Below, piece by piece: positions 1-64,000 of a stretch of DNA of 64,000 nucleotides; within the stretch, counting starts at the first letter, position 1; every line of letters begins with the position of its first letter. The position numbers were made by a program, and so were the translations under genes. Origin of the DNA: Sinomonas gamaensis (lineage in GTDB: Bacteria; Actinomycetota; Actinomycetes; Actinomycetales; Micrococcaceae); the NCBI RefSeq assembly GCF_005876955.1, contig NZ_SSCL01000016.1:1-64000 (forward strand). Reading direction: 5' to 3'. A model generated the notes under the pieces. It saw only the letters and a list, made by a program, of their open reading frames with translations. It ran no database searches and was not told where the DNA came from.

Positions 1-2
1 TC

Positions 3-176
3 CCCGTCCCGGTCGCCTACCACTCCTTCGGCGGCTGGAAGAGCTCCCTCTTCGGCGACAAGCACATCTACGGCGAAGAAGGCGTCTCCTTCTACACCCG
101 CGCCAAGGTCATCACCCAACGCTGGCCCGAACCCACCCACGCCTCCGGCGCCTCCTACAACTTCCCCTCCAACTGA
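3..176 (+). CDS. mmsA: Methylmalonate-semialdehyde dehydrogenase, C-terminal end (partial)
   Basis: Only the last 57 codons are in the window; the gene runs in from the left edge and stops with TGA at 174-176. The reading frame gives [19 protein letters not shown] followed by [15 protein letters not shown], the ending of CoA-acylating aldehyde dehydrogenases of the MmsA/IolA type, which convert methylmalonate or malonate semialdehyde to propionyl- or acetyl-CoA in valine or inositol catabolism. The catalytic cysteine lies outside the window, so the assignment rests on the C-terminal signature alone. The esterase gene begins 29 bases downstream on the same strand and may be co-transcribed. Confidence 0.75.
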
Positions 177-205
177 GCACCCCCCGCAACCGGAGAAGGA
201 GCACT

Positions 206-1198
206 GTGTACAACGATCTGCCCGAGGAAGAGCTCCGGGTCTACAAGAGCTCCCAGATATGCAAGGACGACTTCGACGCGTTCTGGGAGGAGACCCTCGA
301 CGAATCGCGCCGAGCCGGCGGAGAGACCGTGGTCGAGCGGCTTCCGGAGATCGGCCTGGAAACCCTGGACGTCTACGACGTCACGTTCCCGGGCTTCGGC
401 GGCGAGCCCGTCAAGGCCTGGCTGCGGACCCCGAAGAACCCTGAGGGTCCCCTTCCCGCGGTCGTCCAATATGTCGGCTACGGCGGAGGCCGCGGACGGG
501 CATGGGAGAACCTGTTCTGGGCCTCGGCGGGATTCGCCCACCTCCAGATGGACACCCGCGGACAGGGATCCGGATGGTCCGTGGGCGATACGCCGGACAG
601 CAGCGGGGCAGCAGGTCCCCAGGTTCCCGGCGTCATGACCAAGGGAATCACCAGCAAGGCGACCTACTACTACCGCCGTCTCATGACCGACGGCGTCCGC
701 GCGGTCGACGCCGTGCGCGGTCTCCCCATGGTCGATCCCGCACGTGTCGCCGTGACCGGCGGAAGCCAAGGTGGCGGCGTAGCCCTTGCCGTTGCGGGGC
801 TCGTCCCGGACCTTTCAGCCGTCGCGGTCACGGTCCCGTTCCTGTGCGATTTCCCGCGGGCAACCGTCATCACCGACACGTCGCCCTTCCGGGAGATCTC
901 GAAGTACCTCGCGACCCACCGCGACCAGGTGGACGTCGTCCGCGAGACGCTCTCCTACTTCGACGGGGTGAATTTCGCTGCCCGCGCGAAGCACCCCGCC
1001 TATTTCTCGGCGGCGCTCATGGACCGCACCACACCGCCGTCGACCGTTTTTGCGGCCTTCAATGCCTACGCAGGCGAGAAGGAGATCCGGGTCTGGCCAT
1101 ACAACGGCCACGAAGGCGGCGGCCCCGACGACGATCACCTGATGCGGCAATTCCTCTCGCGAATTCTGAAAGGCGTGGAAATATACTCCCGTCCATGA
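206..1198 (+). CDS. Acetylxylan esterase / cephalosporin-C deacetylase family (CE7)
   Basis: A 330-residue alpha/beta hydrolase that would remove acetyl groups from xylo-oligosaccharides or similar acetylated substrates in the cytoplasm. The oxyanion-side motif DTRGQGSGW (about 116-124), the nucleophile elbow GGSQGGG with Ser187, Asp273 in LMDRTTPPST and His302 in GHEGGG form the CE7 triad and motifs. Length matches the family (about 320 residues). The GTG start is chosen because GGAGAAGGAG lies just upstream at 191-200. No signal peptide is seen. The stop codon overlaps the start of the DinB-like gene in an ATGA, so the two are translationally coupled. Substrate identity is inferred from the family. 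Confidence 0.85.
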   Translation: MYNDLPEEELRVYKSSQICKDDFDAFWEETLDESRRAGGETVVERLPEIGLETLDVYDVTFPGFGGEPVKAWLRTPKNPEGPLPAVVQYVGYGGGRGRAWENLFWASAGFAHLQMDTRGQGSGWSVGDTPDSSGAAGPQVPGVMTKGITSKATYYYRRLMTDGVRAVDAVRGLPMVDPARVAVTGGSQGGGVALAVAGLVPDLSAVAVTVPFLCDFPRATVITDTSPFREISKYLATHRDQVDVVRETLSYFDGVNFAARAKHPAYFSAALMDRTTPPSTVFAAFNAYAGEKEIRVWPYNGHEGGGPDDDHLMRQFLSRILKGVEIYSRP

Positions 1199-1698
1199 CG
1201 CCCGCCACGATGCCCAGCATGGACCCCGCGATCTTCGGCGCCGACCTCCGCGATCAGTTCCTCGCGTTCCTCGACGAGCACCGCGCGGCGATGGACGGGA
1301 GCCTTGAGGGGCTTTCGGAGTCGGAGGCGAGGGCCTCGCTCGTGCCATCCCGGACGACGCTCCTCGGCCTCGTCAAGCACGCCGCGTTCGTGGAACGCGT
1401 CTGGTTCGACGAGGCCATCACGTGTCGCTCTCGGCAGGAGATCGGGATTCCCGCCACACCGGACGAATCCTTCATCCTCGCCGAGAGCGACACCATCGCA
1501 TCGGTCCGCGCTGACTACCGGAAGGCCTGCGAGGACTCGCGGCGCGCCGTCGCCGGGTTGGGGCTTGACGACATCGTCCGGGGCAACCGGCGCGGACCGC
1601 TCCCCCTGCGCTGGGTGCTCCTCCACATGCTGCGGGAGCTGGCGCAGCATTGCGGGCACGCCGATATCCTCCGAGAGCAGGTCCTGGCGGCAAGGTGA
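1195..1698 (+). CDS. DinB/DUF664 family protein
   Basis: A 167-residue predicted four-helix-bundle protein of the DinB/DUF664 type. Characteristic segments are LVKHAAFVERVWF near residue 60 and MLRELAQHCGHADILRE near the C-terminus; the histidines in these segments are the expected metal ligands of the fold. Members include mycothiol- and bacillithiol-dependent transferases and uncharacterised stress proteins; which applies here cannot be told. The ATG at 1195 overlaps the esterase stop codon by 4 bases, implying coupling to that gene. In-frame sequence continues upstream inside the esterase gene, but only this start gives a family-length protein. Confidence 0.8.
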   Translation: MTPATMPSMDPAIFGADLRDQFLAFLDEHRAAMDGSLEGLSESEARASLVPSRTTLLGLVKHAAFVERVWFDEAITCRSRQEIGIPATPDESFILAESDTIASVRADYRKACEDSRRAVAGLGLDDIVRGNRRGPLPLRWVLLHMLRELAQHCGHADILREQVLAAR

Positions 1699-1731
1699 CT
1701 CACCGCCGTCGGCCGCCGCCCTGACGACCGG

Positions 1732-2178
1732 CTACTCCGCGCCGTCGCCCACGGTGTTGACGATGTAGACATCGCAATCCGCGCCATGCGCAACGCTGCT
1801 CGCGACGCTGCCGAGGATCCGGCCGATGCCCTGCATGCGGCGGTTCCCCACAACCACGAGCCGGGCCTGGAGGCGCTGCGCCTCGGCGAGGATCGCGTCG
1901 GCGGGCTTTCCCCGCGACGACATGTACGTGATCTTCTCGGCCTCCTCGGGCCAGGTGAGCGACTCGGCGACGTTCTTCGCCACACGTTCGGCCGTCGTCG
2001 CGCCGGAGATGATCCATTTGTCGCTGCCCACCCCGTACACCTCGGTACGCTCGTCCTCGAAGGCGCTCACCACATGAAGCCTCGCCCCGAAGGCGGTGGC
2101 AACTTCGGCAGCCGTCTGGGCGGCCCGGAGCGCGGTCTCGCTATCGTCGACGCCGACAACGACGATGTTCTCTCGCAT
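1732..2178 (-). CDS. Universal stress protein (UspA family)
   Basis: A 148-residue single Usp domain, cytoplasmic. It opens with MRENIVVVGVDDSE, the usual beta-strand plus aspartate of nucleotide-binding Usp proteins, and has a C-terminal VVVGNRRMQGIGRILGS segment that corresponds to the ATP-binding G-x2-G-x9-G-S loop. The ATG at 2178 is preferred over the GTG six codons earlier because GAAGGG lies 6 bases before it. It is the last gene before a convergent boundary with the DinB-like gene. Nothing nearby says which stress it answers. Confidence 0.85.
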   Translation of the reverse strand: MRENIVVVGVDDSETALRAAQTAAEVATAFGARLHVVSAFEDERTEVYGVGSDKWIISGATTAERVAKNVAESLTWPEEAEKITYMSSRGKPADAILAEAQRLQARLVVVGNRRMQGIGRILGSVASSVAHGADCDVYIVNTVGDGAE

Positions 2179-2227
2179 CAGATTCCCTTCACTCACCGTC
2201 TGGTCAGGACTACCGTACGCGAACGGC

Positions 2228-3799
2228 TCAGCGGTCCAACGTCATCGTGCGCAGGTCCAGTCGGCGCAGAACCCTGTCGACGAGCTCGGGATCATTTCCG
2301 GGCTCGTTTCGCGCTGCGAGCATCTCGCGCCTGGCTGCGTCCAGGGCATCGCGCTGGGCCCGGTCCATCGCTGCGAGCACGACCTTGAGCCTGCGCATCT
2401 TGTCGGGATCATCGGCGTAATCGGCCTCGAGAATCGTGTGCAGGGACGACATGCGCCGGGCCAGGGCTCTGCGGCGGCCCTCGGGGAGCTTCAGCGCTGC
2501 CGGCGAGGTTTGCATGGCCTCGAGCGCCACCCGCTCGGCTCGGCGGGCGAGGGCCCGCTGGGCCTGCTGTTCCGCCTCGCGGTCATCGGGAAGCCTGAGC
2601 ACCCGCGTGAGCCACGGCAGGGTGAGCCCTGGAAGGACGAGGGTGACCACGAGCACCGAGCAGGCGACCGCGACCACGAAGTTCCGTCCCGGCGTGGGCG
2701 AGCCGTCAGCGAGCGTCGAGGGAAGTGCAAGGGCCAGGGCGAGCGTTGCGAGGCCGCGCATCCCGCACCACGTGAGGACCACGACCTCCTTGAGCGAGCG
2801 GGGCGTCTTCTCCCGGCGCTCGGTGCCGCCCATCCGGTAGATGACGTACATCCAGATGAAGCGGACCAGGACCACCGCCGCGCAGACCGCTGCGATGCCA
2901 GGGACAAACCGGACGAGGCTGGGGCCCTCCGCGTCGATGACCGAGCGCATCTCGATGCCCACGAGCCCGAACGCGATGCCGGTGGTGAGGAGCTCGAGCA
3001 CCTCCCAGAACGCCGAGCGGGTGAGCCGTTCCTCCGAGTCCTGCGGCCGGGCGCGCCGCCCGAGCTCGACGGCGGTGACCACCACCGCGACCACGCCTGA
3101 GCAATGCGCGACCTCGGCCAGCAGGTACACCGCATACGGCGCCACGAGAGTCGTCGCGCTCCGGGCCACGAGGTTGGGGACAAACCGATTCAGGGCCCCG
3201 ACGAGCCAGGCCATCGCGATGCCCAGCAGCACGGCTCCGGCTGCGCCCAGGAAGAAGCGCGGCACGATGTCCCATCCGACGCGTTCGTTGTTGATGGTCG
3301 CGGACACCGCCGTCTGGAAGATCACGATGGCCATCGCGTCATTGAACAGCCCCTCGGTCTGGAGCACCGTGAGCAGACGACGGCGCATCCTCACCTTGCC
3401 CGCGATCGCCTCCACCGCGACGGGGTCGGGCGGGGCAACGATGGCACCGAGCGCAATGGCGAGCGGCACGCCGAGCGCCGGGACCAGCCACCACGTCACG
3501 GCCGCTACGGCGGCAACAGTCACGACCACCAGCAGCACGGCCAACAGCACGAGGGAGCGCCAGCGCAGCCGGAACACCGACCAGCTCGAGCGCTGCGCGG
3601 CCGCGAACAGCAGCGACGGCAGGAAGAGCGGCAGGATGAGCTCGGGATCGATGTGCACGTCCGGGACGAACGGCAACGACGCGGCGAGCGCGGAGAACAC
3701 GAGCATGAGGATCGGATACGGGAGACGGATCCGCTCCCCGACCCCAACGATGAGCACCGTCCCGAACAGCAGGCCGACCACCAGCAGCAGAAATTCCAT
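2228..3799 (-). CDS. Na+/H+ antiporter, CPA1/NhaP type
   Basis: A 523-residue inner-membrane protein with about 12 hydrophobic segments in the first 400 residues and a charged cytoplasmic tail of about 120 residues. GAIVAPPDPVAVEAI and EGLFNDAMAIVIF carry the acidic residues of the ion-translocation core (the ND pair) of CPA1 exchangers. It probably extrudes Na+ in exchange for protons and helps pH homeostasis. The C-terminal tail, rich in Arg, Ala and Glu, is typical of regulated CPA1 members. It lies 49 bases upstream of usp on the same strand and may be co-transcribed with it. Confidence 0.85.
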   Translation of the reverse strand: MEFLLLVVGLLFGTVLIVGVGERIRLPYPILMLVFSALAASLPFVPDVHIDPELILPLFLPSLLFAAAQRSSWSVFRLRWRSLVLLAVLLVVVTVAAVAAVTWWLVPALGVPLAIALGAIVAPPDPVAVEAIAGKVRMRRRLLTVLQTEGLFNDAMAIVIFQTAVSATINNERVGWDIVPRFFLGAAGAVLLGIAMAWLVGALNRFVPNLVARSATTLVAPYAVYLLAEVAHCSGVVAVVVTAVELGRRARPQDSEERLTRSAFWEVLELLTTGIAFGLVGIEMRSVIDAEGPSLVRFVPGIAAVCAAVVLVRFIWMYVIYRMGGTERREKTPRSLKEVVVLTWCGMRGLATLALALALPSTLADGSPTPGRNFVVAVACSVLVVTLVLPGLTLPWLTRVLRLPDDREAEQQAQRALARRAERVALEAMQTSPAALKLPEGRRRALARRMSSLHTILEADYADDPDKMRRLKVVLAAMDRAQRDALDAARREMLAARNEPGNDPELVDRVLRRLDLRTMTLDR

Positions 3800-3876
3800 G
3801 TGCCCCCTTGGATCAGGACCATTTTTCCACGCGGGTCGCTTTCCGCGCGGGTCGTCGGCCGCTAGCGTGAGGCCAC

Positions 3877-4269
3877 ATGGAGATGCGTCTGGAAGTCGTG
3901 CAGGTTCCCGTGGCAGATGTGGACAGGTCCAAGTCCTTCTACAGCGAGACGCTGGGTTTTGCCCTCGATCACGATGTTGAGCACATTCCCGGAATGCGGG
4001 TCGTCCAGCTGACCCCGCCGGGTTCCGCCACGTCGATCGTCATCGGCACCGGCATGACCAGCATGGCGCCGGGAAGCCTCGAGGGCCTGCAGCTCGTGGT
4101 GGAGGACTTGGAGGCTGTGCGCGCCGAGCTCCTGGGTCGTGGGGCCGAGATCAGCGATGTTCAGGACATGGGCGGCGTTCACTTCGCCTTCTTCGCCGAC
4201 CCTGACGGCAACCGCTGGGTCATGCAGGGCGCCACCGCCCCGAGCGTCAAGGAGGCGCACCTCTACTGA
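3877..4269 (+). CDS. VOC family protein (glyoxalase/bleomycin resistance fold)
   Basis: A 130-residue single-domain protein built as two beta-alpha-beta-beta-beta modules. Diagnostic stretches are VQVPVADVDRSKSFYSETLGF at the N-terminus and FFADPDGNRWVMQ near the C-terminus. VOC proteins act as metal-dependent lyases, dioxygenases or antibiotic-binding proteins; no specific reaction can be assigned. The nearby GNAT remnant and ABC-free neighbourhood give no further clue. Confidence 0.8.
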   Translation: MEMRLEVVQVPVADVDRSKSFYSETLGFALDHDVEHIPGMRVVQLTPPGSATSIVIGTGMTSMAPGSLEGLQLVVEDLEAVRAELLGRGAEISDVQDMGGVHFAFFADPDGNRWVMQGATAPSVKEAHLY

Positions 4270-4300
4270 CCGGTAGCACCTAGCGCAGGAACTTCTGACG

Positions 4301-4795
4301 ATGCCTCTGAACGAGTTCGGCCAGCCCCGGCCATTGCCGGACTGGGCGCCCCGCTCGGCACCGAAGCGGGTTGTTCTCGAGGGCAGCTTCTGTCGGCTCG
4401 AACCCCTTGAGGCTGACCGTCACGCCTATCAGCTGTACTCGGCGTACGCCCAGGCCCTGGACGGACGCGACTGGACCTACCTCTCCGTGGGACCGTTCGA
4501 CAGCGAGGAGGGCTACCGTCAGCAGGCGGAGAAGCAGTCGCGATCCAGCGACCCACTGCACTTCGCGGTCATTGACCGTCGCAGCGGGAAGGCGGTGGGC
4601 ACCTTGGCTCTCATGCGCCATGACCCAGCCAACGGCGTCGTCGAAGTGGGGCACGCAGGAGCCGCGACACCGCTTGGTACTCGATCATCGACTCCGAGTG
4701 GCCGGAGGTAGGCGGAGCACTGCGTTCGTGGCTCTCACCGGAGAACTTCGACGCGGAGGGCAGGCAGCGGCAGTCCCTTGCAGCGCTCAGGCTAC
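4301..4795 (+). pseudogene. GNAT acetyltransferase (RimJ/RimL-like), internally deleted and out of frame
   Basis: The first about 119 codons, from MPLNEFGQPRPLPDW to VVEVGHAG, match the N-terminal part of the RimJ/RimL-type GNAT family. After about 4655 the frame changes: WYSIIDSEWPEV from 4675 and the following SWLSPENFDAEGRQ (to about 4790) are the typical family C-terminus but sit in a different frame. The middle of the fold, including the acetyl-CoA-binding R/Q-x-x-G-x-G/A region of roughly 60 residues, is missing. An internal deletion not divisible by three therefore destroyed the gene, and the open frame ends at 4711 with unrelated residues. The 3' end runs into an 18-bp tandem repeat. 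Confidence 0.8.
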
Positions 4796-4843
4796 AGGGT
4801 TCCGATCGGCTACAGGGTTCCGATCGGCTACAGGGTTCCGTCT
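4790..4843. repeat. 18-bp tandem repeat (about 2.9 copies) spanning a stop codon
   Basis: Units GGCTACAGGGTTCCGATC occupy 4790-4807 and 4808-4825, with a third, nearly complete unit from 4826. The DUF6458 stop codon (TAG, minus strand, 4828-4830) lies in the third unit, and the two further copies lie beyond it. In the gene's frame the sequence reads DGTL-stop-PIGTL-stop-PIGTL-stop, because 18 is a multiple of three. Confidence 0.95.
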
Positions 4844-5082
4844 GTGGTCTCGCGCCGCGTCACCCGCTCGCCGGTGTCGGGGTCGACCGCGGTCCTGGTC
4901 TCGCTGACCCGCCGGGCGCGCCTCGGGCCGAACATGACCAACGTGACGACCAGCCCAATGATGCCCACCACCATGAGGATGTACCCGATCACCACGAGGT
5001 TCACGAACGAGACCGCATTTCCGACCGCGAAGGCGAGGATGGCGCCCAGCGCGATCAGGACGAGTGAAGCTCCGATACCCAT
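4828..5082 (-). CDS. DUF6458 family small membrane protein
   Basis: An 84-residue protein starting MGIGASLVLIALGAILAF, with two transmembrane segments (about 3-22 and 31-50) and a polar tail, RRARRVSETRTAVDPDTGE. This is the hallmark of DUF6458, a common actinobacterial envelope protein of unknown role. The frame stays open far upstream, but the ATG at 5082, about 12 bases after AAGGAG, is the family start. Its last codons and stop form the unit of the 18-bp tandem repeat. Confidence 0.8.
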   Translation of the reverse strand: MGIGASLVLIALGAILAFAVGNAVSFVNLVVIGYILMVVGIIGLVVTLVMFGPRRARRVSETRTAVDPDTGERVTRRETTDGTL

Positions 5083-5232
5083 TTCGAACCACGGCTCCTT
5101 CATGTTGGACCGCATCAGCGGAATGCCCTCTTCCGTTACCCGCAGCGCGCTGCCCAAAACGCGTAACCGAGCCTCCTTCGGGTAAAGATCTGGCAAAGCA
5201 AGCTCAGCCGTCCCGACGAAACGGAGGATGCG

Positions 5233-5655
5233 ATGCCGAAGACGGACAAGAGCGGAAAGGCGAGGAAGGACGAACTCCCCTCGACCATCCAGCGCTCGGA
5301 TGACAAAGCCCAGCAGACCTTCGCGAAGGCCCATGACTCCGCCGAGAAGACGTATCACGACGAGGAACGAGCCCACCGCGTCGCGTATTCGGCCTTGAAG
5401 CACACGCACGAGAAGGTCGGCGATCATTGGGAGCCCAAAGAGGGCAAGGGCCCGTCCGATGAGCAGGCCAAGGGCGGAAAGACGACGCGCCGCGAGACCC
5501 ACGGAGGCGTCGACGCCAATGCCTCGAAGCAGCACCTCTACGATCTCGCCAAGAAACTCGACGTTCCCGGCCGTTCCCACATGACGAAGGATCAGCTCGT
5601 GGACGCGCTGGAGAAGGCGAACAATAAGAAAACTGCGCAGAGCCGGAAGAAGTAG
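5233..5655 (+). CDS. ChaB-domain protein with C-terminal Rho_N-like domain
   Basis: A 140-residue, very hydrophilic and lysine-rich cytoplasmic protein. Residues about 15-65 (LPSTIQRSDDKAQQTFAKAH and following) form a ChaB domain, named from the E. coli cation-transport regulator. Residues about 102-132 (QHLYDLAKKLDVPGRSHMTK and following) form a Rho N-terminal or SAP-like helix-extended-helix often found in nucleic-acid-associated proteins. The combination is frequent in actinobacteria; its function is not established. The gene ends in a triplicated 15-bp unit that includes the stop codon. Confidence 0.8.
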   Translation: MPKTDKSGKARKDELPSTIQRSDDKAQQTFAKAHDSAEKTYHDEERAHRVAYSALKHTHEKVGDHWEPKEGKGPSDEQAKGGKTTRRETHGGVDANASKQHLYDLAKKLDVPGRSHMTKDQLVDALEKANNKKTAQSRKK

Positions 5656-5686
5656 GGCCGGAAGAAGTAGGACAGGAAGAAGTAGC
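5642..5686. repeat. 15-bp tandem repeat (3 copies) spanning the ChaB stop codon
   Basis: GCCGGAAGAAGTAGG occurs at 5642-5656 and 5657-5671, with a variant at 5672-5686. Each copy contains RKK plus a TAG, all in the ChaB reading frame (SRKK-stop-GRKK-stop-DRKK-stop). The repeat runs straight into the 21-bp-period element that starts at 5696. Confidence 0.95.
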
Positions 5687-5695
5687 GGCCGGATT

Positions 5696-5832
5696 CCCCC
5701 GCTTCTGCACCAACCTCCCCAACTTTAGGGCCGGAGCGCTACAGTTCTCCGGCGTGTTGCGGCGACACACCGGTTTCAGCCGCCGAAAGCTGGGGAATCT
5801 GGCGCGAAAGCTGGGGAGACTGGCAGGGGCGG
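5696..5832. repeat. 21-bp-period intergenic repeat, locus A (inverted pair of doublets)
   Basis: CCCC-headed units begin at 5696 and 5717. Two units in opposite orientation have their GGGG at 5791 and 5812 (plus-strand reading GCGAAAGCTGGGGA). Period is 21 bp on both sides. The inner CCCC and inner GGGG are 74 bp apart. The enclosed part contains an imperfect hairpin, CCGGCGTGT with ACACACCGG. The element fills the space between the converging ChaB and csrA genes, within about 10 bases of each stop region. See loci B, C, D and E for the same period. Confidence 0.8.
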
Positions 5833-5836
5833 CGTC

Positions 5837-6070
5837 TTAGCGACCGCCCAGGAGCCCCTTCAGGATGTCCTCGGCCCCCGACTGCGACTGGGCCGCGGCA
5901 AGATTCGCGTCCGCGACGGCCTCGAAGATCTCCTCGCGCTTGATGGCGAGGTGCCGGGGCGCGTCAATGCCAATGCGTATGCCTTCGCTTCCGCGGCTTT
6001 CGAGGAACGTGATGACGATTTCGTCGCCGATCATGATCTTCTCGCCGGGCTTGCGGGTGAGTACGAGCAT
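5837..6070 (-). CDS. csrA: Carbon storage regulator CsrA
   Basis: A 77-residue RNA-binding protein. MLVLTRKPGEKIMIGDEIVI and IGIDAPRHLAIKREEI are the beta1 and beta5/alpha segments, with Leu4 and the conserved Arg of REEI that contact GGA in target mRNA. In Gram-positive motile bacteria CsrA represses flagellin translation. It is the last gene of the fliM-flhA block, 23 bases after the FlhF-like gene, and the flagellin leader at the far end of the window carries two candidate CsrA sites. The FliW antagonist is not seen in the window. Confidence 0.95.
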   Translation of the reverse strand: MLVLTRKPGEKIMIGDEIVITFLESRGSEGIRIGIDAPRHLAIKREEIFEAVADANLAAAQSQSGAEDILKGLLGGR

Positions 6071-6093
6071 CGCTGTCCTTCCGTGGAGCGCTG

Positions 6094-6966
6094 TCAGAGC
6101 ACCGTCCGTGGTGCCGGGGACCCGTCAACCCAGCCTACGGGTATGCCGAGGGCGTTGACGGTCTGGGGCGAGCGGGTTTCTGCCGCGCCGACCACGGCGA
6201 GCGCGTTGACCGTGAGGCCCGCGGCACGAAAGCACGACGACGCTGCCTCCACCCACTCGGCGGTCTCCTCTGGCTTGTGGCGGGCGTCCACCACGAGCCA
6301 CACCTGATCGGCCCTGAGCGCGGCGGCTGCCGCGAGTGAAGCGTCGAGGGAGTCGAGCGGGCCGAGGGTGAACGCGACCAGCAGAGGGACATCGCGTTCG
6401 ACGGCGTCGGCCCGCGCCGAGATCGCGTCGAGCGGCACTTCGAGGTGCGGCCAGTCGCCCATGAGGTCGCCCGCCGTCGCCCGTGCGCACGGTTCCGCCT
6501 CCCCGCGCGACATCCAGTTCACGACCTCGAGTGGTGCCCCGCCAAAGCCGACGACGAGCACGAAGTCCCCCACGCCGTCGAGCATTCTGGGCACGCGCGG
6601 CTCGGATGGAGGGTCGAACTCGCCGCGCAGCCGCTCGAGAAGCACATCGAATCGCTCGCCCTGGGTTGAAACCTCAGAGGAGTGCAGGGCCTCCTCGGCG
6701 CGGTCGGCGTCGTCGAGCAGCGCAGCGATCCCGGCGCGACCCGCGAGGGAGTGCGGCACCACGGGCGCTTCGGGACCAGGCTCCGGGACCAGCACGGTCG
6801 CCTCGATGTGGCGCCGGCCGAGCAGCCCGGCGAGGCCCGGCTCGAGCACGCGCTCGGCCCGCACGATCCGTGCCTCGGGCCCGTACAGCGCAACCGCCGA
6901 CCGCGTCAGAGCCTCCAGACTGGGGCCTCGAAGGATCTTCTCCGCTTTAGGCACGTACTGCGGCAC
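6094..6966 (-). CDS. Degenerate FlhF-like protein (SRP GTPase fold without P-loop)
   Basis: A 290-residue protein in the flhF position between flhA and csrA. The N-terminal stretch (ILRGPSLEALTRSAVALYGP then EARIVRAE) matches the FlhF N-domain. The place expected for GPTGVGKTT instead reads VLVVGFGGAPLEVVN, and no DTAGR or TKLDE G-motifs are visible; the C-terminal AETRSPQTVNALGIPVGWV still resembles the FlhF ending. It probably cannot bind GTP normally and may act as a structural or placement factor. The GTG at 6966 overlaps the end of flhA by 20 bases; a GTG four codons later is an alternative. Assignment rests mainly on position and end motifs. Confidence 0.6.
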   Translation of the reverse strand: MPQYVPKAEKILRGPSLEALTRSAVALYGPEARIVRAERVLEPGLAGLLGRRHIEATVLVPEPGPEAPVVPHSLAGRAGIAALLDDADRAEEALHSSEVSTQGERFDVLLERLRGEFDPPSEPRVPRMLDGVGDFVLVVGFGGAPLEVVNWMSRGEAEPCARATAGDLMGDWPHLEVPLDAISARADAVERDVPLLVAFTLGPLDSLDASLAAAAALRADQVWLVVDARHKPEETAEWVEAASSCFRAAGLTVNALAVVGAAETRSPQTVNALGIPVGWVDGSPAPRTVL

Positions 6967-9007
6967 CTCTCACCACCCCGATCGTCTCGATCGCGACCTC
7001 CGTGGACGTCACCTCGGCATAGGAGAGCACCGGGACGCCGGACGGCGGCAGCGGGACGAGCTTCCGCATCGCCGGTCTGAGCACCGGCGCGCAGACCAGC
7101 ACGGGGCTCTTGCCAGAGGATTCGGCCGCGGCGACGGCGGCGCTCAGAGAGGACGTGATGGCGTCGAGCTTTGCCTGGTCGAGGACCAGCTGCGTCCCGC
7201 CCTCGGCGGGCCGCAGGTCTTGGACGAGGCTCTGCTCGAGGACAGGTTCGATCGTGATGACCGTGAGCCGGTCCCCGTCCATGAGGCGGCCCACGAGCGC
7301 GGGTCCGATCGCGAGCCGCGCCGCTTCGATGAGACCCTCAGGATCGGTCGACGCCTTGGCCCGCAGGGTCAGGGACTCGTAGATGCGGGTGAGGTCGTTG
7401 ATGGGCACCTGCTCCGCGAGGAGCCCCTGCAGCACCCGGTGGATTTCGGCCAGGGAAAGGAGCCCCGGCGTGAGCTCCTCCACGACCGCCGGGCTGCCGG
7501 CCTTCACCCCTTCGGTGAGCACCCGCACATCCTCCCGTGAGAGCAGCCGCGCGGCGTTGGCCGTCACGATCGAGGAGAGGTGCGTGATCAGCACGCTCAC
7601 CCTGTCGATCACGGTGGCCCCGGTGAGCTCGGCGCTGTGCCGCATCTCGGCGGGGATCCACTTCCCCGCGAGCCCGAAGACCGGCTCGACGACGGCGGCA
7701 CCCGGCAGCGCGTCGAGGAAGTCGCCGAGGGCGAGGAGCTTGCCCGACGGCGCCGTGCCCCGGCCCGCGTCGACGCCGGCGATGCGGATGGCATAGGTCG
7801 CCGGCGGCAGCTCGACGGAGTCGCGGGTCCGCACCGGCGGGATCACCACCCCGAGGTCCATGGCAATCTTGTGCCGCAGCGACTTCACGCGGGCCAGAAG
7901 GTCGTCGGCCGAACCGCCCACGAGGTCCACGAGGTCGGGCGCGAGCAGGATCTCGAGTGGATGGACGCGCATCTCCTCCATGAGTCGCTGGGTCGGGTCC
8001 TGCTCCCCCACATCGGCACCCGAGGCGCCGTTCGTCTCCGAGGAGGCCCCGCCGTCGGCTCTCATTGCATCTTTCGACGCCTGCATCCGCCGCGAGACGA
8101 CGATGAGCACCGCCCCGACCGCGAGGAACGGCAGCGGCGGCATGCCGGGGATGAGCGCCATGACCACCGCGGTGATCCCCGTGATGAGCAGCGCCGTCCG
8201 CGACTGTGAGAGCTGGGAGGAGGCAGCGTGGCCGAGGTCCGCCTCGGCGTTCGAGCGCGTCACGATCATGCCCGTCGAGACCGCCATGAGCAGGGCGGGG
8301 ATCTGCGAGACGAGGCCGTCGCCCATCGTGAGGAGGGAGTAGGTGTTCAGGGCGTCGTTGATCGAGAGGCCGCGCTGGGCCATGCCCACGCCGAGCCCGC
8401 CCACGATGTTGACGATGATGATGACGATGCCGGCAATCGCGTCGCCCTTGACGAACTTCGAGGCGCCGTCCATCGCCCCATAGAAATCAGCCTCCGCCGA
8501 GACCTCCGCGCGCCGCTGCCGCGCGACGACGTCCGTGATGAGGCCGGCGTTGAGGTCGGCATCGATGGCCATCTGCTTGCCCGGCATCGCGTCGAGCGTG
8601 AAGCGCGCGCCGACCTCGGCCACGCGCTCGGCGCCCTTGGTGACGACCACGAACTGGATCACCACGAGGATCACGAACACCACCGCGCCGATGATGAGCG
8701 AGCCGCCCACGGTCACCTTGCCGAACGCCTCGATCACCTGCCCGGCGTAGCCCTGGCCCAGCACGAGCCGGGTCGAGGCGACGTTGAGCCCGAGCCGGAA
8801 CAGCGTGGCCACGAGCAGGAGCGACGGGAAGACGGAAAAGTCGAGTGGCTTCTTCACGAACATGCTCGTCAGCAGGATCACGAGCGCGAGCAGGAGGTTG
8901 CACACGATCAGCACGTCGAGGAGCGGCGCGGGGACTGGCATCACGAGCAGCAGGACGATGCCGACGATCCCCACCGGGACTCCGAGCCGGGCGAAGTTGC
9001 GGTTCAC
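6947..9007 (-). CDS. flhA: Flagellar type III export protein FlhA
   Basis: A 686-residue export-gate protein. The first about 310 residues hold some eight transmembrane segments, starting VNRNFARLGVPVGIVGIVLL, and contain the conserved cytoplasmic loop with GAMDGASKFVKGDA. The remaining about 370 residues form the soluble domain that docks chaperone-substrate complexes. The GTG at 9007 follows AAAGGAG and overlaps the flhB stop (GTGA). The frame stays open far beyond this start into flhB, but that extension is only a shadow of flhB. Confidence 0.95.
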   Translation of the reverse strand: MNRNFARLGVPVGIVGIVLLLVMPVPAPLLDVLIVCNLLLALVILLTSMFVKKPLDFSVFPSLLLVATLFRLGLNVASTRLVLGQGYAGQVIEAFGKVTVGGSLIIGAVVFVILVVIQFVVVTKGAERVAEVGARFTLDAMPGKQMAIDADLNAGLITDVVARQRRAEVSAEADFYGAMDGASKFVKGDAIAGIVIIIVNIVGGLGVGMAQRGLSINDALNTYSLLTMGDGLVSQIPALLMAVSTGMIVTRSNAEADLGHAASSQLSQSRTALLITGITAVVMALIPGMPPLPFLAVGAVLIVVSRRMQASKDAMRADGGASSETNGASGADVGEQDPTQRLMEEMRVHPLEILLAPDLVDLVGGSADDLLARVKSLRHKIAMDLGVVIPPVRTRDSVELPPATYAIRIAGVDAGRGTAPSGKLLALGDFLDALPGAAVVEPVFGLAGKWIPAEMRHSAELTGATVIDRVSVLITHLSSIVTANAARLLSREDVRVLTEGVKAGSPAVVEELTPGLLSLAEIHRVLQGLLAEQVPINDLTRIYESLTLRAKASTDPEGLIEAARLAIGPALVGRLMDGDRLTVITIEPVLEQSLVQDLRPAEGGTQLVLDQAKLDAITSSLSAAVAAAESSGKSPVLVCAPVLRPAMRKLVPLPPSGVPVLSYAEVTSTEVAIETIGVVRGAAVRA

Positions 9008-10107
9008 GGGGTGACTCCTTTCAAGCTGGCTGGGCGGGCGGGCAGCGTGTGCAGGCCGGCGGCCGAGCCACGCGCCTTGAGGGCCATGACGAACGCGAGC
9101 ACGCCGGCCACGGCGGTGTAGAACTCCACCGGGATCTCCTCGCCGATCTCGCAGGCGGCGTGGAGGGCCCGCGCGAGCGGGACGTCGCGCACCATGGGCA
9201 CGCGCTCCTTCTCGGCCTCCTCCCGGATCCGGGCTGCGATGGTTCCGGCGCCCTTCGCCGCGATGCGCGGCGCAGACTTCCCGGGCTCGTACTTCAGCGC
9301 TACGGCCACGTGGGTCGGGTTCACCAGGACGACGTCGGCGCCTCCGATCGCGGCGATCATGCGGTTCCGGGACATCGCCAGCTGGCGCGACCGCCGCTGC
9401 GAGCGGATGAGCGGGTCTCCTTCGGTGTTCTTGTTCTCGTCCTTGACCTCGCGCTTGGTCATGCGGGTCTTGGTGCGGTTCCGCCGCACGACGACGAACA
9501 CGTCCGCCGCGGCCAGCACCAGTCCCGCGGCGACGGCAAAGCGGATGAGGGAGGCGGCGCCGTCGTTGGCGGCGGCCAGCAGCCCGGAGATCGGCAGGCC
9601 GCCCGCTGAGAGGACCACCGGGATGAGCCCCTGCACCACGGTCCACAGCACGAGCCCGACGACGGCGGTCTTCGCGAGCGCCTTCACGCCTCCCCAGAGC
9701 GCCTGGGGCCCGAAGGTCCGCTTGAGGCCGGCGATGGGATTGAAGTGCTCGAAAGACGCCGTGAAGCGCTTGAGATGCACACCGCCTTGCGCTGCGGACC
9801 CGGCGAGGACCGCGAGGAAGACGACAGCGGCGAGCGGCCCCACCGTGCCGACGAGCGAGGCGGCGCCGTCGGCGAGGGCTTGGACGGCCTTTCCGGGATC
9901 CGGATCGGAGATGATCGACGTCACGGTGAACATCTGCGCGCGGCCGGCGGTCGACGCGGCGTCGATCGTGGACGGCAGCATGATCGCGCCGGCACCGACG
10001 GCGAGCCACGCCGTGAGGTCCTGTGAGCGCGAGAGCTGGCCCTTCGAGCGGACTTCGCGGAGCCGCTTGTCCGTGGCCTGTTCGGTGCGTTCCTGCACGT
10101 CGGCCAT
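9004..10107 (-). CDS. flhB: Flagellar export switch protein FlhB
   Basis: A 367-residue inner-membrane export component. It has an N-terminal amphipathic segment (ERTEQATDKRLREVRSKGQL), four transmembrane helices, a charged linker, and the self-cleaving NPTH motif at residues 263-266 followed by VAVALKYEPG. Cleavage at NPTH switches export from rod/hook to filament substrates. The start overlaps the fliR stop by one base, and the stop overlaps flhA, as in a tightly coupled operon. Confidence 0.95.
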   Translation of the reverse strand: MADVQERTEQATDKRLREVRSKGQLSRSQDLTAWLAVGAGAIMLPSTIDAASTAGRAQMFTVTSIISDPDPGKAVQALADGAASLVGTVGPLAAVVFLAVLAGSAAQGGVHLKRFTASFEHFNPIAGLKRTFGPQALWGGVKALAKTAVVGLVLWTVVQGLIPVVLSAGGLPISGLLAAANDGAASLIRFAVAAGLVLAAADVFVVVRRNRTKTRMTKREVKDENKNTEGDPLIRSQRRSRQLAMSRNRMIAAIGGADVVLVNPTHVAVALKYEPGKSAPRIAAKGAGTIAARIREEAEKERVPMVRDVPLARALHAACEIGEEIPVEFYTAVAGVLAFVMALKARGSAAGLHTLPARPASLKGVTP

Positions 10108-10865
10108 CAGCCCACCCCCAGCAGCGTGTTTACGGCCTGCTCCACGAGCGAGGACACGATCCGGGGCAGCGCGAGGAACAGCACGCCCGCGAGGCTCAGC
10201 GTGATGAGGACCTTGAGCGGGAACCCCATCTGGAAGGCGTTGAGCGCGGGGGCCACCCGCGTCAGCAGCCCCAGCCCGAGGTCGGCGAGGAACAGGACCA
10301 CCATGAGCGGCCCCGCGATCTGGAGGGACGCGACGAAGAGGCCGGTGACCGCCGTCGTCATCGCCTCGACGGGGCGCGCGAGGTCCAGGCCGCCCGCCAA
10401 CGGCAGCGCGCCGAACGAACCGGCGAGCCCGCCGATCACCAGCTGATAGCCGTCGGAGGAGAAGAGAAGCGCGAGAGCGGCCATCTGCAGCAGCCGCGTG
10501 AACTGGGCGCCGTTGACGAGGCTCTGAGGGTCGTAGGCCTGGGCCATCTGGAAGCCCGCGGCGAGGTCGATGAGCGAGCCGGCGGACTGGCTCGCGGCGA
10601 AGACCAGATATACGAGGAAGCCGAGCGCGAGGCCCGTGACGAGCTCGAGAACGAGGCCGGTGATGAGGCCTGCCGTATCCCGGGCGGCGTACCCGTTCTG
10701 GGCTCGGCCGGCGACAGCGAGGCCGAGGCCGATTCCGAGCATCGCCTTGATCCGAGCCGGAAACCCATTGTGCGAGAAGGGCGGGGCGATGAACAGGAAT
10801 GCTGTCATCCTCACGGCGGCGAGCATCGCCGCTTCGATGAACGTCTGATCAAGAGGAATGTTCAT
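10107..10865 (-). CDS. fliR: Flagellar export protein FliR
   Basis: A 252-residue inner-membrane protein of the FliPQR export gate with about six hydrophobic segments. AAVRMTAFLFIAPPFSHNGFP near the N-terminus, AASQSAGSLIDLAAGFQMAQ in the middle and the VVLFLADLGLGLLTRVAP region are typical FliR sequence. The ATG at 10865 overlaps the fliQ stop in ATGA; upstream in-frame sequence is the antisense of no gene and lacks family similarity. Confidence 0.93.
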   Translation of the reverse strand: MNIPLDQTFIEAAMLAAVRMTAFLFIAPPFSHNGFPARIKAMLGIGLGLAVAGRAQNGYAARDTAGLITGLVLELVTGLALGFLVYLVFAASQSAGSLIDLAAGFQMAQAYDPQSLVNGAQFTRLLQMAALALLFSSDGYQLVIGGLAGSFGALPLAGGLDLARPVEAMTTAVTGLFVASLQIAGPLMVVLFLADLGLGLLTRVAPALNAFQMGFPLKVLITLSLAGVLFLALPRIVSSLVEQAVNTLLGVG

Positions 10866-11134
10866 GAATTGATCAGCGAGGGGATCCGGGCGAAAAGGTC
10901 GTTGGTGAAGCTCACCATTTCCGAGATCATCCAATGCCCGCAGACCACGAGCGCAATGGCTACGGCAACGGCCTTGGGAACGAACGAGAGCGTGGCCTCC
11001 TGGAGCTGCGTGACGGATTGGACCAGGGAAATTGCGAGGCCTACCACGAGGCTCGTCACGAGCACCGGCGCGGCGAGCTTCCCCGCGGCGAGAAGCGCTT
11101 GGAGGCAGATATCGAGAATGGCCGAAGTATTCAC
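10862..11134 (-). CDS. fliQ: Flagellar export protein FliQ
   Basis: A 90-residue protein with two transmembrane helices forming a hairpin. The first part holds LLVTSLVVGLAISLVQS-like sequence (here PVLVTSLVVGLAISLVQSVT) and TQLQEATLSFVPK, the FliQ signature. It assembles with FliP and FliR in the export gate. It follows fliP with a one-base gap and is coupled to fliR by ATGA. Confidence 0.95.
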   Translation of the reverse strand: MNTSAILDICLQALLAAGKLAAPVLVTSLVVGLAISLVQSVTQLQEATLSFVPKAVAVAIALVVCGHWMISEMVSFTNDLFARIPSLINS

Positions 11135-11135
11135 G

Positions 11136-11969
11136 TCAGCCTCCCTGATAGCTCTGGATGAGCGACGTGATGATGAGGTCCCATCCGTCCACGAGGACGA
11201 ACAGGAGGATCTTGAACGGCAGGGAGATCATGACGGGCGGGAGCATCATCATGCCCATCGACATGAGCGCCGCCGAGACCACGAGGTCGATGATGAGGAA
11301 CGGGATGAAGATGACGAATCCGATGATGAACGCGGCGCGGAGCTCGGAGATCATGAACGCCGGAATGAGCGTCTGCAGCGGGGTGGCTGCGGGAGTGGCC
11401 GGGTTCGGAATTCCGGCCGCGCGCGTCATGAGCGCAATATCCTCTTGGCGCGTATGCGCGAGCATGAATTTCGAGAGCGGCCCGGTCGCGGCGTTGAACG
11501 CGCCGCCGAAATCGAGCTGGCCGTTGAGATAGGGCTGCACAGCGTGTGAATTGATGTCGCTGACCACGGGCCACATGATGAACAGCGAGAGGAACAGCGC
11601 CAGCCCCGCGATCACCTGGTTCGGCGGGACCGATTGGAGCGAGAGCGCGTTCCGCGTCATCGCGAGGACCACGAAGATCTTGGTGAACGACGTCATCATG
11701 AGCAGGAGCGCCGGCGCCACCGAGAGCAGCGTGATCCCGATGAGCGTGACGACCGAGGCCGAGGGCCCATTGTCCGGCGCGTTGATCTGGATGCTGAGAG
11801 GGCCGCCCGATGGCGCCGGAGTGGCGGGACCCGAGGGGTCCGACGGCCCGACTGGCGCTGCGTGCCCTGCCACGGAGCTGAGGAGCAGCAGGGCGTAGGC
11901 CGTCACCGCTGCGAGGATGACGACGACGGCGACCCGGCCTGCTCTCGCTGCCCAGCCCGCCGGGGTCAC
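11136..11969 (-). CDS. fliP: Flagellar export protein FliP
   Basis: A 277-residue export-gate protein with a cleavable-looking signal peptide (about 1-37), a short extracytoplasmic region and four transmembrane helices. Conserved blocks are MMTSFTKIFVVLAMTRNAL, PNQVIAGLALFLSLFIMWPV and IPFLIIDLVVSAALMSMGMM. The GTG start overlaps the fliO stop (GTGA). Length is slightly above the family norm because of a Pro/Ser-rich insert after the signal peptide. Confidence 0.95.
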   Translation of the reverse strand: MTPAGWAARAGRVAVVVILAAVTAYALLLLSSVAGHAAPVGPSDPSGPATPAPSGGPLSIQINAPDNGPSASVVTLIGITLLSVAPALLLMMTSFTKIFVVLAMTRNALSLQSVPPNQVIAGLALFLSLFIMWPVVSDINSHAVQPYLNGQLDFGGAFNAATGPLSKFMLAHTRQEDIALMTRAAGIPNPATPAATPLQTLIPAFMISELRAAFIIGFVIFIPFLIIDLVVSAALMSMGMMMLPPVMISLPFKILLFVLVDGWDLIITSLIQSYQGG

Positions 11970-12355
11970 GGCTGGCGGCCCAGCTGCCGGAGCAGCTCGC
12001 GGCCGAAGGCGGTGGCGGACACCCCGTTCTGGGCCGCCCGTGCGGCACGGCGGCTCAGCGGCGCGGCCGCCTGGCTGATGACGACGGGCTCAGTGATTAC
12101 CTCGGCGGCCGGCGCCTCGCTCGAGTGCAGCACATTGATCCCGTGCTCGGTCACGCCGAGGAGGAACCGCTGACCGTCCGTGTCCACGAGGACCACAGAC
12201 GCCTTCGGGCCCACGCTCTGCCGCGCGACGACCGCGAGCGCCTTGGCTTTCGGGGCCCCTGTCCCGCGCCGAAGGCGCCGATGCAGGAGCCACATGAGGC
12301 CGAGCACGGCGCCGAGCGAGACGAGGACCCGAAGGCCCAGGATGAGCGAGTCCAT
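11966..12355 (-). CDS. fliO: Flagellar export protein FliO
   Basis: A 129-residue protein with one N-terminal transmembrane helix (LGLRVLVSLGAVLGLMWLL) followed by a basic patch and a small cytoplasmic beta-rich domain (VVARQSVGPKASVVLVDTDG, then QRFLLGVTEHGINVLH), as in FliO, which helps assemble FliP. It directly abuts fliN (no gap) and overlaps fliP. The FliO family is poorly conserved, but domain plan and position agree. Confidence 0.88.
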   Translation of the reverse strand: MDSLILGLRVLVSLGAVLGLMWLLHRRLRRGTGAPKAKALAVVARQSVGPKASVVLVDTDGQRFLLGVTEHGINVLHSSEAPAAEVITEPVVISQAAAPLSRRAARAAQNGVSATAFGRELLRQLGRQP

Positions 12356-13048
12356 TCAGCGGGGCGCCTCGGCCACGTCGAGGATCCGGGTGATCCGCAC
12401 GCCATAGTCCTGATCGACCACAACCACCTCGCCGAGCGCGATCTTCCGCCCGTTGAGCAGCACGTCCACGGGCGCGCCCGCCGAGCGGTCCAGCTCGATG
12501 ACTTTCCCGGGCTCCATCGAGAGCGCCTCGCGGACGCTCATCCGCGTCCGGCCGATCTCCACGGTGAGGGCCATCTCGACGTCGTGGATCCGCCCGAGAC
12601 GGCCCGCGAACGAAGCGTCCGCCGGGGGAGTGTGGGTCGTCGGCGCGCCGCCGTGGATGCGCACCGCGAACCAGCCGAAGGGCGCGCTCCCGTCCGAGAT
12701 CTCGAAGACCGCCGTGTCCGGGTCGGAGAAGAGCTCCCACGCGTCGCCCTCGGACAGCTCCGAGAGGACGCCTCCCTGGAGCGCCTCGGCGGCGCGCTCG
12801 AATGCGGGCCGCAGCACCGCCGTCGTCCGCGCTTCCGGGCTGCCGCCCGCCTCGGCGGCGAAGCCTGCACTCGTGAGCGCGAGCGCGAAGTCCGCGGTGA
12901 GCGCGCCGACAAAGGACGCCGAGACGGCCTGTGCCGCATGCCCAGCGGCCGCGCTCGCCTCCACGCTGCCCGTGACCGCGAGGCCGGGCACGGGCAGTGA
13001 CGCTGCCAGGCGGTCGGCGGCGGAGGCGTGGAGGGCCAGGTTGCTCAC
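12356..13048 (-). CDS. fliN: Flagellar motor switch protein FliN (extended N-terminus)
   Basis: A 230-residue C-ring protein. The last about 75 residues form the SpoA domain: VEMALTVEIGRTRMSVREAL, GKVIELDRSAGAPVDVLLNG and VVVVDQDYGVRITRI. The first about 140 residues are an alanine-rich extension of the kind seen in the longer FliN/FliY proteins; the CheC-like phosphatase signature of FliY (E-x2-N) is not evident. It overlaps fliM by 4 bases. Because FliM here lacks a CheY-binding N-terminus, this extension is a candidate for signal input (inference). Confidence 0.92.
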   Translation of the reverse strand: MSNLALHASAADRLAASLPVPGLAVTGSVEASAAAGHAAQAVSASFVGALTADFALALTSAGFAAEAGGSPEARTTAVLRPAFERAAEALQGGVLSELSEGDAWELFSDPDTAVFEISDGSAPFGWFAVRIHGGAPTTHTPPADASFAGRLGRIHDVEMALTVEIGRTRMSVREALSMEPGKVIELDRSAGAPVDVLLNGRKIALGEVVVVDQDYGVRITRILDVAEAPR

Positions 13049-13959
13049 GGAAGGGTCTCCTCGGTCAGGGACGTGACGATGCGCGCGGCGGCGCGGGAGC
13101 CCTTGCGGACCACCATCGCCTGCGCGAGGTTCTTGCCGCCCACGGCGACGTGGAACGGCTGATGCTCGGGATGCGGCAGCACGAGCGTGTCGCCGACTGC
13201 GAGGTTCAGGACCTCGACCGGGGTGACGCCTGTCGGCTCGAGCCGGACGGCGACGTCGATGGGGACCTCCGCCACCTGCGCGCGGACCAGCTCCGCGGCG
13301 TTCGCAATGCTCGCCATGGGATTGACGGCACCGAGCTGCGGGAGGAGCGCGTCGGCCGGAATCGCGAGGGACGCGGTGGTGATGGCCTCGCCGACCACGA
13401 CCGTGAAGGCGACGACGATCATGAGGTCCGTGGTCGCGGCGGCTTGGGCGAATTGCGAGTTGTACTGGATCGCCTCGACCCGGGCCGTGCCCGCGAGGAG
13501 ACCGCCGAGAGAATAGTGGAGGACCTCAAGGCCCTCTCCGACGAGGCTCTTGATGAGCGCGTACTCGAGCGGGGTGAACTTGCGCTCCAAGCCGCTCTTG
13601 TCGCCGTGTCCGCCGAGCATGCGGGCCACCCAGCCGAGGGCGTCCGGCGTGGGGAACTGGACCACCAGCTTGGCCGACACGCCGTCCATCGCACAGAGGA
13701 CCATCGACGTCGCGGCGGGAAGCGTGGCGACGTACTCGTCGTAGGTCTGCATGACCACCGACTCGGCGGTCACCGTCGACTTGACCCGGACCTTCGCGGT
13801 GAGCTGCGTGCCCCATTGCCGAGAAAAGCTTTCGAAGCCAGCCTCAAGGATGCGGCTGTGCTCGCGCGCGAGAGTTGTGGGACGGCGAAAGTCGTACGCC
13901 TCGACAACCCTCGCGGCCGACTCCCCGGAAACGGGGGCTTCGCGGTCCTGCACGGTCAC
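13045..13959 (-). CDS. fliM: Flagellar motor switch protein FliM
   Basis: A 304-residue switch protein. VEAYDFRRPTTLAREHSRIL (about 19-38) opens the FliM middle domain; GHGDKSGLERKFTPLEYALI is the conserved GGxG-containing core; the last about 70 residues form a SpoA domain (VEVPIDVAVRLEPTGVTPVE). The usual N-terminal EIDALL segment that binds CheY-P is absent, and no in-frame start upstream would add it. The GTG start at 13959 is only about 9 bases from the sigma-28-type -10 element, so the mRNA may be leaderless or begin within the first codons. Confidence 0.93.
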   Translation of the reverse strand: MTVQDREAPVSGESAARVVEAYDFRRPTTLAREHSRILEAGFESFSRQWGTQLTAKVRVKSTVTAESVVMQTYDEYVATLPAATSMVLCAMDGVSAKLVVQFPTPDALGWVARMLGGHGDKSGLERKFTPLEYALIKSLVGEGLEVLHYSLGGLLAGTARVEAIQYNSQFAQAAATTDLMIVVAFTVVVGEAITTASLAIPADALLPQLGAVNPMASIANAAELVRAQVAEVPIDVAVRLEPTGVTPVEVLNLAVGDTLVLPHPEHQPFHVAVGGKNLAQAMVVRKGSRAAARIVTSLTEETLP

Positions 13960-13967
13960 GGAGGCGA

Positions 13968-13994
13968 CTATCGGCAGGGCCCGCGCGGCGATAA
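13968..13994 (-). promoter_or_regulatory. Sigma-28 (FliA/SigD)-type promoter of the fliM block
   Basis: On the minus strand TTAT (13994-13991), 15 bases, then GCCGATAG (13975-13968). The -10 and spacer are the same as at flgB, flbD and fliC; the -35 deviates (TTAT rather than TAAC/TAAT). It lies immediately before the fliM start codon. Confidence 0.65.
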
Positions 13995-14001
13995 GCCCGC
14001 C

Positions 14002-14466
14002 TCAGCTCTCAGCTTCCTGTTTCTCTTCCCCGTCCTCGTGGTTCTCCCGGTCCTCGTCATTCCCGATGAGCGGACTCAGGATCGTTTCCTTCACGGTGTC
14101 CTTGACCTTGGCGACGGTCTCCTTGACCGTGTCGATGGCGTCCTCGGTCTTGTCCTCGGCGATCTTGTGGGCCACCGACTCCACCGTGTTCTCGAAGCCC
14201 TTCTGGAAGTAATCCGTGAGAGGCTTGCCGCCCTGCTTGGAGAGGTCCAGCCGGTTCGTGGCCTCGGCGAAGCGGAGGTAGGTGTCCACGCTGGCCACGA
14301 CGATGCGGGCGTCGATGCTCAGGAGCTGGATGCCGACCAGGGAAAGGCTGACGTAGGCATCGATCACGAGCCCCTTGTCGAGGATGACGTTCAGGACGTC
14401 GGCCAGCGAGCTCGAATGGGGGCGGTCAAGGTAGCCCCCGGGACGCCCGGGCTCGGATGCGGTCAT
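14002..14466 (-). CDS. GvpA/GvpJ-family gas vesicle protein with long helical tail
   Basis: A 154-residue protein. Residues about 18-73 ([20 protein letters not shown], then [20 protein letters not shown] and [12 protein letters not shown]) are the gas-vesicle structural fold, amphiphilic and very close to the GvpA pattern. About 80 residues follow, including [20 protein letters not shown] and a second similar segment, an amphipathic helical region ending in an acidic tail. GvpA itself is about 70 residues; GvpJ can have extensions. No other gvp gene is in the window. It starts 3 bases after the ctaF-like stop without its own clear ribosome-binding site, so it is probably coupled to that gene. 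Confidence 0.85.
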
Positions 14467-14469
14467 GTG

Positions 14470-14871
14470 TCAGTGAGCGTGGTCGCCGCGGCTGTACTCG
14501 AAGACCCAGCCGATGAGCGCCACGATCCCCAGGCCGACGCCGATGAAGAAGATCCACCAGCCGACCGCGATGCCCAGCACCGCCGTCGCGGCCGCGGCAC
14601 CGAGCACGATCGGCCACCAGCTCCACGGGCTGAAGTGCCCCTGCTCGCCCGCGCCCTCGTGGATCTCGGCGTCCTCGCGGTCCTCCGGGCGGACACCGAC
14701 CCGGCGCGCGGTCACCCCGAGATACGATCCGATCATCCCCGCGAGGCCGCCCAGGAGCAGCATCCCGAGGACGCCGACCCATTCCGACCAACGGGTGAGG
14801 AACCCATAGACGATGGCGATGGGGACGAAGAAGAAGACCCCCGTCCCGAAGAGCCAGGATTCGACTTTCAT
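14470..14871 (-). CDS. ctaF: Cytochrome c oxidase subunit IV, actinobacterial type (CtaF-like)
   Basis: A 133-residue membrane protein with about four transmembrane helices. MKVESWLFGTGVFFFVPIAI and VYGFLTRWSEWVGVLGMLLL, then a charged loop (RRVGVRPEDREDAEI), then FSPWSWWPIVLGAAAATAVL, follow the actinobacterial subunit 4 plan. Normally it is encoded beside ctaC-ctaD; here it stands alone, followed by the GvpA-like gene. It is either the only copy displaced or a paralogue. The ATG at 14871 is chosen because homologues begin at MKVESW. Confidence 0.85.
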   Translation of the reverse strand: MKVESWLFGTGVFFFVPIAIVYGFLTRWSEWVGVLGMLLLGGLAGMIGSYLGVTARRVGVRPEDREDAEIHEGAGEQGHFSPWSWWPIVLGAAAATAVLGIAVGWWIFFIGVGLGIVALIGWVFEYSRGDHAH

Positions 14872-14947
14872 GGCCCGATCCTCTCGGTTCGCTCCACATA
14901 GGGCGTCCACACCGAGAGTAGACCTAGGAGGACCGGGCGAGATAGGC

Positions 14948-16261
14948 CTAGCGTCGCGCGGCGAGCGCTGAGGCGAGGGCGCTGGCCGAGGTCGCGGAGC
15001 TGTCGATCCGCCAGTCGACTTCCTTGTTGTAGTCGAACCAGACGAAGCCCATGATGTCGGCCTGCCCGTTCAGGTAGGAGACGAGGGCCGTGTTCCACGC
15101 GGCCTTCGAGCCGCCCGCCTCCGCCGAGGCGGTCTCGGCGATGATGATCGACTTGCCCGGGGCCACGCTGCGGAGCTGGCTCAGTCCATCTCCGAACAGG
15201 GCCGAGGGCGTGGTCCACGAGCTCCATGAGGCGGCCGTGCCCCAGTTGTAGCCGTCGAGCGCCACGGTGTCGACGTAGCCGGCGCCAGGGTACAGGCCTG
15301 TGAGCGGGGTCGAGCCCCAGTACGGGACGTTCGGGCTCCACACCCAGGAGACATTGGTAGCGCCGGTGGAGGCGATGACGTCGTGCACGTGCCGCCACGC
15401 GGCGACGTAGTCGCCCGCCTGATTGCCGTTCACGCCCTCGGCCCACGGGTACCAGTTGCCGTTCATCTCGTGGGCGAAGCGGAGCATGACCGGCTTGCCC
15501 CAGGACGCGAGCGCCGTGCCCCACGAGCGGATGTACGAGTCGAAGTTCCCGGCGGCGATGTTCTTGAGCGAGTAGGCGGGCTGGTCCACGCCGTTCCCTG
15601 ACCACAGCCAGGGCTCCCACGTCACCAGGCTCGTCGCGCCGCGCGCTGCCACGGCGTCCAGGTCCGCGATCGGGGCTGCCTGGGAGAAATCCTTGTAGGA
15701 GAGGACGATCGAGGGGTTCTCGTTGACGAGGGTCGCGATCTGGTCGAGTTCGCTGCTCGCCTGCGGGCCTCCGGGCGTCCCCACGCCGAAGCGCAGCCGA
15801 GCCGAGCTGATCGAGGGGGTTGCCGTCGTCGTCTTCGCCGCCGTCTTGAGCGGGCTCGCGAGGAGGGACGACGTGCCCGCCGCGGCTGCCTGCGATTGGG
15901 CCGTCGTCGAGGCCGGGCTGTAGGTGACGGCGTAGGGCGCCGAAGCGGAGACGTGCCGCACGGTCGCCTTCACGAGCACGCTCGACGCGGTCGTCGGAGG
16001 GATCGTGACGGCGGCAGCGAAGGAGCCGTCGTCGTTCGTGGTGAACGGAACGCTCGCTGTCCCCGCAGCGAGCGTTCCGTCCGTCCCGCGGGCAAACCCG
16101 GTTCCGGTGACCAGGACCTCCGCCCCCGCCGGGCCCGAGGACGCGCTCAACGCAATCCCGGGCCGCCCAGCCGCCTGGGAGGGCGCGGCGATCCCGAACA
16201 GGACCGCCAATGCCAGGACAAGTCCGGACACGACAGGTCCGGCCAGCCTCTTCTTGAGCAC
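14948..16261 (-). CDS. Secreted GH26-like glycoside hydrolase (beta-mannanase-type fold)
   Basis: A 437-residue exported protein with a Sec signal peptide (MLKKRLAGPVVSGLVLALAV, cleavage near APSQAAG, residue 31). Residues about 34-115 form an Ig-like beta domain; an Ala/Ser/Thr-rich linker follows; residues about 155-437 are a TIM-barrel. RFAHEMNGNWYPW carries the probable acid/base Glu265, and SIIIAETASAEAGG carries the probable nucleophile Glu376, both in GH26 context. It should cleave a beta-1,4-mannan or related polysaccharide outside the cell. It sits alone between motB and fliM. Confidence 0.8.
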   Translation of the reverse strand: MLKKRLAGPVVSGLVLALAVLFGIAAPSQAAGRPGIALSASSGPAGAEVLVTGTGFARGTDGTLAAGTASVPFTTNDDGSFAAAVTIPPTTASSVLVKATVRHVSASAPYAVTYSPASTTAQSQAAAAGTSSLLASPLKTAAKTTTATPSISSARLRFGVGTPGGPQASSELDQIATLVNENPSIVLSYKDFSQAAPIADLDAVAARGATSLVTWEPWLWSGNGVDQPAYSLKNIAAGNFDSYIRSWGTALASWGKPVMLRFAHEMNGNWYPWAEGVNGNQAGDYVAAWRHVHDVIASTGATNVSWVWSPNVPYWGSTPLTGLYPGAGYVDTVALDGYNWGTAASWSSWTTPSALFGDGLSQLRSVAPGKSIIIAETASAEAGGSKAAWNTALVSYLNGQADIMGFVWFDYNKEVDWRIDSSATSASALASALAARR

Positions 16262-16422
16262 GTCTACTCCCCAACTCGGCGAGAAGAGGCCCGGCAGGGT
16301 GCTGTCCGCTCGCCCCCATACGGTCGAGCGGATTGGCCTCCGCAGACGATCCTCGCAGGAGCCCTGCGGATCCAGGACCGGGTTGGAGGAATCCTTGGGA
16401 AATCCTTGCTTTGCCCGCTCAG

Positions 16423-16466
16423 CAGCTCAGTACTCGTTCTTGATCAGCTCAGTATTCGTTCTTGAT
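16423..16466. repeat. 22-bp tandem duplication spanning a stop codon
   Basis: Two 22-bp units, 16423-16444 and 16445-16466, differ at one base (plus strand CAGCTCAGTA(C/T)TCG and following). The unit at 16445-16466 contains the stop codon (16449-16451) of the unknown gene to the right; the other copy lies just beyond the gene and repeats KNEY-stop in a shifted frame. Confidence 0.95.
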
Positions 16467-16913
16467 GACGAAGTACGAACCGCGGATCGTTCCGGCGAGC
16501 CTGGACTTCTGGCGCGCGAACTTGAACTGCGAGGCGAGCTCCTCGGGGACCTCCATCCCGTCGGAGAGCTTGAACCCCACGGCCCGCTTCCCGCCGTCGT
16601 CGATGGTGTACATGACGTTGATGGAGAGGCCGTTCTCGTAGAAGACGTAGGCCATCCGGATGTTCTCGACCTGGAAGGCCGAAGCCTCGAGGGGTGTGGA
16701 GGAGATGACGAGGTCGCGCTCTTCCTTGAGGATCCGGTGCACCCAGTCGATCGTCTCCTGGGCCTCGCTCGCAGGTACGACGGTGAAGTCGTGGTCGTAC
16801 TTGTTCTTGAAGTAGCGGGCCTCGTTCGCCCGAAGGCCCGCGAGCGCGTCCGCCACGGGGGAAGATTCCAAGCCGGTGGTCGAGACATTCGTGAAATCCA
16901 CGGTGTAGGACAT
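16449..16913 (-). CDS. Conserved-looking hypothetical protein (154 residues)
   Basis: I do not recognise this family. It is a soluble, mixed alpha/beta protein beginning MSYTVDFTNVSTTGLESSPV, without signal peptide or membrane helix. Its codon use is that of a real high-GC gene, and YFKNKYDHDFTVVP and VENIRMAYVFYENGLSINVM look like core strands. It lies in the gap between motB and fliM, 36 bases after the next unknown gene on the same strand. The 3' end is tandemly duplicated across the stop codon. It does not resemble FliL, FliW or a Gvp protein. Confidence 0.6.
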   Translation of the reverse strand: MSYTVDFTNVSTTGLESSPVADALAGLRANEARYFKNKYDHDFTVVPASEAQETIDWVHRILKEERDLVISSTPLEASAFQVENIRMAYVFYENGLSINVMYTIDDGGKRAVGFKLSDGMEVPEELASQFKFARQKSRLAGTIRGSYFVIKNEY

Positions 16914-16949
16914 GGCAGGAGGCTATCGCAGCCCTCCGATTCCGGCAGG

Positions 16950-17252
16950 CTACGAGACTCCGAGTCCTTCCCGGGCCAGATCGTGGAGGAGCTGGTAGTA
17001 GCTCGAGAGGGCGAGCGGCGGAGCCTGATGCAGATCCTCGAAGGTAGCCCGCGGCCGATCCACGCGGTACAGCGCCAGGATCGCCCGGTCCTCCTGATCG
17101 TCGTCGAGGGCGTGGTATGCGCCCACCGGCCTCTCCGACATGAGCGCCTGCGCATACTGGTCGAGGCGATGGTCGGGCATCGGGTTCCCCGCCCGATGCC
17201 ACACGTGGACCACGTCGTCCGATCCAAGCTTTGCTTCGTCTATTCCGAACAT
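16950..17252 (-). CDS. Hypothetical protein (100 residues)
   Basis: Not recognised. A soluble, acidic protein: MFGIDEAKLGSDDVVHVWHR at the N-terminus, LALSSYYQLLHDLAREGLGV at the C-terminus, with several histidines and tyrosines. The ATG at 17252 is preferred because GGGGGAG lies 7 bases upstream; the frame is open for another 17 codons. It precedes the other unknown gene on the same strand and follows motB after 118 bases that show nothing notable. Confidence 0.5.
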   Translation of the reverse strand: MFGIDEAKLGSDDVVHVWHRAGNPMPDHRLDQYAQALMSERPVGAYHALDDDQEDRAILALYRVDRPRATFEDLHQAPPLALSSYYQLLHDLAREGLGVS

Positions 17253-17370
17253 CGCCGTCTCCCCCTGTTCCCCGTTTCTGGCTGACCTCTCAGGTGCCGG
17301 CACTTCAACTGTCCCAATCCGCCGTACTCAGAAACCACACTTGTCCGTACTCGAATCAGCGCGGCCCCGA

Positions 17371-18171
17371 CTACTTCCCCTCGGTCCGCGCCTTGAGTGC
17401 TTCCGGGATCAGTGCCCGCACCGCCTCCGGCTTGTCGGAGAGGACGACGACGTCCACCCGCCGGTTCTGCTCGTGCTCGGCCTCGGTCTGGTCTGGGTTC
17501 GCGGGCCGGGAGGAGCCGTACCCTGTGGCGCCGACCCGTGGACCGGGCAGGCCGTCGTGCTCCACCATGTAGCGCAGCACCTTCGTGGCCCGCTCCGTCG
17601 AGAGTTCCCACACCGACGGGTAGCCCGTGATGAGGTTGGCGGCGTGGCCCTCGACCGAGACCTCGAGCGTGGTCGGCACCACGACCGGCGTGACGGCGTC
17701 GAGGACCTGGTTCGCCCGCGGGGTGAGGACCGAGCTGTCCGGCTGGAAGAACGTCTGAGAGCCGACGAGTTTGACGGTGAGGCCGCGCTCGTCGATCTGG
17801 AACTGGACGTCCTGCTGGATGCCGCGCTCGGCGAGCCGTGCCTCCATCTGCTTCTCCAGGGACGTCAGCCGGTCCACTTCCTTGAGCGCAAGGTCCAGGT
17901 TCGCGAACCCCTCCGCGTCCTTGTTCGCCTGATCCGGCGGGACGACCGTGCCGTTCGCGGTGTCGATCTTCTGCGTCACCGTGGTGCCGAAGCCCGTCGC
18001 GAGGGAGTTCCGCAGCTTCTCGAACTTGTTCTGGTCCACCGTGGACATCGCGAACAGCACCACGAAGAGGCAGAACAGGACCGTGATCATGTCCATGTAG
18101 GAGACGGCCCAGCGTTCGTCGACGTGGAACGGCGCGGGCTTCTTGAGCGGACGACGGCGGCGCGGGCTCAC
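17371..18171 (-). CDS. motB: Flagellar motor stator protein MotB
   Basis: A 266-residue stator protein. One transmembrane helix (about 22-42: AVSYMDMITVLFCLFVVLFA) contains the proton-binding Asp27 in YMDMIT. A periplasmic linker and plug region follow, then an OmpA-like peptidoglycan-binding domain (about 125-250) with TTLEVSVEGHAAN and NRRVDVVVL. It anchors the stator to the wall and completes the ion channel with MotA. The GTG start follows AGGGAAA and lies 24 bases after motA. Confidence 0.93.
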   Translation of the reverse strand: MSPRRRRPLKKPAPFHVDERWAVSYMDMITVLFCLFVVLFAMSTVDQNKFEKLRNSLATGFGTTVTQKIDTANGTVVPPDQANKDAEGFANLDLALKEVDRLTSLEKQMEARLAERGIQQDVQFQIDERGLTVKLVGSQTFFQPDSSVLTPRANQVLDAVTPVVVPTTLEVSVEGHAANLITGYPSVWELSTERATKVLRYMVEHDGLPGPRVGATGYGSSRPANPDQTEAEHEQNRRVDVVVLSDKPEAVRALIPEALKARTEGK

Positions 18172-18195
18172 GCTGTTTCCCTCATGGCGTTGCCC

Positions 18196-18996
18196 TCACG
18201 CAGCGGACCTCAAGTTCTCCTTCGCGTCCGCCTTCCCCTTGCCCTTGAAGTGGTGGTCCGGGACCATTGCCCGCAACCGGTCGGCGAGCAGCATGGGCTG
18301 CGCCCCCTCCTGAACCGCGAGGATGCCTTCCATGACGAGCGTCATCCGCTCGACCTCGAGCTCGCTCAGCCTCGTGATGCGCGCCGAGAACGGCAGCCAG
18401 ATGAAGTTCGCCGAGAGCAGGCCCCACAGCGTGGCCACGAAGGCGCTCGCGATCATCGGACCGAGGCTCGTGGGGTCCGAGAGATTCTCGAGGACGTGGG
18501 TCAGCGAGACCACGGTTCCGATAATGCCGATCGTCGGTGCGTAGCCGCCGAGCGCCGCGAAGAACCTCGCGTTGGCGTGGTCCGCCCGGGAGCGGGTGCC
18601 GATCTCGTCCTCCATCATGGTCCGCAGCTCGTCGGCATCGGTTCCGTCGGCAACGTTCTGGAGCGCGCGTGCCAGGAAGGGATCGTTGGTGTCGCTCGCT
18701 TCCGACTCGAGCGCAAGGAGGCCCTCGCTCCGGGCCTTCTCCGCGAGAGCGATGATCTTGTCGATGCTCTCCTGGGGCTTCGACGGCTTCCCGAGGAGCG
18801 CCTTCGGGATCGCCTTGAAGGCCTGGACGGTGTCCTTGAGCGTGTTCCCCGCGAGGCCGACGGCCAGCGTCGCGCCGAAGACGAGGATCATCGGCGGCGG
18901 CAGCAGCAGCGCGGTGACGCTCGCGCCCTCCATTGACACGATCGCGACGACCGAGCCGAACGCGAGGAGCAGGCCGATGATGACTGAAGGATCCAT
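18196..18996 (-). CDS. motA: Flagellar motor stator protein MotA
   Basis: A 266-residue inner-membrane protein with four transmembrane helices: two in the first 55 residues, then a cytoplasmic loop with ARSEGLLALESEASDTNDPF that carries the rotor-contacting charges, then GGYAPTIGIIGTVVSLTHVL with the conserved proline, and a fourth helix SAFVATLWGLLSANFIWLPF. It forms the stator ion channel with MotB. It starts 9 bases after flbD. Confidence 0.95.
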   Translation of the reverse strand: MDPSVIIGLLLAFGSVVAIVSMEGASVTALLLPPPMILVFGATLAVGLAGNTLKDTVQAFKAIPKALLGKPSKPQESIDKIIALAEKARSEGLLALESEASDTNDPFLARALQNVADGTDADELRTMMEDEIGTRSRADHANARFFAALGGYAPTIGIIGTVVSLTHVLENLSDPTSLGPMIASAFVATLWGLLSANFIWLPFSARITRLSELEVERMTLVMEGILAVQEGAQPMLLADRLRAMVPDHHFKGKGKADAKENLRSAA

Positions 18997-19005
18997 GGGC
19001 CCCTC

Positions 19006-19248
19006 CTACTCGGGATCCGGCACAACGGTGAGGTGCTGGCCCTCCACGACCGGCAGCGCCCGGGCGGTCGCCAGAACGTACGCCTTGTAGCGCGCGATGA
19101 GGTCGATAACCTCCAGAAGGCTCTCCCGCACCACATACGTGGTGCCCTCGATCATCACGAGCGTGGTGTCAGGGTTCTCCTGAATACGCTCAATCAGATC
19201 CGGGTTGACCGCGAAGCGGGACCCGTTGAGGCGGGTGACAACGATCAT
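19006..19248 (-). CDS. flbD: Flagellar FlbD family protein
   Basis: An 80-residue protein beginning MIVVTRLNGSRFAVNPDLIE and containing TTLVMIEGTTYVVRES, the FlbD pattern; this small family lies just before motAB in Gram-positive flagellar operons and has no firmly established biochemical role. The ATG at 19248 is about 37 bases from the predicted transcription start of the sigma-28-type promoter, so flbD heads a flbD-motA-motB unit here instead of following flgE directly. Confidence 0.9.
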   Translation of the reverse strand: MIVVTRLNGSRFAVNPDLIERIQENPDTTLVMIEGTTYVVRESLLEVIDLIARYKAYVLATARALPVVEGQHLTVVPDPE

Positions 19249-19291
19249 GGAGCCGTTTCTGGTGGAGGTGCAGCTGAGCTTTCCCTCTCAC

Positions 19292-19318
19292 CTATCGGCC
19301 GCGCGCCGGGCGGCGTTA
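19292..19318 (-). promoter_or_regulatory. Sigma-28 (FliA/SigD)-type promoter of flbD-motA-motB
   Basis: Minus strand GCTAAC (TAAC at 19318-19315), 15 bases, GCCGATAG at 19299-19292. This closely fits the FliA/SigD consensus TAAA-N15-GCCGATAA. It gives a 5' leader of about 37 bases before flbD. Confidence 0.85.
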
Positions 19319-19437
19319 GCCGTCACGGGCTCCCCCTGCGCTCCCGCCTTGCGTTGACTCGGCCAACCCTTGCTTGCTCCGCTGGGCGGGAGGGTAATGG
19401 AGCTACCGGAACCGTCGAAGAACGCAAAGGTCGCACG

Positions 19438-21312
19438 ATGACAACCACACTCACGAAGCCCGACCTCGAGACCGTCGCCGAAGTAGCCGCCCAGCTCCGC
19501 GTGGATTCCGTCCGCTCGAGCACGAGCGCGGGATCCGGCCATCCGACGTCGTCCATGTCTGCCGCTGATCTCCTCGCCGTGCTGATCAGCAGACACCTGC
19601 GCTACGACTGGGACAGCCCCGACAATCCCCGCAACGACCACCTCGTCTTCTCGAAGGGCCACGCGTCCCCGCTGCTGTATTCGGTGTTCCGCGCGGTGGG
19701 CGTGGTCGGCGAGGACGAGCTCCTGAACGGTTATCGGCGCTTCGACCAGCGCCTCGAAGGGCATCCCACACCCGAGCTGCCATGGGTCGACGTCGCCACT
19801 GGGTCCCTCGGCCAAGGCCTCCCCGATGGTGTCGGCATTGCCCTCGCCGGCAAGTACCTCGACAAGCTGCCCTACCGCGTCTGGGTTCTGTGCGGCGACA
19901 GCGAGTTCGCCGAGGGGTCCATCTGGGAGGCGCTCGACAAGGCCTCGCACTACAAGCTGTCCAACCTCGTGGCCATCCTCGACGTCAATCGGCTCGGCCA
20001 GCGCGGCGAGACCGATCTCGGCTGGGACACCGAGGCCTACCGGCGCCGGGCCGAGGCGTTCGGCGCGCGGGTGCTGATCGTCGACGGCCACGACCTCGAT
20101 GCCATCGACGAGGCGTTCACGACGGCGGAGGACGCCTCGGGCGAACAGCCCACCGTGATCATCGCCAAAACCGTGAAGGGGAAGGGCTTCTCCGAAGTCG
20201 AGGACAGCCCCGACTGGCACGGCAAGCCGTTCCCCGAGGACATGGCCGAGCGGGCCATCAAGGAGCTCGGCGGCGAGCGCGACGTCCAAGTCCGCGGTCC
20301 CCGCCCGGATTCGGACGACGGCGGCCTGCCGCCCCGCGAGGCGGCCAAGTCCCCCGAGCTTCCGCGCTACGAGGTCGGCGAGAAGGTGGCGACCCGGAAG
20401 GCCTACGGCGAGGCGCTGGCGGCGCTGGGAGCTGCGGATCCCGCCGTCGTCGCCCTCGATGCCGAGGTGAGCAACTCGACGTACGCCAACAAGTTCGCCG
20501 GCGAGTTCCCGGACCGCTATTTCGAGATGTTCATCGCGGAGCAGCAGCTGGTCGCCGCAGCGACAGGGCTGGGCGTGCGGGGCTACAAGCCGTTTGCCTC
20601 GACGTTCGCGGCGTTCCTCACCCGCGCCTACGACTTCATCCGCATGGGCGCCATCTCCCGCGCGGACCTGCGGCTCTCGGGATCGCACGCCGGCGTCGAG
20701 ATCGGGGCCGACGGCCCCTCCCAGATGGCGCTCGAGGACCTCGCCATGCTCCGCGCGGTCCACGGTTCCACCGTCCTCTACCCGAGCGATGCGACAAGCG
20801 CGGCAGCGCTCGTGGCGCAAATGGCCTCGCTCAGCGGGGTCAGCTACGTCCGCACGACGCGCGGCGCGTACCCCGTGCTCTACGGACCCGAGCAGGACTT
20901 CCCCGTCGGCGGCTCGAAGACGCTGCGGGAGGGCGACGACGTCACTCTCGTGGGCGCGGGCGTCACTTTGCATGCGTGCCTGGCTGCAGCGGATCAGCTC
21001 GAGGGCGAGGGGATTCATGCCCGCGTCATCGACTGCTACTCGCTCAAGCCGATCGACCAAGCGGGGCTGCGGGCCGCGTCGGAGGCGACGGGTGGGCGGC
21101 TCGTCGTCGTCGAGGACCACCATCCGGAAGGCGGGCTGGGCTCCGCCGTCGTCGACGCCCTCCTGGGTGCCGGCCAGACGACCCTCCACCTCAAGCACCT
21201 CGCGGTGCGCGGAATGCCGGGCTCGGGAACCGGCGAGGAGCTCATGGCCTGGGCCGGAATCGATGCCAATGCTATCGCCGACGCCGCGAGGGGCCTGGCG
21301 AAGAAGGGCTGA
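19438..21312 (+). CDS. tkt: Transketolase
   Basis: A 624-residue thiamine-diphosphate enzyme that transfers two-carbon ketol units in the pentose phosphate pathway. SGHPTSSMSAADLLAVL and VFSKGHASPLLYS start the TPP domain; CGDSEFAEGSIWEAL is the TPP/Mg-binding segment; FIAEQQLVAAATGL with its catalytic Glu begins the Pyr domain; a C-terminal domain follows. It is of the shorter (about 620-residue, eukaryote-like) type rather than the 660-700-residue bacterial TktA type, so it may be a second, specialised copy. The ATG follows AAAGG by 8 bases. It is divergent from flbD and marks the left end of the metabolic insert. Confidence 0.9.
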   Translation: MTTTLTKPDLETVAEVAAQLRVDSVRSSTSAGSGHPTSSMSAADLLAVLISRHLRYDWDSPDNPRNDHLVFSKGHASPLLYSVFRAVGVVGEDELLNGYRRFDQRLEGHPTPELPWVDVATGSLGQGLPDGVGIALAGKYLDKLPYRVWVLCGDSEFAEGSIWEALDKASHYKLSNLVAILDVNRLGQRGETDLGWDTEAYRRRAEAFGARVLIVDGHDLDAIDEAFTTAEDASGEQPTVIIAKTVKGKGFSEVEDSPDWHGKPFPEDMAERAIKELGGERDVQVRGPRPDSDDGGLPPREAAKSPELPRYEVGEKVATRKAYGEALAALGAADPAVVALDAEVSNSTYANKFAGEFPDRYFEMFIAEQQLVAAATGLGVRGYKPFASTFAAFLTRAYDFIRMGAISRADLRLSGSHAGVEIGADGPSQMALEDLAMLRAVHGSTVLYPSDATSAAALVAQMASLSGVSYVRTTRGAYPVLYGPEQDFPVGGSKTLREGDDVTLVGAGVTLHACLAAADQLEGEGIHARVIDCYSLKPIDQAGLRAASEATGGRLVVVEDHHPEGGLGSAVVDALLGAGQTTLHLKHLAVRGMPGSGTGEELMAWAGIDANAIADAARGLAKKG

Positions 21313-21335
21313 GCTCTCCCCTTGCGGGACTTGCG

Positions 21336-21394
21336 GGAATTGTCGGGTTACTGCGGGTCTTCGTGGCCTCTACCCGCGAAAACCCGACAATTCC
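21336..21394. terminator. Long inverted repeat after tkt (bidirectional terminator-like)
   Basis: GGAATTGTCGGGTT (21336-21349) and its exact complement AACCCGACAATTCC (21381-21394) enclose GCGGGT (21353-21358) and ACCCGC (21372-21377), giving a long stem. GAGCTC occurs on both outer sides (21311 and 21397). It lies between the convergent tkt and small hypothetical gene and overlaps the last codons of the latter. A direct repeat CTTGCGGGA occurs twice just left of it. Confidence 0.75.
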
Positions 21395-21603
21395 GGGAGC
21401 TCGGTGAGCGTCCTGACCCGAGGCGCCCTTCCGCTGTGGCGCGCGTCGTTGTGCTGCTGGGCAAACGCCCACGCCGATTCCCGCTCGTCGAAGACCCGGC
21501 CTTCGTGGTGTGCCTCGCACAGGCTCAGGTACGCCTTCCCGTCAGACCCGAAGATGGGCATGACGAGCGCCCCTCCGAGCGCTTTCATCGACCGCTTCCC
21601 CAT
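21370..21603 (-). CDS. Hypothetical small protein
   Basis: Not recognised. About 77 residues, beginning MGKRSMKALGGALVMPIFGS, containing SLCEAHHEGRVFDERESAWA. The start is uncertain: ATGs at 21615, 21603 and 21588 are possible, the last with GGGGAAG at good spacing. The final codons (ELPELSGF) are part of the inverted repeat downstream of tkt, so the true C-terminus is tied to that structure. It follows another small gene by about 10 bases on the same strand. Confidence 0.45.
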   Translation of the reverse strand: MGKRSMKALGGALVMPIFGSDGKAYLSLCEAHHEGRVFDERESAWAFAQQHNDARHSGRAPRVRTLTELPELSGFRG

Positions 21604-21625
21604 CACTCCCCCCATCGTTTCACCG

Positions 21626-21853
21626 TTAGGACTGGGTTACCCCCCAGCCTTCCGGGCGAACCACTGTCCTGAGGTGCTCGAGCAGAGCCTGCTCCGGGTC
21701 GCCTGTGTGCTCCTCGACTAGCTCTTTGAGGCGGGTCTTGGAATCGACGCCAAGCTCCTGCGCTTCCAGAAGATGCTGGATGATCCACAGCGAGCGGTAG
21801 TGGGCCTCGGCGGCGGCGTCGAGGACCGGAACTGGGCGATCGGATTCTGACAT
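21626..21853 (-). CDS. Hypothetical small protein
   Basis: Not recognised. 75 residues, highly acidic and helical: MSESDRPVPVLDAAAEAHYR, HLLEAQELGVDSKTRLKELV. No membrane segment. The ATG at 21853 (MSESD) is chosen; the frame is open much further upstream, but that region is occupied by the divergent SRPBCC gene. No strong ribosome-binding site is visible. Confidence 0.5.
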   Translation of the reverse strand: MSESDRPVPVLDAAAEAHYRSLWIIQHLLEAQELGVDSKTRLKELVEEHTGDPEQALLEHLRTVVRPEGWGVTQS

Positions 21854-21943
21854 GCCGACGATCGTAGAAGTAGACAGAACGCTCTGTCCAGTTGGGATTG
21901 AGGCGACCGTCACAATCGTGCACGTCGTACTACGCTCGTGTCC

Positions 21944-22342
21944 ATGTCCGAATTCCGCCACGTGGCAGTCCCCATTGCGCTGCCCGCGCGTGACGTGGCC
22001 GCCTTCGCCGGCAACCCCGTCAACCTGCCCAGCTGGGCCGCCGGGCTGGCGGGCGGCGTCCGCTCCGAGGGCGGGCGGTGGATCGCGGCTTCGCCGATGG
22101 GCGACGTCGAAGTCCGCTTCGTGGGCGATGTTGCCGCCGGAATCCTGGACCATGAGGTCACGCTGCCCACCGGTGAGACCGTGCTGAACCAGTTCCGGAT
22201 CCTCGACGATCGCAGCCACAGCCTCGCCATCTTCCACCTCCGACGCGAGCCGGGCGTCAGCGATGCGGCCTTTGAAAGCGATGCGGCGGCGGTGCAGCAG
22301 GATCTCGAGACCCTCAAGCGAGTGCTCGAGCAGAAGGCATAG
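21944..22342 (+). CDS. SRPBCC-like (START-fold) protein
   Basis: A 132-residue single-domain protein. Beginning SEFRHVAVPIALPARDVAAF, then NLPSWAAGLAGGVRSEGGRW and MGDVEVRFVGDVAAGILDHE, it follows the helix-grip pattern of polyketide cyclase/dehydrase-like SRPBCC proteins, where the early NxxxWxxW-like stretch is typical. It may bind a hydrophobic ligand; substrate unknown. The MFS gene starts 20 bases downstream, so the two probably form a unit. Confidence 0.65.
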   Translation: MSEFRHVAVPIALPARDVAAFAGNPVNLPSWAAGLAGGVRSEGGRWIAASPMGDVEVRFVGDVAAGILDHEVTLPTGETVLNQFRILDDRSHSLAIFHLRREPGVSDAAFESDAAAVQQDLETLKRVLEQKA

Positions 22343-22362
22343 GAAAGGGGAACAGCCGAAGC

Positions 22363-23526
22363 ATGGGGGCTCTCGGGTATCTCGCCGCGTCCACACCGCC
22401 GCGACTCGCAAGCGCTGGGTCCGCCGTCGCCATCCCCATCCTTGCAGTGCAGCAGCTTGGCAGCATCGGGATCGGCGGGGCCCTCGTGGCCGTTTCCCTC
22501 GGGCCCAGCATTCTCGCCGCTCCGCTCGTCGGCGCCGTCCTCGACCGGACGCGGCGTCCCGGCTACCTCATCGGGATGGCGGGCCTCCTGACCGCCGCGG
22601 CGTTCTTCGTGGCTGGCTTCCTGGACCGCGTTCCGCTGCCCCTCGAGTTCTCGTCGTTGGCAGTCGCGGGCGCGGTCGCCCCGTTCTACATGGGCGGGCT
22701 GTCCAGCTTCGTGGCCGACGCGATTCGTGACCAGCGAAGATCCTTCGCCTACGACGCCCTCTCCTACAACTTGTCCGCGGTCGCCGGTCCCGCTCTCGTT
22801 GCCGCGATGGCGGCGCTGCTTCCGGCACAAGCCGCCATGTTCGTCCTGTCGGCGGCCGCGCTCCTCGGCGCGGTCTGTGTGGTGGCCATCGGGCTGCCGG
22901 CGCACGGAGCGAGAGAGCACTCCGTCTGGAGCACAACCCTCGCCGGTCTGCGTCACATCTTCGGCCACCGTCCCCTCGCCGTTGTGACCGTTTCGTCCTC
23001 GCTCACGCAGCTCGGCCAAGGTGGGCTCGCGGTCGCCGCCGTCGCACTGTCCATCGACCGGATCGGGTCGCCCGCCGACGCCGCGCTCCTCGTGACGGCC
23101 TTCGCCGCCGGGAGCCTGCTCGGCGCCGTCGTCGAGACCGCGCGGCCCACGCGAGCTCGCCCGCACGTGGTGATGGGCGTCGGCTTCCTCGCGACCGGCG
23201 TCTTCACGATCGCCGCCGTGGCGAACCTGGGAATGGTGTGGACCGTCGTCGCCATCGGCCTCTCGGGCGCGTTCACCGCTTCCACCTCCGCGGCCATGCT
23301 GCTGCTCCGCAACGCCCTGAGCCCGGCCCATCTGCGGGCCCAGATCTTCACCGTCGGGGCGGGCCTTCGGGCCAGCGCATCCGCGGCAGGGGCGGCCCTC
23401 GCCGGTTCGGCCACGGGACTCGGAGGCGCGGTTGCTGTGGCTGCAATCGGAGTGGTGTGGATCGTCTCGGCCGCGCTCATGGCCGCCTACCCGTCGGAGG
23501 CTCCGGTGACCCAGGAGATCCACTAG
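22363..23526 (+). CDS. MFS transporter, probable drug or metabolite exporter
   Basis: A 387-residue membrane protein with about 12 hydrophobic segments. Loop 2-3 reads GAVLDRTRRPGYLIG, a short form of the MFS GxxxDRxxRR motif; Ala/Gly-rich helices fill the rest. It is most like small efflux-type MFS proteins. Ribosome-binding site AGGAAAGGGG precedes the ATG. The gene ends 14 bases before the 21-bp-period repeat array (locus B). Confidence 0.8.
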   Translation: MGALGYLAASTPPRLASAGSAVAIPILAVQQLGSIGIGGALVAVSLGPSILAAPLVGAVLDRTRRPGYLIGMAGLLTAAAFFVAGFLDRVPLPLEFSSLAVAGAVAPFYMGGLSSFVADAIRDQRRSFAYDALSYNLSAVAGPALVAAMAALLPAQAAMFVLSAAALLGAVCVVAIGLPAHGAREHSVWSTTLAGLRHIFGHRPLAVVTVSSSLTQLGQGGLAVAAVALSIDRIGSPADAALLVTAFAAGSLLGAVVETARPTRARPHVVMGVGFLATGVFTIAAVANLGMVWTVVAIGLSGAFTASTSAAMLLLRNALSPAHLRAQIFTVGAGLRASASAAGAALAGSATGLGGAVAVAAIGVVWIVSAALMAAYPSEAPVTQEIH

Positions 23527-23539
23527 CCCCCGCCCCCCG

Positions 23540-23655
23540 CCGAAGTCGGGCCCAGTGAGGCCGAAGTCGGGCCCCCCGACGCCGAAGTCGGGCCCCCTGA
23601 CGCCGAAGTCGGGCCCCCTGACGCCGAAGTCGGGCCCCCACAACCCGACCTCGAC
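23540..23655. repeat. 21-bp-period intergenic repeat, locus B (five units plus one inverted)
   Basis: CCGAAGTCGGGCCC-type units begin at 23540, 23561, 23582, 23603 and 23624, an exact 21-bp period. On the minus strand they read CCCGACTTCGGCGTCAG, the same core as loci C and D. A unit in the opposite orientation (CCCGACCTCG) begins at 23644. The array fills the gap between the convergent MFS and aldo/keto reductase genes, starting 14 bases from one stop and ending about 14 bases from the other. Each CCGA-NN-TCGG core is itself a small palindrome. Confidence 0.9.
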
Positions 23656-23661
23656 GGGTTG
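23641..23661. terminator. Short hairpin next to locus B
   Basis: CAACCCG (23641-23647) and CGGGTTG (23655-23661) form a perfect 7-bp stem with a 7-base loop, 8 bases from the aldo/keto reductase stop. It could end transcription from either side; there is no T-tract. Confidence 0.5.
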
Positions 23662-23668
23662 TCGAACG

Positions 23669-24493
23669 TCAAACTCCGTGGAAGGTGTCGGGGTCCAAAC
23701 CGGTGCGGTGGGCTCGATCGAGGCCGTCGATGGCGATCGCGTCCGCGGAGTCCAGCTCGAAGTCGAAGACCTCGAAGTTCTCGCGGATCCTCGCTGGCGT
23801 GACCGATTTCGGGATCGTCACCGTTCCGGCTTGCAGGTGCCAGCGCAGCACAACCTGCGCGGGGGTCCGTTCGTACTTGTCCGCCAGGCTCAGGATCAGC
23901 GGGTCTTCGAGGATGAGCCCTTGGCCGAGCGGGGACCACGCCTCGGTGTGGATTCCGAGCTCGTGGTGCAGCTTCCGCAGCTGGGTCTGGGTCAAGTACG
24001 GGTGGAGTTCGATCTGGTTGACTGCCGGGACCACGGAGCCCACCTCGAGGATCCGTGAGATGTGGTTCGGCTGGAAGTTCGATAGGCCTATGGCCCTGAT
24101 GCGCCCGTCCTTGTAGAGGGTTTCGAAGGCCCGCCAAGTGTCGGGGTAGAGCCCACGGTCGGGCGTGGGCCAGTGGATCAGGTAGAGGTCTAGGTAGTCG
24201 AGTCCAAGCTTCTGGAGGGAAACCTCGAAGGCGCGGAGGGTCGAGTCATAGCCCTGCTCACCGTTCCAGAGCTTGGAGGTGACGAAGAGCTCGTCGCGGG
24301 CGATCCCGGATTCGGCGATGGCCTTCCCGACTCCTTCCTCGTTCTTGTAGATCGCCGCAGTGTCGATGCTGCGGTATCCCACCTTGAGGGCCTCCGAGAC
24401 GGCCGCCGCGCATTCGTCAGGCGCTACTTTGAACACCCCGAATCCGAGCTGGGGCATCTGGACACCGTTGTTGAGCGTCACCGTGGGGATCAT
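23669..24493 (-). CDS. Aldo/keto reductase
   Basis: A 274-residue NADPH-dependent oxidoreductase of the AKR5-like class, TIM-barrel fold. The catalytic tetrad is visible: Asp44 and Tyr49 in SIDTAAIYKNE, Lys74 in VTSKLWN, His107 in YLIHWP. IPKSVTPARIRENFEVFDF binds the NADP phosphate. It would reduce an aldehyde or keto-sugar. It lies 54 bases after the ABC permease gene on the same strand and probably shares its transcript, hinting at reduction of the imported compound. Confidence 0.9.
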   Translation of the reverse strand: MIPTVTLNNGVQMPQLGFGVFKVAPDECAAAVSEALKVGYRSIDTAAIYKNEEGVGKAIAESGIARDELFVTSKLWNGEQGYDSTLRAFEVSLQKLGLDYLDLYLIHWPTPDRGLYPDTWRAFETLYKDGRIRAIGLSNFQPNHISRILEVGSVVPAVNQIELHPYLTQTQLRKLHHELGIHTEAWSPLGQGLILEDPLILSLADKYERTPAQVVLRWHLQAGTVTIPKSVTPARIRENFEVFDFELDSADAIAIDGLDRAHRTGLDPDTFHGV

Positions 24494-24547
24494 GGGGTCG
24501 TGAGTTCCTCTCTGAGGGATTGATGTTGTCGAAGCTGGCGGAGTATT

Positions 24548-25459
24548 TCAGCCCTTGACGGCGCCGCGGAGGAGTCCTCGGACGAAGAGCTTCCCGAGGA
24601 GGAGGTAGACGAGGATCGTCGGGAGGGCGGCGATGAGCGCTCCGGCCATCTGGACGTTCCATTCGACGTAGTCGCTCGCCGCCAGGTTCTGGATGGCTAC
24701 GGTGACCGGGGCCAGCCGGGGGTTGTTGAGGACTACGACGCCGATGATGAAGTCGTTCCAGATGGTGGTGAACTGCCAGAGGAGGACGACGGCGAACGCC
24801 GGGCCGGCGACCGGGAGCACGATGCGGCGGTAGATGCCGAAGAATCCGCACCCGTCGATCTGGCCGGCCTCGATCACCTCCTGCGGAATCCCGCCGAACG
24901 CGTTGCGGAACATGAGGGCGCTGATGGGGATGCCGAGAATGCAGTGGACCACGATGACGCCGCCGATCGAGCCATACAGCCCGAGCTTCTGCAGCACGTA
25001 CACCATGGGGATGAGCACCGCCTGGTACGGCAGGAACATGCCGAAGAGGAACAGCAGGAACACCGTCTCGGAGCCGCGGAAACGCCACTTGGCGAAGGCG
25101 TAGCCGTTGATCGAGCCCATGAACGCGGAGACGAGCGCGGCGGGGATGGTGATCAGCGCACTGTTCGCGACGTTCGGGCCGACCTGCTGCCAGGCCGTCT
25201 GGAAGCTCTCGAACGACAGGCCGAGGGGCAGCTGCCACATGTGCGAGACATCTGCCTGGGCGAAGGACTTGAACCCTGTGGCCACGAGGATGTAGACGGG
25301 AGCGAGCATGTAGACCAGCGCGGCCACGAGTGCCGCGTAGACCAGTGCCCGCGCGACGCGCTGGGCCGGGGACCGGCGTGCGCTTCGAACTGCGGGAGCC
25401 GGTGCGGCGGGGGCTGCCGGAGCGAGGAGTTCCTTCACGGGCATCTCTTTCACGGTCAT
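24548..25459 (-). CDS. Carbohydrate ABC transporter permease (MalG type)
   Basis: A 303-residue inner-membrane permease with six transmembrane helices. EVIEAGQIDGCGFFGIYRRI is the EAA loop that contacts the ATPase, and it starts with a Pro/Ala-rich cytoplasmic leader. With the upstream permease and binding protein it forms a CUT1-type sugar importer. No ATPase gene is in this cluster, so a shared MsiK-type ATPase is likely (inference from actinobacterial practice). The ATG overlaps the stop of the first permease (ATGA). Confidence 0.9.
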   Translation of the reverse strand: MTVKEMPVKELLAPAAPAAPAPAVRSARRSPAQRVARALVYAALVAALVYMLAPVYILVATGFKSFAQADVSHMWQLPLGLSFESFQTAWQQVGPNVANSALITIPAALVSAFMGSINGYAFAKWRFRGSETVFLLFLFGMFLPYQAVLIPMVYVLQKLGLYGSIGGVIVVHCILGIPISALMFRNAFGGIPQEVIEAGQIDGCGFFGIYRRIVLPVAGPAFAVVLLWQFTTIWNDFIIGVVVLNNPRLAPVTVAIQNLAASDYVEWNVQMAGALIAALPTILVYLLLGKLFVRGLLRGAVKG

Positions 25460-26385
25460 CGCTTGGCCTTTCGCTCGACGCTCATCAGGTGCGGCACCAG
25501 GAGCACGGTCGCGATGAGGATCATGACGACGGCGACCGCCGCCGAGAGGGAGAAGCGGTTGGAGGAGAAGGCGAGCTGGTACATGTTGAACCCGAGCGTG
25601 TCTTCCGCGAACGCGGGCCCGCTCCCCGTCATGGAGGCGATGAGGTCGAAGAGCTTGATCGAGAGCATGCCGGTGATGATCACGGCGCTGAAGGTGACCG
25701 GCTTGAGGAGTGGGATGACGATCCTGCGGTACAGCGCCCAGGTTCCGCACCCGTCCATGACGGCGGCCTCCATGAGCTCCTGCGGCAACGCCCTCAGGCC
25801 CGCGAGGTAGAGCGCCATCACGTACCCGGACATCTGCCAGGCCGCCGCGACCGAGACGGAGAGGATCCCCCACGTGGAATCCGTGTACCAGCCGTTGGCG
25901 AGGAATCCGAGCCCGGCCGAGCGGAGGAGGCTGTTCACCCCGGCCTGGGGGTCCAGAAGCCAGTGCCAGATGACGCCGGTGACCACGGGCGAGATCGCGA
26001 AGGGAAGGATGAAGATGGTCCGGAAGAGCCCTTCGATCCTGATCTTGCTGTTGATCAGCGCCGCGAGGGCGAATCCGATCACGAGGCACTGGACGATGAA
26101 CGAGGCAGAGAAGAGGCCGAGGTTCCGCAGGTCGATGAGGAACCGCGAGTCGCCGAAGAGCCTCGCGAAATTCTTGAATCCCACGAGCGTCGAATCGGGG
26201 ACGATTCCGGTCCAATTGATCACCGACGTGTACATGGTCCAGGCCACGAACACGTACACGAAGACCGCGATGGCGATCATCGACGGGACGAGGACCAGCA
26301 CCGAGGCGAGGCGGTCTCCCTTGAGCCGCCGCCGTCGCCTCTGGACTGCCTGCCGGCGCTCGGATGGTGCCGCGACGACGGTCAT
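25456..26385 (-). CDS. Carbohydrate ABC transporter permease (MalF type)
   Basis: A 309-residue permease with six transmembrane helices and the EAA loop ELMEAAVMDGCGTWALYRRI. The N-terminus is basic (RRRRRLKGDR), typical of the first permease of CUT1 importers. GTG or ATG at 26385 overlaps the stop of the binding-protein gene by 4 bases. It pairs with the second permease to form the membrane channel. Confidence 0.9.
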   Translation of the reverse strand: MTVVAAPSERRQAVQRRRRRLKGDRLASVLVLVPSMIAIAVFVYVFVAWTMYTSVINWTGIVPDSTLVGFKNFARLFGDSRFLIDLRNLGLFSASFIVQCLVIGFALAALINSKIRIEGLFRTIFILPFAISPVVTGVIWHWLLDPQAGVNSLLRSAGLGFLANGWYTDSTWGILSVSVAAAWQMSGYVMALYLAGLRALPQELMEAAVMDGCGTWALYRRIVIPLLKPVTFSAVIITGMLSIKLFDLIASMTGSGPAFAEDTLGFNMYQLAFSSNRFSLSAAVAVVMILIATVLLVPHLMSVERKAKR

Positions 26386-27713
26386 GCCGCGAATCCCGCG
26401 TCGTCCGCGGCCTGTACGAGCTTGGACTGGACACTAGCCACGTCCTTGCTCGTGGCCATGACGTTGAGGATGTTCCCGAAGTCGGTCACGAAGCTCGCCT
26501 TGGCCGCCGAGCCGTTGTAGACGCTGGGGACGATGTTCCCCTTGTCGAACTCCTTCGCCGACCACAGCTCGTACTCGTCGTAGTTGGAGGTGTCGCGGTC
26601 CGAGCGCGGCGAAATGGACCCCTTGATCGGGTTGAACGGGTTCTGGCCCGCGGCGCTGCCGCACAGCTTGAGCCAGGCCATGGCGGAGTCGGGGTCCTTC
26701 ACGCCCTTGGGCAGCCCGAACGAGTCGGATGCGAGGTCGTAGACTCCGTTGGAGTCCGGAACGGCGGCGAAGCCGTAGTCCTTGAACTTCTTGGCCTTGA
26801 GGTAGCCGTTGACGAAGTCGGACTGGATGATCATCGCAGCCTTCCCGTCGGAGAGGAGGCTCGGGATGTCGCCGCGCTGGAAGCTCAGGTAGTCGCTGTT
26901 GACGTAGTTGAACATCTCCTTGAGGGTCTCGAGCGAGTCCTTCACCTTGGGGTCGCTCCACTTCGTCGCACCCGTGAAGAGGCCCTTGTAGCCGTCGGCG
27001 CCCAGTTTGCTGATCAGGATCGTCTCGAACACCAGGCTCGTCTGACCGGGCGTCGCCTCCGCCATGCCCATGGCCGGGATGCCCATGGCCTTGAGCTTGT
27101 CGCCGAGGTTGAAGAACTCGTCCCAGGTGGCAGGCGGGGTTCCTCCGACCTTATCCATGATGGGCTTGCTGAACCACAGCACGTTCGCCCGGAGGATGTC
27201 CACCGGGACCGAGTACGGCTTTCCCTGATAGGACGCGATGTCGATGAGCGACTTCGGGAAGACCTTGTCGTAGCCCTCCTGGGAGTAGAGGGAATCAAGC
27301 GGTTCCATCTTGTCCGCGGTGACCCAGGTCTGGATGATCTCGGCGCCGACGTGGACCTGGAACGAGTCGGGCGGATTGCCGCCGAGGATCCTCGTGGTGA
27401 GGACGGTCTTCATGTTCGCGCCTGCCCCGGCGCCCCCGCCGATGGCCGAATTCGTGATCTTCGCGCTCGAGTACTGGGCCTGGAACTGCTTGTAGAGCGC
27501 GTCCAGGGCCAGCGCGTCGCCGCCGCTTGTCCAGAACGAGAAGATCTCCAGCGCGCCTACCGCGCTCGCGTTGACCGTCGTCTTCCCGGCGGGAGAGGAA
27601 CCTTCGGACCCGCATGCCGCCAGCAGGCCAGCCCCGGCCACGGCTGTCGCGCCGAAGAGGAAGCGCCGCCTGTTCATGCTCGCGCGGCCGATCGAAGAGA
27701 CTGTGTTGCCCAT
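26382..27713 (-). CDS. Carbohydrate ABC transporter substrate-binding lipoprotein
   Basis: A 443-residue family 1 extracellular solute-binding protein. Residues 14-20 (NRRRFLF) form a twin-arginine-like motif and the lipobox LAAC places the lipidated Cys at residue 34, so it is probably a Tat-exported lipoprotein. ARILGGNPPDSFQVH-like and GDIPSLLSDGKAAMIIQSDF segments are typical of sugar binders. The ATG follows GAAGGAG. About 75-110 bases upstream lies a perfect TGCGAA-N4-TTCGCA palindrome, so the importer operon is probably controlled by the adjacent IclR protein. Ligand unknown. Confidence 0.9.
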   Translation of the reverse strand: MGNTVSSIGRASMNRRRFLFGATAVAGAGLLAACGSEGSSPAGKTTVNASAVGALEIFSFWTSGGDALALDALYKQFQAQYSSAKITNSAIGGGAGAGANMKTVLTTRILGGNPPDSFQVHVGAEIIQTWVTADKMEPLDSLYSQEGYDKVFPKSLIDIASYQGKPYSVPVDILRANVLWFSKPIMDKVGGTPPATWDEFFNLGDKLKAMGIPAMGMAEATPGQTSLVFETILISKLGADGYKGLFTGATKWSDPKVKDSLETLKEMFNYVNSDYLSFQRGDIPSLLSDGKAAMIIQSDFVNGYLKAKKFKDYGFAAVPDSNGVYDLASDSFGLPKGVKDPDSAMAWLKLCGSAAGQNPFNPIKGSISPRSDRDTSNYDEYELWSAKEFDKGNIVPSVYNGSAAKASFVTDFGNILNVMATSKDVASVQSKLVQAADDAGFAA

Positions 27714-27786
27714 GGTTGCTCCTTCGCAATGAGGCAGGAAAGGCGGAACGTCGCAGAGTTCGACACGCAGAGGCCGAATCCAAAAT

Positions 27787-27820
27787 TGAGATGTTCCTCA
27801 CATATGCGAAGATATTCGCA
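27787..27820. promoter_or_regulatory. Predicted IclR operator pair upstream of the ABC importer operon
   Basis: TGCGAAGATATTCGCA at 27805-27820 is a perfect 16-bp palindrome (TGCGAA-N4-TTCGCA). A weaker relative, TGAGATGTTCCTCACA, lies at 27787-27802, exactly 18 bp away. The remaining space between this point and the IclR gene (to 28063) holds only one isolated CCGAAGTCGG core at 27885 and the locus C array. Confidence 0.75.
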
Positions 27821-27977
27821 CTGCACTTTCAGGTCGTCAAGGGAGCGTCAGGGGGCGGCCGCAATGAGGCGGCGGATTACGTCGCCGAAGTCGGCGCACC
27901 GACGATTGACTTGTCGTCGGGTCGAGCACTCGGCTCATGCGCGCGGAGCCTCCACTCGTCGTCGTACGCCATGCCCC

Positions 27978-28061
27978 CCGACCTCGGCGCCACACCCCCC
28001 GACCTCGGCACCACACCCCCCGACCTCGGCGCCACCCCGCCCGACCTCGGCGCGGAGCACG
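27978..28061. repeat. 21-bp-period intergenic repeat, locus C (four units)
   Basis: CCGACCTCGGC units begin at 27978, 27999, 28020 and 28041, an exact 21-bp period, each followed by RCCACMCC-type sequence. The array ends two bases before the IclR stop codon (minus strand). An isolated core in the other orientation lies at 27885-27894. Confidence 0.9.
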
Positions 28062-28063
28062 GG

Positions 28064-28813
28064 TCAGGCGCGCCGGGCCGGCCGGGCCATCTGGGCCGCG
28101 ATCGATTGCACGGCTCTGCCGTATCGGGCCAGGTCCTCGGGCGTGGGCCGGACCCCGACGAGCGAGACGCCGACGGCGAATCCGGGCGAGGACGCGTGGC
28201 TGGGGACGGCAGCGGCGACGCCGACGACGGCGGGATGGATGCTGCCCGCCTCGATGGCGAACCCGCGGTCACGCGCGGGCCGAATCTTGCTCAGAAGCCC
28301 CTCAGGCCCAGACTGGCCAGAGGCGAACATGCGCCGGAGGGCGTCGTCGGGGAGGTTCGCGAGGAGGGCGATCCCGACGGCAGTGCGGGCCGCGGGCAGC
28401 CTGTCCCCGACATGGGCGGAGAGGGAGAGCGGGGCCCTCCCCTCGTGGCGCGCGACGTACAGCACCTCCGTCCCGTCGAGGATCGCGGCCTGGACGAGCT
28501 CGCGGGCAAGGAGCGCCGACTCGGCGCAGGCCTCATGGAACGCTTTCACCTGTTCGAACGAATAGAGGTACGCGCCCCCGAACTCGACAAGCCGCTGGCC
28601 GAGCCGGTATCCGCCGTCGCAGTGCTGGACGAGGCCGCCGGCTTCGAGGGCGGTGCAGATGTTCCGCGTCGAGGAGCGGGCGGCCCCGATCTCGCGGGCG
28701 AGCTCCGTGACGGTCATCGGAACGGACGGATGGCGGGCCATCAGGCCCAGGAGCTCGATCGCTCGGGACACTGCCGGAGCGGGTCCGGGTTCGCCTTTGG
28801 GGATGGAGGTCAT
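28064..28813 (-). CDS. IclR family transcriptional regulator
   Basis: A 249-residue regulator. Residues about 15-75 form a winged helix-turn-helix (AVSRAIELLGLMARHPSVPM, TVTELAREIGAARSSTRNIC); the rest is the GAF-like effector domain, with GRAPLSLSAHVGDRLPAART and TAVGIALLANL. The ATG at 28813 (MTSIPKG) is chosen because it sits at family length and faces a free intergenic region. It is divergent from the dehydrogenase gene, and paired palindromes lie between them and at three other promoters of the region, which it probably controls. Confidence 0.9.
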   Translation of the reverse strand: MTSIPKGEPGPAPAVSRAIELLGLMARHPSVPMTVTELAREIGAARSSTRNICTALEAGGLVQHCDGGYRLGQRLVEFGGAYLYSFEQVKAFHEACAESALLARELVQAAILDGTEVLYVARHEGRAPLSLSAHVGDRLPAARTAVGIALLANLPDDALRRMFASGQSGPEGLLSKIRPARDRGFAIEAGSIHPAVVGVAAAVPSHASSPGFAVGVSLVGVRPTPEDLARYGRAVQSIAAQMARPARRA

Positions 28814-28855
28814 GACTCGAGCTTCCTCACTCTTCGTCCTCCGAGTGGAACTATC

Positions 28856-28889
28856 TGCAAATACCTTATCAAATGCGAAGACGTTCTTG
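28856..28889. promoter_or_regulatory. Predicted IclR operator pair between iclR-like gene and dehydrogenase
   Basis: TGCAAATACCTTATCA (28856-28871) and TGCGAAGACGTTCTTG (28874-28889) each match 9 of 12 defined positions of TGCGAA-N4-TTCGCA and lie 18 bp apart, as at the other sites. Likely used for autoregulation and for the divergent dehydrogenase. Confidence 0.6.
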
Positions 28890-28963
28890 TATCCTGATCT
28901 GGCCTCCTCCCCCGAGGAACAGCGCCCGCGGCAGCGAAGCCGTCCGAGATCAAAAGGAAGCCG

Positions 28964-30031
28964 ATGACCGCATCGCCCTTGGACCTGACCGAGAAGCTCA
29001 TCACGGAAGATGTCGTCATCCACGCCGCAGGCGACCTGCGCGTCGTGAAGCGCCCGCTCGAGCGCCCGCGCGACGACGAGGCGATCGTCCAGATCGCCTT
29101 CGGAGGAATCTGCGGCTCGGACCTCCACTACTGGCAGCACGGCGCGGCCGGAGCCTCAGTGCTCAAGGACCCAATGGTGCTCGGGCACGAGGTGGTCGGC
29201 ACCGTGCTGGCCGCGCCCGCGGACGGCTCCGGCCCAGAAGCCGGCACGCCGGTCGCAGTCCACCCCGCTGGGGACCTGGGAACCGACCACGCCTACCCCG
29301 AGGGCCGTCCCAACCTCTCGCGCAGCGCGACGTATCTCGGGAGCGCAGCGCGCCATCCCCACACGTCGGGGGCGTTCGGCACCCTCGCGATCCTGCCCGC
29401 CAGGATGCTGCGAACCCTTCCGAACGGACTGTCGCTGCGAGGCGCGGCGCTGGCGGAGCCTGCGAGCGTCGCCTGGCACGCCGTCGAGCAAGCGGGCGAC
29501 GTCAAGGGCAAGCGCGTTCTGGTCATCGGCTGCGGACCGATCGGCGGCCTGACGATCGCGGTGCTCAGGCGTTTCGGTGCCAGCGAGATCATCGCCGTCG
29601 ACCTCCATGAGGAGGCCCTCGAGCGTGGCCGGGCCCTCGGCGCAACGACGACACTCCTGGCCACTGACGAAGATGCGGTCGAAGCAGTCCAAGCAGACAT
29701 CGCCATGGAATCCTCGGGCAGCCCGCATGGACTCTCCGCGGCGATCGCCGCAACGCGACCGGGAGGACGCGTCGTCATGGTTGGCCTCCTGCCCAACGGC
29801 AAGCAGCCGATCCCGATCGCGACAGCCATTGCCCGCGAGCTCGAACTCGTGGGCTCGTTCCGGTTCACCGAGGAGATGTCCGCAGTGCTCGAGGCGTTGG
29901 CCGACGGCTCGCTGGCGGTCAGCCCGCTCGTCACGCACGTCTTCCCCCTCACCAAGACGCATGAGGCCTTCGAGACAGCACGCAACCCGAAGGTCTCGGG
30001 CAAGGTCCTGATCGACTTCAGGACGGCCTAG
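28964..30031 (+). CDS. Zinc-family alcohol/polyol dehydrogenase (L-idonate 5-dehydrogenase-like)
   Basis: A 355-residue medium-chain dehydrogenase. Catalytic-site motifs are FGGICGSDLHYWQHG (Cys ligand) and VLGHEVVGTV (His-Glu); EPASVAWHAVE supplies the third ligand; VLVIGCGPIGGL is the NAD(P)-binding Rossmann glycine motif. The lobe that in most relatives carries four cysteines for structural zinc reads HPAGDLGTDHAYPEGRPNLS and has none. It probably oxidises a sugar acid or polyol. AAAAGGAAG precedes the ATG. The gene is divergent from the IclR regulator with operators between. Confidence 0.85.
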   Translation: MTASPLDLTEKLITEDVVIHAAGDLRVVKRPLERPRDDEAIVQIAFGGICGSDLHYWQHGAAGASVLKDPMVLGHEVVGTVLAAPADGSGPEAGTPVAVHPAGDLGTDHAYPEGRPNLSRSATYLGSAARHPHTSGAFGTLAILPARMLRTLPNGLSLRGAALAEPASVAWHAVEQAGDVKGKRVLVIGCGPIGGLTIAVLRRFGASEIIAVDLHEEALERGRALGATTTLLATDEDAVEAVQADIAMESSGSPHGLSAAIAATRPGGRVVMVGLLPNGKQPIPIATAIARELELVGSFRFTEEMSAVLEALADGSLAVSPLVTHVFPLTKTHEAFETARNPKVSGKVLIDFRTA

Positions 30032-30035
30032 CCGC

Positions 30036-30098
30036 CCGACCTCAGCGGCACGGGACCCGACCTCGGCAGCACGAGACCCGACCTCGGCGGGGCGCCGA
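30036..30098. repeat. 21-bp-period intergenic repeat, locus D (three units)
   Basis: CCGACCTC(A/G)GCRGCACG-type units begin at 30036, 30057 and 30078, exact 21-bp period, the first only 4 bases after the dehydrogenase stop codon. Same orientation relative to the upstream stop as in locus E and (on the other strand) opposite to locus C. Confidence 0.88.
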
Positions 30099-30172
30099 CG
30101 GGGCGTGAGCGGAAGGCAACGCACTGTTTACCGGCACCCCGGAAGACACCCCTTGACGAGACGACGAATAAG

Positions 30173-30206
30173 CGCGAAACTCTTCTCATATGTGATCGAC
30201 GTCGCA
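30173..30206. promoter_or_regulatory. Predicted IclR operator pair upstream of the RraA-like gene
   Basis: CGCGAAACTCTTCTCA (30173-30188) and TGTGATCGACGTCGCA (30191-30206) match 10 and 9 of 12 defined positions and are 18 bp apart. TTGACG at 30153-30158 is a possible -35 element just upstream, so a bound repressor would cover the -10 region. Confidence 0.6.
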
Positions 30207-30246
30207 GAAAAATCCTGCGGCGGCCAGAACAGAGGAACCACACACC

Positions 30247-30882
30247 ATGGCCAACACACTTGAACTGACGGTCCGCAAGGCCAGCGCCTGGAGCCGTCCC
30301 CCGCGGACCCTTGTGGAGGCGTTCAAGGCCTTCCCCGTGGCCAACATCGGCGACGCGATGGAGCGGCTCGGCATGGTCGATGCCGGGATCAGCGCCATCT
30401 GGGACGGCGCGGCCGCGGTGGGATCCGCGCTCCCCGTGCTCGGCGCGGCGGGCGACAACGCCGCGGTGATCGAGGCCCTCGATCACATCCAGCCCGGCGA
30501 CATGGTGGTCATCAACGGCTTCGGCCACCGAGAGCGCGCCCTCGTCGGCGAGCAGCTCTCGCAGCGGTTCGCCGCCGCCGGCGCCGTGGGTGCAGTGATC
30601 GACGGCTGCATCCGGGACAAGAAGACCATCACCGAGATCCGCTTTCCCGTCTTCGCGCGGGGCACCACCCCGGCAGGGCCCTTCAAGAACGGCCCGGGCG
30701 TCATCGGCGAGCCGGTCGCAGTGGGCGGCATCGTCGTCGCCCCCGGCGACATCGTCGCCGCCGACGCTGACGGCGTCGTCATCATCCCCCAGGCCCGCGC
30801 CGAGGAGATCCTCACCCGCGTCATCGCCGTCGCGGAGCACGAGGCGGAGATGACCGCCGAGGTCTCCAAGGCCTACAGCTGA
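30247..30882 (+). CDS. RraA-like aldolase/demethylmenaquinone methyltransferase family
   Basis: A 211-residue protein of the RraA / 4-hydroxy-4-methyl-2-oxoglutarate aldolase family. VANIGDAMERLGMVDAGISA starts the fold; GAVIDGCIRDKKTITEIRFP contains the Arg-Asp pair that binds substrate and metal; GDIVAADADGVVIIPQ is the conserved C-terminal block. In a catabolic cluster it more probably acts as a class II aldolase or oxaloacetate decarboxylase-type enzyme than as an RNase regulator. It is 48 bases upstream of the MHS symporter and probably the first gene of that operon. Confidence 0.85.
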   Translation: MANTLELTVRKASAWSRPPRTLVEAFKAFPVANIGDAMERLGMVDAGISAIWDGAAAVGSALPVLGAAGDNAAVIEALDHIQPGDMVVINGFGHRERALVGEQLSQRFAAAGAVGAVIDGCIRDKKTITEIRFPVFARGTTPAGPFKNGPGVIGEPVAVGGIVVAPGDIVAADADGVVIIPQARAEEILTRVIAVAEHEAEMTAEVSKAYS

Positions 30883-30930
30883 CCCATCCCTCCCATCCCC
30901 AACCCACCCCTCCTAGACTGAGAAGAACCA

Positions 30931-32286
30931 ATGAACCTCTCATCTCCCTCCACGCCGGAATCCTCACGGCTCGACACCTCGCAGGTCCGCGTCATCACCG
31001 CCGATGGCAAGGTCGTGCGGAAGGCCACCATCGCCGGAACCATGGGCTCGTTCGTCGAGTGGTATGACTACGGCATCTACGGCCTCCTGACCACCTACCT
31101 GGCCGTCAACCTCATGGGCTCCAAGGACGTCGGCTCGCTCCTGCTGACGAACGTCGGCTTCCTCGTGAGCTTCCTGGCCCGCCCGTTCGGCGGCATCATC
31201 TGCGGCTACCTTGGCGACAAGCTGGGCCGCAAGACGCTGCTCGCCGTGCTGCTGCTCCTCATCTCGGGGGCGACGGCGGCGATCGGCCTGGTTCCGTCGG
31301 CGTCGGTGATCGGGTGGGCGGCTCCCGCGCTGCTCATCCTGCTCCGGATTCTCCAGGGCTTCTCGGCCGGCGGCGAGGTCGCCGGCGCGATGTCCTTCGT
31401 GGGCGAATACGCGCACCGCAACCACCGCAACTTCGCGCAGAGCTTCATCGCGGTCGGCTCGTTCTTCGCACTGTTCTTCGGAAGCGCCCTCTCGGCCCTG
31501 CTCATCACCACCCTCGGCGACACGACCATGAACAGCTGGGCCTGGCGAATCCCGTTCGTCCTCGCGCTGCCGCTCGGCTACATCGGCTTCTACATCCGCT
31601 CGAAGATGGAGGACACCCCGCACTTCAACGCCCTGCGCGAGCGCAACGTCGTGGAGCGCAACCCGCTCAAGACCGTCTTCACGTCCAAGAAGCACCTCGC
31701 CGCGATCGCGCTGACCATCTTCCTCCCCGCCGTCAACGGCCCGGGCTACTACCTCCTGTTCGCCTACATGCCGACGTACCTGAAGACCTCGCTCGGCGCG
31801 AACAACTTCACGATGCTCGGCGCCCTCGTCGTCACTGCCGCCAGTCTCGCGGCGATCATCATCGCGATCCCGATCATGGCCCGGATCTCGGACCGCTTCG
31901 GCCGCAAGCCGGTCCTCGCGTGGTCCGCCGTCGGCACGGCAGTGCTCTCCTACCCGTCCTTCCTCATGATCACGACCGGCAACATGGGCCTGGCCTCGCT
32001 CGGCGCGGTCCTCATGGCCCTCGCCTTCTCGGGTCACGCCGCTTCGGTGCACACCGTGCTCACGGAGCTGTTCCCGACGACGGTCCGCTACAGCGCGTAC
32101 AGCATCGGCTTCAACGTCAGCACCATCATCTTCGGCGGCAGCGCCCCGCTGGTCATGACCGCCATCATCAGCGCGACCAAGGACTCGATGGTTCCCGGCT
32201 ACTTCTCGATCGCGGCCTCGATCATCACGCTCGTGACGGTCTTCTTCCTCCGCGAGACCAAGGGCCAGGAGCTCACCACCCACTGA
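30931..32286 (+). CDS. MFS transporter, metabolite:H+ symporter (MHS) family
   Basis: A 451-residue symporter with 12 transmembrane helices. MGSFVEWYDYGIYG is the MHS family signature (as in ProP, ShiA and KgtP); YLGDKLGRKTLL is the MFS loop 2-3 motif; RISDRFGRKPVLAW is the loop 8-9 counterpart. It should import an organic acid, zwitterion or sugar acid. Placed between rraA-like and pxpA-like genes, it probably supplies the substrate or an intermediate of this pathway. Confidence 0.92.
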   Translation: MNLSSPSTPESSRLDTSQVRVITADGKVVRKATIAGTMGSFVEWYDYGIYGLLTTYLAVNLMGSKDVGSLLLTNVGFLVSFLARPFGGIICGYLGDKLGRKTLLAVLLLLISGATAAIGLVPSASVIGWAAPALLILLRILQGFSAGGEVAGAMSFVGEYAHRNHRNFAQSFIAVGSFFALFFGSALSALLITTLGDTTMNSWAWRIPFVLALPLGYIGFYIRSKMEDTPHFNALRERNVVERNPLKTVFTSKKHLAAIALTIFLPAVNGPGYYLLFAYMPTYLKTSLGANNFTMLGALVVTAASLAAIIIAIPIMARISDRFGRKPVLAWSAVGTAVLSYPSFLMITTGNMGLASLGAVLMALAFSGHAASVHTVLTELFPTTVRYSAYSIGFNVSTIIFGGSAPLVMTAIISATKDSMVPGYFSIAASIITLVTVFFLRETKGQELTTH

Positions 32287-32320
32287 CCCCCCTCACCGAT
32301 TATTTGAGGAAGGATTCCCC

Positions 32321-33136
32321 ATGACCCAGACGGATCCAGCACAGTCCAAAGTCGCTATCGTCGCCGATCTCGGCGAAAGCTTCGGCAACTACACCATCGG
32401 AGACGATGACGCCCTGCTCGGCCTCGTCTCCTCGTCCAATATCGCGTGCGGCTTCCACGCCGGCGACCCCCGGGTCATGGATGCGACGGTCCGCGAGTGC
32501 GTCGAGCGCGGCATCGAGCTCGGCTGCCACCCCGGCTACCCGGATCTGGTTGGCTTCGGCCGCCGCCTGATCGAGGCCTCCGAGGAGGAGATCCGCACGG
32601 ACGTCCTGTACCAGCTCGGCGCCCTGGACGCCTTCGCCCGGATCCACGGCGGCCGGATCAGCCACTTGGCCCCGCATGGCCGCATGGGCAGCATCGCCCA
32701 GACCGACCGCGTCCACGCCCGCGCCATCACGGACGCTGCGGCAGCCTACGACCCCTCGCTCATCGTCGTCTGCCAGCGGGGCGTGCTCGCCGAGGAGGCC
32801 GAGAAGCGCAGCCTCAAGGTCGGCTACGTCTTCCTCGGCGACCGCGGCTATGGCGACGACGGCATGCCGGTCTCGCGCAAGGCCGAGGGCGGGCTGCTCT
32901 TCGACCCCGAGGAGGTGGGCCGTCGCATCGTCCAGGCCGTGCAGGACGGAACGGTCCGCTCCGTCAGCGGCAAGGTGGTGCCCCTCGGGCATGACTGCGA
33001 CGTCGCCCTCCTGCACGGCGACCACCCGCTCGTGCTGCAGAACGGCCAGGCCGCTCGCGCCGCGCTCTCCGAAGCCGGGATCGCGGTCACGGGCCTCCAA
33101 GAAGTCCTGCGGTCCAAGGCTCCGGCCGCAGCCTGA
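32321..33136 (+). CDS. LamB/YcsF (PxpA) family protein, divergent
   Basis: A 271-residue TIM-barrel protein of the 5-oxoprolinase subunit A family. NIACGFHAGDPRVMDATVRE, GCHPGYPDLVGFGRRLIEAS, GDRGYGDDGMPVSRKAEGG and LLHGDHP are clear family blocks. Two hallmark motifs are altered: the N-terminal DLNCDLGE reads IVADLGES, and the KPHGALYN motif reads APHGRMGS. It may therefore act on a related cyclic amide or other ring substrate rather than 5-oxoproline. GAGGAAGGA precedes the ATG. It is followed by pxpB- and pxpC-like genes. Confidence 0.85.
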   Translation: MTQTDPAQSKVAIVADLGESFGNYTIGDDDALLGLVSSSNIACGFHAGDPRVMDATVRECVERGIELGCHPGYPDLVGFGRRLIEASEEEIRTDVLYQLGALDAFARIHGGRISHLAPHGRMGSIAQTDRVHARAITDAAAAYDPSLIVVCQRGVLAEEAEKRSLKVGYVFLGDRGYGDDGMPVSRKAEGGLLFDPEEVGRRIVQAVQDGTVRSVSGKVVPLGHDCDVALLHGDHPLVLQNGQAARAALSEAGIAVTGLQEVLRSKAPAAA

Positions 33137-33140
33137 TCGA

Positions 33141-33170
33141 ACGGCGGCGTCCCGAAAGGGGCGCCGCCGT
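33141..33170 (+). terminator. GAAA-tetraloop hairpin between pxpA- and pxpB-like genes
   Basis: ACGGCGGCGTCCC, loop GAAA, GGGGCGCCGCCGT: a 13-bp stem (one T-G wobble) starting 5 bases after the pxpA-like stop, followed by CCTTTCG. The left arm overlaps TCGAACGGC (33137-33145), which is also complementary to GCCGTTCGA (33191-33199) just before the pxpB-like gene, so two folds compete. It may set the A:B expression ratio. Confidence 0.65.
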
Positions 33171-33214
33171 CCTTTCGCGAGACATCCCTAGCCGTTCGAA
33201 CACCAGAGAGAGAA

Positions 33215-33955
33215 ATGGCCGAGCATCCCCCCGGATCGTCAAGCCCACAGCAGTTCAGCGTTACGCCCTACGGAGACTCGGCCGTCCTTCTGACCCCCAC
33301 GTCCACCGACCCCGCCGAGCGCCGTCTGGCGGCGACGCGCCTCCGGGCCGCCGTCGCACACCACCGCCCGCGCGGCGTGGTCGATCTCGCGGCAGGGCTC
33401 GAATCCCTCCTTGTCGAGTTCGACCCCCTGCAGGTCTCGCACGACTTGCTCGAGGACACCCTCCTCCTCATCGCCGAGACGTCGGACCACGTCGCGGAGG
33501 CCGGGGACGCACGGGAGTTCGTGATCCCCACCGTGTTCGGCGGGGATCACTCGCCGGACCTCCCCTCGGTCGCGAGCGAACTGGGCCTCACGGTCGAGGA
33601 GACCATCACCACTTTCACGGGCTCCGTCCTCACCATCAACCTCCTGGCCTCGGCGATGGCGCCCATGATGGCGGGCGTCCAGTTCCCGCGGCAGCTCGCC
33701 CGCCTCGCGGAGCCCCGCACTGATGTCCCCTCCGGCTCGATCATGGTGGCCGGGACCAACGCGATCATCCAGCCCTTCCCCGGCCCCACGGGCTGGCGTG
33801 TGATCGGCCGGACCCCCCTGACGATCTGCGACATCTCGCGCGACCCGGCCGTGTCCTTCCGGCCCGGCGACACCGTGCGCTTCACGGCGATCCCCCAGGA
33901 GCGCTGGGACGAGCTCGCCGGAGAGTTCCTCGAGCCGGTGGGAGGGCTGCGATGA
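33215..33955 (+). CDS. PxpB/KipI-family (5-oxoprolinase subunit B-like) protein, divergent
   Basis: A 246-residue carboxyltransferase-domain protein. VTPYGDSAVLLT near the N-terminus, PSGSIMVAGTNAIIQPFP and GWRVIGRTPLTICD are PxpB/allophanate-hydrolase-like blocks, and FRPGDTVRFTAI is the usual ending. The GFxPGFxYL stretch normally found in the middle is replaced by NLLASAMAPMMAGV. It would form a complex with the PxpC-like protein for ATP-dependent ring opening. GTG/ATG start follows AGAGAGAG; its stop overlaps the next gene by 4 bases. Confidence 0.85.
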   Translation: MAEHPPGSSSPQQFSVTPYGDSAVLLTPTSTDPAERRLAATRLRAAVAHHRPRGVVDLAAGLESLLVEFDPLQVSHDLLEDTLLLIAETSDHVAEAGDAREFVIPTVFGGDHSPDLPSVASELGLTVEETITTFTGSVLTINLLASAMAPMMAGVQFPRQLARLAEPRTDVPSGSIMVAGTNAIIQPFPGPTGWRVIGRTPLTICDISRDPAVSFRPGDTVRFTAIPQERWDELAGEFLEPVGGLR

Positions 33956-34950
33956 CCACCGAATCCGCGTTCACCGTCATCCGCCCCGGAATCCTCGCCA
34001 CCTTCCAGGACCTCGGCCGCCGCGACGGGGAACGCCAGGGAGTCCCTTCGGGCGGGGCGGCAGACCAGCTCTCTGCCGCCGTCGCCAATATCCTCGTGGG
34101 AAACCCGCGCGATGCCGCGTTGCTCGAAGTCCTCGCCGGCGGCCTCGCGCTGCGAGCCGAGGCGCCGCTCCTGGTCGCCGTCACGGGCGCCACCGCGACG
34201 GTCAAGGTCGACGGACACCCGGTGCGACAGGGCGAGGCCGTGCACCTAGATGCGGGCTCGGTGCTCGACGTCGGGCGGGCGACCGCGGGCATGCGCTGCT
34301 ATGTGGCCATCAACGGCGAGCTGGACGCCCCCCGCTTCATGGGCAGCGCCGCGCCCGAAGCGAGGATGGGCTTCCCGCAGAACCTGAGCGCGGGGCAGCA
34401 GGTCAAGGTGCATTCGGCGTATCAGGGCCTGGCGAACCCGTTCGGCCAACCGCTCTTCCGGCTCCCCGTGCCGAAGCCCGACCTGACCCCGAGAGTCTGG
34501 ACAGTCCACATCGTGGAGGGCCCCGAGGCCCACGCCGTGGAGGGCATCCATGAGCTTCTGGCCGGCGCCGAGTACACCGTGGGGCCCAATTCGAACCACG
34601 TCGGCCTGCGGCTGGCAGGCCCCGTGCGGCACCCGGAGGGGCTCGGGGAGATCGTCTCTCACGGAGTGCCCGTGGGTGCCTTCGAGATCCCGCACGGCGA
34701 CGAGCTCATTGTCCTCGGCCGCTACCGCACCCTGACCGCCGGCTACCCCATCGTCGCCTTCGCCGCGACCTCCGACCTGCCGCTCCTCGGCCAGGCCGAG
34801 CCCGGCCGACGTCTCGCCTTCCGCTGGATCAGCCGCGAGCAGTCGGTGGAGCGCCTCCGGGTCCAGGAGGGCGAGCTGCGCATGCTCGAGCAGCGCTCGA
34901 AAACTGCCCTCGAATCCCTCGGCGTGCCCATTGACGCCACCATGGCTTAA
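33952..34950 (+). CDS. PxpC/KipA-family (5-oxoprolinase subunit C-like) protein, divergent
   Basis: A 332-residue biotin-dependent-carboxylase-type domain protein. TFQDLGRRDGERQGVPSGGA and AAVANILVGNPRDAALLEV are the N-terminal family motifs; the later ADGHP-like and GMRCYVAINGELDAP segments follow, with the usual LGSRST replaced by MGSAAPEA. C-terminal PVGAFEIPHGDELIVLGR and YPIVAFAATSDLPLLGQ correspond to the conserved GxPxDGxPIILxxD and YP.IG.V region in modified form. ATGA overlap with the pxpB-like gene. The whole A-B-C set is divergent in the same manner. Confidence 0.85.
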   Translation: MTTESAFTVIRPGILATFQDLGRRDGERQGVPSGGAADQLSAAVANILVGNPRDAALLEVLAGGLALRAEAPLLVAVTGATATVKVDGHPVRQGEAVHLDAGSVLDVGRATAGMRCYVAINGELDAPRFMGSAAPEARMGFPQNLSAGQQVKVHSAYQGLANPFGQPLFRLPVPKPDLTPRVWTVHIVEGPEAHAVEGIHELLAGAEYTVGPNSNHVGLRLAGPVRHPEGLGEIVSHGVPVGAFEIPHGDELIVLGRYRTLTAGYPIVAFAATSDLPLLGQAEPGRRLAFRWISREQSVERLRVQEGELRMLEQRSKTALESLGVPIDATMA

Positions 34951-34951
34951 G

Positions 34952-34985
34952 TGCGAAACTATTCGCAGATGCGAACTAAATAGCA
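34952..34985. promoter_or_regulatory. Predicted IclR operator pair upstream of the SDR gene
   Basis: TGCGAAACTATTCGCA (34952-34967) is a perfect TGCGAA-N4-TTCGCA palindrome starting one base after the pxpC-like stop; TGCGAACTAAATAGCA (34970-34985) is a 10/12 match 18 bp on. They lie 37-70 bases before the SDR start. Confidence 0.75.
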
Positions 34986-35021
34986 CTAAAAGTCCACTCC
35001 TCCCTGAAAGGGAACAATCCC

Positions 35022-35813
35022 ATGCAGCTCTTGGAAGGCCAGACCGCGATCGTCACCGGCGCGGGCACTGGCATGGGGCGCGCCATCGCAGCGCTGCTGG
35101 CGGCCGACGGCGCCGCAGTCGCCCTGGTCGGTCGACGGCGCGAGCCGCTCGAGAAGCTCGCGGCGGAAATCCGCGCCGAAGGGGGCACCGCCGTAGTCCT
35201 CCCCGCTGACATCACCAAGGGCGACGACGTCAAGGCTCTCGTGGACGCGGTCCACCGGGACCTCGGGGCGGTGGACATCCTGGTGAACAACGCGGGCAGC
35301 GCGAGCTCGGTGCTCAACGTCCGATGGATCAGCGAAGAGGAATGGGCACAGGTCCTGAACGTGAACCTCACCGCCGTCTACCTCCTGTCCCAAGCGGTCC
35401 TGCCGGACATGCTCGGCCGCAAGCGCGGGACGATCATCACGGTCTCCTCGCTCGCCGCGGTCAACCCGAACCTCCTCGGCGGGGCGGCGTACGGCGCGGC
35501 CAAGGCCGCCGCCAAGAACTTCATGACCTACCTCCACAACACCTTCAGGAACGACGGCCTGCGCGCCGCCACGATCCTGCCCGGCGAGACCGCGACCCCG
35601 ATCCTGGACAACCGCGCACGCCCCCCGCACGAGGCCGAGCGCGAGGCCATGGTCCAGCCCGAGGACGTCGCCCGCGCTGTCGAGCTGGTCGCCACGCTCC
35701 CTGCGCGCACCGTCATCACGGAGCTCTCGATCGCCCCGACCTTCCAGCGCGACACCTCCGGCGACCTGGAGATCAGCCGCTGGATGGGCGCGCCGGAGGA
35801 TGAGCGGCCATGA
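35022..35813 (+). CDS. Short-chain dehydrogenase/reductase
   Basis: A 263-residue classical SDR. TGAGTGMG (12-19) binds the cofactor, VDILVNNAG (about 84-92) is the NNAG motif, and Ser142/143, Tyr157 and Lys161 (SSLAAVNPNLLGGAAYGAAK) form the active site. VGRRR after the second strand suggests NADP preference. It would oxidise or reduce a hydroxyl or keto intermediate of the pathway. Its stop overlaps a small open frame that leads to the aminotransferase gene. Confidence 0.9.
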   Translation: MQLLEGQTAIVTGAGTGMGRAIAALLAADGAAVALVGRRREPLEKLAAEIRAEGGTAVVLPADITKGDDVKALVDAVHRDLGAVDILVNNAGSASSVLNVRWISEEEWAQVLNVNLTAVYLLSQAVLPDMLGRKRGTIITVSSLAAVNPNLLGGAAYGAAKAAAKNFMTYLHNTFRNDGLRAATILPGETATPILDNRARPPHEAEREAMVQPEDVARAVELVATLPARTVITELSIAPTFQRDTSGDLEISRWMGAPEDERP

Positions 35814-35983
35814 AGGCCCGACACCTGGTGACCGCCCGCCGCGCGAGCGCCGTGCAGCCGCGAACCTCCGGCCACACAGCCTCCATCGACCGCCCCCTCT
35901 ATGCCCTCCCCGCCAAGACCACGAGCCCGGGCACGACGTCGCAGCAGCCGTCGGCCGGGCACCCCCGACAAGGAGCATCATGA
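35810..35983 (+). CDS. Possible 57-residue coupled small protein
   Basis: An ATG at 35810 overlaps the SDR stop (ATGA), and its own stop TGA (35981-35983) overlaps the aminotransferase ATG (ATGA at 35980). The predicted peptide begins MKARHLVTARRASAVQPRTS and is basic, rich in Ser, Thr, Pro and Ala, with no recognisable domain. Overlap at both ends suggests translation passes through the frame; it may be only a coupling leader. The alternative is that the stretch is untranslated spacer, since the aminotransferase has its own AAGGAG. Confidence 0.35.
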   Translation: MKARHLVTARRASAVQPRTSGHTASIDRPLYALPAKTTSPGTTSQQPSAGHPRQGAS

Positions 35984-37152
35984 CCATCCACCCCGAACTC
36001 AGCCTCGGATTCTCCGCCTCCGAGCTGGTCCAGCGGATCGAGCGGCACTCCCTGCGCGTCCAGCAGCCGGCCTCAAGCGGGTCCCTCGTCTCCCTCGCTA
36101 TGGGCGAGCCCGACTTCGCGACCCCGCACAAGATCACCCTCGCCGCCGCCCGGGCCCTCGAGGACGGTTTCACCCACTACTCCCCCATGCGCGGCGAACC
36201 CGTGCTCCGCAACGCGATCGCGCGCTCCCTCGGCGAGCTCGCCGGGGACGAGTTCGCGGCCGACGACGTCCTGGTCACCCAAGGCGGGACCGCCGGGCTC
36301 GCGGCGGCGATCCTCGCCGTCGTCAATCCGGGCGACCGCGTGGTGATCCCGGACCCCACCTACTCCCTGTACGCGGATCTGGTGAACATGGCCGGCGGCA
36401 CGGTTGTCCCCGTCCCGCTGGCCGGGGACCTCCACTGGGACGTCCCCGCGCTTGCCCAGGCGCTCGTCGGAGCGAAGCTGTTCGTCTTCTGCAACCCCTC
36501 CAACCCCACCGGGATCGTGCACAGCCGCGCCGAGCTGGAAGGGCTCGCCGCCGCCGTCGCCGGGACCGAGACGCTCGTCCTCGCCGACGAGGCCTACAGC
36601 GAACTCGTCTACACCCCCGAGCCGTTCACCTCCGCGCTTCAGCTCCCCGGGCTGCGGGACCGGACCATCTACTGCCAGACCTTCTCCAAGAGCTACGCGA
36701 TGACCGGCTGGCGCGTGGGCTACCTCTGGGGCCCCGCCGAGGTCATGAACGCCGCGGCCCGAGTGCACGGGACCTTCAACGGCTCGCTCAACAGCGCCGT
36801 CCAGCACGCCGCCGTCGTCGCCCTCGAGCAATGCCGCGAGGACATCGAGGAGATGCGACGCTCGTACCAGGCCCGCTGCGAACTCATGTACACGGGCCTC
36901 GCCCGGATCCCGGGCCTCACCGTCCGCGAGCCCGAGGGCGCGTTCTACCTCTTCCCCAAGTACGAGCTCGACATCCCCTCCGCCCAGCTCACCGCCGACC
37001 TGCGCACCTTCGGCGTCGCAGTCCGCCCCGGCGGCGAGTTCGGCGCCGCCGGCGAGCACCACCTCCGCCTCTCCTACGCCGCAAGCCCCGAGCACATCAC
37101 GGCCGGCGTCGAGCGCCTCGCCGCAGGCCTGAGCGAACTGGGACGGCGATGA
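35980..37152 (+). CDS. PLP-dependent aminotransferase, class I/II
   Basis: A 390-residue fold-type I enzyme. SLAMGEPDFATP binds the substrate carboxylate side, CNPSNPTGIV carries the conserved Asn, LADEAYSELVY the Asp-Tyr pair, and TFSKSYAMTGWRVGY the PLP-binding Lys237; the C-terminal Arg is in HHLRLSYA. It converts an amino acid to the keto acid, or the reverse, probably in step with the SDR and PxpABC-like enzymes. AAGGAG lies 4 bases before the ATG. Its stop overlaps the next start. Confidence 0.92.
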   Translation: MTIHPELSLGFSASELVQRIERHSLRVQQPASSGSLVSLAMGEPDFATPHKITLAAARALEDGFTHYSPMRGEPVLRNAIARSLGELAGDEFAADDVLVTQGGTAGLAAAILAVVNPGDRVVIPDPTYSLYADLVNMAGGTVVPVPLAGDLHWDVPALAQALVGAKLFVFCNPSNPTGIVHSRAELEGLAAAVAGTETLVLADEAYSELVYTPEPFTSALQLPGLRDRTIYCQTFSKSYAMTGWRVGYLWGPAEVMNAAARVHGTFNGSLNSAVQHAAVVALEQCREDIEEMRRSYQARCELMYTGLARIPGLTVREPEGAFYLFPKYELDIPSAQLTADLRTFGVAVRPGGEFGAAGEHHLRLSYAASPEHITAGVERLAAGLSELGRR

Positions 37153-37460
37153 TCACGGCTTCTTTGACGGGTGCCGCCGTCTTTCCCACGATGGTGCTCC
37201 TGGACGAGAGCACCTCGCAGCTTCGGTGCCGGATGCTGGGCGGCCCGATCCACGTCCTCCGCCGCCGGGCGCACCGGCTCGGGAAGCTTGTGGCAGGTGT
37301 TCCCGGGGTCCTGAGGGTCCGCGAAACGCTCGACGGCGTTCTCATCGACTGCGAGGCCGGCACCGAGGACGCCCGGCAGATCCGCAAGACGGTCGGGACG
37401 CTCTATTCGGTGATCGCCGGCGGCGGAGTCCACCCTGCGTCCGGGCATGCGCATGGTTAG
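37149..37460 (+). CDS. Hypothetical protein coupled to the aminotransferase
   Basis: Not recognised. 103 residues, ATGA overlap with the aminotransferase gene. GKLVAGVPGVLRVRETLDGV with LIDCEAGTEDARQIRKTVGT suggests a small beta-alpha-beta fold like those of HMA or ACT domains, but no metal-binding CxxC is present. It ends just before the TetR regulator and in one reading overlaps its upstream in-frame codons. Confidence 0.5.
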   Translation: MITASLTGAAVFPTMVLLDESTSQLRCRMLGGPIHVLRRRAHRLGKLVAGVPGVLRVRETLDGVLIDCEAGTEDARQIRKTVGTLYSVIAGGGVHPASGHAHG

Positions 37461-37515
37461 GCTGGGAAGCGCGGGCGCGAGGCCCGCGCCGACATCCCCA
37501 GAGAGGACGCGCCGT

Positions 37516-38112
37516 TTGCGAAGCGACACCAAGCGCAACCGTCGCCAGCTGATCCAGGCCGCCGGACGCCTGTTCGCCACGAGCACCGGCCTGGCCTCTG
37601 TCAGCATGTCCGACATCGCCCGCGAGGCCGAGATCTCCCCCGCCACCGCCTACCGTCATTTCGCCTCTGTCGAGGAAGTGCTCATCGCCTACCGCTACGG
37701 CATCGGCGAACGGCTCAAGGAGTTCAGCGACGAGCAGAAGAGCTCAGGCGTGACGCTCCTGCGCGACGTGGACCGCCGCTGGGTCGAGCTCGTCGGCGAG
37801 CACGGATGGTCGATGGTCCACACCCGCTCCCCCGAGGGCTACCTCGCCCGGCTCCGCAGCGGAGCCGAGTACCTCACCGTCCAGGCCGACGCACTCGAGC
37901 GCCCCCTGCGCGAAGCCATCGAGGAGCTCGGGTTGCCCGCCATCGGCGACGAAGCGATGTTCCTCTGGAACATCCTCTTCGACCCCCGCGAAATCCTCGA
38001 CGTCATCAACACAGTCGGCCTCTCCGAGAAGGACGCCGCCGACCGCCTCACCGACACCTTCCTCGGCGCCGTGGGCGGCTGGTGCAAGAACGAACGCGGT
38101 GGCACGGACTGA
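37516..38112 (+). CDS. TetR/AcrR family transcriptional regulator
   Basis: A 198-residue regulator. RNRRQLIQAAGRLFATSTGL and VSMSDIAREAEISPATAYRH form the N-terminal helix-turn-helix; the rest is an all-helical ligand domain. The TTG at 37516 is chosen because GAGAGGA lies 8 bases upstream; ATGs at 37447 and 37453 are in frame but have no ribosome-binding site and overlap the previous gene. It may sense a pathway intermediate; no clear operator was found next to it. Confidence 0.85.
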   Translation: MRSDTKRNRRQLIQAAGRLFATSTGLASVSMSDIAREAEISPATAYRHFASVEEVLIAYRYGIGERLKEFSDEQKSSGVTLLRDVDRRWVELVGEHGWSMVHTRSPEGYLARLRSGAEYLTVQADALERPLREAIEELGLPAIGDEAMFLWNILFDPREILDVINTVGLSEKDAADRLTDTFLGAVGGWCKNERGGTD

Positions 38113-38250
38113 GCCGGGAAACGGGCCTTTCGCTTGGGCTTCACGGATGCCACCCATGTGGCGGGCTTGGCGGGCCTATCCCCGGAATGCGTTCGGCAGA
38201 GCCTGCGTGGGCTTCGGCGCCCGAGGGCGGCCCGCAGCTAGGATCCTGAC

Positions 38251-38991
38251 GTGGATCAGGTGGTTGAGGGGATGTGGCTTGTCCCGGGCGGGTCGTCGAA
38301 TTGGGTCATCGTGAAGGATCCCGGCAGTTCCTCGTTCACCCTCATCGATGGAGGCTATCCGGCGGATTATGGCCGGCTGTTGGGCTCGATGAGGCAGATC
38401 GGCCTCCGGCCCCAGGATTGCCGCGTGGCCCTCGTCACTCACGGCCACGTTGACCACATTGGCGGTCTTCAAAAATTCGCGACGGAATTCGGGGGGCCGG
38501 TCCTGTGCCATGCGGATGAGGTCCGGAATCTCGTGGGACCGCAACGCGAGCAGGTGACAATCGGGCGAATTGTGCCGAGGCTGTGGCGCGGGAGGGTCAG
38601 GAGTTGGCTCCGTACCGCGCTGAGCCTGAAGGCCCTCGAGCCCGTTTCCATCACGCCCGCCGGCGTCTTCCACGATGGCGAGACGCTCCACGTTCCCGGA
38701 TCGCCCACCGTCTTCCACTTCCCCGGACACACTTCCGGCGCCTCGGCGTTCCTGTTCGACACTGCGGGGCAACGCCTCCTCGTCTCGGGTGATATCGCAA
38801 TCACGGCGCACGAAACGTTGCCCGACCAGACGCCGCGCCTCCGGATCCTCCCCTCGATGTTCCACCGCGACCGAACTCAAGCGCAGGCGAGCCTCGATCA
38901 GCTCATGGCGCTTCAGCCCGACGTCGTGCTTCCCGGCCACGGACCAACGCTGCGGCTCACGGGCTCGGACGTGGCTGACCGCCGCGCGTAG
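38251..38991 (+). CDS. MBL-fold metallo-hydrolase
   Basis: A 246-residue metallo-beta-lactamase-fold protein. THGHVDHIGG (His64, His66, Asp68, His69) is the zinc-binding motif; FPGHTSGASAF supplies the next histidine; LLVSGDI the bridging aspartate; VLPGHGP the last histidine. Such enzymes hydrolyse thioesters, lactones or phosphodiesters; the substrate is unknown. Starts with GTG. The 138 bases before it (38113-38250) show no gene or clear signal. Confidence 0.85.
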   Translation: MDQVVEGMWLVPGGSSNWVIVKDPGSSSFTLIDGGYPADYGRLLGSMRQIGLRPQDCRVALVTHGHVDHIGGLQKFATEFGGPVLCHADEVRNLVGPQREQVTIGRIVPRLWRGRVRSWLRTALSLKALEPVSITPAGVFHDGETLHVPGSPTVFHFPGHTSGASAFLFDTAGQRLLVSGDIAITAHETLPDQTPRLRILPSMFHRDRTQAQASLDQLMALQPDVVLPGHGPTLRLTGSDVADRRA

Positions 38992-39088
38992 AGCAGGATG
39001 TCGTCGGGCCTCTACTGTCGAGGCACGAGACCTTCGCACGGGCACGGCGTGCCTGTACGGTTGGCACAACCGGCCCGGAAGGACAGCA

Positions 39089-39397
39089 ATGACGCGCTTC
39101 CTCATCACGTACCACGGCATGCCGTACCCCCAGCCTGACGTCATCTCCGCCTCCCGCACGGCACTGCGGAAGTGGGCGGAGAATTTCCTGGGCACAGCCC
39201 TTGTCGACTTCGGGGCACCACTGCTCCTCGGCGGCCAGATCGCGGCAAGCGAGCCGGTCGACGCCGTCGAGATCGACGGCTACAGCATTATCGAGGCACG
39301 CTCTCTGGCCGACGCGCGGGCACTCCTCTCGGACCACCCCTACATTTCGCTCGGCGGAACCATCCAGATCAACGAGTGCCTCGAACTGGAGGGTTGA
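39089..39397 (+). CDS. YCII-related domain protein
   Basis: A 102-residue ferredoxin-like protein: MTRFLITYHGMPYPQPDVIS at the N-terminus and DGYSIIEARSLADARALLSD followed by HPYISLGG match the YCII pattern, where the late DHP motif is a conserved mark. Function of such proteins is mostly unknown. GAAGGA precedes the ATG at 39089. The hydrolase promoter begins inside its last codons. Confidence 0.7.
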   Translation: MTRFLITYHGMPYPQPDVISASRTALRKWAENFLGTALVDFGAPLLLGGQIAASEPVDAVEIDGYSIIEARSLADARALLSDHPYISLGGTIQINECLELEG

Positions 39398-39422
39398 CGA
39401 TCCAAGCTAATAGAATTAGCTT
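39394..39422 (+). promoter_or_regulatory. Promoter with 19-bp palindromic operator, probable TetR site
   Basis: AAGCTAATAGAATTAGCTT (39404-39422) is a perfect palindrome of two 8-bp arms around AGA. TTGACG (39394-39399) and TAGCTT (39417-39422) form a -35/-10 pair with 17-bp spacing, so the palindrome lies over the spacer and -10. It precedes the hydrolase-TetR gene pair and is the natural operator for that TetR protein. Confidence 0.7.
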
Positions 39423-39453
39423 TGCAGCTATGAGCACTAGCGAAGGGGTCATG

Positions 39454-40278
39454 ATGTCCAGTCTTGGAACCGATCTTCGGATGCTGCAGCGGGACGGCGG
39501 CCAGCTCGCCTTTGAAGTCCTCGGCGAGGGCCCCCTCGTGGTGTGCCTCCCGGGGATGGGAGAGCTGCGGAGCAGCTACCGGCACAACGTCCGCGCCGTG
39601 GCGGCGGCTGGTTTCCGGGTCACGGCCGTGGACCTGCGCGGCCACGGCGACAGCGACGCCACCTTTGCCGAGTACGACGACGTCGCTGCCGCCACCGACG
39701 CGCTTGCCCTCATCGAAGAGCTCGGCGGCCCCGCGCTCCTCGTCGGCAACTCCATGGGCGCCGGCGCCGCGGTGTGGGCCGCCGCCGAGCGGCCCGACCT
39801 CGTGGCCGGAATCGTTCTGATCGGCCCGTTCGTGCGCGAGACCCCGATCAACCCCCTGATGGCGTGGGCCTTCCGGGCGGCGATGTCTGGTCCTTGGGCT
39901 CCCGCCGTCTGGCACGCCTACCTGCCCTCGCTCTCCCCGGGACGCAAGCCGGCAGACTTTTCCGAACACCGGGCCGCGATTCGGGAGAGCATGCGTCGAC
40001 CCGGCCACGCCCGGGCCTTCGCCGCCACGACGCGGACCAGCCACGCGCCGGCCGAGGCACGTCTGGCCGAGGTGCAGTGCCCCGCTCTCGTCGTGATGGG
40101 TACCGCTGACCCCGACTTCCCCGACCCAGTCCGGGAGGCCAGCTGGATTGTGGACCATCTCGCGAACGCCGAGCAGCTGCTCGTGCAGGGCGCGGGACAC
40201 TATCCTCAGGCCGAGGAGCCAGAGATCCTCAATCCCGCCCTGATTGCGTTCGCCCACAAGGTCCTGCCCCGTGCCTAG
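39454..40278 (+). CDS. Alpha/beta hydrolase
   Basis: A 274-residue hydrolase. AVDLRGHGDSD is the usual loop, LLVGNSMGAGAAVWAAA carries the nucleophile Ser in GNSMG, MGTADPDFPDP supplies the acid and GAGHYPQAEEP the histidine. Three starts are possible (39430, 39451, 39454); the last has GAAGGGG at good spacing. The gene overlaps the downstream TetR gene by 8 bases, so regulator and hydrolase are co-expressed and probably answer to the enzyme's substrate. Confidence 0.85.
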   Translation: MSSLGTDLRMLQRDGGQLAFEVLGEGPLVVCLPGMGELRSSYRHNVRAVAAAGFRVTAVDLRGHGDSDATFAEYDDVAAATDALALIEELGGPALLVGNSMGAGAAVWAAAERPDLVAGIVLIGPFVRETPINPLMAWAFRAAMSGPWAPAVWHAYLPSLSPGRKPADFSEHRAAIRESMRRPGHARAFAATTRTSHAPAEARLAEVQCPALVVMGTADPDFPDPVREASWIVDHLANAEQLLVQGAGHYPQAEEPEILNPALIAFAHKVLPRA

Positions 40279-40834
40279 GGCTGGGCTGAGCCCAGCGAAG
40301 GTCGTCGAGGAGGCCGCGGCCTTGGCCGACGAAACCGGGTGGGACAACATCTCCCTGGCTGCCATCGCGGCCCGGTGCGGGGTCAAGCTGCCGAGCCTCT
40401 ACAAGCACATTGCCTCCCTCGAGGCGCTCCGGCTGGAAGTCAGCACCCTTGCGCTCCGCGAGCTGGCGACCGCGATGGCCGACGCCGTGCTCGGCAAATC
40501 CGGCAGCGACGCCGTACTCGCCCTTTCAGCCGCCTACCGCGGGTATGCGCTGGCGCATCCGGGGCGATACGCCGGGACCGTCGCTGCGCCGACCGGGGAG
40601 CACCAGGGTCAGCTTGAGGCCGCGGCCGCAGTGCTCCGGGTGGTCGAGGCGACCCTCGCGGGCTACGGCCTCACCGGGGACGACGCCGTCGACGCCGCCC
40701 GCGCGCTGCGGGCGGCCCTGCACGGCTTCGTCCACCTCGAAATCAACGACGCCTTCGGCCTGCCCGCCGACATCGACCGCAGCTACCGCCGCCTTGTCGA
40801 AGGCATCGACGCCGCGATGGCCAGTTGGGTTTAG
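40271..40834 (+). CDS. TetR family transcriptional regulator
   Basis: A 187-residue regulator: DNISLAAIAARCGVKLPSLY is the helix-turn-helix, and the C-terminal half fits the TetR_C WHG-type domain (RALRAALHGFVHLEINDAFG). The GTG at 40271 lies inside the hydrolase gene's end and is in phase with translational coupling. It probably represses the hydrolase operon through the 19-bp palindrome upstream. Its stop overlaps the flgE stop of the opposite strand within TTAG. Confidence 0.85.
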   Translation: MPRAGLSPAKVVEEAAALADETGWDNISLAAIAARCGVKLPSLYKHIASLEALRLEVSTLALRELATAMADAVLGKSGSDAVLALSAAYRGYALAHPGRYAGTVAAPTGEHQGQLEAAAAVLRVVEATLAGYGLTGDDAVDAARALRAALHGFVHLEINDAFGLPADIDRSYRRLVEGIDAAMASWV

Positions 40835-42006
40835 TGCTTCAGGTCCACCAATTCCTGCAGAACTTGATCAGACGTGGTGATGATGCGCGCATTCGCCTGG
40901 AAGCCGCGCTGGGCGACAATCAAATTCGTGAATTCCTGCGAAAGGTCAACGTTCGACATTTCCAAGGCGCCTCCCGTCAGCGTTCCGAATCCCGGCCCGC
41001 CAGCCTCGCCGACCTGCGGGTTCCCCGAATTCGCCGTGCTCGTGTAAGAAGATGCCCCTGCCTTCTCGAGGCCCTCCGGATTGGTGAATTTCGCAAGCGC
41101 CACTCGACCCACCACTTGCTTGACCCCGTTGCTGAATGCTCCGACAAGCGACCCGTCGTTGCCCAGTGTGAAGGACACCAGTGTGCCCGCAGCAGCGCCA
41201 TCTTGTCCGCTCGCAACGACCGTCGTCATCCCTGCGTAGCCGGTGACGGCTGCGAGGTCCACGGTCATTCCGCCCACCGCCAGCGAGCCGCCGGAGGTCA
41301 GCTTGCCGTTCGTGAACGCGAGCGAACCGCTGCCTGTGGCGCCGTTCGCGTCGGCCGCCGTGACGTCCCATCCGGTCCCCGTGCGAGTGAACGTCACCGC
41401 GAGATCCCGGGCCACGCCGCTGGCATCGAAGACGTGCACATCCCGCTCGAGGGCGGTGCCTGCGGCGGCATCAGAGGGGAGATTGCCGTCGAACGTGGCC
41501 CGTGTCGTGGCGATGGCGGGAACGGTGGCCGTGGGCGACAGGACGATGTTCCCGATCGGCGAGCCCGTGTTCACGGCGCCCGAGGCGTCGGCCGTCCAGC
41601 CCTGGAGCAGCGCGCCGTCGGCGCTCACGAGACGTCCGCCGGCGTCGAACTCGAACGACCCCGCGCGCGTGTAGAGCTGCTGCCCGCCACGGCTGGTCAC
41701 AAAGAAGCCGTCACCGGAGATCATCATGTCCGTCGCCTTGCCGGTGGACTGAGCCGAGCCCTGGTTGAAATTCGTGGTCACTGCGGCAACCTTCACACCA
41801 AGTCCGATCTGCGCAGGGTTCGTTCCGCCCGTCTCCGCCTGCGGACCCGACGCACCCTGAGTGAGCTGGGAAAGCGTGTCCTGGAATTCCGTCGAGGAGC
41901 CCTTGAACCCCGCGGTATTGACGTTGGCAATGTTATTGCCGGTCACGTCCAGCATGGTCTGGTGGGCGCGCAGGCCCGAAATGCCGGAGTAGAGCGAACG
42001 AAGCAT
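40831..42006 (-). CDS. flgE: Flagellar hook protein FlgE
   Basis: A 391-residue axial protein. MLRSLYSGISGLRAHQTMLD with TGNNIANVNTAGFKGS is the N-terminal rod/hook signature; the C-terminal SQEFTNLIVAQRGFQANARI is the matching coiled-coil end. The middle part is the hook-specific domain. It is the last gene of the flgB-flgE block. In related clusters flbD follows directly; here the TetR gene of the metabolic insert comes next, on the other strand, sharing stop-codon bases. Confidence 0.93.
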   Translation of the reverse strand: MLRSLYSGISGLRAHQTMLDVTGNNIANVNTAGFKGSSTEFQDTLSQLTQGASGPQAETGGTNPAQIGLGVKVAAVTTNFNQGSAQSTGKATDMMISGDGFFVTSRGGQQLYTRAGSFEFDAGGRLVSADGALLQGWTADASGAVNTGSPIGNIVLSPTATVPAIATTRATFDGNLPSDAAAGTALERDVHVFDASGVARDLAVTFTRTGTGWDVTAADANGATGSGSLAFTNGKLTSGGSLAVGGMTVDLAAVTGYAGMTTVVASGQDGAAAGTLVSFTLGNDGSLVGAFSNGVKQVVGRVALAKFTNPEGLEKAGASSYTSTANSGNPQVGEAGGPGFGTLTGGALEMSNVDLSQEFTNLIVAQRGFQANARIITTSDQVLQELVDLKH

Positions 42007-42029
42007 GGGAATGCCTTTCGGGTAAGGGC

Positions 42030-42449
42030 CTAAGCCTCGGTAATTCCGGTAATTGATCCCAGCGGAATGGACGCTCCGCCAATCGTGAGGGTCGGCGTCG
42101 AGCCGCTGTAGGAGACCGATCCGACCCTCCCGGCGCCAGCGGTCCCGTCGCCGGTCAGGTACGTGACGGCCTTGCCGATGAGCGCAGCGGCGGCGGCGCG
42201 TTGCTGGACGCTCAGCCCCTGCGCGCTGTCTGTGGCGAGTTGGGTGAGCTTCTCCATCATCGCGAGCTGCGTTGTCTGGCCGATCATCGCGTTCGTGTCC
42301 ATGGGCGAGCTCGGATCCTGGTTCTTGAGCTGGGTGACCAGGAGATCCATGAAAACGCTCGAGTCGAGCGCCTGCTTCGGTGTGCGCGTGGGCGTGGCGG
42401 AGGTCAAGCTCGTGATGCCCACCGGGCTGCTGACGGGACTGATGCTCAT
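42030..42449 (-). CDS. flgD: Hook assembly scaffold FlgD (short form)
   Basis: A 139-residue hook-cap protein. SSVFMDLLVTQLKNQDPSSP and MIGQTTQLAMMEKLTQLA are the FlgD N-terminal blocks. It ends after GSVSYSGSTPTLTIGGA and lacks the Tudor/fibronectin-like part of enteric FlgD (about 230 residues), like other short Gram-positive forms. The ATG at 42449 follows GGAAAG. Confidence 0.9.
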   Translation of the reverse strand: MSISPVSSPVGITSLTSATPTRTPKQALDSSVFMDLLVTQLKNQDPSSPMDTNAMIGQTTQLAMMEKLTQLATDSAQGLSVQQRAAAAALIGKAVTYLTGDGTAGAGRVGSVSYSGSTPTLTIGGASIPLGSITGITEA

Positions 42450-42489
42450 GGCTGCTTTCCTAATAGGGCTCTGGTTTCCTGATCGGGCT

Positions 42490-43617
42490 CTAAGCGAGGA
42501 TGTCGAGGCCCGCCGCGCTTCCAACCGGAAGAAACGGCGCGGCTCGCGCCGGGGAAGCCCGTGCCCCGAGCACTGCGCCGACTCCCTCTTCACGTCGCCC
42601 ACGCCGCCCGCTGTCGCGCGAGCCGTTTTCACTGCCGTCGCGCGCGCCTTCATGGGGAGTGTTGCGTTCGGAGAGGTCGAGAGTCGCGGCGAGCCCGGCG
42701 TCTGCCAAGTCCCGGCGCAGGTCCGGCAGCACCGCCTGAACGGCAGCCCGACCCGCGTCCGTCGGTGCAAACAGCTCGACTCTCAAGCCCTCGGCGCCGA
42801 TGTGCGCCTGCACCGTGACCGGCCCCAGATTCTCGGGAGTCACCTTGACCGTCATCACCTGCACCCCGGGCGCGCCGGCCGCGAGCGTGAAGATGGGCTT
42901 CGCCAGCTGAGGCGCCATCGGCACCGTGACGAGGTGGTGCGTTGGAGCCGGAGGATTCGGCACCGAGGGGGTGAGCGGCGCGAATGGCTGCGCGGTCACC
43001 ACAGGAAAAGCCGACGACGGCGGCAGCTCAGCTTGGCGGGCCAGCTCGGCCAAGGGGCCCGCTTCCGTTCGCGCCGCAGGCTCACTCTGCGCAGGCAGGT
43101 TCACCACACACTGTTCCGGCACCTTCGCGGGAACTAGCACAGCTGCGTCAGTGGGAACTGGCACACCCGCGCCAGTTGCCTGAGCAGGCCGGGGTTGATC
43201 CGGAAGTCCGGCCCCCAGCACCGGACCTCCGGAAGTTGTGGGGAGCTGCGCGGCTTGGGGTTTATTCCCCGGTAGGGCCGGAGCAGTAACCAAGACGGTC
43301 GCGGGAACCTGCGGCACCAGGATCCCCGAGGCAGCCAACATCCCCGAGGCAGCCAGCACCTCCGATGCCGTCAGCGAATCCGCGATCCCCTCCGCACTAG
43401 GATTCTCAGCCCGAAGAGGCATGTGCGCCGGCGCGTCGGGAGTCTGATCTGCCGACGAACCATCGGCGTCAGCTGCCGGGACCAGCGACGCAAGCGCCGC
43501 GGCGAACAGCTCGGAGGCAACGCCGTCGGCCGCGGAGGCAGCGGAGGCCGCGGAGGCGGCGCCCGGCACGCCAAGCAGGGGCAACGGCGTCGGCAGGGCG
43601 GGAAGCAACGCCGCCAT
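42490..43617 (-). CDS. fliK: Flagellar hook-length control protein FliK
   Basis: A 375-residue protein, very rich in Ala and Pro for the first about 240 residues, consistent with the flexible molecular-ruler part. The C-terminal domain (about 245-340) contains VMTVKVTPENLGPVTVQAHI, the LxPxxLGxVxV motif that contacts FlhB. The ATG shares bases with the stop of the upstream gene (TGATG). The tail is strongly Arg/Gly-rich. Confidence 0.88.
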   Translation of the reverse strand: MAALLPALPTPLPLLGVPGAASAASAASAADGVASELFAAALASLVPAADADGSSADQTPDAPAHMPLRAENPSAEGIADSLTASEVLAASGMLAASGILVPQVPATVLVTAPALPGNKPQAAQLPTTSGGPVLGAGLPDQPRPAQATGAGVPVPTDAAVLVPAKVPEQCVVNLPAQSEPAARTEAGPLAELARQAELPPSSAFPVVTAQPFAPLTPSVPNPPAPTHHLVTVPMAPQLAKPIFTLAAGAPGVQVMTVKVTPENLGPVTVQAHIGAEGLRVELFAPTDAGRAAVQAVLPDLRRDLADAGLAATLDLSERNTPHEGARDGSENGSRDSGRRGRREEGVGAVLGARASPARAAPFLPVGSAAGLDILA

Positions 43618-44654
43618 CAGGCCCCCGTCCTGGAGAGGGCAGAGACGATCTGGCGCGCCTGGCCCTCCCATTTCGCGTACGCCTCGGGGTACGCGGAGCG
43701 CTGCACGGACTGGTCGGCGGCGGCGACGGACATGCTCTGCCAATCCGGGATTGCGGTGAGCCGGTCGAGGAACCTGTCCGTGGACTTCACGGGATCCATG
43801 GCGTCAGCGACGGTTCCCCACGAGTAGGCATTCCCGTTGACCTGCTGCTGGAACAGCCCCACCGAGTACCCGTCGGTCCCGACCGCCGACTGGTCGGGCG
43901 CGAGCGCCTGCGATCCCGCAACCTTAGGGTTCCAGTACATCCGGAGCGAGGATTCCTGAAGTGCCGTCGAGATCGCGTCGACGGCGGCCTGCGACGGCAG
44001 CCCGCGAGCACGGACGCGGTCCACGATTGTCTGGGCGTATTGCGTCTGGCTCGCGTCGAGCCCGGCGGGCGACGACGACGGCGTGGCTGGTGAATCCGGC
44101 ACGATCCGGCGGATGGCCGTGAGGTTCGAGTACTTCTCCCACGCGTCCCGCACCTGGATCGTCTTCCCTGGCACGGGCGCATCAATGGCCTTGCCGTTGC
44201 CGAGGTAGATCGCGACGTGCTCCCCGCCGAAGCTCACCAGCAGGTCGCCGGGCTTTGCATCGGCGAGCGACGGGACGGGAGTGCCCGCCTGCATCTGGTC
44301 GTGCACCACTCGCGGGAGCGAAATCCCTAGGTCCTTGTAGACGCGTTGGACAAAGCCCGAGCAGTCGAGGCCCTTCGACGGATCCGTCCCGCCCCAGAGA
44401 TACGGCACTCCCACGTACTTCTGGGCGGCAGCGGCAACCTGATCCCCGGTGACCGCACCCGCAGCGGAGGCGCCATTCGCGCGTGGGGCGATGGCCGCCG
44501 TCGTGCTCGAGACCGCGTCGGCGAGGGCCTGCCCGAAGTCGCTGCTCGCTGACGCAGGCGCCGGACCGTCCTTGGTGCGCGAGGCCGAGTCGGCGAGCTG
44601 GACGAGAGTCGACTGGATCTGCGAGACGCGCCCGAGCGCGTCGACCATACTCAT
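43617..44654 (-). CDS. NlpC/P60 peptidase with lysozyme-like C-terminal domain, flagellar
   Basis: A 345-residue protein in the flagellar operon between fliJ and fliK. Residues about 70-175 form an NlpC/P60 domain: YVGVPYLWGGTDPSKGLDCS with catalytic Cys98, and GEHVAIYLGNGKAID with His146. Residues about 200-345 resemble a lysozyme-like or transglycosylase fold (AISTALQESSLRMYWNP, SVGLFQQQ). It has no signal peptide, so it is probably exported by the flagellar apparatus, as FlgJ is, to open the wall for the rod. ATGA overlap with fliJ. Confidence 0.85.
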   Translation of the reverse strand: MSMVDALGRVSQIQSTLVQLADSASRTKDGPAPASASSDFGQALADAVSSTTAAIAPRANGASAAGAVTGDQVAAAAQKYVGVPYLWGGTDPSKGLDCSGFVQRVYKDLGISLPRVVHDQMQAGTPVPSLADAKPGDLLVSFGGEHVAIYLGNGKAIDAPVPGKTIQVRDAWEKYSNLTAIRRIVPDSPATPSSSPAGLDASQTQYAQTIVDRVRARGLPSQAAVDAISTALQESSLRMYWNPKVAGSQALAPDQSAVGTDGYSVGLFQQQVNGNAYSWGTVADAMDPVKSTDRFLDRLTAIPDWQSMSVAAADQSVQRSAYPEAYAKWEGQARQIVSALSRTGA

Positions 44655-45070
44655 CGGGCAGCTCCCCGGCGGGCGCTTGAGAGCTCGTCGAGCACGTTCT
44701 GCTCGGCGGCGAGGTCGGCGGCCGCGGCCTCTGCGGCGTGCCGTGCCTCGAGCTTCTCTAGCCCGAGGGTCCGGGCGCGTGCCGCCGCAAGGTCGTGCTG
44801 CGCGAGTTCGGCGTCTGCGTCGGCGAGCGCGGTGAGCGCCTCGAGCTCCGCGAGCAGGCTTGACGAGGCGGAGCGGGCGGCGGCGATGGCGCGCAGCGAG
44901 GCAGCGTCAGCGGCCTCCGAGGGCAGGCGCTCCGCCTCGGCGAGCGCGGCGTCCTTGCGCGCGGCCACGGCCCGGAGCTGGGCGTTGACGGCGCCGAGGT
45001 GCGCGGCGGCCTGGTCCTGCTCGAGGCGGCGGAGCCGGAGCAGGCCGGTGAGGGGGAATTGTCGGCTCAT
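44651..45070 (-). CDS. fliJ: Flagellar export chaperone FliJ
   Basis: A 139-residue, almost entirely coiled-coil protein (Ala, Glu and Leu rich), starting MSRQFPLTGLLRLRRLEQDQ, as FliJ does. It would insert into the FliI hexamer and link it to FlhA. It overlaps the genes on both sides by 4 bases. Identification rests on fold type, start and position between fliI and fliK. Confidence 0.85.
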   Translation of the reverse strand: MSRQFPLTGLLRLRRLEQDQAAAHLGAVNAQLRAVAARKDAALAEAERLPSEAADAASLRAIAAARSASSSLLAELEALTALADADAELAQHDLAAARARTLGLEKLEARHAAEAAAADLAAEQNVLDELSSARRGAAR

Positions 45071-46404
45071 CGTGCACCTCCGAGGATCGTGGTCAGCTGG
45101 TCGAGCCTGGCCCAGGCTTCGGCCATCCGCGTCTGCTCGCCGAGGCCTTGCCGCAAGAACGCGTCGATCTCCGCCTCGTGCGCGAGGGCCGCGTCCACGA
45201 GCGGATTGCTGCCCGCTCTGTAGGCGCCGACGTCGATGAGGTCCTGGGCCGCCTTCCGTGCCGCGAGCACGCGTCGCAGTTCTGCGGCGAGCGCCTGGTT
45301 CTCGCCGGAGTTGACCTTGGACGCCACCCGCGAGACTGAGCCGAGCACGTCGATCGGCGGGTAATGCCCGGCGACCGCGAGTCGGCGATCCAGCACCACG
45401 TGGCCGTCGAGGATCGAGCGGGCGGCGTCGGCCACGGGCTCGTTGTGGTCGTCTCCGTCCACGAGCACGGTGTAGATCCCGGTGACGGATCCCGTGGCTC
45501 CCGTCCCGGCTCGCCCGAGCAGTCGGGCGAGGAGTGCGAAGGTCGACGGCGGGTACCCGCGCGTCGCCGGCGGCTCGCCTGCGGAGAGTCCCACCTCGCG
45601 CTGGGCCATGGCCACGCGGGTGAGCGAATCCATCATGAGCACCGCGTGCGCGCCGCGGTCGCGGAACGACTCGGCGATGCGCGTCGCGGTGAACGCGGCT
45701 CGGAGGCGCATGAGCGCGGGCTCGTCGGAGGTCGCGACGACGACGACCGAGCAGGCGAGGCCTTCGGCCCCCAGATCGTCGTCGAGGAACTCGCGTACCT
45801 CGCGGCCGCGCTCCCCCACGAGCGCGATGACGGACACCTCGGCCTCCGTTCCCCGCGCGATCATCGACAGCAAGGAGGACTTCCCCACCCCCGAACCAGC
45901 GAAGAGGCCAAGCCGCTGACCGCGTCCAAGGGTCGTGAGCGTGTCGAGGGCGCGGACGCCCGTCTGGAGCGGGGTGTCGATCCGTGCACGCTGCAGAGGT
46001 GACGGAGCATCATGGTCGAGGGGCACGCGCTCACCGGGGCGCATCCCCTTCCCGTCGATCGGCCCGAGGCTATCGATCGGCCTTCCGAGCCCGTCGAGGA
46101 CGCGGCCAACCAGCGCGCCTCCCGTCGGGACCAGCACGGCTCCGCGGCGGGCCCGCACCCGGTCGCCGGGCCGGACCCCGGCCAGTCGGCCCAGCGGCAT
46201 GCAGCGCAGCGAGCCCCGCGCGGTGGCGACGACCTCCGCTTCAACGCTCCGGGCACGGTTGCCGCCGTCGGCCGTTTCGATGGCGACGACGTCGCCCACA
46301 CCGCACCCGAGCCCCTCCACCTCGAGCCCGAGGCCCACCACGGAGGTCACCACACCGCTCCGTTCCGGTGCGGCGGCGGCGAGCGCGCCTGGGAGGCCCC
46401 TCAC
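45067..46404 (-). CDS. fliI: Flagellum-specific ATPase FliI
   Basis: A 445-residue F1-beta-like ATPase. Walker A is GSGVGKSS (170-177, Lys175), Walker B VLMMDSLTRVA; ALVGERGREVREF and GLSAGEPPATRGYPPSTFAL are FliI-specific blocks. It energises export with FliH and FliJ. GTG start overlaps fliH (GTGA). Confidence 0.95.
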   Translation of the reverse strand: MRGLPGALAAAAPERSGVVTSVVGLGLEVEGLGCGVGDVVAIETADGGNRARSVEAEVVATARGSLRCMPLGRLAGVRPGDRVRARRGAVLVPTGGALVGRVLDGLGRPIDSLGPIDGKGMRPGERVPLDHDAPSPLQRARIDTPLQTGVRALDTLTTLGRGQRLGLFAGSGVGKSSLLSMIARGTEAEVSVIALVGERGREVREFLDDDLGAEGLACSVVVVATSDEPALMRLRAAFTATRIAESFRDRGAHAVLMMDSLTRVAMAQREVGLSAGEPPATRGYPPSTFALLARLLGRAGTGATGSVTGIYTVLVDGDDHNEPVADAARSILDGHVVLDRRLAVAGHYPPIDVLGSVSRVASKVNSGENQALAAELRRVLAARKAAQDLIDVGAYRAGSNPLVDAALAHEAEIDAFLRQGLGEQTRMAEAWARLDQLTTILGGAR

Positions 46405-47033
46405 AGGGTCACCCCCGCGAGCGCCGCCCGGGCCCGCTCGAGCGCCGAGCCGATGCGCGCGTCGAGCTCGCCGTCGGGATACTCGGCGACGGCGTCGCCT
46501 CGGGCCAAGGACGGGTCGGGCACCCAGGTGACCTGCGCCGTCGTCGTCATTGTTGTTGTCCTCAATGTCGGGGCAAGCTCCGTTTCAAGCAGCGCGAGAT
46601 CGGCCGGATGCAGGTGCACCGCCACTGCAGCCTCGGAATCCGGCGCCGAGAGCGCGCGCTTGAGCGCGGCTTTCGCGCCGGTCGCGGCGTCGGACAGCTC
46701 GCTGCCCAGGATCGCCTCGGCGAGTGCGATGGCGGCAGCCGCCAACTCGTCGTCGGCCTCCAGGAGGATGGGAGCGGTGCGGGCATGCAGCGCGGCCGCT
46801 GCGGACTCGAGGAGCACGACGGCGGAGGCGAGGCGGCGCTGCCCCTCCTCGCGGGCGGCGGCGTGCTGGGCTTCGAGCTCGGCCCGGAGCACCCGCGCTT
46901 CTGCCTCCGCCTTGCGCAGCCCGGCCGCGTAGCCGGCGGCGTGGCCGCGTGTGAAGCCTTCGCTCTCGTTCGCGCCGTGGATCGCGGGGAACGTGACAGT
47001 GCGGGGCTGAGCCGCCTCGACGTCAGTAGACAA
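46401..47033 (-). CDS. fliH: Flagellar assembly protein FliH
   Basis: A 210-residue protein. A coiled-coil N-terminal half (AAGYAAGLRKAEAEARVLRA) contains the GxxxG-like spacing of FliH; the C-terminal half (VHLHPADLALLETELAPTL, ARGDAVAEYPDGELDARIGS) is the V-ATPase-E-like domain that binds FliI. It overlaps fliG by 11 bases and fliI by 4. Confidence 0.9.
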   Translation of the reverse strand: MSTDVEAAQPRTVTFPAIHGANESEGFTRGHAAGYAAGLRKAEAEARVLRAELEAQHAAAREEGQRRLASAVVLLESAAAALHARTAPILLEADDELAAAAIALAEAILGSELSDAATGAKAALKRALSAPDSEAAVAVHLHPADLALLETELAPTLRTTTMTTTAQVTWVPDPSLARGDAVAEYPDGELDARIGSALERARAALAGVTL

Positions 47034-48051
47034 TCTCGTCCTCCTCCCCGCGTCGTACGGTGATGGTGCCCGAGGCCTCGAGTTCGCGGATCGTGCGGAC
47101 GATCGACGCGCGCGCCTCCTGCACCTCCGAGGCGCGAACCGGCCCGACCGCCGTGATCTCCGATTGGAGGATCTCGCGGTTGCGATCCGAGACGTTGCTG
47201 TTGATCGCGTCGAGCAGGGGCTGAGCGGCGCCCTTCATCGCCCGGGCGAGGACGCCGGCGTCGATCCCGCGCAGGATCTGCTGGATGTCACGGGACTCGA
47301 GCTTCACGATGTCCGCGAACGTGAGCATCTTGGAGCGGACCTCCTCGGCAAGTTCGGGGTCCTTCTGCTCGAGCCCGTCCAAGACGGCCCGTTCCGTGCC
47401 GATGTCGGAGCGGTTGATGATGTCCACGAGGGGCTGCACGCCGCCGACGATCTCGGCATGGCTCCGCCCTGCTGCCACGGCCGTTCCCGTCCGCGCCTTG
47501 AGGCTTTCCGCGATGATCGTCACAGCCTCGGGCGTCGCGGAACCCATGGTGGCGAGGGCGTGGGCCACCTCGATCGCCTGCCCCTCCCCCAGCCCGGCCA
47601 TGACCGCGGAGGCCTTCTCCGGCCGGAGATGGGCGAGCACGAGCGCGATGGTCTCGGGGAGCTCGCCGTCGAGCAGCGTCAGGAGCTGGGACGGCTCGAC
47701 CGTGTCGAGGAACTCGAAGGACTTCCCCGCCATCGTCGACGCGAGCCGGCCCATGACTCCGGCGGCCTTGTCGGCGCCGAATGAGGACTCGAGGAGCCCC
47801 GCTGCGAGGTCGCGCCCCCCGCGCGTGGTCCTTCGCCCGGCGACGGCGATGTCGTGGAATTCAGCGATGACCTTATCCGAAACCGCCGCCTCGACCCGGT
47901 TCAGCCGCACGATCTCCGCGGCGATGTCCTCGGCCTCGGACTCGCTGAAGTGGGCCATGACCTTCGCCGCGTTCTCCGGGCTCATCTGCATGAGCACGAT
48001 TGCAGCTTTCTGCGTTCCCGTGAGCTGCTGCTCGAGGGCCAAGGGGGTCAT
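47023..48051 (-). CDS. fliG: Flagellar motor switch protein FliG
   Basis: A 342-residue C-ring protein. LTGTQKAAIVLMQMSPENAA starts the N-domain; the middle EHPQ-like motif region and the C-terminal MLTFADIVKLESRDIQQILR with the charged torque helix are typical. The tail ends in acidic EEDEIVY. It connects FliF to FliM and receives MotA torque. ATGA overlap with fliF. Confidence 0.95.
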   Translation of the reverse strand: MTPLALEQQLTGTQKAAIVLMQMSPENAAKVMAHFSESEAEDIAAEIVRLNRVEAAVSDKVIAEFHDIAVAGRRTTRGGRDLAAGLLESSFGADKAAGVMGRLASTMAGKSFEFLDTVEPSQLLTLLDGELPETIALVLAHLRPEKASAVMAGLGEGQAIEVAHALATMGSATPEAVTIIAESLKARTGTAVAAGRSHAEIVGGVQPLVDIINRSDIGTERAVLDGLEQKDPELAEEVRSKMLTFADIVKLESRDIQQILRGIDAGVLARAMKGAAQPLLDAINSNVSDRNREILQSEITAVGPVRASEVQEARASIVRTIRELEASGTITVRRGEEDEIVY

Positions 48052-49667
48052 ACGCCAGCCCGGTCGTCCATGAGGCCGCGCAGGAACTCGGCGGTCTTCT
48101 GCGGATCCACGGCCCCGAGGCGGTCCACCTGCGCGCGACGGCGCTCGGCGTCGAGGACTTCGGTGCCCGGATCTGGGAGGGCCGGGAGCGGCTCGGGGAC
48201 GGGGAGGGCCACCGTCGGGGCCGCCTCGATCACGGCCGGCTGGGGCAGCTCGTCATAGATGATGTCGCCGCCCAGATCGATCGGCTCGCGGACGGCCGCG
48301 CGGCGGGCGCGCAACCACAGCAGCACTGCCACGAGGAGGATCGCGAGCAGTGCAATGCCGGCCCACATGATGTTGGACCACAGAGCTGCCTGCGCCTTCG
48401 CGGCCTCATCGGCCTGCTGCTGCGCGAGGGCGGCCTTCGCCTGGTCCGCTGCCGCGGTGCTGAACGGAACCACCTGCACCGAGAGAATGTCGCCGCGCTG
48501 GGAGTCGATGCCGGCCGCTGCCGAGACGAGCGAGTTGAGGTTCTGGAGGTTGATGCCCTGCGCCGCGGCCTGGTTGATGGCGACCGAGACGGACTGCTTC
48601 TTGAGCGCGCCGGCGGGAATCGTGCGATCCTCAGTGACCTTGTCGACCGCGTTGTCCTTGGTATCCGTGGTGGAGTCGTAGGTGCCGTTGCCCGAGGTGC
48701 CCGGTGTGCTCGTCCCCGACGGCACGCTGATGTTGTCCGGGCCGAGCACGCCCGAGGCCCCGTTCGCTCCCGTGCCCGTGTACTTCTCGGTCTTCGTGGA
48801 CTGGCTCAGGGGCGCGGTGTTGTTGGCGCTCGAGAACGTCTCCGACTTCTGCTGCGCAGACTGCTGGTTCACGTCGGGGATGACCGCGACCGTGGCGTTG
48901 CCGGGTCCGAGCACGCGGTCGAGGACGGCCTGGACCGCGGACTGCGTGCGCTGCTGATAATCGGAGGCGAGCTTGGTGCTGTTGCCCGTGGTGCCGGTGC
49001 CGACGGCGGAGAGCACGTTGCCCTGCGAGTCCACCACGGAGACGTCGGTTGCCTTCATCCCCGGCATCGAGGCGCTCGTGAGGTGGACGATCGCGTCGAC
49101 CCTGTCGCTCGACAACGTCACCCCGGGTTGGGTCTGGACGAACACCGAGGCGGTGGGGTCCGTCTTCTGGGACGTGAAGACAGACTTGTCCGGCAGGGCG
49201 AGCTGGACGCTCGCCGATTTCACGCCGTCGAGGTGAGAGATCGTCGTCGCCAGCTCGCCTTCGATGGCGCGCTTGTAGGTAACGTCCTGCTGGAACTGGG
49301 ACGAAGTGACGCCCATCTTGTCGAGCAGCGAGTAGCCGGTCGCGGGCGCGGCGGGGAGGCCGGCCGAGGCGGCCTTGAGGCGCTCGTCGTAGACCTTCTC
49401 CTGCGGCACGAGGACCGTGGAGCCGCCGTCGGCCAGCTCGTAGGGCACGTTGTCCTTGGCGAGCTGCTGGACCACGGCACTTGCGTCCGAGCTCTGAAGC
49501 CCTGTGAAGAGTGGCGCGTAGCTGGGCTTCGTGAGCCACGACGTCAGGGCAAAGCCGCCGAGCGCGAGCACGGCGAGTCCGATGATCGCAACAGTGCGCT
49601 GGCCGACCGTGAAGCCCTGGACCGTCGCGCTGAGGCGACGGAGCGCGGCAGTGATGAACGGCGGCAT
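48048..49667 (-). CDS. fliF: Flagellar MS-ring protein FliF
   Basis: A 539-residue membrane-ring protein. Transmembrane helices at about 25-47 and 435-456 flank a periplasmic region with YAPLFTGLQSSDASAVVQQL, VPQEKVYDERLKAASAGLP and ASVQLALPDKSVF. The short cytoplasmic tail (AEFLRGLMDDRAGV) binds FliG. The ATG overlaps the fliE stop by one base. Confidence 0.95.
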   Translation of the reverse strand: MPPFITAALRRLSATVQGFTVGQRTVAIIGLAVLALGGFALTSWLTKPSYAPLFTGLQSSDASAVVQQLAKDNVPYELADGGSTVLVPQEKVYDERLKAASAGLPAAPATGYSLLDKMGVTSSQFQQDVTYKRAIEGELATTISHLDGVKSASVQLALPDKSVFTSQKTDPTASVFVQTQPGVTLSSDRVDAIVHLTSASMPGMKATDVSVVDSQGNVLSAVGTGTTGNSTKLASDYQQRTQSAVQAVLDRVLGPGNATVAVIPDVNQQSAQQKSETFSSANNTAPLSQSTKTEKYTGTGANGASGVLGPDNISVPSGTSTPGTSGNGTYDSTTDTKDNAVDKVTEDRTIPAGALKKQSVSVAINQAAAQGINLQNLNSLVSAAAGIDSQRGDILSVQVVPFSTAAADQAKAALAQQQADEAAKAQAALWSNIMWAGIALLAILLVAVLLWLRARRAAVREPIDLGGDIIYDELPQPAVIEAAPTVALPVPEPLPALPDPGTEVLDAERRRAQVDRLGAVDPQKTAEFLRGLMDDRAGV

Positions 49668-49972
49668 CAGGCCTGCATCCTCATGATCTCGTTGAACGCG
49701 TCAACGCCCTTGTTGCGGACGGTGGCCGCGAGCTCGAGGGTGACCTGGGCGCGGGTCGCCGCGATCGTGGCGTTGTGGATGTCGTCCAGATTGCCGGTGA
49801 CCGCCTGTACGGCGAGCTGGTTCGACGTCGACTGCAGCTGTTGGAGGTTGTCGACGGCGCCCGCGAGGCTGGCCGCGAACGACGAGCCTGCCGGTGCCGC
49901 CGTCGTCGGGGTCACCGCACCCAGGCCAGCGACACCCGCCGGGGAAATGGGGCCGATAGGGGCGATGCTCAT
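49667..49972 (-). CDS. fliE: Flagellar hook-basal body protein FliE
   Basis: A 101-residue rod-junction protein. SSFAASLAGAVDNLQQLQST and VTLELAATVRNKGVDAFNEI followed by MRMQA are the family segments. The ATG at 49972 overlaps the flgC stop (ATGA). It joins the MS ring to the rod. Confidence 0.92.
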   Translation of the reverse strand: MSIAPIGPISPAGVAGLGAVTPTTAAPAGSSFAASLAGAVDNLQQLQSTSNQLAVQAVTGNLDDIHNATIAATRAQVTLELAATVRNKGVDAFNEIMRMQA

Positions 49973-50364
49973 GAGCCCTTTCCGATCTGCAGCGCCGACT
50001 CGTAGATGTCCCGTGCCCTGTCCACCACCTGCGCGTTCGCCTGATAGCCGCGCTGCGCCATGATGAGTGAGCCCATCTGCTCGTTGAGATCGATGTCCGG
50101 GTACCACACGTAGCCGTCCTTGTCTGCGATGGGGCTGTCCGGCTGATAGACGAGCCGTCCCGTGGCATCGCCCTCGGAGATGCCTTTGACGTAGACGCCG
50201 GTGGTCCCGGGGCCAGCTTGGGCCTCGATGTACTTGGCTTGGAATGCTGGGCCGCTCGTAGGGGCCGCGGTGTTCACGTTCGCGAGGTTGTCCGAGATCG
50301 CGTCGAGCCACTTTCGGTGGACCGTGAGGGCAGTACCGGCGATGCCGATGGCGTCGAAGGTCAT
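49969..50364 (-). CDS. flgC: Flagellar basal-body rod protein FlgC
   Basis: A 131-residue rod protein. WLDAISDNLANVNTAAPTSG is the N-terminal axial motif (ANVNT), and MAQRGYQANAQVVDRARDIY the C-terminal one. Both helices are required for rod packing. Starts 10 bases after flgB. Confidence 0.95.
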   Translation of the reverse strand: MTFDAIGIAGTALTVHRKWLDAISDNLANVNTAAPTSGPAFQAKYIEAQAGPGTTGVYVKGISEGDATGRLVYQPDSPIADKDGYVWYPDIDLNEQMGSLIMAQRGYQANAQVVDRARDIYESALQIGKGS

Positions 50365-50374
50365 GTCCTCACCC

Positions 50375-50716
50375 TCAAGCTGTCTTCATCGCGGTGCGGA
50401 GCCCCGAGAACTGGGCGCTCATGGCCTGGGATGCGAACTGGTAGCGGAGCACGGTGTCGATGTTGGACAGCGTCTCGGTGTCGAGGTTCACGTTGTTCCC
50501 GTCGGTGCGGGTCGGCTCCTGGGAGGTTGCCGTCGTCGCCCGCGCATTTCCGTTGCCCGCCGCGACGGAGGCCGCGAGCGCGTCCTCGAATTGGACGCGT
50601 TTTGCGTGGTAGCCGGGCGTGTTGACGTTCGCGATGTTGTCCGCGATGGCCTGTTGACGCAGCGACAGCCCATTGAGCGCACTCGTGAGCGCGGCGGAGG
50701 TCACGGAATCGAGCAC
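50375..50716 (-). CDS. flgB: Flagellar basal-body rod protein FlgB
   Basis: A 113-residue rod protein: LNGLSLRQQAIADNIANVNT and PGYHAKRVQFEDAL at the start, RYQFASQAMSAQFSGLRTAM at the end. The GTG at 50716 (VLDSVTSAAL) follows AGGA; longer in-frame starts have no family similarity. It is the first gene of the twelve-gene block and has a sigma-28-type promoter about 80 bases upstream. Confidence 0.93.
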   Translation of the reverse strand: MLDSVTSAALTSALNGLSLRQQAIADNIANVNTPGYHAKRVQFEDALAASVAAGNGNARATTATSQEPTRTDGNNVNLDTETLSNIDTVLRYQFASQAMSAQFSGLRTAMKTA

Positions 50717-50792
50717 ACAATCCTGCCTGGGTCGAGGAAACGTCCGGCCCATCCATGGCCAGGTTCTGGGAGCAGTCCGTGCTCACCTGCAG

Positions 50793-50819
50793 CTATCGGC
50801 AGATGAAGCCGGGACATTA
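50793..50819 (-). promoter_or_regulatory. Sigma-28 (FliA/SigD)-type promoter of the flgB block
   Basis: Minus strand GCTAAT (TAAT at 50819-50816), 15 bases, GCCGATAG at 50800-50793. It lies in the 119-base space between the NYN gene and flgB and gives a leader of about 70 bases. Confidence 0.82.
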
Positions 50820-50835
50820 GCGGCAGGCGCTGGGA

Positions 50836-51780
50836 TCAGTTGAGGCCGTCGATGTACTCCCAGAACGCCGCTCGGAGAGCACGCCGCACCGTCTGGAGGT
50901 CCGTGTCCGCCTCGCCGATGCGCCGTGCGCAGTCCTTGAGGAGCACCCTGTCGATCTCCACGGGGAGCACTGGGCGATCGGCGATGACCGAGTTGAGGTC
51001 CGTCTGCGTCGTGGAGCCGTACCAGGATTCGGCTACTGCCACTCCGACCGCGCGGGCGGTATCGATCACGGTGTCGGTTTTCGCCGGCCGACGATCAGAG
51101 CTGTACACCAGCTGAGAGCCGGAGCCAGCCATCGCGGTCGTGGCGGGCAGCGACGCCATCGGCTGGCGACGCGGGCTCGGCCTCGGTCCCGGGGTGGGTG
51201 TGGGGGCGGCCGGATCGGGAGCCGACTGCACGGCTCGGGTGAACGTCTCATGGACGAGCACACCCGGCAGGGGCAGGACCGCATCTGCACGGAGGGCGAT
51301 GTCCTCAGCCACGGAGAGCACCCCGAGGTGATGGTCGACGTTCTCGACCCCGACGAGGACAACCCGCATCCCGAACTCTTGGGCAGCCTCGACCGCCTCC
51401 GCAAGATCGTCGTCGCCCGAGACGAGGTAGGCCACCGAAGCGGCACGGTTGCGAGCAGCGTTGACCAAGTCGAGACCGATCTTGAGGTCGACGCCCTTCT
51501 GTTCGCCGTTGAAGGAGATCCGGCCCAGACGGGTTTTCACTCCAGGGGTGAGGGCGATCCGCTTATGGAGCTCATTCGGGATTCCGTCGCGGGACGCGTC
51601 GTACCAATACATGCGCAGGGCATTCAGGTCGGAATCCTGCCGGGCGAGGTCGAAGATCCCGGAGATCAGCTTCTCGTAGTCGACCCTGATCGCGGACCTC
51701 AGGGACGTTCCCGCGACTCGCGTCCCTCCCGCGGCCAGAAGGTAGCCGGCGTCGACCAGGATCACGGAGCGATCAGCCAT
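50836..51780 (-). CDS. NYN (PIN-like) domain protein
   Basis: A 314-residue predicted nuclease. RSVILVDAGYLLAAGG carries the first catalytic Asp, KGVDLKIGLDLVNAA the second, and YLVSGDDDLAEAVEAAQEFG the DxxD block of LabA/DUF88-type NYN domains (residues about 1-170). A Pro-rich linker and a C-terminal domain of about 110 residues (DRVLLKDCARRIGEADTDLQ) follow. It probably cleaves RNA. AAGGA precedes the ATG. The 177 bases to its right (51781-51957) hold no supported gene. Confidence 0.85.
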   Translation of the reverse strand: MADRSVILVDAGYLLAAGGTRVAGTSLRSAIRVDYEKLISGIFDLARQDSDLNALRMYWYDASRDGIPNELHKRIALTPGVKTRLGRISFNGEQKGVDLKIGLDLVNAARNRAASVAYLVSGDDDLAEAVEAAQEFGMRVVLVGVENVDHHLGVLSVAEDIALRADAVLPLPGVLVHETFTRAVQSAPDPAAPTPTPGPRPSPRRQPMASLPATTAMAGSGSQLVYSSDRRPAKTDTVIDTARAVGVAVAESWYGSTTQTDLNSVIADRPVLPVEIDRVLLKDCARRIGEADTDLQTVRRALRAAFWEYIDGLN

Positions 51781-51957
51781 GAGGCATCCTTTCGAAGGCT
51801 CGACGTGCCCCTTACTCGGACAGCCTCTTCTCATCCTCCGCGCGTTCGACTGTCATTGGGCACCACGCAGTCGCCCGCGGCGTCCACGCTCTCCGTGGTG
51901 GCCCGGCTGATGCGCGCCGTGCCGAGATACGCCGCAAGGGCCGCGATCCGCTCCGAG

Positions 51958-53471
51958 TCAGAAAGGTGGCGGTAGATCGGCGTCGGGGTAGGTGACGTAT
52001 TTGCGGCCGGAGGGGGCTGTCCATTCGAGGGTCCCGGGCAGGGAAGGTGATTCCGCGGTGGAGATCTGACGGGCCTTCCAGTGGCCGAGGGTCTTGAGTC
52101 GGTGATGCTGGCGGCACAGCAGGGCGAGGTTGTCGGTGTCGGTAGTTCCGCCTTGGGACCATTCGGTCGTGTGGTCCGCCTCGGTGGCGGCGCCTGGCTT
52201 GTCGCAGCCGGGGAAGCGGCAGGTGGCGTCGCGCGCGCCGAGGAAGCGGCGCATGGCGGCGGTGGGGGTGTAGCGGCGCCTGCTTATGGCCAGCGGGGCG
52301 CCGGTGCCGGGGTCGACGGTGAGCTGGGACCAGGTCGCGGCTTGGGCGGCCATGAGCCTGACGGTGTCGGCGTCCACTGTCCGTACCCGGCGATCTCCCC
52401 GGGCGCATCGGCCTCCCCAGCGAGGGTGCGGGCCGGGACGGTGACGATCAGCTCCAGGCGCACCCCACCGGCCGGGCCCGCCCCTGCCGTTCCCGCCGTT
52501 CCCGTCGCAGCCGAGCCTGATGGGACCGTGAGCAGGTTGGCTCTGGCGTCGGTGAGGAGGTCGGCGAGGGCGTCGGCGCGCAGCTGGCTGATGGTGCGCT
52601 CCTCCCCGGGCCCCTGCAGGGACCGGGCCAGGGCCTCCAGACGGGTGTCGATCGCGGCCCCGGCTTCGAGGGGCAGGTAGGCGCTGAGCCAGCACATCCC
52701 GTCCTGGGCGGGTTCGAGATCGACCCTGCGATGGGCGGCGGCCCGTTCCTTCCGAACCGCCAGGGCCTCGCCCGCGTGCTCCTCGGCCAGGCGGCGGAGA
52801 CGGCGCCTGAGGGCGCCTTGGGTCGGCGCGATGCCGGGGGCGGGCGGGGCCGCGATGGCCACGGCCGCGGCAGCAAACTGGGCCAGCTGGTCCGGGGGGA
52901 CGGGGGCGGCGGCGTCGAGGACCGCGAGGGCGCGGCGGCGGGGCAGGGTCCCGGACGTCATGCCCTCCAGCACGGGCTCCCAGGCAGGCGTAGTAAGCGC
53001 GACCGCCTCGGCGACGGCGGCCGCGGCGGTGCGCTGGGAGATGCGCAGGGCGGCGGCGAACTCGGAGGCGGCCACCGTCGGGGCGTCCAGGCGCCGGGCC
53101 GGGTCCGGGGAGGAGCCCCCGACTGCGGCAGTGAGCGCGGCGAGGGTAATCGCCTTGCGGGCCTCGAGCCGTGCCTGCTCGGCGTCGATCCGCTCCAGCT
53201 CGGCCACGAGCGCCTCCGCGCGCTCGGCCCGGGCCCGAGCGATGATCCCCGCCGGGGACAGGGAGGCCTCCCACATCGCCTCCGCCTCGAAGTCGGGGCC
53301 CGGCGTATCGAACAATGAGGGGTCAACGGCCGGAGCCTCGAGAAGCCGGGCCAGAGGATCGCCCCGGAAGTCCCAGGCCACAGCCCCCAGCGGGTCCCCG
53401 CCCCAGGGGTCCGCACCCAAGAGGCCAGGGACCAGCGCCTCCGAGAGATGCCGGGCCTCCTCAACGATCAT
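51958..53471 (-). pseudogene. DUF222/HNH endonuclease (13E12 family), frameshifted
   Basis: The N-terminal about 360 codons (MIVEEARHLSEALVPGLLGA onward) encode the DUF222 domain in one frame. At about 52376-52382 the expected GYG-PVDADTVRL junction has lost one C, and the reading continues in another frame with LMAAQAATWSQLTVDPGTG, then CRFPGCDKPGAATEADHTTE and LALLCRQHHRLKTLGHW, a complete HNH motif, to the stop at 51958. Either a recent mutation or a sequencing error in a GC-rich tract. Such genes are multicopy in Micrococcales. The 109 bases upstream hold nothing notable. Confidence 0.85.
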
Positions 53472-53580
53472 GGAACAAGTCTCCCCAAGGGGTCCGACAA
53501 AATAAGCCCGGCCCCGCCCCAAGCACTCACATGCATGCTGCCGAGGGGAACTCGAGCACCTCGATCATCTCGCCGAACTC

Positions 53581-54792
53581 TCAGGAAACCTGAAGGGGAT
53601 CTCCGTCGGCGAGGATGAAGCGCAGTGCGCGGCCTCCGGCGAGCACCTCGATGTCGGCCAGTGGATCGCCGTCGACAGCGATCAGATCGGCCCGCGCACC
53701 CTCGCGCACGACGCCCGCCTGGCCCTCCTCCCCCACGATCTCCGCTCCCACGAGCGTCGCGGACCGGATGACGTCGAGGGGATCCTGGACACGCGCACGC
53801 AACGAGAATTCCTCGAGTTGGATGGCCAGCCCTTCGCCGTGCAGGTCGGTGCCGTACCCGATCTTGACGCCAGATCGGGATGCGAGGTCCAGAGACTCGA
53901 GGCCGCGCTCGAAGATCTCCTCCACATCAGCGCGCTTGGAGGCGTCGAGCCCATGCCCCGTTCGCCCGGAAAGGATCGCCCAATAGGTCGCGAGTGTGGG
54001 CACGTAGTAGGCCTGCTTCTCGTGGAAGAGGTCGATGCACTCCTGGTCGAGCAGGTTTCCGTGCTCAATCGTCCTCACGCCAAGCCGCAGGGCCCGCGAG
54101 ACCGCCTCCGCTGTATAGACGTGCGCGGCCACGTACCTGTGGGCGAGGCGGGCCTCGTCCACCGCCGCAACCACTTCGGCGTCGGAGAATCCGAGCGCCT
54201 CGATCCGCATCTTCGAGACCACGCCGCCGGACAGCGTGAGCTTGGCGTGGTCCGCGCCGTCCCTGAATTCCGCCCGCAAGGCCCGGCGCAGCTCCACCTC
54301 TCCGTCGCACACCTTCGTCAGGACGTGGCCTCCCGTGGGCGCGAAGATGGGCCCTCCAGCCTTGAGCCGCGGCCCGGTGATCAGCCGCTCCTCCACCGCC
54401 CGGGCGAGACCGGTGTCCGCGCCGCCCATGTCGCGCACCACGGTGAAGCCGCGCAGCAGCATCTCGTGCATCACCATGGCGGTCCGCGCCGCGTGATAAT
54501 TCGGGGTCCACGAGAGGATTTCGGAGAAGTCGCCGGACGCCTGGGTCACGTGGACATGGGCGTCGATGAGGCCCGGCAGCACGGTCAGGCCGGCGAGCGG
54601 GATGTCGACGGCGTCGGGAACAGTCCGCGTCGAATTGGAGATTTCGAGGATGCGGCCGCCCCGCGCGACGATGGTGCGGGGTGCGCTGACATCACCGGTC
54701 GCCGGGTCGAGAATCCGGGCGTCGCGGAGAACGACGGCGGCCCCGGCCGCCGTCGTTCCCTCCCCTCTTCCCGGCTCTCTACGAGCGCCCAT
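53581..54792 (-). CDS. Amidohydrolase family protein
   Basis: A 403-residue metal-dependent hydrolase. PGLIDAHVHV gives the HxH ligands, HAKLTLSGG a lysine, YVAAHVYTAEA and TIEHGNLLD the next histidines, and IGYGTDLHGEG the catalytic aspartate, as in imidazolonepropionase/prolidase-like members. It would hydrolyse a cyclic amide or peptide-like bond. The ATG at 54792 overlaps the MFS gene by 14 bases, so it belongs to the GntR-controlled operon and probably handles the imported substrate. Confidence 0.88.
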   Translation of the reverse strand: MGARREPGRGEGTTAAGAAVVLRDARILDPATGDVSAPRTIVARGGRILEISNSTRTVPDAVDIPLAGLTVLPGLIDAHVHVTQASGDFSEILSWTPNYHAARTAMVMHEMLLRGFTVVRDMGGADTGLARAVEERLITGPRLKAGGPIFAPTGGHVLTKVCDGEVELRRALRAEFRDGADHAKLTLSGGVVSKMRIEALGFSDAEVVAAVDEARLAHRYVAAHVYTAEAVSRALRLGVRTIEHGNLLDQECIDLFHEKQAYYVPTLATYWAILSGRTGHGLDASKRADVEEIFERGLESLDLASRSGVKIGYGTDLHGEGLAIQLEEFSLRARVQDPLDVIRSATLVGAEIVGEEGQAGVVREGARADLIAVDGDPLADIEVLAGGRALRFILADGDPLQVS

Positions 54793-56251
54793 GCCTGCTG
54801 CCTTCGGCCTCGGCCAGTGGGTCGGAGCCCGCTCCCTCTTGTGCAATGCCGGCGGGTCCAGGCTCTTGCTCGGGTCCAGACGCGGCACCTGCTGCGATCT
54901 CCTCGAGAGCGCGTCCGCGGGTCGGGACGCCGAGGGCCAGCACAACGAGCGCCGCTACGCCGAGGACCGCCATGAGCATTGTGAACACTCCGCCGAATCC
55001 GAGGACCGAGAACGTGGCGCCGATGAGGATCGGGGCCACGATTCCACCGATCCTGCCCACGGCAGAGGCGGTGCCCATGCCCGTCGCCCGGAGCTCAGTG
55101 CTGTACACCTCGGGGGTATACGCGTAGAGGCCCGCGTAGCAGCCGTTCATGAAGAAGGAGAGAAGCGAGCCGCTGACGACGACCCATCCCTCGGTGGAAG
55201 CCTGTGAGAGAAGGAAGGCGGAGCCTGCGCCCCCGAGGAGGTAGACGGCGATCGTCACGCGACGGCTGAACCGCTCGTTGAGGTAGGAGGCGCTGTAATA
55301 GCCGGGAATCTGGGCAACCGTCATGATGAGCGACAAGGTGAAGCTGCTCGCGATCGTCATGCCGCGCGCCACGAGAAGCGACGGGATCCAGGTGAAGAAC
55401 CCGTAGAAGGAGAAGGTCACGGCTGTCCAGAGCAGCCAGAGGACCGCGGTGCGGCGGGCGGTCCCGTGCCGCCACAGATCGAGGTGCCGGAAGAGCGGCG
55501 GCTTGGCACGTCCGCCGGCTGGTTGGAAAGGCCCGACGGCGGAGGCCGGCATGGGTGCGACGCGGACGAGTTGTCCTCGCTCGAGGCCGTCGACGATCTG
55601 CTGGGCTTCCTCCGAGCGCCCGCGGGTCAGGAGCCAGCGGGGCGATTCAGGAAGCGAGCGCCGCCACCACAGGAGCATCGCGATGGGGAGCGCAGTGACG
55701 AGCTGGCTGAGGCGCCAGCCGTCGTGGAGCCCGGCCACGAGGGTGGTGCCGAGCAAGGCGGCGCAGATATAGCCGAAGGCGAAGAATCCGGCCACTGCAC
55801 CGACGAAGAATCCCCGGCGACGCTTGGGAATGAATTCGGCGATGAACGTGGGAATGATCGCCGATTCGGCGCCGATGCCAATTCCGGCGATCACTCGCAT
55901 CGTGAAGAAGAATTCCCAGCCCTGGGAAGCCGCGGCAACGGCTGAGGCGACGGCGTACAGGGCCAGCGCGTACATCATGACGCGCCGCCTGCCCACCCTG
56001 TCCCCGATGACGCCGGCCGCAATCGAGCCGATGAGGATACCGATCAGAAGGGAACTTCCAATGAGTCCGGTCTGGGCGCCGTCGAGGTGCCAGAGGGGCC
56101 TGATGATCGGAAGGATGTAGGAGACGAGCGAACCGTCCATGCCGTCGAACATGAGACCGAGTCCGCCGATGAGGGCCAACTTGATGTGGGGGCGCAGGAC
56201 GGGCAGGTCATCCATGCGGGTCAGAAGGGGGCGCTGTGTTTCCGATGACAT
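54779..56251 (-). CDS. MFS transporter, sugar/organic acid symporter type
   Basis: A 490-residue transporter with 12 transmembrane helices. GLMFDGMDGSLVSYILPIIR, AAGVIGDRVGRRRVMMYALA and SLPESPRWLLTRGR are typical of the sugar porter and aromatic acid:H+ symporter groups; the first has the D of the DxxD motif. It would import the operon's substrate. AAAGG precedes the ATG. It lies 60 bases after the ornithine cyclodeaminase-like gene. Confidence 0.9.
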   Translation of the reverse strand: MSSETQRPLLTRMDDLPVLRPHIKLALIGGLGLMFDGMDGSLVSYILPIIRPLWHLDGAQTGLIGSSLLIGILIGSIAAGVIGDRVGRRRVMMYALALYAVASAVAAASQGWEFFFTMRVIAGIGIGAESAIIPTFIAEFIPKRRRGFFVGAVAGFFAFGYICAALLGTTLVAGLHDGWRLSQLVTALPIAMLLWWRRSLPESPRWLLTRGRSEEAQQIVDGLERGQLVRVAPMPASAVGPFQPAGGRAKPPLFRHLDLWRHGTARRTAVLWLLWTAVTFSFYGFFTWIPSLLVARGMTIASSFTLSLIMTVAQIPGYYSASYLNERFSRRVTIAVYLLGGAGSAFLLSQASTEGWVVVSGSLLSFFMNGCYAGLYAYTPEVYSTELRATGMGTASAVGRIGGIVAPILIGATFSVLGFGGVFTMLMAVLGVAALVVLALGVPTRGRALEEIAAGAASGPEQEPGPAGIAQEGAGSDPLAEAEGSRHGRS

Positions 56252-56311
56252 CGGAATGCCTTTCTATCCTCGTTGATATGCGGCTGGGTTGGAGTGTTGT
56301 GGCGGGGGGTT

Positions 56312-57316
56312 TCAGCGGCTCAGATCGATGTTCAGGCCAACACCTCTTTCGAGGGCCGTGTCGTAGAGAACGCGTCCGATGGCCAGGTCTTGGAGGCCAA
56401 TTCCGACGGAATCGAAAAGCGTAATCTGCTCGGCCGATTCCCGACCGGCGATCGACCCGGTCAGGACTTGGCCGAGTTCGCCGGCCACGTCCCGGGCGCG
56501 AAGGGCCCCTTCCTCGACCGCGAGCAAGAGGTCGCCCGACTTGGCGAGGGCAGTGTCCAGACTGTCGACGATGACTCGCGAGCGGGCCAGGGCCTCCCCG
56601 TCCACCTCGCGATCGGTCGGGCGGGGGCGTGCACCGACCGCGTTGAGGTGGAGGCCTGGGTTGAACCAATCCCCGAAGACGATCGGGTTCCGGGATGGCG
56701 TGAGGGTGCAGACGACGTCGCTGGACTCGACGACGTCTCGCGCCGTCGCTGCCGCCACGACCTTCAGGTTCGCGGCCTTCTCATGGCCCGAAGCCTCCAG
56801 GCTCCGACGGAAGGCTTCCAGCGTCTCCGCGGTCCGCGACCAGACCTCGACGGTGTCGATCGGCAGAACCGAGGCGATGGCCTCGGCATGTGCGACCGCG
56901 AGCGCTCCGGCCCCGACGAGGCCGAGGACGCTGCTCTCGGGCCGGGCGAGGGTGCGGGTGGCAACAGCGCTGGCCGCCGCCGTCCGGATCCGGGTGGGGA
57001 CCCGGCCGTCGAGGAGCGCGAGGGTTTCCCCCGTCTCCGCGTCCACCAGGACGATCGAGGAACGCTGACTCGGAAGTCCGCGAGCGCCGTTGCCCGGGAT
57101 GTCGCTGAGCAGCTTGCACGCGACGAGCGATTGGGTGGCGGAGGCACCGGCCATGACGAGATACCGGGCGTCGGAGGTTGGCAGTTCCATCGACGCCGGT
57201 GCCGGTTGGCATGCCAAACCGGCACCGAGGTCGGCGAAGCTGTTCTCGACGGCTTTGATCGTGACCTCCATGTCCGCCAGCGTGGTCAGGTCTGATGCGG
57301 TGAGGACGAGAGTCAT
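56312..57316 (-). CDS. Ornithine cyclodeaminase / mu-crystallin family protein
   Basis: A 334-residue NAD(P)-dependent enzyme. RLPSQRSSIVLVD-like and LLDGRVPTRIRTAAASAVAT segments bind substrate; VLGLVGAGALAVAHAEAIAS is the Rossmann glycine motif; LNAVGARPRPTDREVD and TLFDSVGIGLQDLA are conserved late blocks. Members are ornithine cyclodeaminases, imine reductases or alanine dehydrogenases. AAGGAAAG precedes the ATG. Its early codons contain a third copy of the operator palindrome. First gene of the operon with MFS and amidohydrolase. Confidence 0.88.
   Translation of the reverse strand: MTLVLTASDLTTLADMEVTIKAVENSFADLGAGLACQPAPASMELPTSDARYLVMAGASATQSLVACKLLSDIPGNGARGLPSQRSSIVLVDAETGETLALLDGRVPTRIRTAAASAVATRTLARPESSVLGLVGAGALAVAHAEAIASVLPIDTVEVWSRTAETLEAFRRSLEASGHEKAANLKVVAAATARDVVESSDVVCTLTPSRNPIVFGDWFNPGLHLNAVGARPRPTDREVDGEALARSRVIVDSLDTALAKSGDLLLAVEEGALRARDVAGELGQVLTGSIAGRESAEQITLFDSVGIGLQDLAIGRVLYDTALERGVGLNIDLSR
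57207..57216. promoter_or_regulatory. Internal operator copy inside the ornithine cyclodeaminase-like gene
   Basis: TGGCATGCCA with flanks GCCGGT...ACCGGC, a near-perfect 22-bp palindrome, 154 bp (centre to centre) from the nearest promoter-proximal copy. It lies about 100 bases inside the coding sequence and could serve as an auxiliary repressor site. Confidence 0.55.
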
Positions 57317-57359
57317 TGGGCTTTCCTTCGCTTGCCGGTGTCATCAACAATAGACCCGC

Positions 57360-57433
57360 TTGGCATGCCAGAAAAGACTCTGTTGGCGGAAATTTCGAAA
57401 TTTCCCCTCCCTGCCGCAGGTCTGGCATGCCAA
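57360..57433. promoter_or_regulatory. Symmetric 74-bp GntR operator region
   Basis: TTGGCATGCCAGA (57360-57372) and TCTGGCATGCCAA (57421-57433) are mirror images, each with the palindrome TGGCATGCCA. Exactly midway lies GGAAATTTCGAAATTTCC (57388-57405), a perfect 18-bp palindrome, with 15-bp spacers on both sides. The whole block sits between the divergent cyclodeaminase-like gene and the GntR gene and is the likely GntR operator. Confidence 0.8.
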
Positions 57434-57506
57434 TTGGGTCGAGTGACGTTGTCGGCCCGAACGGCTGGGCTACGATGAAGGGCAGATCCGTGAAGGGGAG
57501 GAAGCC

Positions 57507-58232
57507 ATGTCGGCGGGGGCATTCAACGAAGACGGCCAATCCTCGGCGTCCCGTGCGAACAGCGTGTACGAATGGCTCCGGGAGCGCATCATCGACGGGA
57601 CGCTCCCTGCGGGTTCGAGGGTGCGAGAGCGCGACATCGCGACCGAGCTCAACGTCTCTCGGGTCCCCGTGCGGGAGGCGCTCCCCCAGCTCGAGAGCGA
57701 GGGCTACATCGAGACGATCCCGCGCCGGGGCGCCGTCGTCGTCCCGATGACCGTCGCCGCCGTCCGCGAACTGTTCGATGTCCGCTCAAGTCTCGAGGTC
57801 CTCTCCGCCCGCCTCGCGGCCCACGCCTGCGCGGACGGCGCCTCGCCCGCCCCGCTCGAACGCCTCCTGGAACAGGCTCACCAGGCGACCGACGCGGGCG
57901 ACGAGGATCGCATCGCCGAGCTCAATTCCCGCCTGCACGAGGAGATCGTGGCCCTCAGTGGCAACCGGCTCCTCCAGAAGCTCATGACGCCGGTCAGCGG
58001 CCACGTGCGGCGGCTGTTCCACATCGCCAAGGACCGGGACCAGCAGGAGCTCTACCGCGAGCACGTCGCGATCGTCCGAGCCATCAGCGGGGGCCAGGCA
58101 GAACTCGCTGCGGCCCTCTCGTTCGCTCACGTCGAGGAGAGCCGGGTCGAATCCCTCCCGATCGTCGAGCATCAGGCGGACACGCTCAGCCGTCCTGAAC
58201 CACGGCCTCGGCGAACTCAGCCATCGAGGTGA
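57507..58232 (+). CDS. GntR family transcriptional regulator (FadR/FCD type)
   Basis: A 241-residue regulator. VYEWLRERIIDGTLPAGSRV and VSRVPVREALPQLESEGYIE form the winged helix; the FCD ligand domain follows (RLHEEIVALSGNRLLQKLM with metal-binding His residues). It is divergent from the cyclodeaminase-like operon across the symmetric operator region and probably represses it until the substrate binds. Its last 47 bases overlap the convergent HAD gene. Confidence 0.9.
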   Translation: MSAGAFNEDGQSSASRANSVYEWLRERIIDGTLPAGSRVRERDIATELNVSRVPVREALPQLESEGYIETIPRRGAVVVPMTVAAVRELFDVRSSLEVLSARLAAHACADGASPAPLERLLEQAHQATDAGDEDRIAELNSRLHEEIVALSGNRLLQKLMTPVSGHVRRLFHIAKDRDQQELYREHVAIVRAISGGQAELAAALSFAHVEESRVESLPIVEHQADTLSRPEPRPRRTQPSR

Positions 58233-58890
58233 AGGTCCAGTCCGGCCGGACGTCGGTGCCGGGATCGGGTGTGGCGCCCCAGCCTGGTCGGTCGTGGCGC
58301 CGGTTGATCCAGACGGTCTGAAGACCGGCCTGCTTCGCCGGAACGTGATCGTGGAAGAGGCTCTGGGCCACGTGAAGGACCCTCAGGCCCGCTCCGTCCG
58401 CGAATTCCCGCAGGGCGTCGAAGTTCCGTTGCGACGGCTTGTAGCTGCCCACGTCCTCGGCCGTGATGATCCGATCGAACTCGACGCCGAGGCGCGCATT
58501 GCTCCCCGCGAAGCTCGCCTTGTCGACGTTGGACAGGATGATGAGCTTGAACCGGGCCTTCAGCCGAGCCAAGGCCTTGCTCGAGTCCGGAAACGCGGGC
58601 CAGTCAGGAACGGAGGAGCCGAGGCGCTCTGCGTCGGATTGAGAAACCGGGATGCCGAGCTTGGCGCCCGTTGCCCTGAACGCGGAAGCGAGGACCTCCG
58701 GGTAGAGCGCGCCCGGGTTCTCCTTCTCGACGCGCGCTTCCTCGTCTCCGTAGGCGAGCAGCAGGTCCTCGTCCGTCAGCTGCGCACGCGCGGCCCGGGC
58801 CCACGGCCCAAGGACGGCGGCGATTCCGGCTTCCCAGTCGATGAGCGTTCCGTAGCAGTCGAAGCTGAGCGCGTCGAAGTCCTCGAACAT
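58186..58890 (-). CDS. Haloacid dehalogenase type II / HAD superfamily hydrolase
   Basis: A 234-residue HAD enzyme. FDALSFDCYGTLIDWEAGI carries the nucleophile Asp, KLIILSNVDKASF the second motif, SYKPSQRNFDAL the lysine, and VLHVAQSLFHDHVPAKQAGL the last motif in the type II haloacid dehalogenase style. It may dehalogenate 2-haloacids or act as a phosphatase. The ATG at 58890 is the family start. Its end overlaps the GntR gene on the other strand. Confidence 0.85.
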   Translation of the reverse strand: MFEDFDALSFDCYGTLIDWEAGIAAVLGPWARAARAQLTDEDLLLAYGDEEARVEKENPGALYPEVLASAFRATGAKLGIPVSQSDAERLGSSVPDWPAFPDSSKALARLKARFKLIILSNVDKASFAGSNARLGVEFDRIITAEDVGSYKPSQRNFDALREFADGAGLRVLHVAQSLFHDHVPAKQAGLQTVWINRRHDRPGWGATPDPGTDVRPDWTFTSMAEFAEAVVQDG

Positions 58891-58988
58891 GCGCCCAGCC
58901 TTCCACAGTCTCGGCTCGTTTCGACCAAGGCTCGTTTCGATGGCTGTGCCCGCGGGTAGCGACATCGTCAGGAAGAGGGAGCGGTTCG

Positions 58989-59888
58989 ATGCTGACAATC
59001 GAAGCTGCGACGCTCAAGGGCGCACAGGTCTTCTCCTCCACGCACTGGATCGGCATCCCCGTCGCCTTCTTGGGTGCGGTCTTCCTGGCCCTCGGGACCA
59101 TCTACCAAGACCGAGCGGTCGAGGCAGGAGGCAAGAGGGAGACCCGCATCAAGAACCTCCTGCGCCGGCCGGTCTGGCTCTTCGGCACCGCGATGCTCGG
59201 CGCGGCGGTGGTCCTCCAGCTGAGCGCCCTCCGGTTCTCCCCGCTCATGGTGATCCAGCCCATCGGCGCTTCTGCCCTTGTGGTCACGGCCCTGGCGAAA
59301 GCCAAGCACCTCCACCGCCTCCCAAGTCGGAGGAAGGCGCTCGCGATCGCCCTCTGCCTGGTCGGGATCGTCGCGTTCGTGGCCGTGGCCTCATTTTCCG
59401 CCCAGGACGTTCAAGCCGACGATGCGCATCTTCGTGACACCCTGATCCTGCTCGCCTGTGTGGTGGCCGCGGCCGTCGTCGTCTGGGTCTGGACGCGTCG
59501 CCATCCCCAGGCGGCCGCAGCAACGGCGAGCGCTGGGGTCCTCTACGGCTTTGTGGCGACGCTCGCCAAGTCCATCATCGGCCGAGTCGTTCAGGGAGAT
59601 TTCGGATGGCTGTCGATGCTCGGGATGGCCGGGCTGGTGGGGGCCTTGGCCCTCGGCGCGAGTCTGGTCCAGAAGGCCCATGCGAGCGGAAGCGAGGAAC
59701 TGGTCGTCGCAGGGCTGACGGTCATCGACCCGATGGTCGCGGTGACCCTCGGCATCGTCGTTCTGGGCGAGGCGCAGAACGCTCCTCCACTGGCGTTCGC
59801 GGGTTTCGTTGCCGCGGGCGCCGTGGCTATCGCCGGCGTCTGGCTCATGTCGACCCGTGAGGCGGAGAAGTCCGCGGCCCCCCGTTAG
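58989..59888 (+). CDS. DMT-superfamily transporter (NIPA/EamA-like)
   Basis: A 299-residue membrane protein with about nine hydrophobic helices. VAFLGAVFLALGTIYQDRAV, FSPLMVIQPIGASALVVTAL and VAGLTVIDPMVAVTLGIVVL follow the NIPA-like magnesium/multidrug DMT pattern of actinobacteria. The substrate is unknown. Just after its stop a single CCCGACCCGTCAGCC resembles one unit of the 21-bp repeat family, too weak to annotate. Confidence 0.75.
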   Translation: MLTIEAATLKGAQVFSSTHWIGIPVAFLGAVFLALGTIYQDRAVEAGGKRETRIKNLLRRPVWLFGTAMLGAAVVLQLSALRFSPLMVIQPIGASALVVTALAKAKHLHRLPSRRKALAIALCLVGIVAFVAVASFSAQDVQADDAHLRDTLILLACVVAAAVVVWVWTRRHPQAAAATASAGVLYGFVATLAKSIIGRVVQGDFGWLSMLGMAGLVGALALGASLVQKAHASGSEELVVAGLTVIDPMVAVTLGIVVLGEAQNAPPLAFAGFVAAGAVAIAGVWLMSTREAEKSAAPR

Positions 59889-59918
59889 CCCCCGACCCGT
59901 CAGCCGCCGACGCCGGAA

Positions 59919-60215
59919 TCAGCCCTCCACGTCCAGATACACCGCGGGCATCGCCCGGCGCGGTGCGGGGACGGAGCGGACAGCGGCGAGGTGACGGCCC
60001 GTCGTCGTACGCCTCTGCTCAAGCAGCCCGGCGAGGGTGTCCTGGCGTTCGCTGAGGGCGAGGGCGCGGCGCGCGAGTCGCTCCGGGAGCGGCCCGAGGC
60101 CGCTGGGGAGGGACCACGGCTCGACGACGGGCGCGTGCCCGTCGCGGAAGCTGCGTTCGACGGCGTCGAGGTCCGCCTCGAGGCGATCGAGGACGACTTC
60201 CCAGTCCTCAGCCAA
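59919..60215 (-). CDS. FliT-like small helical protein after fliS
   Basis: A 98-residue helical protein: AEDWEVVLDRLEADLDAVER near the start and LARRALALSERQDTLAGLLE in the middle. In position and helix pattern it resembles FliT-type export chaperones, but sequence alone is not decisive. The TTG at 60215 overlaps the fliS stop by 8 bases (TTGGCTGA), so it is translationally coupled; no ATG or GTG is available nearby in frame. Confidence 0.6.
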   Translation of the reverse strand: MAEDWEVVLDRLEADLDAVERSFRDGHAPVVEPWSLPSGLGPLPERLARRALALSERQDTLAGLLEQRRTTTGRHLAAVRSVPAPRRAMPAVYLDVEG

Positions 60216-60645
60216 CGAAGCCGCCAGCTCCCGGGCTCGAGAGTGAGCCCGACGACGACTGTTCCTCCTGCAGTGACGCGGCCGCCGCGTGCCACGATTG
60301 GCGGAGCGGCTCGAGCAAGGCGATCGCCTCACGCGTGCGGGCCACGTCGCGGTGGATGTTGGCGTTGATGAGGGCGGTCCGGACGTAGTCGTAGATGCCG
60401 CGAAGGCCCTCGGCGCCGTTCCACGTGCCGGGCTTGAGCGTTGACGTGAGCTCGGCGACGATGTCCTGCGCGTGGAGCAGATTGTCGCTCGCTGCCTGCC
60501 ACTGGGCGGCATCTTGGGCGGCGGACGCTCGGTGGAGGTCGAGGAGCAGCCGGTCGTAGAGCATGGTGAGGAACCGCGCGGGGCTGGCCGAGAGGATGGC
60601 GTCACGGGTGTACTGCTGGCGGGCGCGGGCGGCGTGGATGGTCAC
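60208..60645 (-). CDS. fliS: Flagellar export chaperone FliS
   Basis: A 145-residue chaperone of flagellin. RQQYTRDAILSASPARFLTM and LYDRLLLDLHRASAA form the N-terminal FliS core; TLKPGTWNGAEGLRGIYDYV and RTALINANIHRDVARTREAI the C-terminal helices. The tail is Ser/Gly-rich. It lies 16 bases after fliD. Confidence 0.93.
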   Translation of the reverse strand: MTIHAARARQQYTRDAILSASPARFLTMLYDRLLLDLHRASAAQDAAQWQAASDNLLHAQDIVAELTSTLKPGTWNGAEGLRGIYDYVRTALINANIHRDVARTREAIALLEPLRQSWHAAAASLQEEQSSSGSLSSPGAGGFVG

Positions 60646-60661
60646 TGACGTCCTTTCGGGC

Positions 60662-62077
60662 TTACTTCGAGCTGGACGACGAGTACGCGGGCAGCCCGGC
60701 GATCTGGCTCGTGAGCCACGACTGCTGGGCCTTCAGCGTGCCGAGCGAGGTGTCCATGGCGTTGAAGAGCGCCATCAACGCGTCCTTGCGGTCGGCGAGG
60801 CGGGTGTCCCAGTCGCTGATCTGGTCTGAGAGCTGGGCCACCTCGGCCTGACGTCCTGTGATCAACGACGTGAGCGATCCCTTGGCTGGATCGGAGGCGT
60901 TCTTCGCCGCCGCCGAGACCCGCGAGGCGATCTCCTGGAGGGAGGCGATGGTGCCCTTCGAGTCGGCGGTCATCGCGGCGTCGAGCTTGGCCTGGTCGAA
61001 GACGAACGAGCCGTCCTGCTGGATGCTGATTCCCAGGTCCGACGGCGACTTGCCGTTCGACGTCGGCATATAGAGCGCGTTCGTGATTGCGTCCTGCACG
61101 GCGCGAACCGTCGAGTTCCCGGTGAACAGACCCCCCGTGGCCGAGGATCCGCCGGTCGAGTTGATCGAGGCACTGACCGACGTGTTCTGGGAGATGTTGG
61201 ACAGCAGGTCATTGATCGATGTGACTAAGCTGTTCGCCTGCTTCTCCACTCCCGCGTTGTCCCCGGCGATCGTGAATGTCACGGTCTGCCCGACCGCGGC
61301 CTGGGTCGCCACGGCGGTGAGCCCCGGGATGATGTCGGAGAACGTGTTCGACGACGACGTCACCGCCTGCTCCGCGGCCGTCCCCGCGTAAAGCGTCGCC
61401 TGCGCGTCCTGGGCCTGGGTGACGACGGCGGCACCCGGCTGAGCCGTGAGGTCCGCGGCAGAGCCTGCGGTCACCTGGGCGGCGGTGCCCTGGTAGACGG
61501 TGAAGGCTCCGTCGGCTCCGGACTTCACGGCCGTGAACTGTAGCCGGTAGAGCGGGTTCCCGCTCGCGTCCTGGCCTGCGGCGACCTTCATCGCCGTCGC
61601 CGGCCCGCCGGACGCGTTGATGGCGGAGACGACATCGTCGAGCGACGTGCTCGCCGGGGTGACCTCGGTCTGCTTGCCCGTCGAGTCGACAAACGTAAGG
61701 ACCGATGGTGCCCCCGAGCTGTCAGTGGGCCAGCTGCCCATCGCCGCCGTGACGTCCACTTGGGTCTGGGCGACCCGGTCGAAGCGGATGCTCACCGTTC
61801 CCGCCGAGGCGCCCGTCCCGGCGGTCGCGGTAACCGCCGTGCTGCTGGAGCTGACCGTGTAGAGGTTCAAAGCGCTGGGCATCGCCAGGTTCGTCGCGAG
61901 CGTCGCCAGCGAGGAGGCCTTGCTGTTCATGATCTGCAGGTTCGTGATCATGCTCTGATCGGTGAGCTTCGTCTGCTGCAGCTGCTGCTGGGGAAGACCT
62001 TCGACCTGAATGAGGGCGTTGACCATCGAGGTGATGTCCAGGCCGCTTCCGAGCCCGTTCATCGACAACGTCGACAC
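60662..62077 (-). CDS. fliD: Flagellar filament cap protein FliD
   Basis: A 471-residue cap protein. MSTLSMNGLGSGLDITSMVN is the FliD N-terminal signature; the middle contains the D2/D3 insert; the C-terminal DQISDWDTRLADRKDALMAL and LGTLKAQQSWLTSQIAGLP end the coiled-coil. The GTG at 62077 follows AAAGGAG at 9 bases. It follows the fliC terminator, so fliD may be read by partial read-through. Confidence 0.94.
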   Translation of the reverse strand: MSTLSMNGLGSGLDITSMVNALIQVEGLPQQQLQQTKLTDQSMITNLQIMNSKASSLATLATNLAMPSALNLYTVSSSSTAVTATAGTGASAGTVSIRFDRVAQTQVDVTAAMGSWPTDSSGAPSVLTFVDSTGKQTEVTPASTSLDDVVSAINASGGPATAMKVAAGQDASGNPLYRLQFTAVKSGADGAFTVYQGTAAQVTAGSAADLTAQPGAAVVTQAQDAQATLYAGTAAEQAVTSSSNTFSDIIPGLTAVATQAAVGQTVTFTIAGDNAGVEKQANSLVTSINDLLSNISQNTSVSASINSTGGSSATGGLFTGNSTVRAVQDAITNALYMPTSNGKSPSDLGISIQQDGSFVFDQAKLDAAMTADSKGTIASLQEIASRVSAAAKNASDPAKGSLTSLITGRQAEVAQLSDQISDWDTRLADRKDALMALFNAMDTSLGTLKAQQSWLTSQIAGLPAYSSSSSK

Positions 62078-62108
62078 GGTTCACACTCCTTTGTCTCGTG
62101 AGGACGCC

Positions 62109-62149
62109 GATGGCGGCCGGAGGGGTAGCGGTGCCCTCCAGCCGCCATC
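62109..62149 (-). terminator. Hairpin terminator after fliC
   Basis: GATGGCGGC (62109-62117) pairs with GCCGCCATC (62141-62149) and GGAGGG (62119-62124) with CCCTCC (62134-62139), one mismatch, 9-base loop. It lies 26 bases after the fliC stop. There is no long T-tract. Confidence 0.75.
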
Positions 62150-62174
62150 AACACTCGATCGGCTCTCGATGCGC

Positions 62175-63020
62175 TTAGCCGAGGAGCTTGAGGATGCCCT
62201 GGCCGGACTGGTTGGCCTGGGCAAGCATTGCCGTACCGGCCTGCGAGAGGATGTTGTCCTTGGTGTAGTTCACCATCTCCTGCGCCATGTCAGTGTCGGT
62301 GATGTGCGACTTCGCGGCGGTCAGGTTCTGAGCCGAGGTGTTCGCGATGTTCAGCGCGTGGGTCAGCCGGTTCTGCGAAGCGCCAAGGCTAGCGCGGCTG
62401 GTCGAGACCGCCGTGATCGCCGTGTCGATCGCGGTGATCGTGGTCTGCGCGTTGGCGCTCGTGTCCACCTTGAAACCGGTGCCCGCGGTGGTCCCGTCCG
62501 TCGACGCGAGGCTGCCAACGTCCGTCGACGTGTTCGCCGTCTTCACAGTAATCTGGCTGTCCGCGTCGCCATTCGCGCCGATCTGGAAGTTCAGCGAGCT
62601 GCCCTTGAGCAGATCGATGCCGTTGAACTTCGTTCCATCGGTGATGCGGAAGAGTTCCTTGGACAGCTCGTCCGCTTCAGACTGGATCGCGTTGCGTGAG
62701 TCTGCGTTGTTGGAATCGTTCGCACCCTGGACGGCGAGGTCGCGCATGCGCTGCAGGATCGAGTGGACTTCGCCGAGGGCGCCGTCAGCCGTCTGGATGA
62801 GGCTGATGCCGTCCTGGGCGTTGCGGGCCGCGATCTGGTTGCCGCTCACCTGGGCCTGGAGGCCCTGGGAGATGGAGAGGCCCGCAGCGTCGTCGGCGGC
62901 GGTGTTGATGCGGAGACCGCTCGAGAGCTTGGCCATCGAGTTCGACATATCCGTCGAGGTCTTGCTGAGGTTGAGGTAGGCCTGCTGGGCCATGAGGTTG
63001 GTGTTGACGGTCAGAGCCAT
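62175..63020 (-). CDS. fliC: Flagellin
   Basis: A 281-residue short flagellin. Residues about 1-140 (LTVNTNLMAQQAYLNLSKTS, LSSGLRINTAADDAAGLSIS) and about 195-281 (LNIANTSAQNLTAAKSHITD, ILSQAGTAMLAQANQSGQGI) form the D0/D1 domains; the exposed middle is only some 55 residues. The ATG at 63020 follows GGAGGA by 10 bases. Transcribed from a sigma-28-type promoter and probably repressed by CsrA through its leader. Confidence 0.97.
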   Translation of the reverse strand: MALTVNTNLMAQQAYLNLSKTSTDMSNSMAKLSSGLRINTAADDAAGLSISQGLQAQVSGNQIAARNAQDGISLIQTADGALGEVHSILQRMRDLAVQGANDSNNADSRNAIQSEADELSKELFRITDGTKFNGIDLLKGSSLNFQIGANGDADSQITVKTANTSTDVGSLASTDGTTAGTGFKVDTSANAQTTITAIDTAITAVSTSRASLGASQNRLTHALNIANTSAQNLTAAKSHITDTDMAQEMVNYTKDNILSQAGTAMLAQANQSGQGILKLLG

Positions 63021-63030
63021 GGTGTTTCTT

Positions 63031-63079
63031 TCCTCCGTGAGTGAGAAATAGGTACTGCTCCGGGCCCGTCCGTGGGCCC
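63031..63079 (-). promoter_or_regulatory. Predicted CsrA-binding leader of fliC
   Basis: In the mRNA sense, GGGCCC-ACGGAC-GGGCCC (63079-63062) forms a 6-bp stem with GGA in the loop, a few bases after the predicted start of transcription. About 24 bases on, ACGGAGGA (63038-63031) places a second GGA motif over the Shine-Dalgarno. This is the two-site layout of CsrA-repressed flagellin leaders. Confidence 0.7.
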
Positions 63080-63090
63080 TCAACGGCTAG

Positions 63091-63117
63091 CTATCGGCTT
63101 GGGGACCGGGCGCGTTA
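63091..63117 (-). promoter_or_regulatory. Sigma-28 (FliA/SigD)-type promoter of fliC
   Basis: Minus strand GCTAAC (TAAC at 63117-63114), 15 bases, GCCGATAG at 63098-63091. Predicted leader of about 65 bases. Confidence 0.88.
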
Positions 63118-63159
63118 GCGAGGGGAGGAAAAAATTGTGCCCGGGGCTACTCTGACTTC

Positions 63160-63756
63160 ATGGAAGGGCTGACCTTCGTCCCCGCCAATGAGGCGTCCCC
63201 AGAGGACCTCGACCTGATCTTCGGCCGCCGCGGCGAGCCGGGAAATTGCCGGTGCCAGTGGTTCAAGCACTCCGCGGCCGAATATCGGGCGATGGCGCCC
63301 GAAACCCGAGCGGCCCTCCTGCGCGAGCAGACCGACTGCGGCCACCCCGAAGCGTCCGCGACCACAGGCATCGTTGCATATCTCGATGGCGAACCGGTGG
63401 GATGGTGCGCGGTCGAACCCCGCACCGCGTACCCCAGGCTTGCGAGCGCGAAGATTCCGTGGGCGGGGCGAACCGAGGATCCAACGGACGACGGCGTGTG
63501 GGCGGCGACGTGCTTTGTCGTCCGGTCGGGCTTTCGTCGGCGGGGTATCGGGCGCGCTCTGGCGCAGGCGGCCGTCCATTTCGCCCGGGACCGCGGAGCG
63601 CAGGCCCTCGAGGGCTACGCCCTCATCCTCGCTCCCGGCAAGGAGGCGATCTGGGGAGAACTCTATGTCGGCAGCCCCCGCATGTTCGCCGACGCCGGCT
63701 TCACGGAAGTAAGCCGGCCCTCCTCGCGACGAGCGGTCATGCGGATCGATTTCTGA
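63160..63756 (+). CDS. GNAT family N-acetyltransferase
   Basis: A 198-residue acetyltransferase. VWAATCFVVRSGFRRRGIGR and ALAQAAVHFARDRGAQALEG form the acetyl-CoA-binding motif A (RRRGIGRAL), with a conserved CxC-like NCRCQWFKHSAAEYR stretch near the N-terminus found in a common actinobacterial subgroup. Acceptor unknown. Divergent from fliC. It ends 10 bases before a 21-bp-period repeat element. Confidence 0.85.
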   Translation: MEGLTFVPANEASPEDLDLIFGRRGEPGNCRCQWFKHSAAEYRAMAPETRAALLREQTDCGHPEASATTGIVAYLDGEPVGWCAVEPRTAYPRLASAKIPWAGRTEDPTDDGVWAATCFVVRSGFRRRGIGRALAQAAVHFARDRGAQALEGYALILAPGKEAIWGELYVGSPRMFADAGFTEVSRPSSRRAVMRIDF

Positions 63757-63765
63757 GGCCAACTT

Positions 63766-63925
63766 CCCCATCTTTTCCGCCGCATTCCCCAACCTTCGCG
63801 CCGGATTCCCCAACTATCGCCCCGTCCTCGGCGCGTTTCCGGGCTATTCATGGGGCAAGCTCGATCGACCAGTGCAAATTCGGGGGAACTGGGCTCGAGT
63901 GCTGGGGAATCCGGCCCGGGTCTGC
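63766..63925. repeat. 21-bp-period intergenic repeat, locus E (inverted triplet and doublet)
   Basis: CCCCAWCYWTCGCGCC-type units begin at 63766, 63787 and 63808; inverted units have GGGG at 63883 and 63904. Period 21 bp on both sides, and the inner CCCC-GGGG interval is 75 bp, against 74 bp at locus A. The element starts 10 bases after the acetyltransferase stop codon. The rest of the window, to 64000, shows no gene. Confidence 0.8.
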
Positions 63926-64000
63926 ATTTTGCCAGATTGGGAGCGAATAAGGATTCCCATGATCGCGATCGCCGGTGAAGCCAGCTACCGGCACCGGCCT

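Follow-up and report, generated by a model that had tools for sequence, protein, structure and literature searches.

The window analyzed here, a stretch of 64,000 nt (contig NZ_SSCL01000016.1 of assembly GCF_005876955.1, Sinomonas gamaensis), contains five loci with sequences repeated at a period of 21 bp, as found by direct reading and by two repeat finders. The flanking genes were assigned by Pfam. The first locus (5690-5824), between the gene of a ChaB/Rho_N protein and csrA, is composed of a left arm (5690-5736, + strand) with two type I units beginning TCCCC at 5695 and 5716, about 35 bp past the stop codon of the ChaB/Rho_N gene, a centre (5737-5783), and a right arm (5784-5824, - strand) of two units, about 13 bp from the csrA stop; the innermost units are 80 bp apart, measured 5'-to-5'. 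The second locus (23538-23655) lies between the convergent genes of an MFS transporter and an aldo/keto reductase, and includes a type II array of five units (23538-23639, - strand), 13 bp past the MFS-gene stop, adjoined by a lone type II unit in the opposite orientation (23644-23655, + strand). The third is a type II array of four units (27967-28053, + strand); the nearest stop, about 13 bp away, is that of an IclR-type regulator gene on the - strand. The fourth (30035-30090, + strand), between a zinc alcohol dehydrogenase gene and an RraA-like gene, is a type II array of three units, which starts 4 bp past the dehydrogenase stop and takes the minority orientation (see below). The last locus (63764-63918) consists of a left arm of three type I units (63764-63824, + strand), 8 bp past the stop of a GNAT acetyltransferase gene, and a weak right arm of two degenerate units (about 63885-63918, - strand). 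Both type I loci are thus two inverted arms around a centre, and not single arrays.

The initial annotation had described five loci with an exact 21-bp period beside stop codons, and all five were confirmed, the stops being 4-13 bp away, and about 35 bp away for the arm at 5690-5736. By setting the score cutoff at 18 or higher, four period-21 arrays were detected in the window against none in 40 first-order Markov sequences; the first locus scores below 18 and hence is not among these four. Next to the first locus, the segment 5233-6070 carries a protein with ChaB and Rho_N domains, convergent with csrA (by Pfam), and its stop codon is contained in repeated form within a 15-bp repeat, GCCGGAAGAAGTAGG, of about 3.5 copies at 5642-5693. 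The csrA gene is unusual in actinobacteria.

The type II unit consists of a 12-bp core (CCCGAYYTCGGC) and a 9-bp linker, and the core, CCGANNTCGG, is a near-palindrome. The type I unit resembles TTCCCCAACTTTCGCGCCGGA and is arranged in two inverted arms round a centre, while the type III pattern is GGTGAYYYCG at 21 bp; no palindrome was seen by eye in either type I or type III. The sequences indicate that types II, IIb, and III are related, since 16 of 21 bases are equal between II and IIb (a value reached by 4 of 5000 shuffles) and 15 of 21 between II and III (24 of 5000). By the same comparison of rotations and shuffles, types I and IV gave no demonstrable relation to types II and III. The pattern that had been proposed to link types I and II proved weak, the best ungapped rotation giving 12 of 21 bases, which was matched by 416 of 5000 shuffles. 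From one genome to another, and in some cases inside one genome, the units have very different sequences, and the period stays at 21 bp across unit families of unlike sequence. At two loci (L082, 7019-7312; L188, 1118-1474), two versions of the unit alternate and generate a higher-order period of 42 bp.

The repeat family was then followed outside the window. Within the genome of S. gamaensis, a search for two type II units spaced by 21 bp (up to three mismatches) gave 142 matches against none in the reversed control, and the single-unit pattern was too weak (76 matches vs 102 in the control). A looser pair pattern identified 105 pairs in this genome and 96, 60, and 36 in three others among the 15 Sinomonas genomes, with 0-4 in the other 11 and 0-2 per genome in controls. 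The genomes G003 and G004 gave zero pairs by this loose type II pattern despite many type III pairs (257 and 214, respectively, with control 0 in both); type III pairs numbered 16 in G013, and 1-3 in G000, G002, and G010. The exact type III matches of G004 between 0.64 and 2.97 Mb are all on the + strand among the matches listed. Strict type I pairs were found in four of 395 genomes of the family, all four Sinomonas, and looser type I pairs in G000 (21) and G010 (38), with 0 in four others. A three-unit pattern applied to 84,980 species genomes, a collection that may omit the records of S. gamaensis itself, yielded 26 stretches, of which 24 belong to two Sinomonas species (to which the S. gamaensis loci align at about 67-87%) and two to Clostridia metagenome bins. 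Among 58 relatives, 15 of them in the genus, four genomes outside the genus carried one or two matches, apparently by chance.

A motif-free tandem search at periods of 12-45 bp in 864 kb from ten Sinomonas genomes detected 28 intergenic arrays at 21 bp, some of which are neighboring pieces of one locus, and 13 at 42 bp, while every other period gave at most six (six at period 32). Three of the ten genomes were without a period-21 array in this sample, and 200 kb of contig C12 of S. gamaensis also contained none. Seven genomes from other genera, sampled over 360 kb in total, had no intergenic period-21 array, and three of them had one inside a predicted gene. A coding repeat (21 bp being seven codons) was rejected, because periods at other multiples of 3 do not reach a comparable frequency between genes. 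A genuine repeat family with genome-wide 21-bp phasing and enrichment at gene ends had been expected, and both features were observed; the contrary outcome, with one or the other lacking, was not seen. When the search across Micrococcaceae proposed in the initial annotation was run, the repeats were confined to Sinomonas in the genomes covered, and are not general in the family.

The spacing of units is rigid. Among type II pairs with a free gap of 14-44 bp between unit starts in three genomes, 146 of 147 are at 21 or 42 bp, and the one exception is at 27 bp. Agreement between linkers is 0.74 within arrays and 0.50 between arrays of one genome, while that between cores is 0.91 and 0.86, respectively. 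The rigid pair spacing together with the low linker agreement indicates that substitutions are common in linkers, and changes in length very rare. Whole units are more alike within an array (0.83) than between arrays (0.71), indicating that duplication also helps to keep the period. Among 49 spacings between type I units, 38 are at 20-22 bp, six at 31-32, five at other values, and none at 23-30; four of the five spacings of 32 bp are from a single genome, G007, and possibly not independent.

Placement was examined in the gaps between genes, which were called with a simple, purpose-written codon-usage finder that makes some false genes across arrays. In an unselected sample of ten genomes, a period-21 array is present in 20 of 834 intergenic gaps. 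Convergent gaps account for 12 of the 20 (n=153), tandem gaps for 5 (n=520), and divergent gaps for 3 (n=161); for convergent gaps against all others (8 of 681), p is 3.2e-5. Seven other periods gave 0-5 gaps each in the same set, and three further period-21 arrays fall inside predicted genes. Rates are given by the unselected samples (864 kb; 834 gaps) only, because the 147 loci for which context was recorded were mostly chosen for holding arrays. The intergenic arrays thus prefer gene ends, as do the REP/BIME elements.

Of the 147 arrays with context, whose total matches that of the type II pairs above only by chance, 135 have a neighboring stop codon. For all types and without a distance filter, the array is sense to the gene of the nearest stop in 86 cases (median distance, 21.5 bp) and antisense in 49 (median, 228 bp). 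The sense direction prevails by 37:6 in convergent junctions with clearly unequal stop distances, and by 20:6 in tandem junctions within 100 bp; 36 of the 147 arrays, flagged for false gene calls, were left out of these polarity tests and kept in the counts of order given below. Types II and III were also counted apart, since the direction of type I is the convention of the analyst, and gave 26:2 in convergent junctions of unequal distances and 14:5 in tandem junctions within 100 bp. Types II and III are therefore asymmetric sites with one direction relative to transcription, with some exceptions, including the window array at 30035-30090. Type IV shows no polarity (5:4 convergent, 2:1 tandem). 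Neighboring arrays less than 300 bp apart (n=38, all types) are arranged as sense-antisense in 31 cases, in the same direction in six, and in the reversed order in one; at 300-2500 bp (n=12), ten are sense-antisense and two in the same direction. For types II and III, the neighboring arms are sense-antisense in 21 cases, in the same direction in four, and reversed in none.

In L078, L086, L092, L297, L300, and other two-arm elements of types II and III, the linkers read in the unit direction are A/C-rich in one arm and G/T-rich in the other, so that one physical strand is A/C-rich throughout. A replication-strand bias was considered and rejected: arm types differ in their G/T content, but in G002 and G003 this difference showed no clean match to the replichores. 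The stretch of G004 from 2.972 to 3.044 Mb yielded no origin marker.

The distance between arms was analyzed for 19 type I elements (ten in G000, five in G010, two in G007, and one each in G009 and Sinomonas sp. ASV322). The innermost 5'-to-5' distances are 80 (four elements), 81 (four), 91, 92, 101, 102 (four), 112, 122, 124, and 133 bp, and all 19 are within 1.5 bp of one series with steps of 10.5 bp (R 0.944, p 4.5e-8). When each distinct length was counted once, the p value was 1.8e-4; the best fitted period was 10.55 bp, and none of 20,000 uniform draws was as strong. For the G010 element at 459 kb the innermost pair (102 bp) was used, and the alternative of 190 bp, equal to 208 on the same measure, is 1.5 bp off the series. 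The window element at 63764-63918 did not pass the one-mismatch filter and is excluded from the 19; by hand count, its arm distance is 101 bp with the better - strand unit, which is in the series, and 78 bp with the degenerate unit, 2.5 bp off. Among 11 type I centres compared, mean likeness was no greater than that of shuffles (0.508 vs 0.492), and the best pair (0.672) exceeded the best shuffled pair (0.574), so that not all centres need be independent and some may be related. No helical series across the centre was detected for type II (n=27, R 0.36, p 0.03), where several distances are self-matches of the near-palindromic unit, for type III (n=11, p 0.2), or for type IV (n=6, p 0.15), four of whose six places are shared with type III. 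The argument from arm-to-arm phasing is therefore carried by type I only.

Dispersed intergenic repeats are common, and few of them carry a direct physical signature of their reader. In Sinomonas, the two-turn period is kept while the unit sequence changes between species, the main types keep their direction, and type I arms step by one turn. The explanation that we favor, tentatively and at slightly less than an even chance, is that in the arrays a Sinomonas protein would bind double-stranded DNA at clustered putative sites, which are phased, polar, and located at gene ends. The observations call for an agent able to sense both full helical turns and direction, and one protein, or several in a row, lying on a single DNA face would do both. 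Since units are exactly two helical turns apart, all the bound proteins would be on one DNA face and could then bind together, and inverted type I arms at whole-turn distances would allow both arms to act as one nucleoprotein structure. As most units of types II and III share one direction with respect to the ending gene, we infer that the complex would act with polarity on whatever arrives from that gene. The arriving machine would most simply be RNA polymerase, and where genes end the complex would serve as a roadblock or an insulator. The initial annotation had already envisaged a protein that could bind every 21-bp unit on one face, and the rigid spacing, the polarity, and the type I steps support the idea of such a putative protein. 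If a protein binds, a half-turn change in spacing should break the binding. A fuller version, that a dedicated Sinomonas roadblock protein stops or buffers transcription on polar phased arrays, with both arms in one complex, and that sites and protein co-evolve fast between species, is unlikely as a whole.

Plasmid iterons are direct repeats about two helical turns apart, with protein bound on one face at a single replication origin. The arrays resemble them in having direct repeats at two-turn spacing, but sit at many gene ends (ispH, ffh, metG, pcrA, and others) and not at one origin beside a Rep gene. On the best reading, the arrays may work somewhat like phage stoperators. In L5-type mycobacteriophages, stoperators lie in short spaces between genes and are asymmetric; their direction follows that of transcription, and the block is lost when they are reversed (PMC9283540). 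The likeness is one of working only: stoperators are 13-mers on phage genomes bound by the phage repressor, whereas the Sinomonas arrays are tandem, helically phased, and chromosomal, without a known repressor.

The main rival is neutral spreading, in which a dispersed minisatellite or MITE-like element without a cell function grows by tandem duplication of its units, spreads between gene ends, and is kept where it is least harmful. The homogenized units within arrays are in agreement with this model, and gene ends would be a safe place. The same applies to the patchy abundance of loose type II pairs (four of 15 genomes rich, 0-4 pairs elsewhere), with the reservation that some species low in these pairs have many pairs of another type, and to the lack of arrays in 200 kb of the same S. 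gamaensis genome. At the junction behind ispH in 15 species, seven have arrays of at least two units, two a single unit (by eye), and six none, and the unit type (II, IIb, or III) varies with the species. A neutral element, however, does not predict the near-absence of length changes beside diverged linkers, nor the fixed direction, the single arm order, or the type I helical steps, and the genes between distant arms vary from case to case. No Y1 transposase (RAYT-type; IS200/IS605-type, PF01797) was detected in any of 15 Sinomonas genomes, as compared with 5 of 14 control genomes; this counts against a mobile element driven by that type of transposase, and an origin as RAYT-driven REPs is disfavored because of it. 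MIRU/VNTR minisatellites are tandem intergenic repeats of variable copy number, and the Sinomonas arrays differ from these in keeping the 21-bp period across differing units, the direction bias, and the inverted arms. Neutral spreading is, on balance, somewhat unlikely.

The phased sites proposed above were further weighed against an element acting at the RNA level, in which the inverted arms, once transcribed, would fold into a long hairpin and thereby end transcription or shield the RNA 3' end. Bidirectional terminators and stabilizers of mRNA 3' ends were among the possibilities named in the initial annotation, and as the main idea they are not well supported. The fold z-scores of the five window stretches are 0.39, 0.89, 0.47, -2.24, and -2.50; the last two agree with a hairpin, while two single arrays (0.39 and 0.89) fold no better than shuffles, and many arrays are without a partner arm. 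No terminator-like site was found at the arrays within 23400-30300. Inverted arms pair strongly in silico, and own arms pair on average somewhat better than same-type arms of other elements (means of -79 vs -71, -91 vs -88, and -61 vs -55 kcal/mol). When arms were swapped within genome and type for 22 elements, however, own arms paired no better (-74.4 vs -73.1 for swapped, p 0.24). Selection for a hairpin was rejected, as no covariation of arms was detected within genomes (unit identity, p 0.58 for nine elements and 0.71 for five). A very stable centre hairpin (z of -3.5 or lower against simple base shuffles) exists in 6 of the 25 paired-arm rows with a z-score, out of a table of 28 rows in which two elements are counted twice. 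The prs-rplY junction has a lone plain hairpin of the GACGACGG..CCGTCGTC type in 6 of the 11 species in which the junction was read in the correct orientation (by eye), which also fits an RNA element. Since a hairpin forms equally well in either arm order, the observed order is not explained by it, and neither are the 10.5-bp steps; in an RNA helix, one turn takes about 11 bp. The RNA-level explanation is quite unlikely.

Least probable, and very unlikely in our estimate, is a topology element similar to BIMEs, at which gyrase or a nucleoid protein would handle supercoils between convergent genes. The preference for convergent junctions is in line with it, as are descriptions of REP/BIME elements in passages of two papers (PMC2817692, PMC3733652), according to which BIME-2 binds gyrase, and REPs occur preferentially between genes in unidirectional or convergent arrangement. 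A simple topology site, however, would not be expected to have a polarity relative to the gene. The same passages describe REP/BIMEs as GC-rich intergenic repeats of many copies, with species-specific versions and inverted pairs (PMC2817692, PMC3733652), and on these points the Sinomonas arrays are alike. The arrays are unlike REP/BIMEs in the exact 21-bp tandem phase, the unit that is not palindromic in all types (by eye), and the lack of a Y1 transposase. An imperfect palindrome, as is typical of REP units, is approached by the type II core, whereas types I and III gave none by eye. Among the titles and abstract openings covered, which include few subscription journals, nothing matched in the literature on 21-bp or tandem intergenic repeats in Arthrobacter, Sinomonas, and Actinobacteria or at convergent genes, and Rfam gave no match in the window at gathering score. 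The initial annotation knew of no named family that fits, and within these sources this statement holds.

The genes beside arrays in the S. gamaensis genome, as identified by NCBIfam, include ispH, metG, ffh, thiC, pcrA, prs, and those for the succinate-CoA ligase beta subunit and ribosomal protein L25; a match to RmuC was below the NCBIfam cutoff. Arrays of S. mesophila align with the metG and ispH junctions (L125 with L076 and L132 with L087, respectively), and behind prs, G000 has a type I element. Comparison of the ispH, metG, and prs junctions indicates that at equivalent places arrays are present, absent, or different in sequence. On a tree of the 15 species from ispH and rplY, in which 5 of 12 inner branches are well supported, array types cut across clades. 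A gene cassette with arrays as its ends was rejected, because distant arms enclose different genes in different cases. In a single listed case, a similar gene recurs between arms, namely past metG in G000 and at the corresponding aligned position of S. mesophila (L125 vs L076); we take this gene to be DUF559-like, and its shorter copy had no match in NCBIfam. Two near-perfect long palindromes of similar sequence, ..GCAGGGTG / CACCCTGC.., are located downstream of rplY in G000 (L165) and in the prs-rplY gap of G010 (L167), and possibly represent a second dispersed element. Next to rplY in G001 (L170), tandem repeats of about 31 bp, CTCGGGTACAGATAACCCTC.., end in a palindrome of that 31-bp unit.
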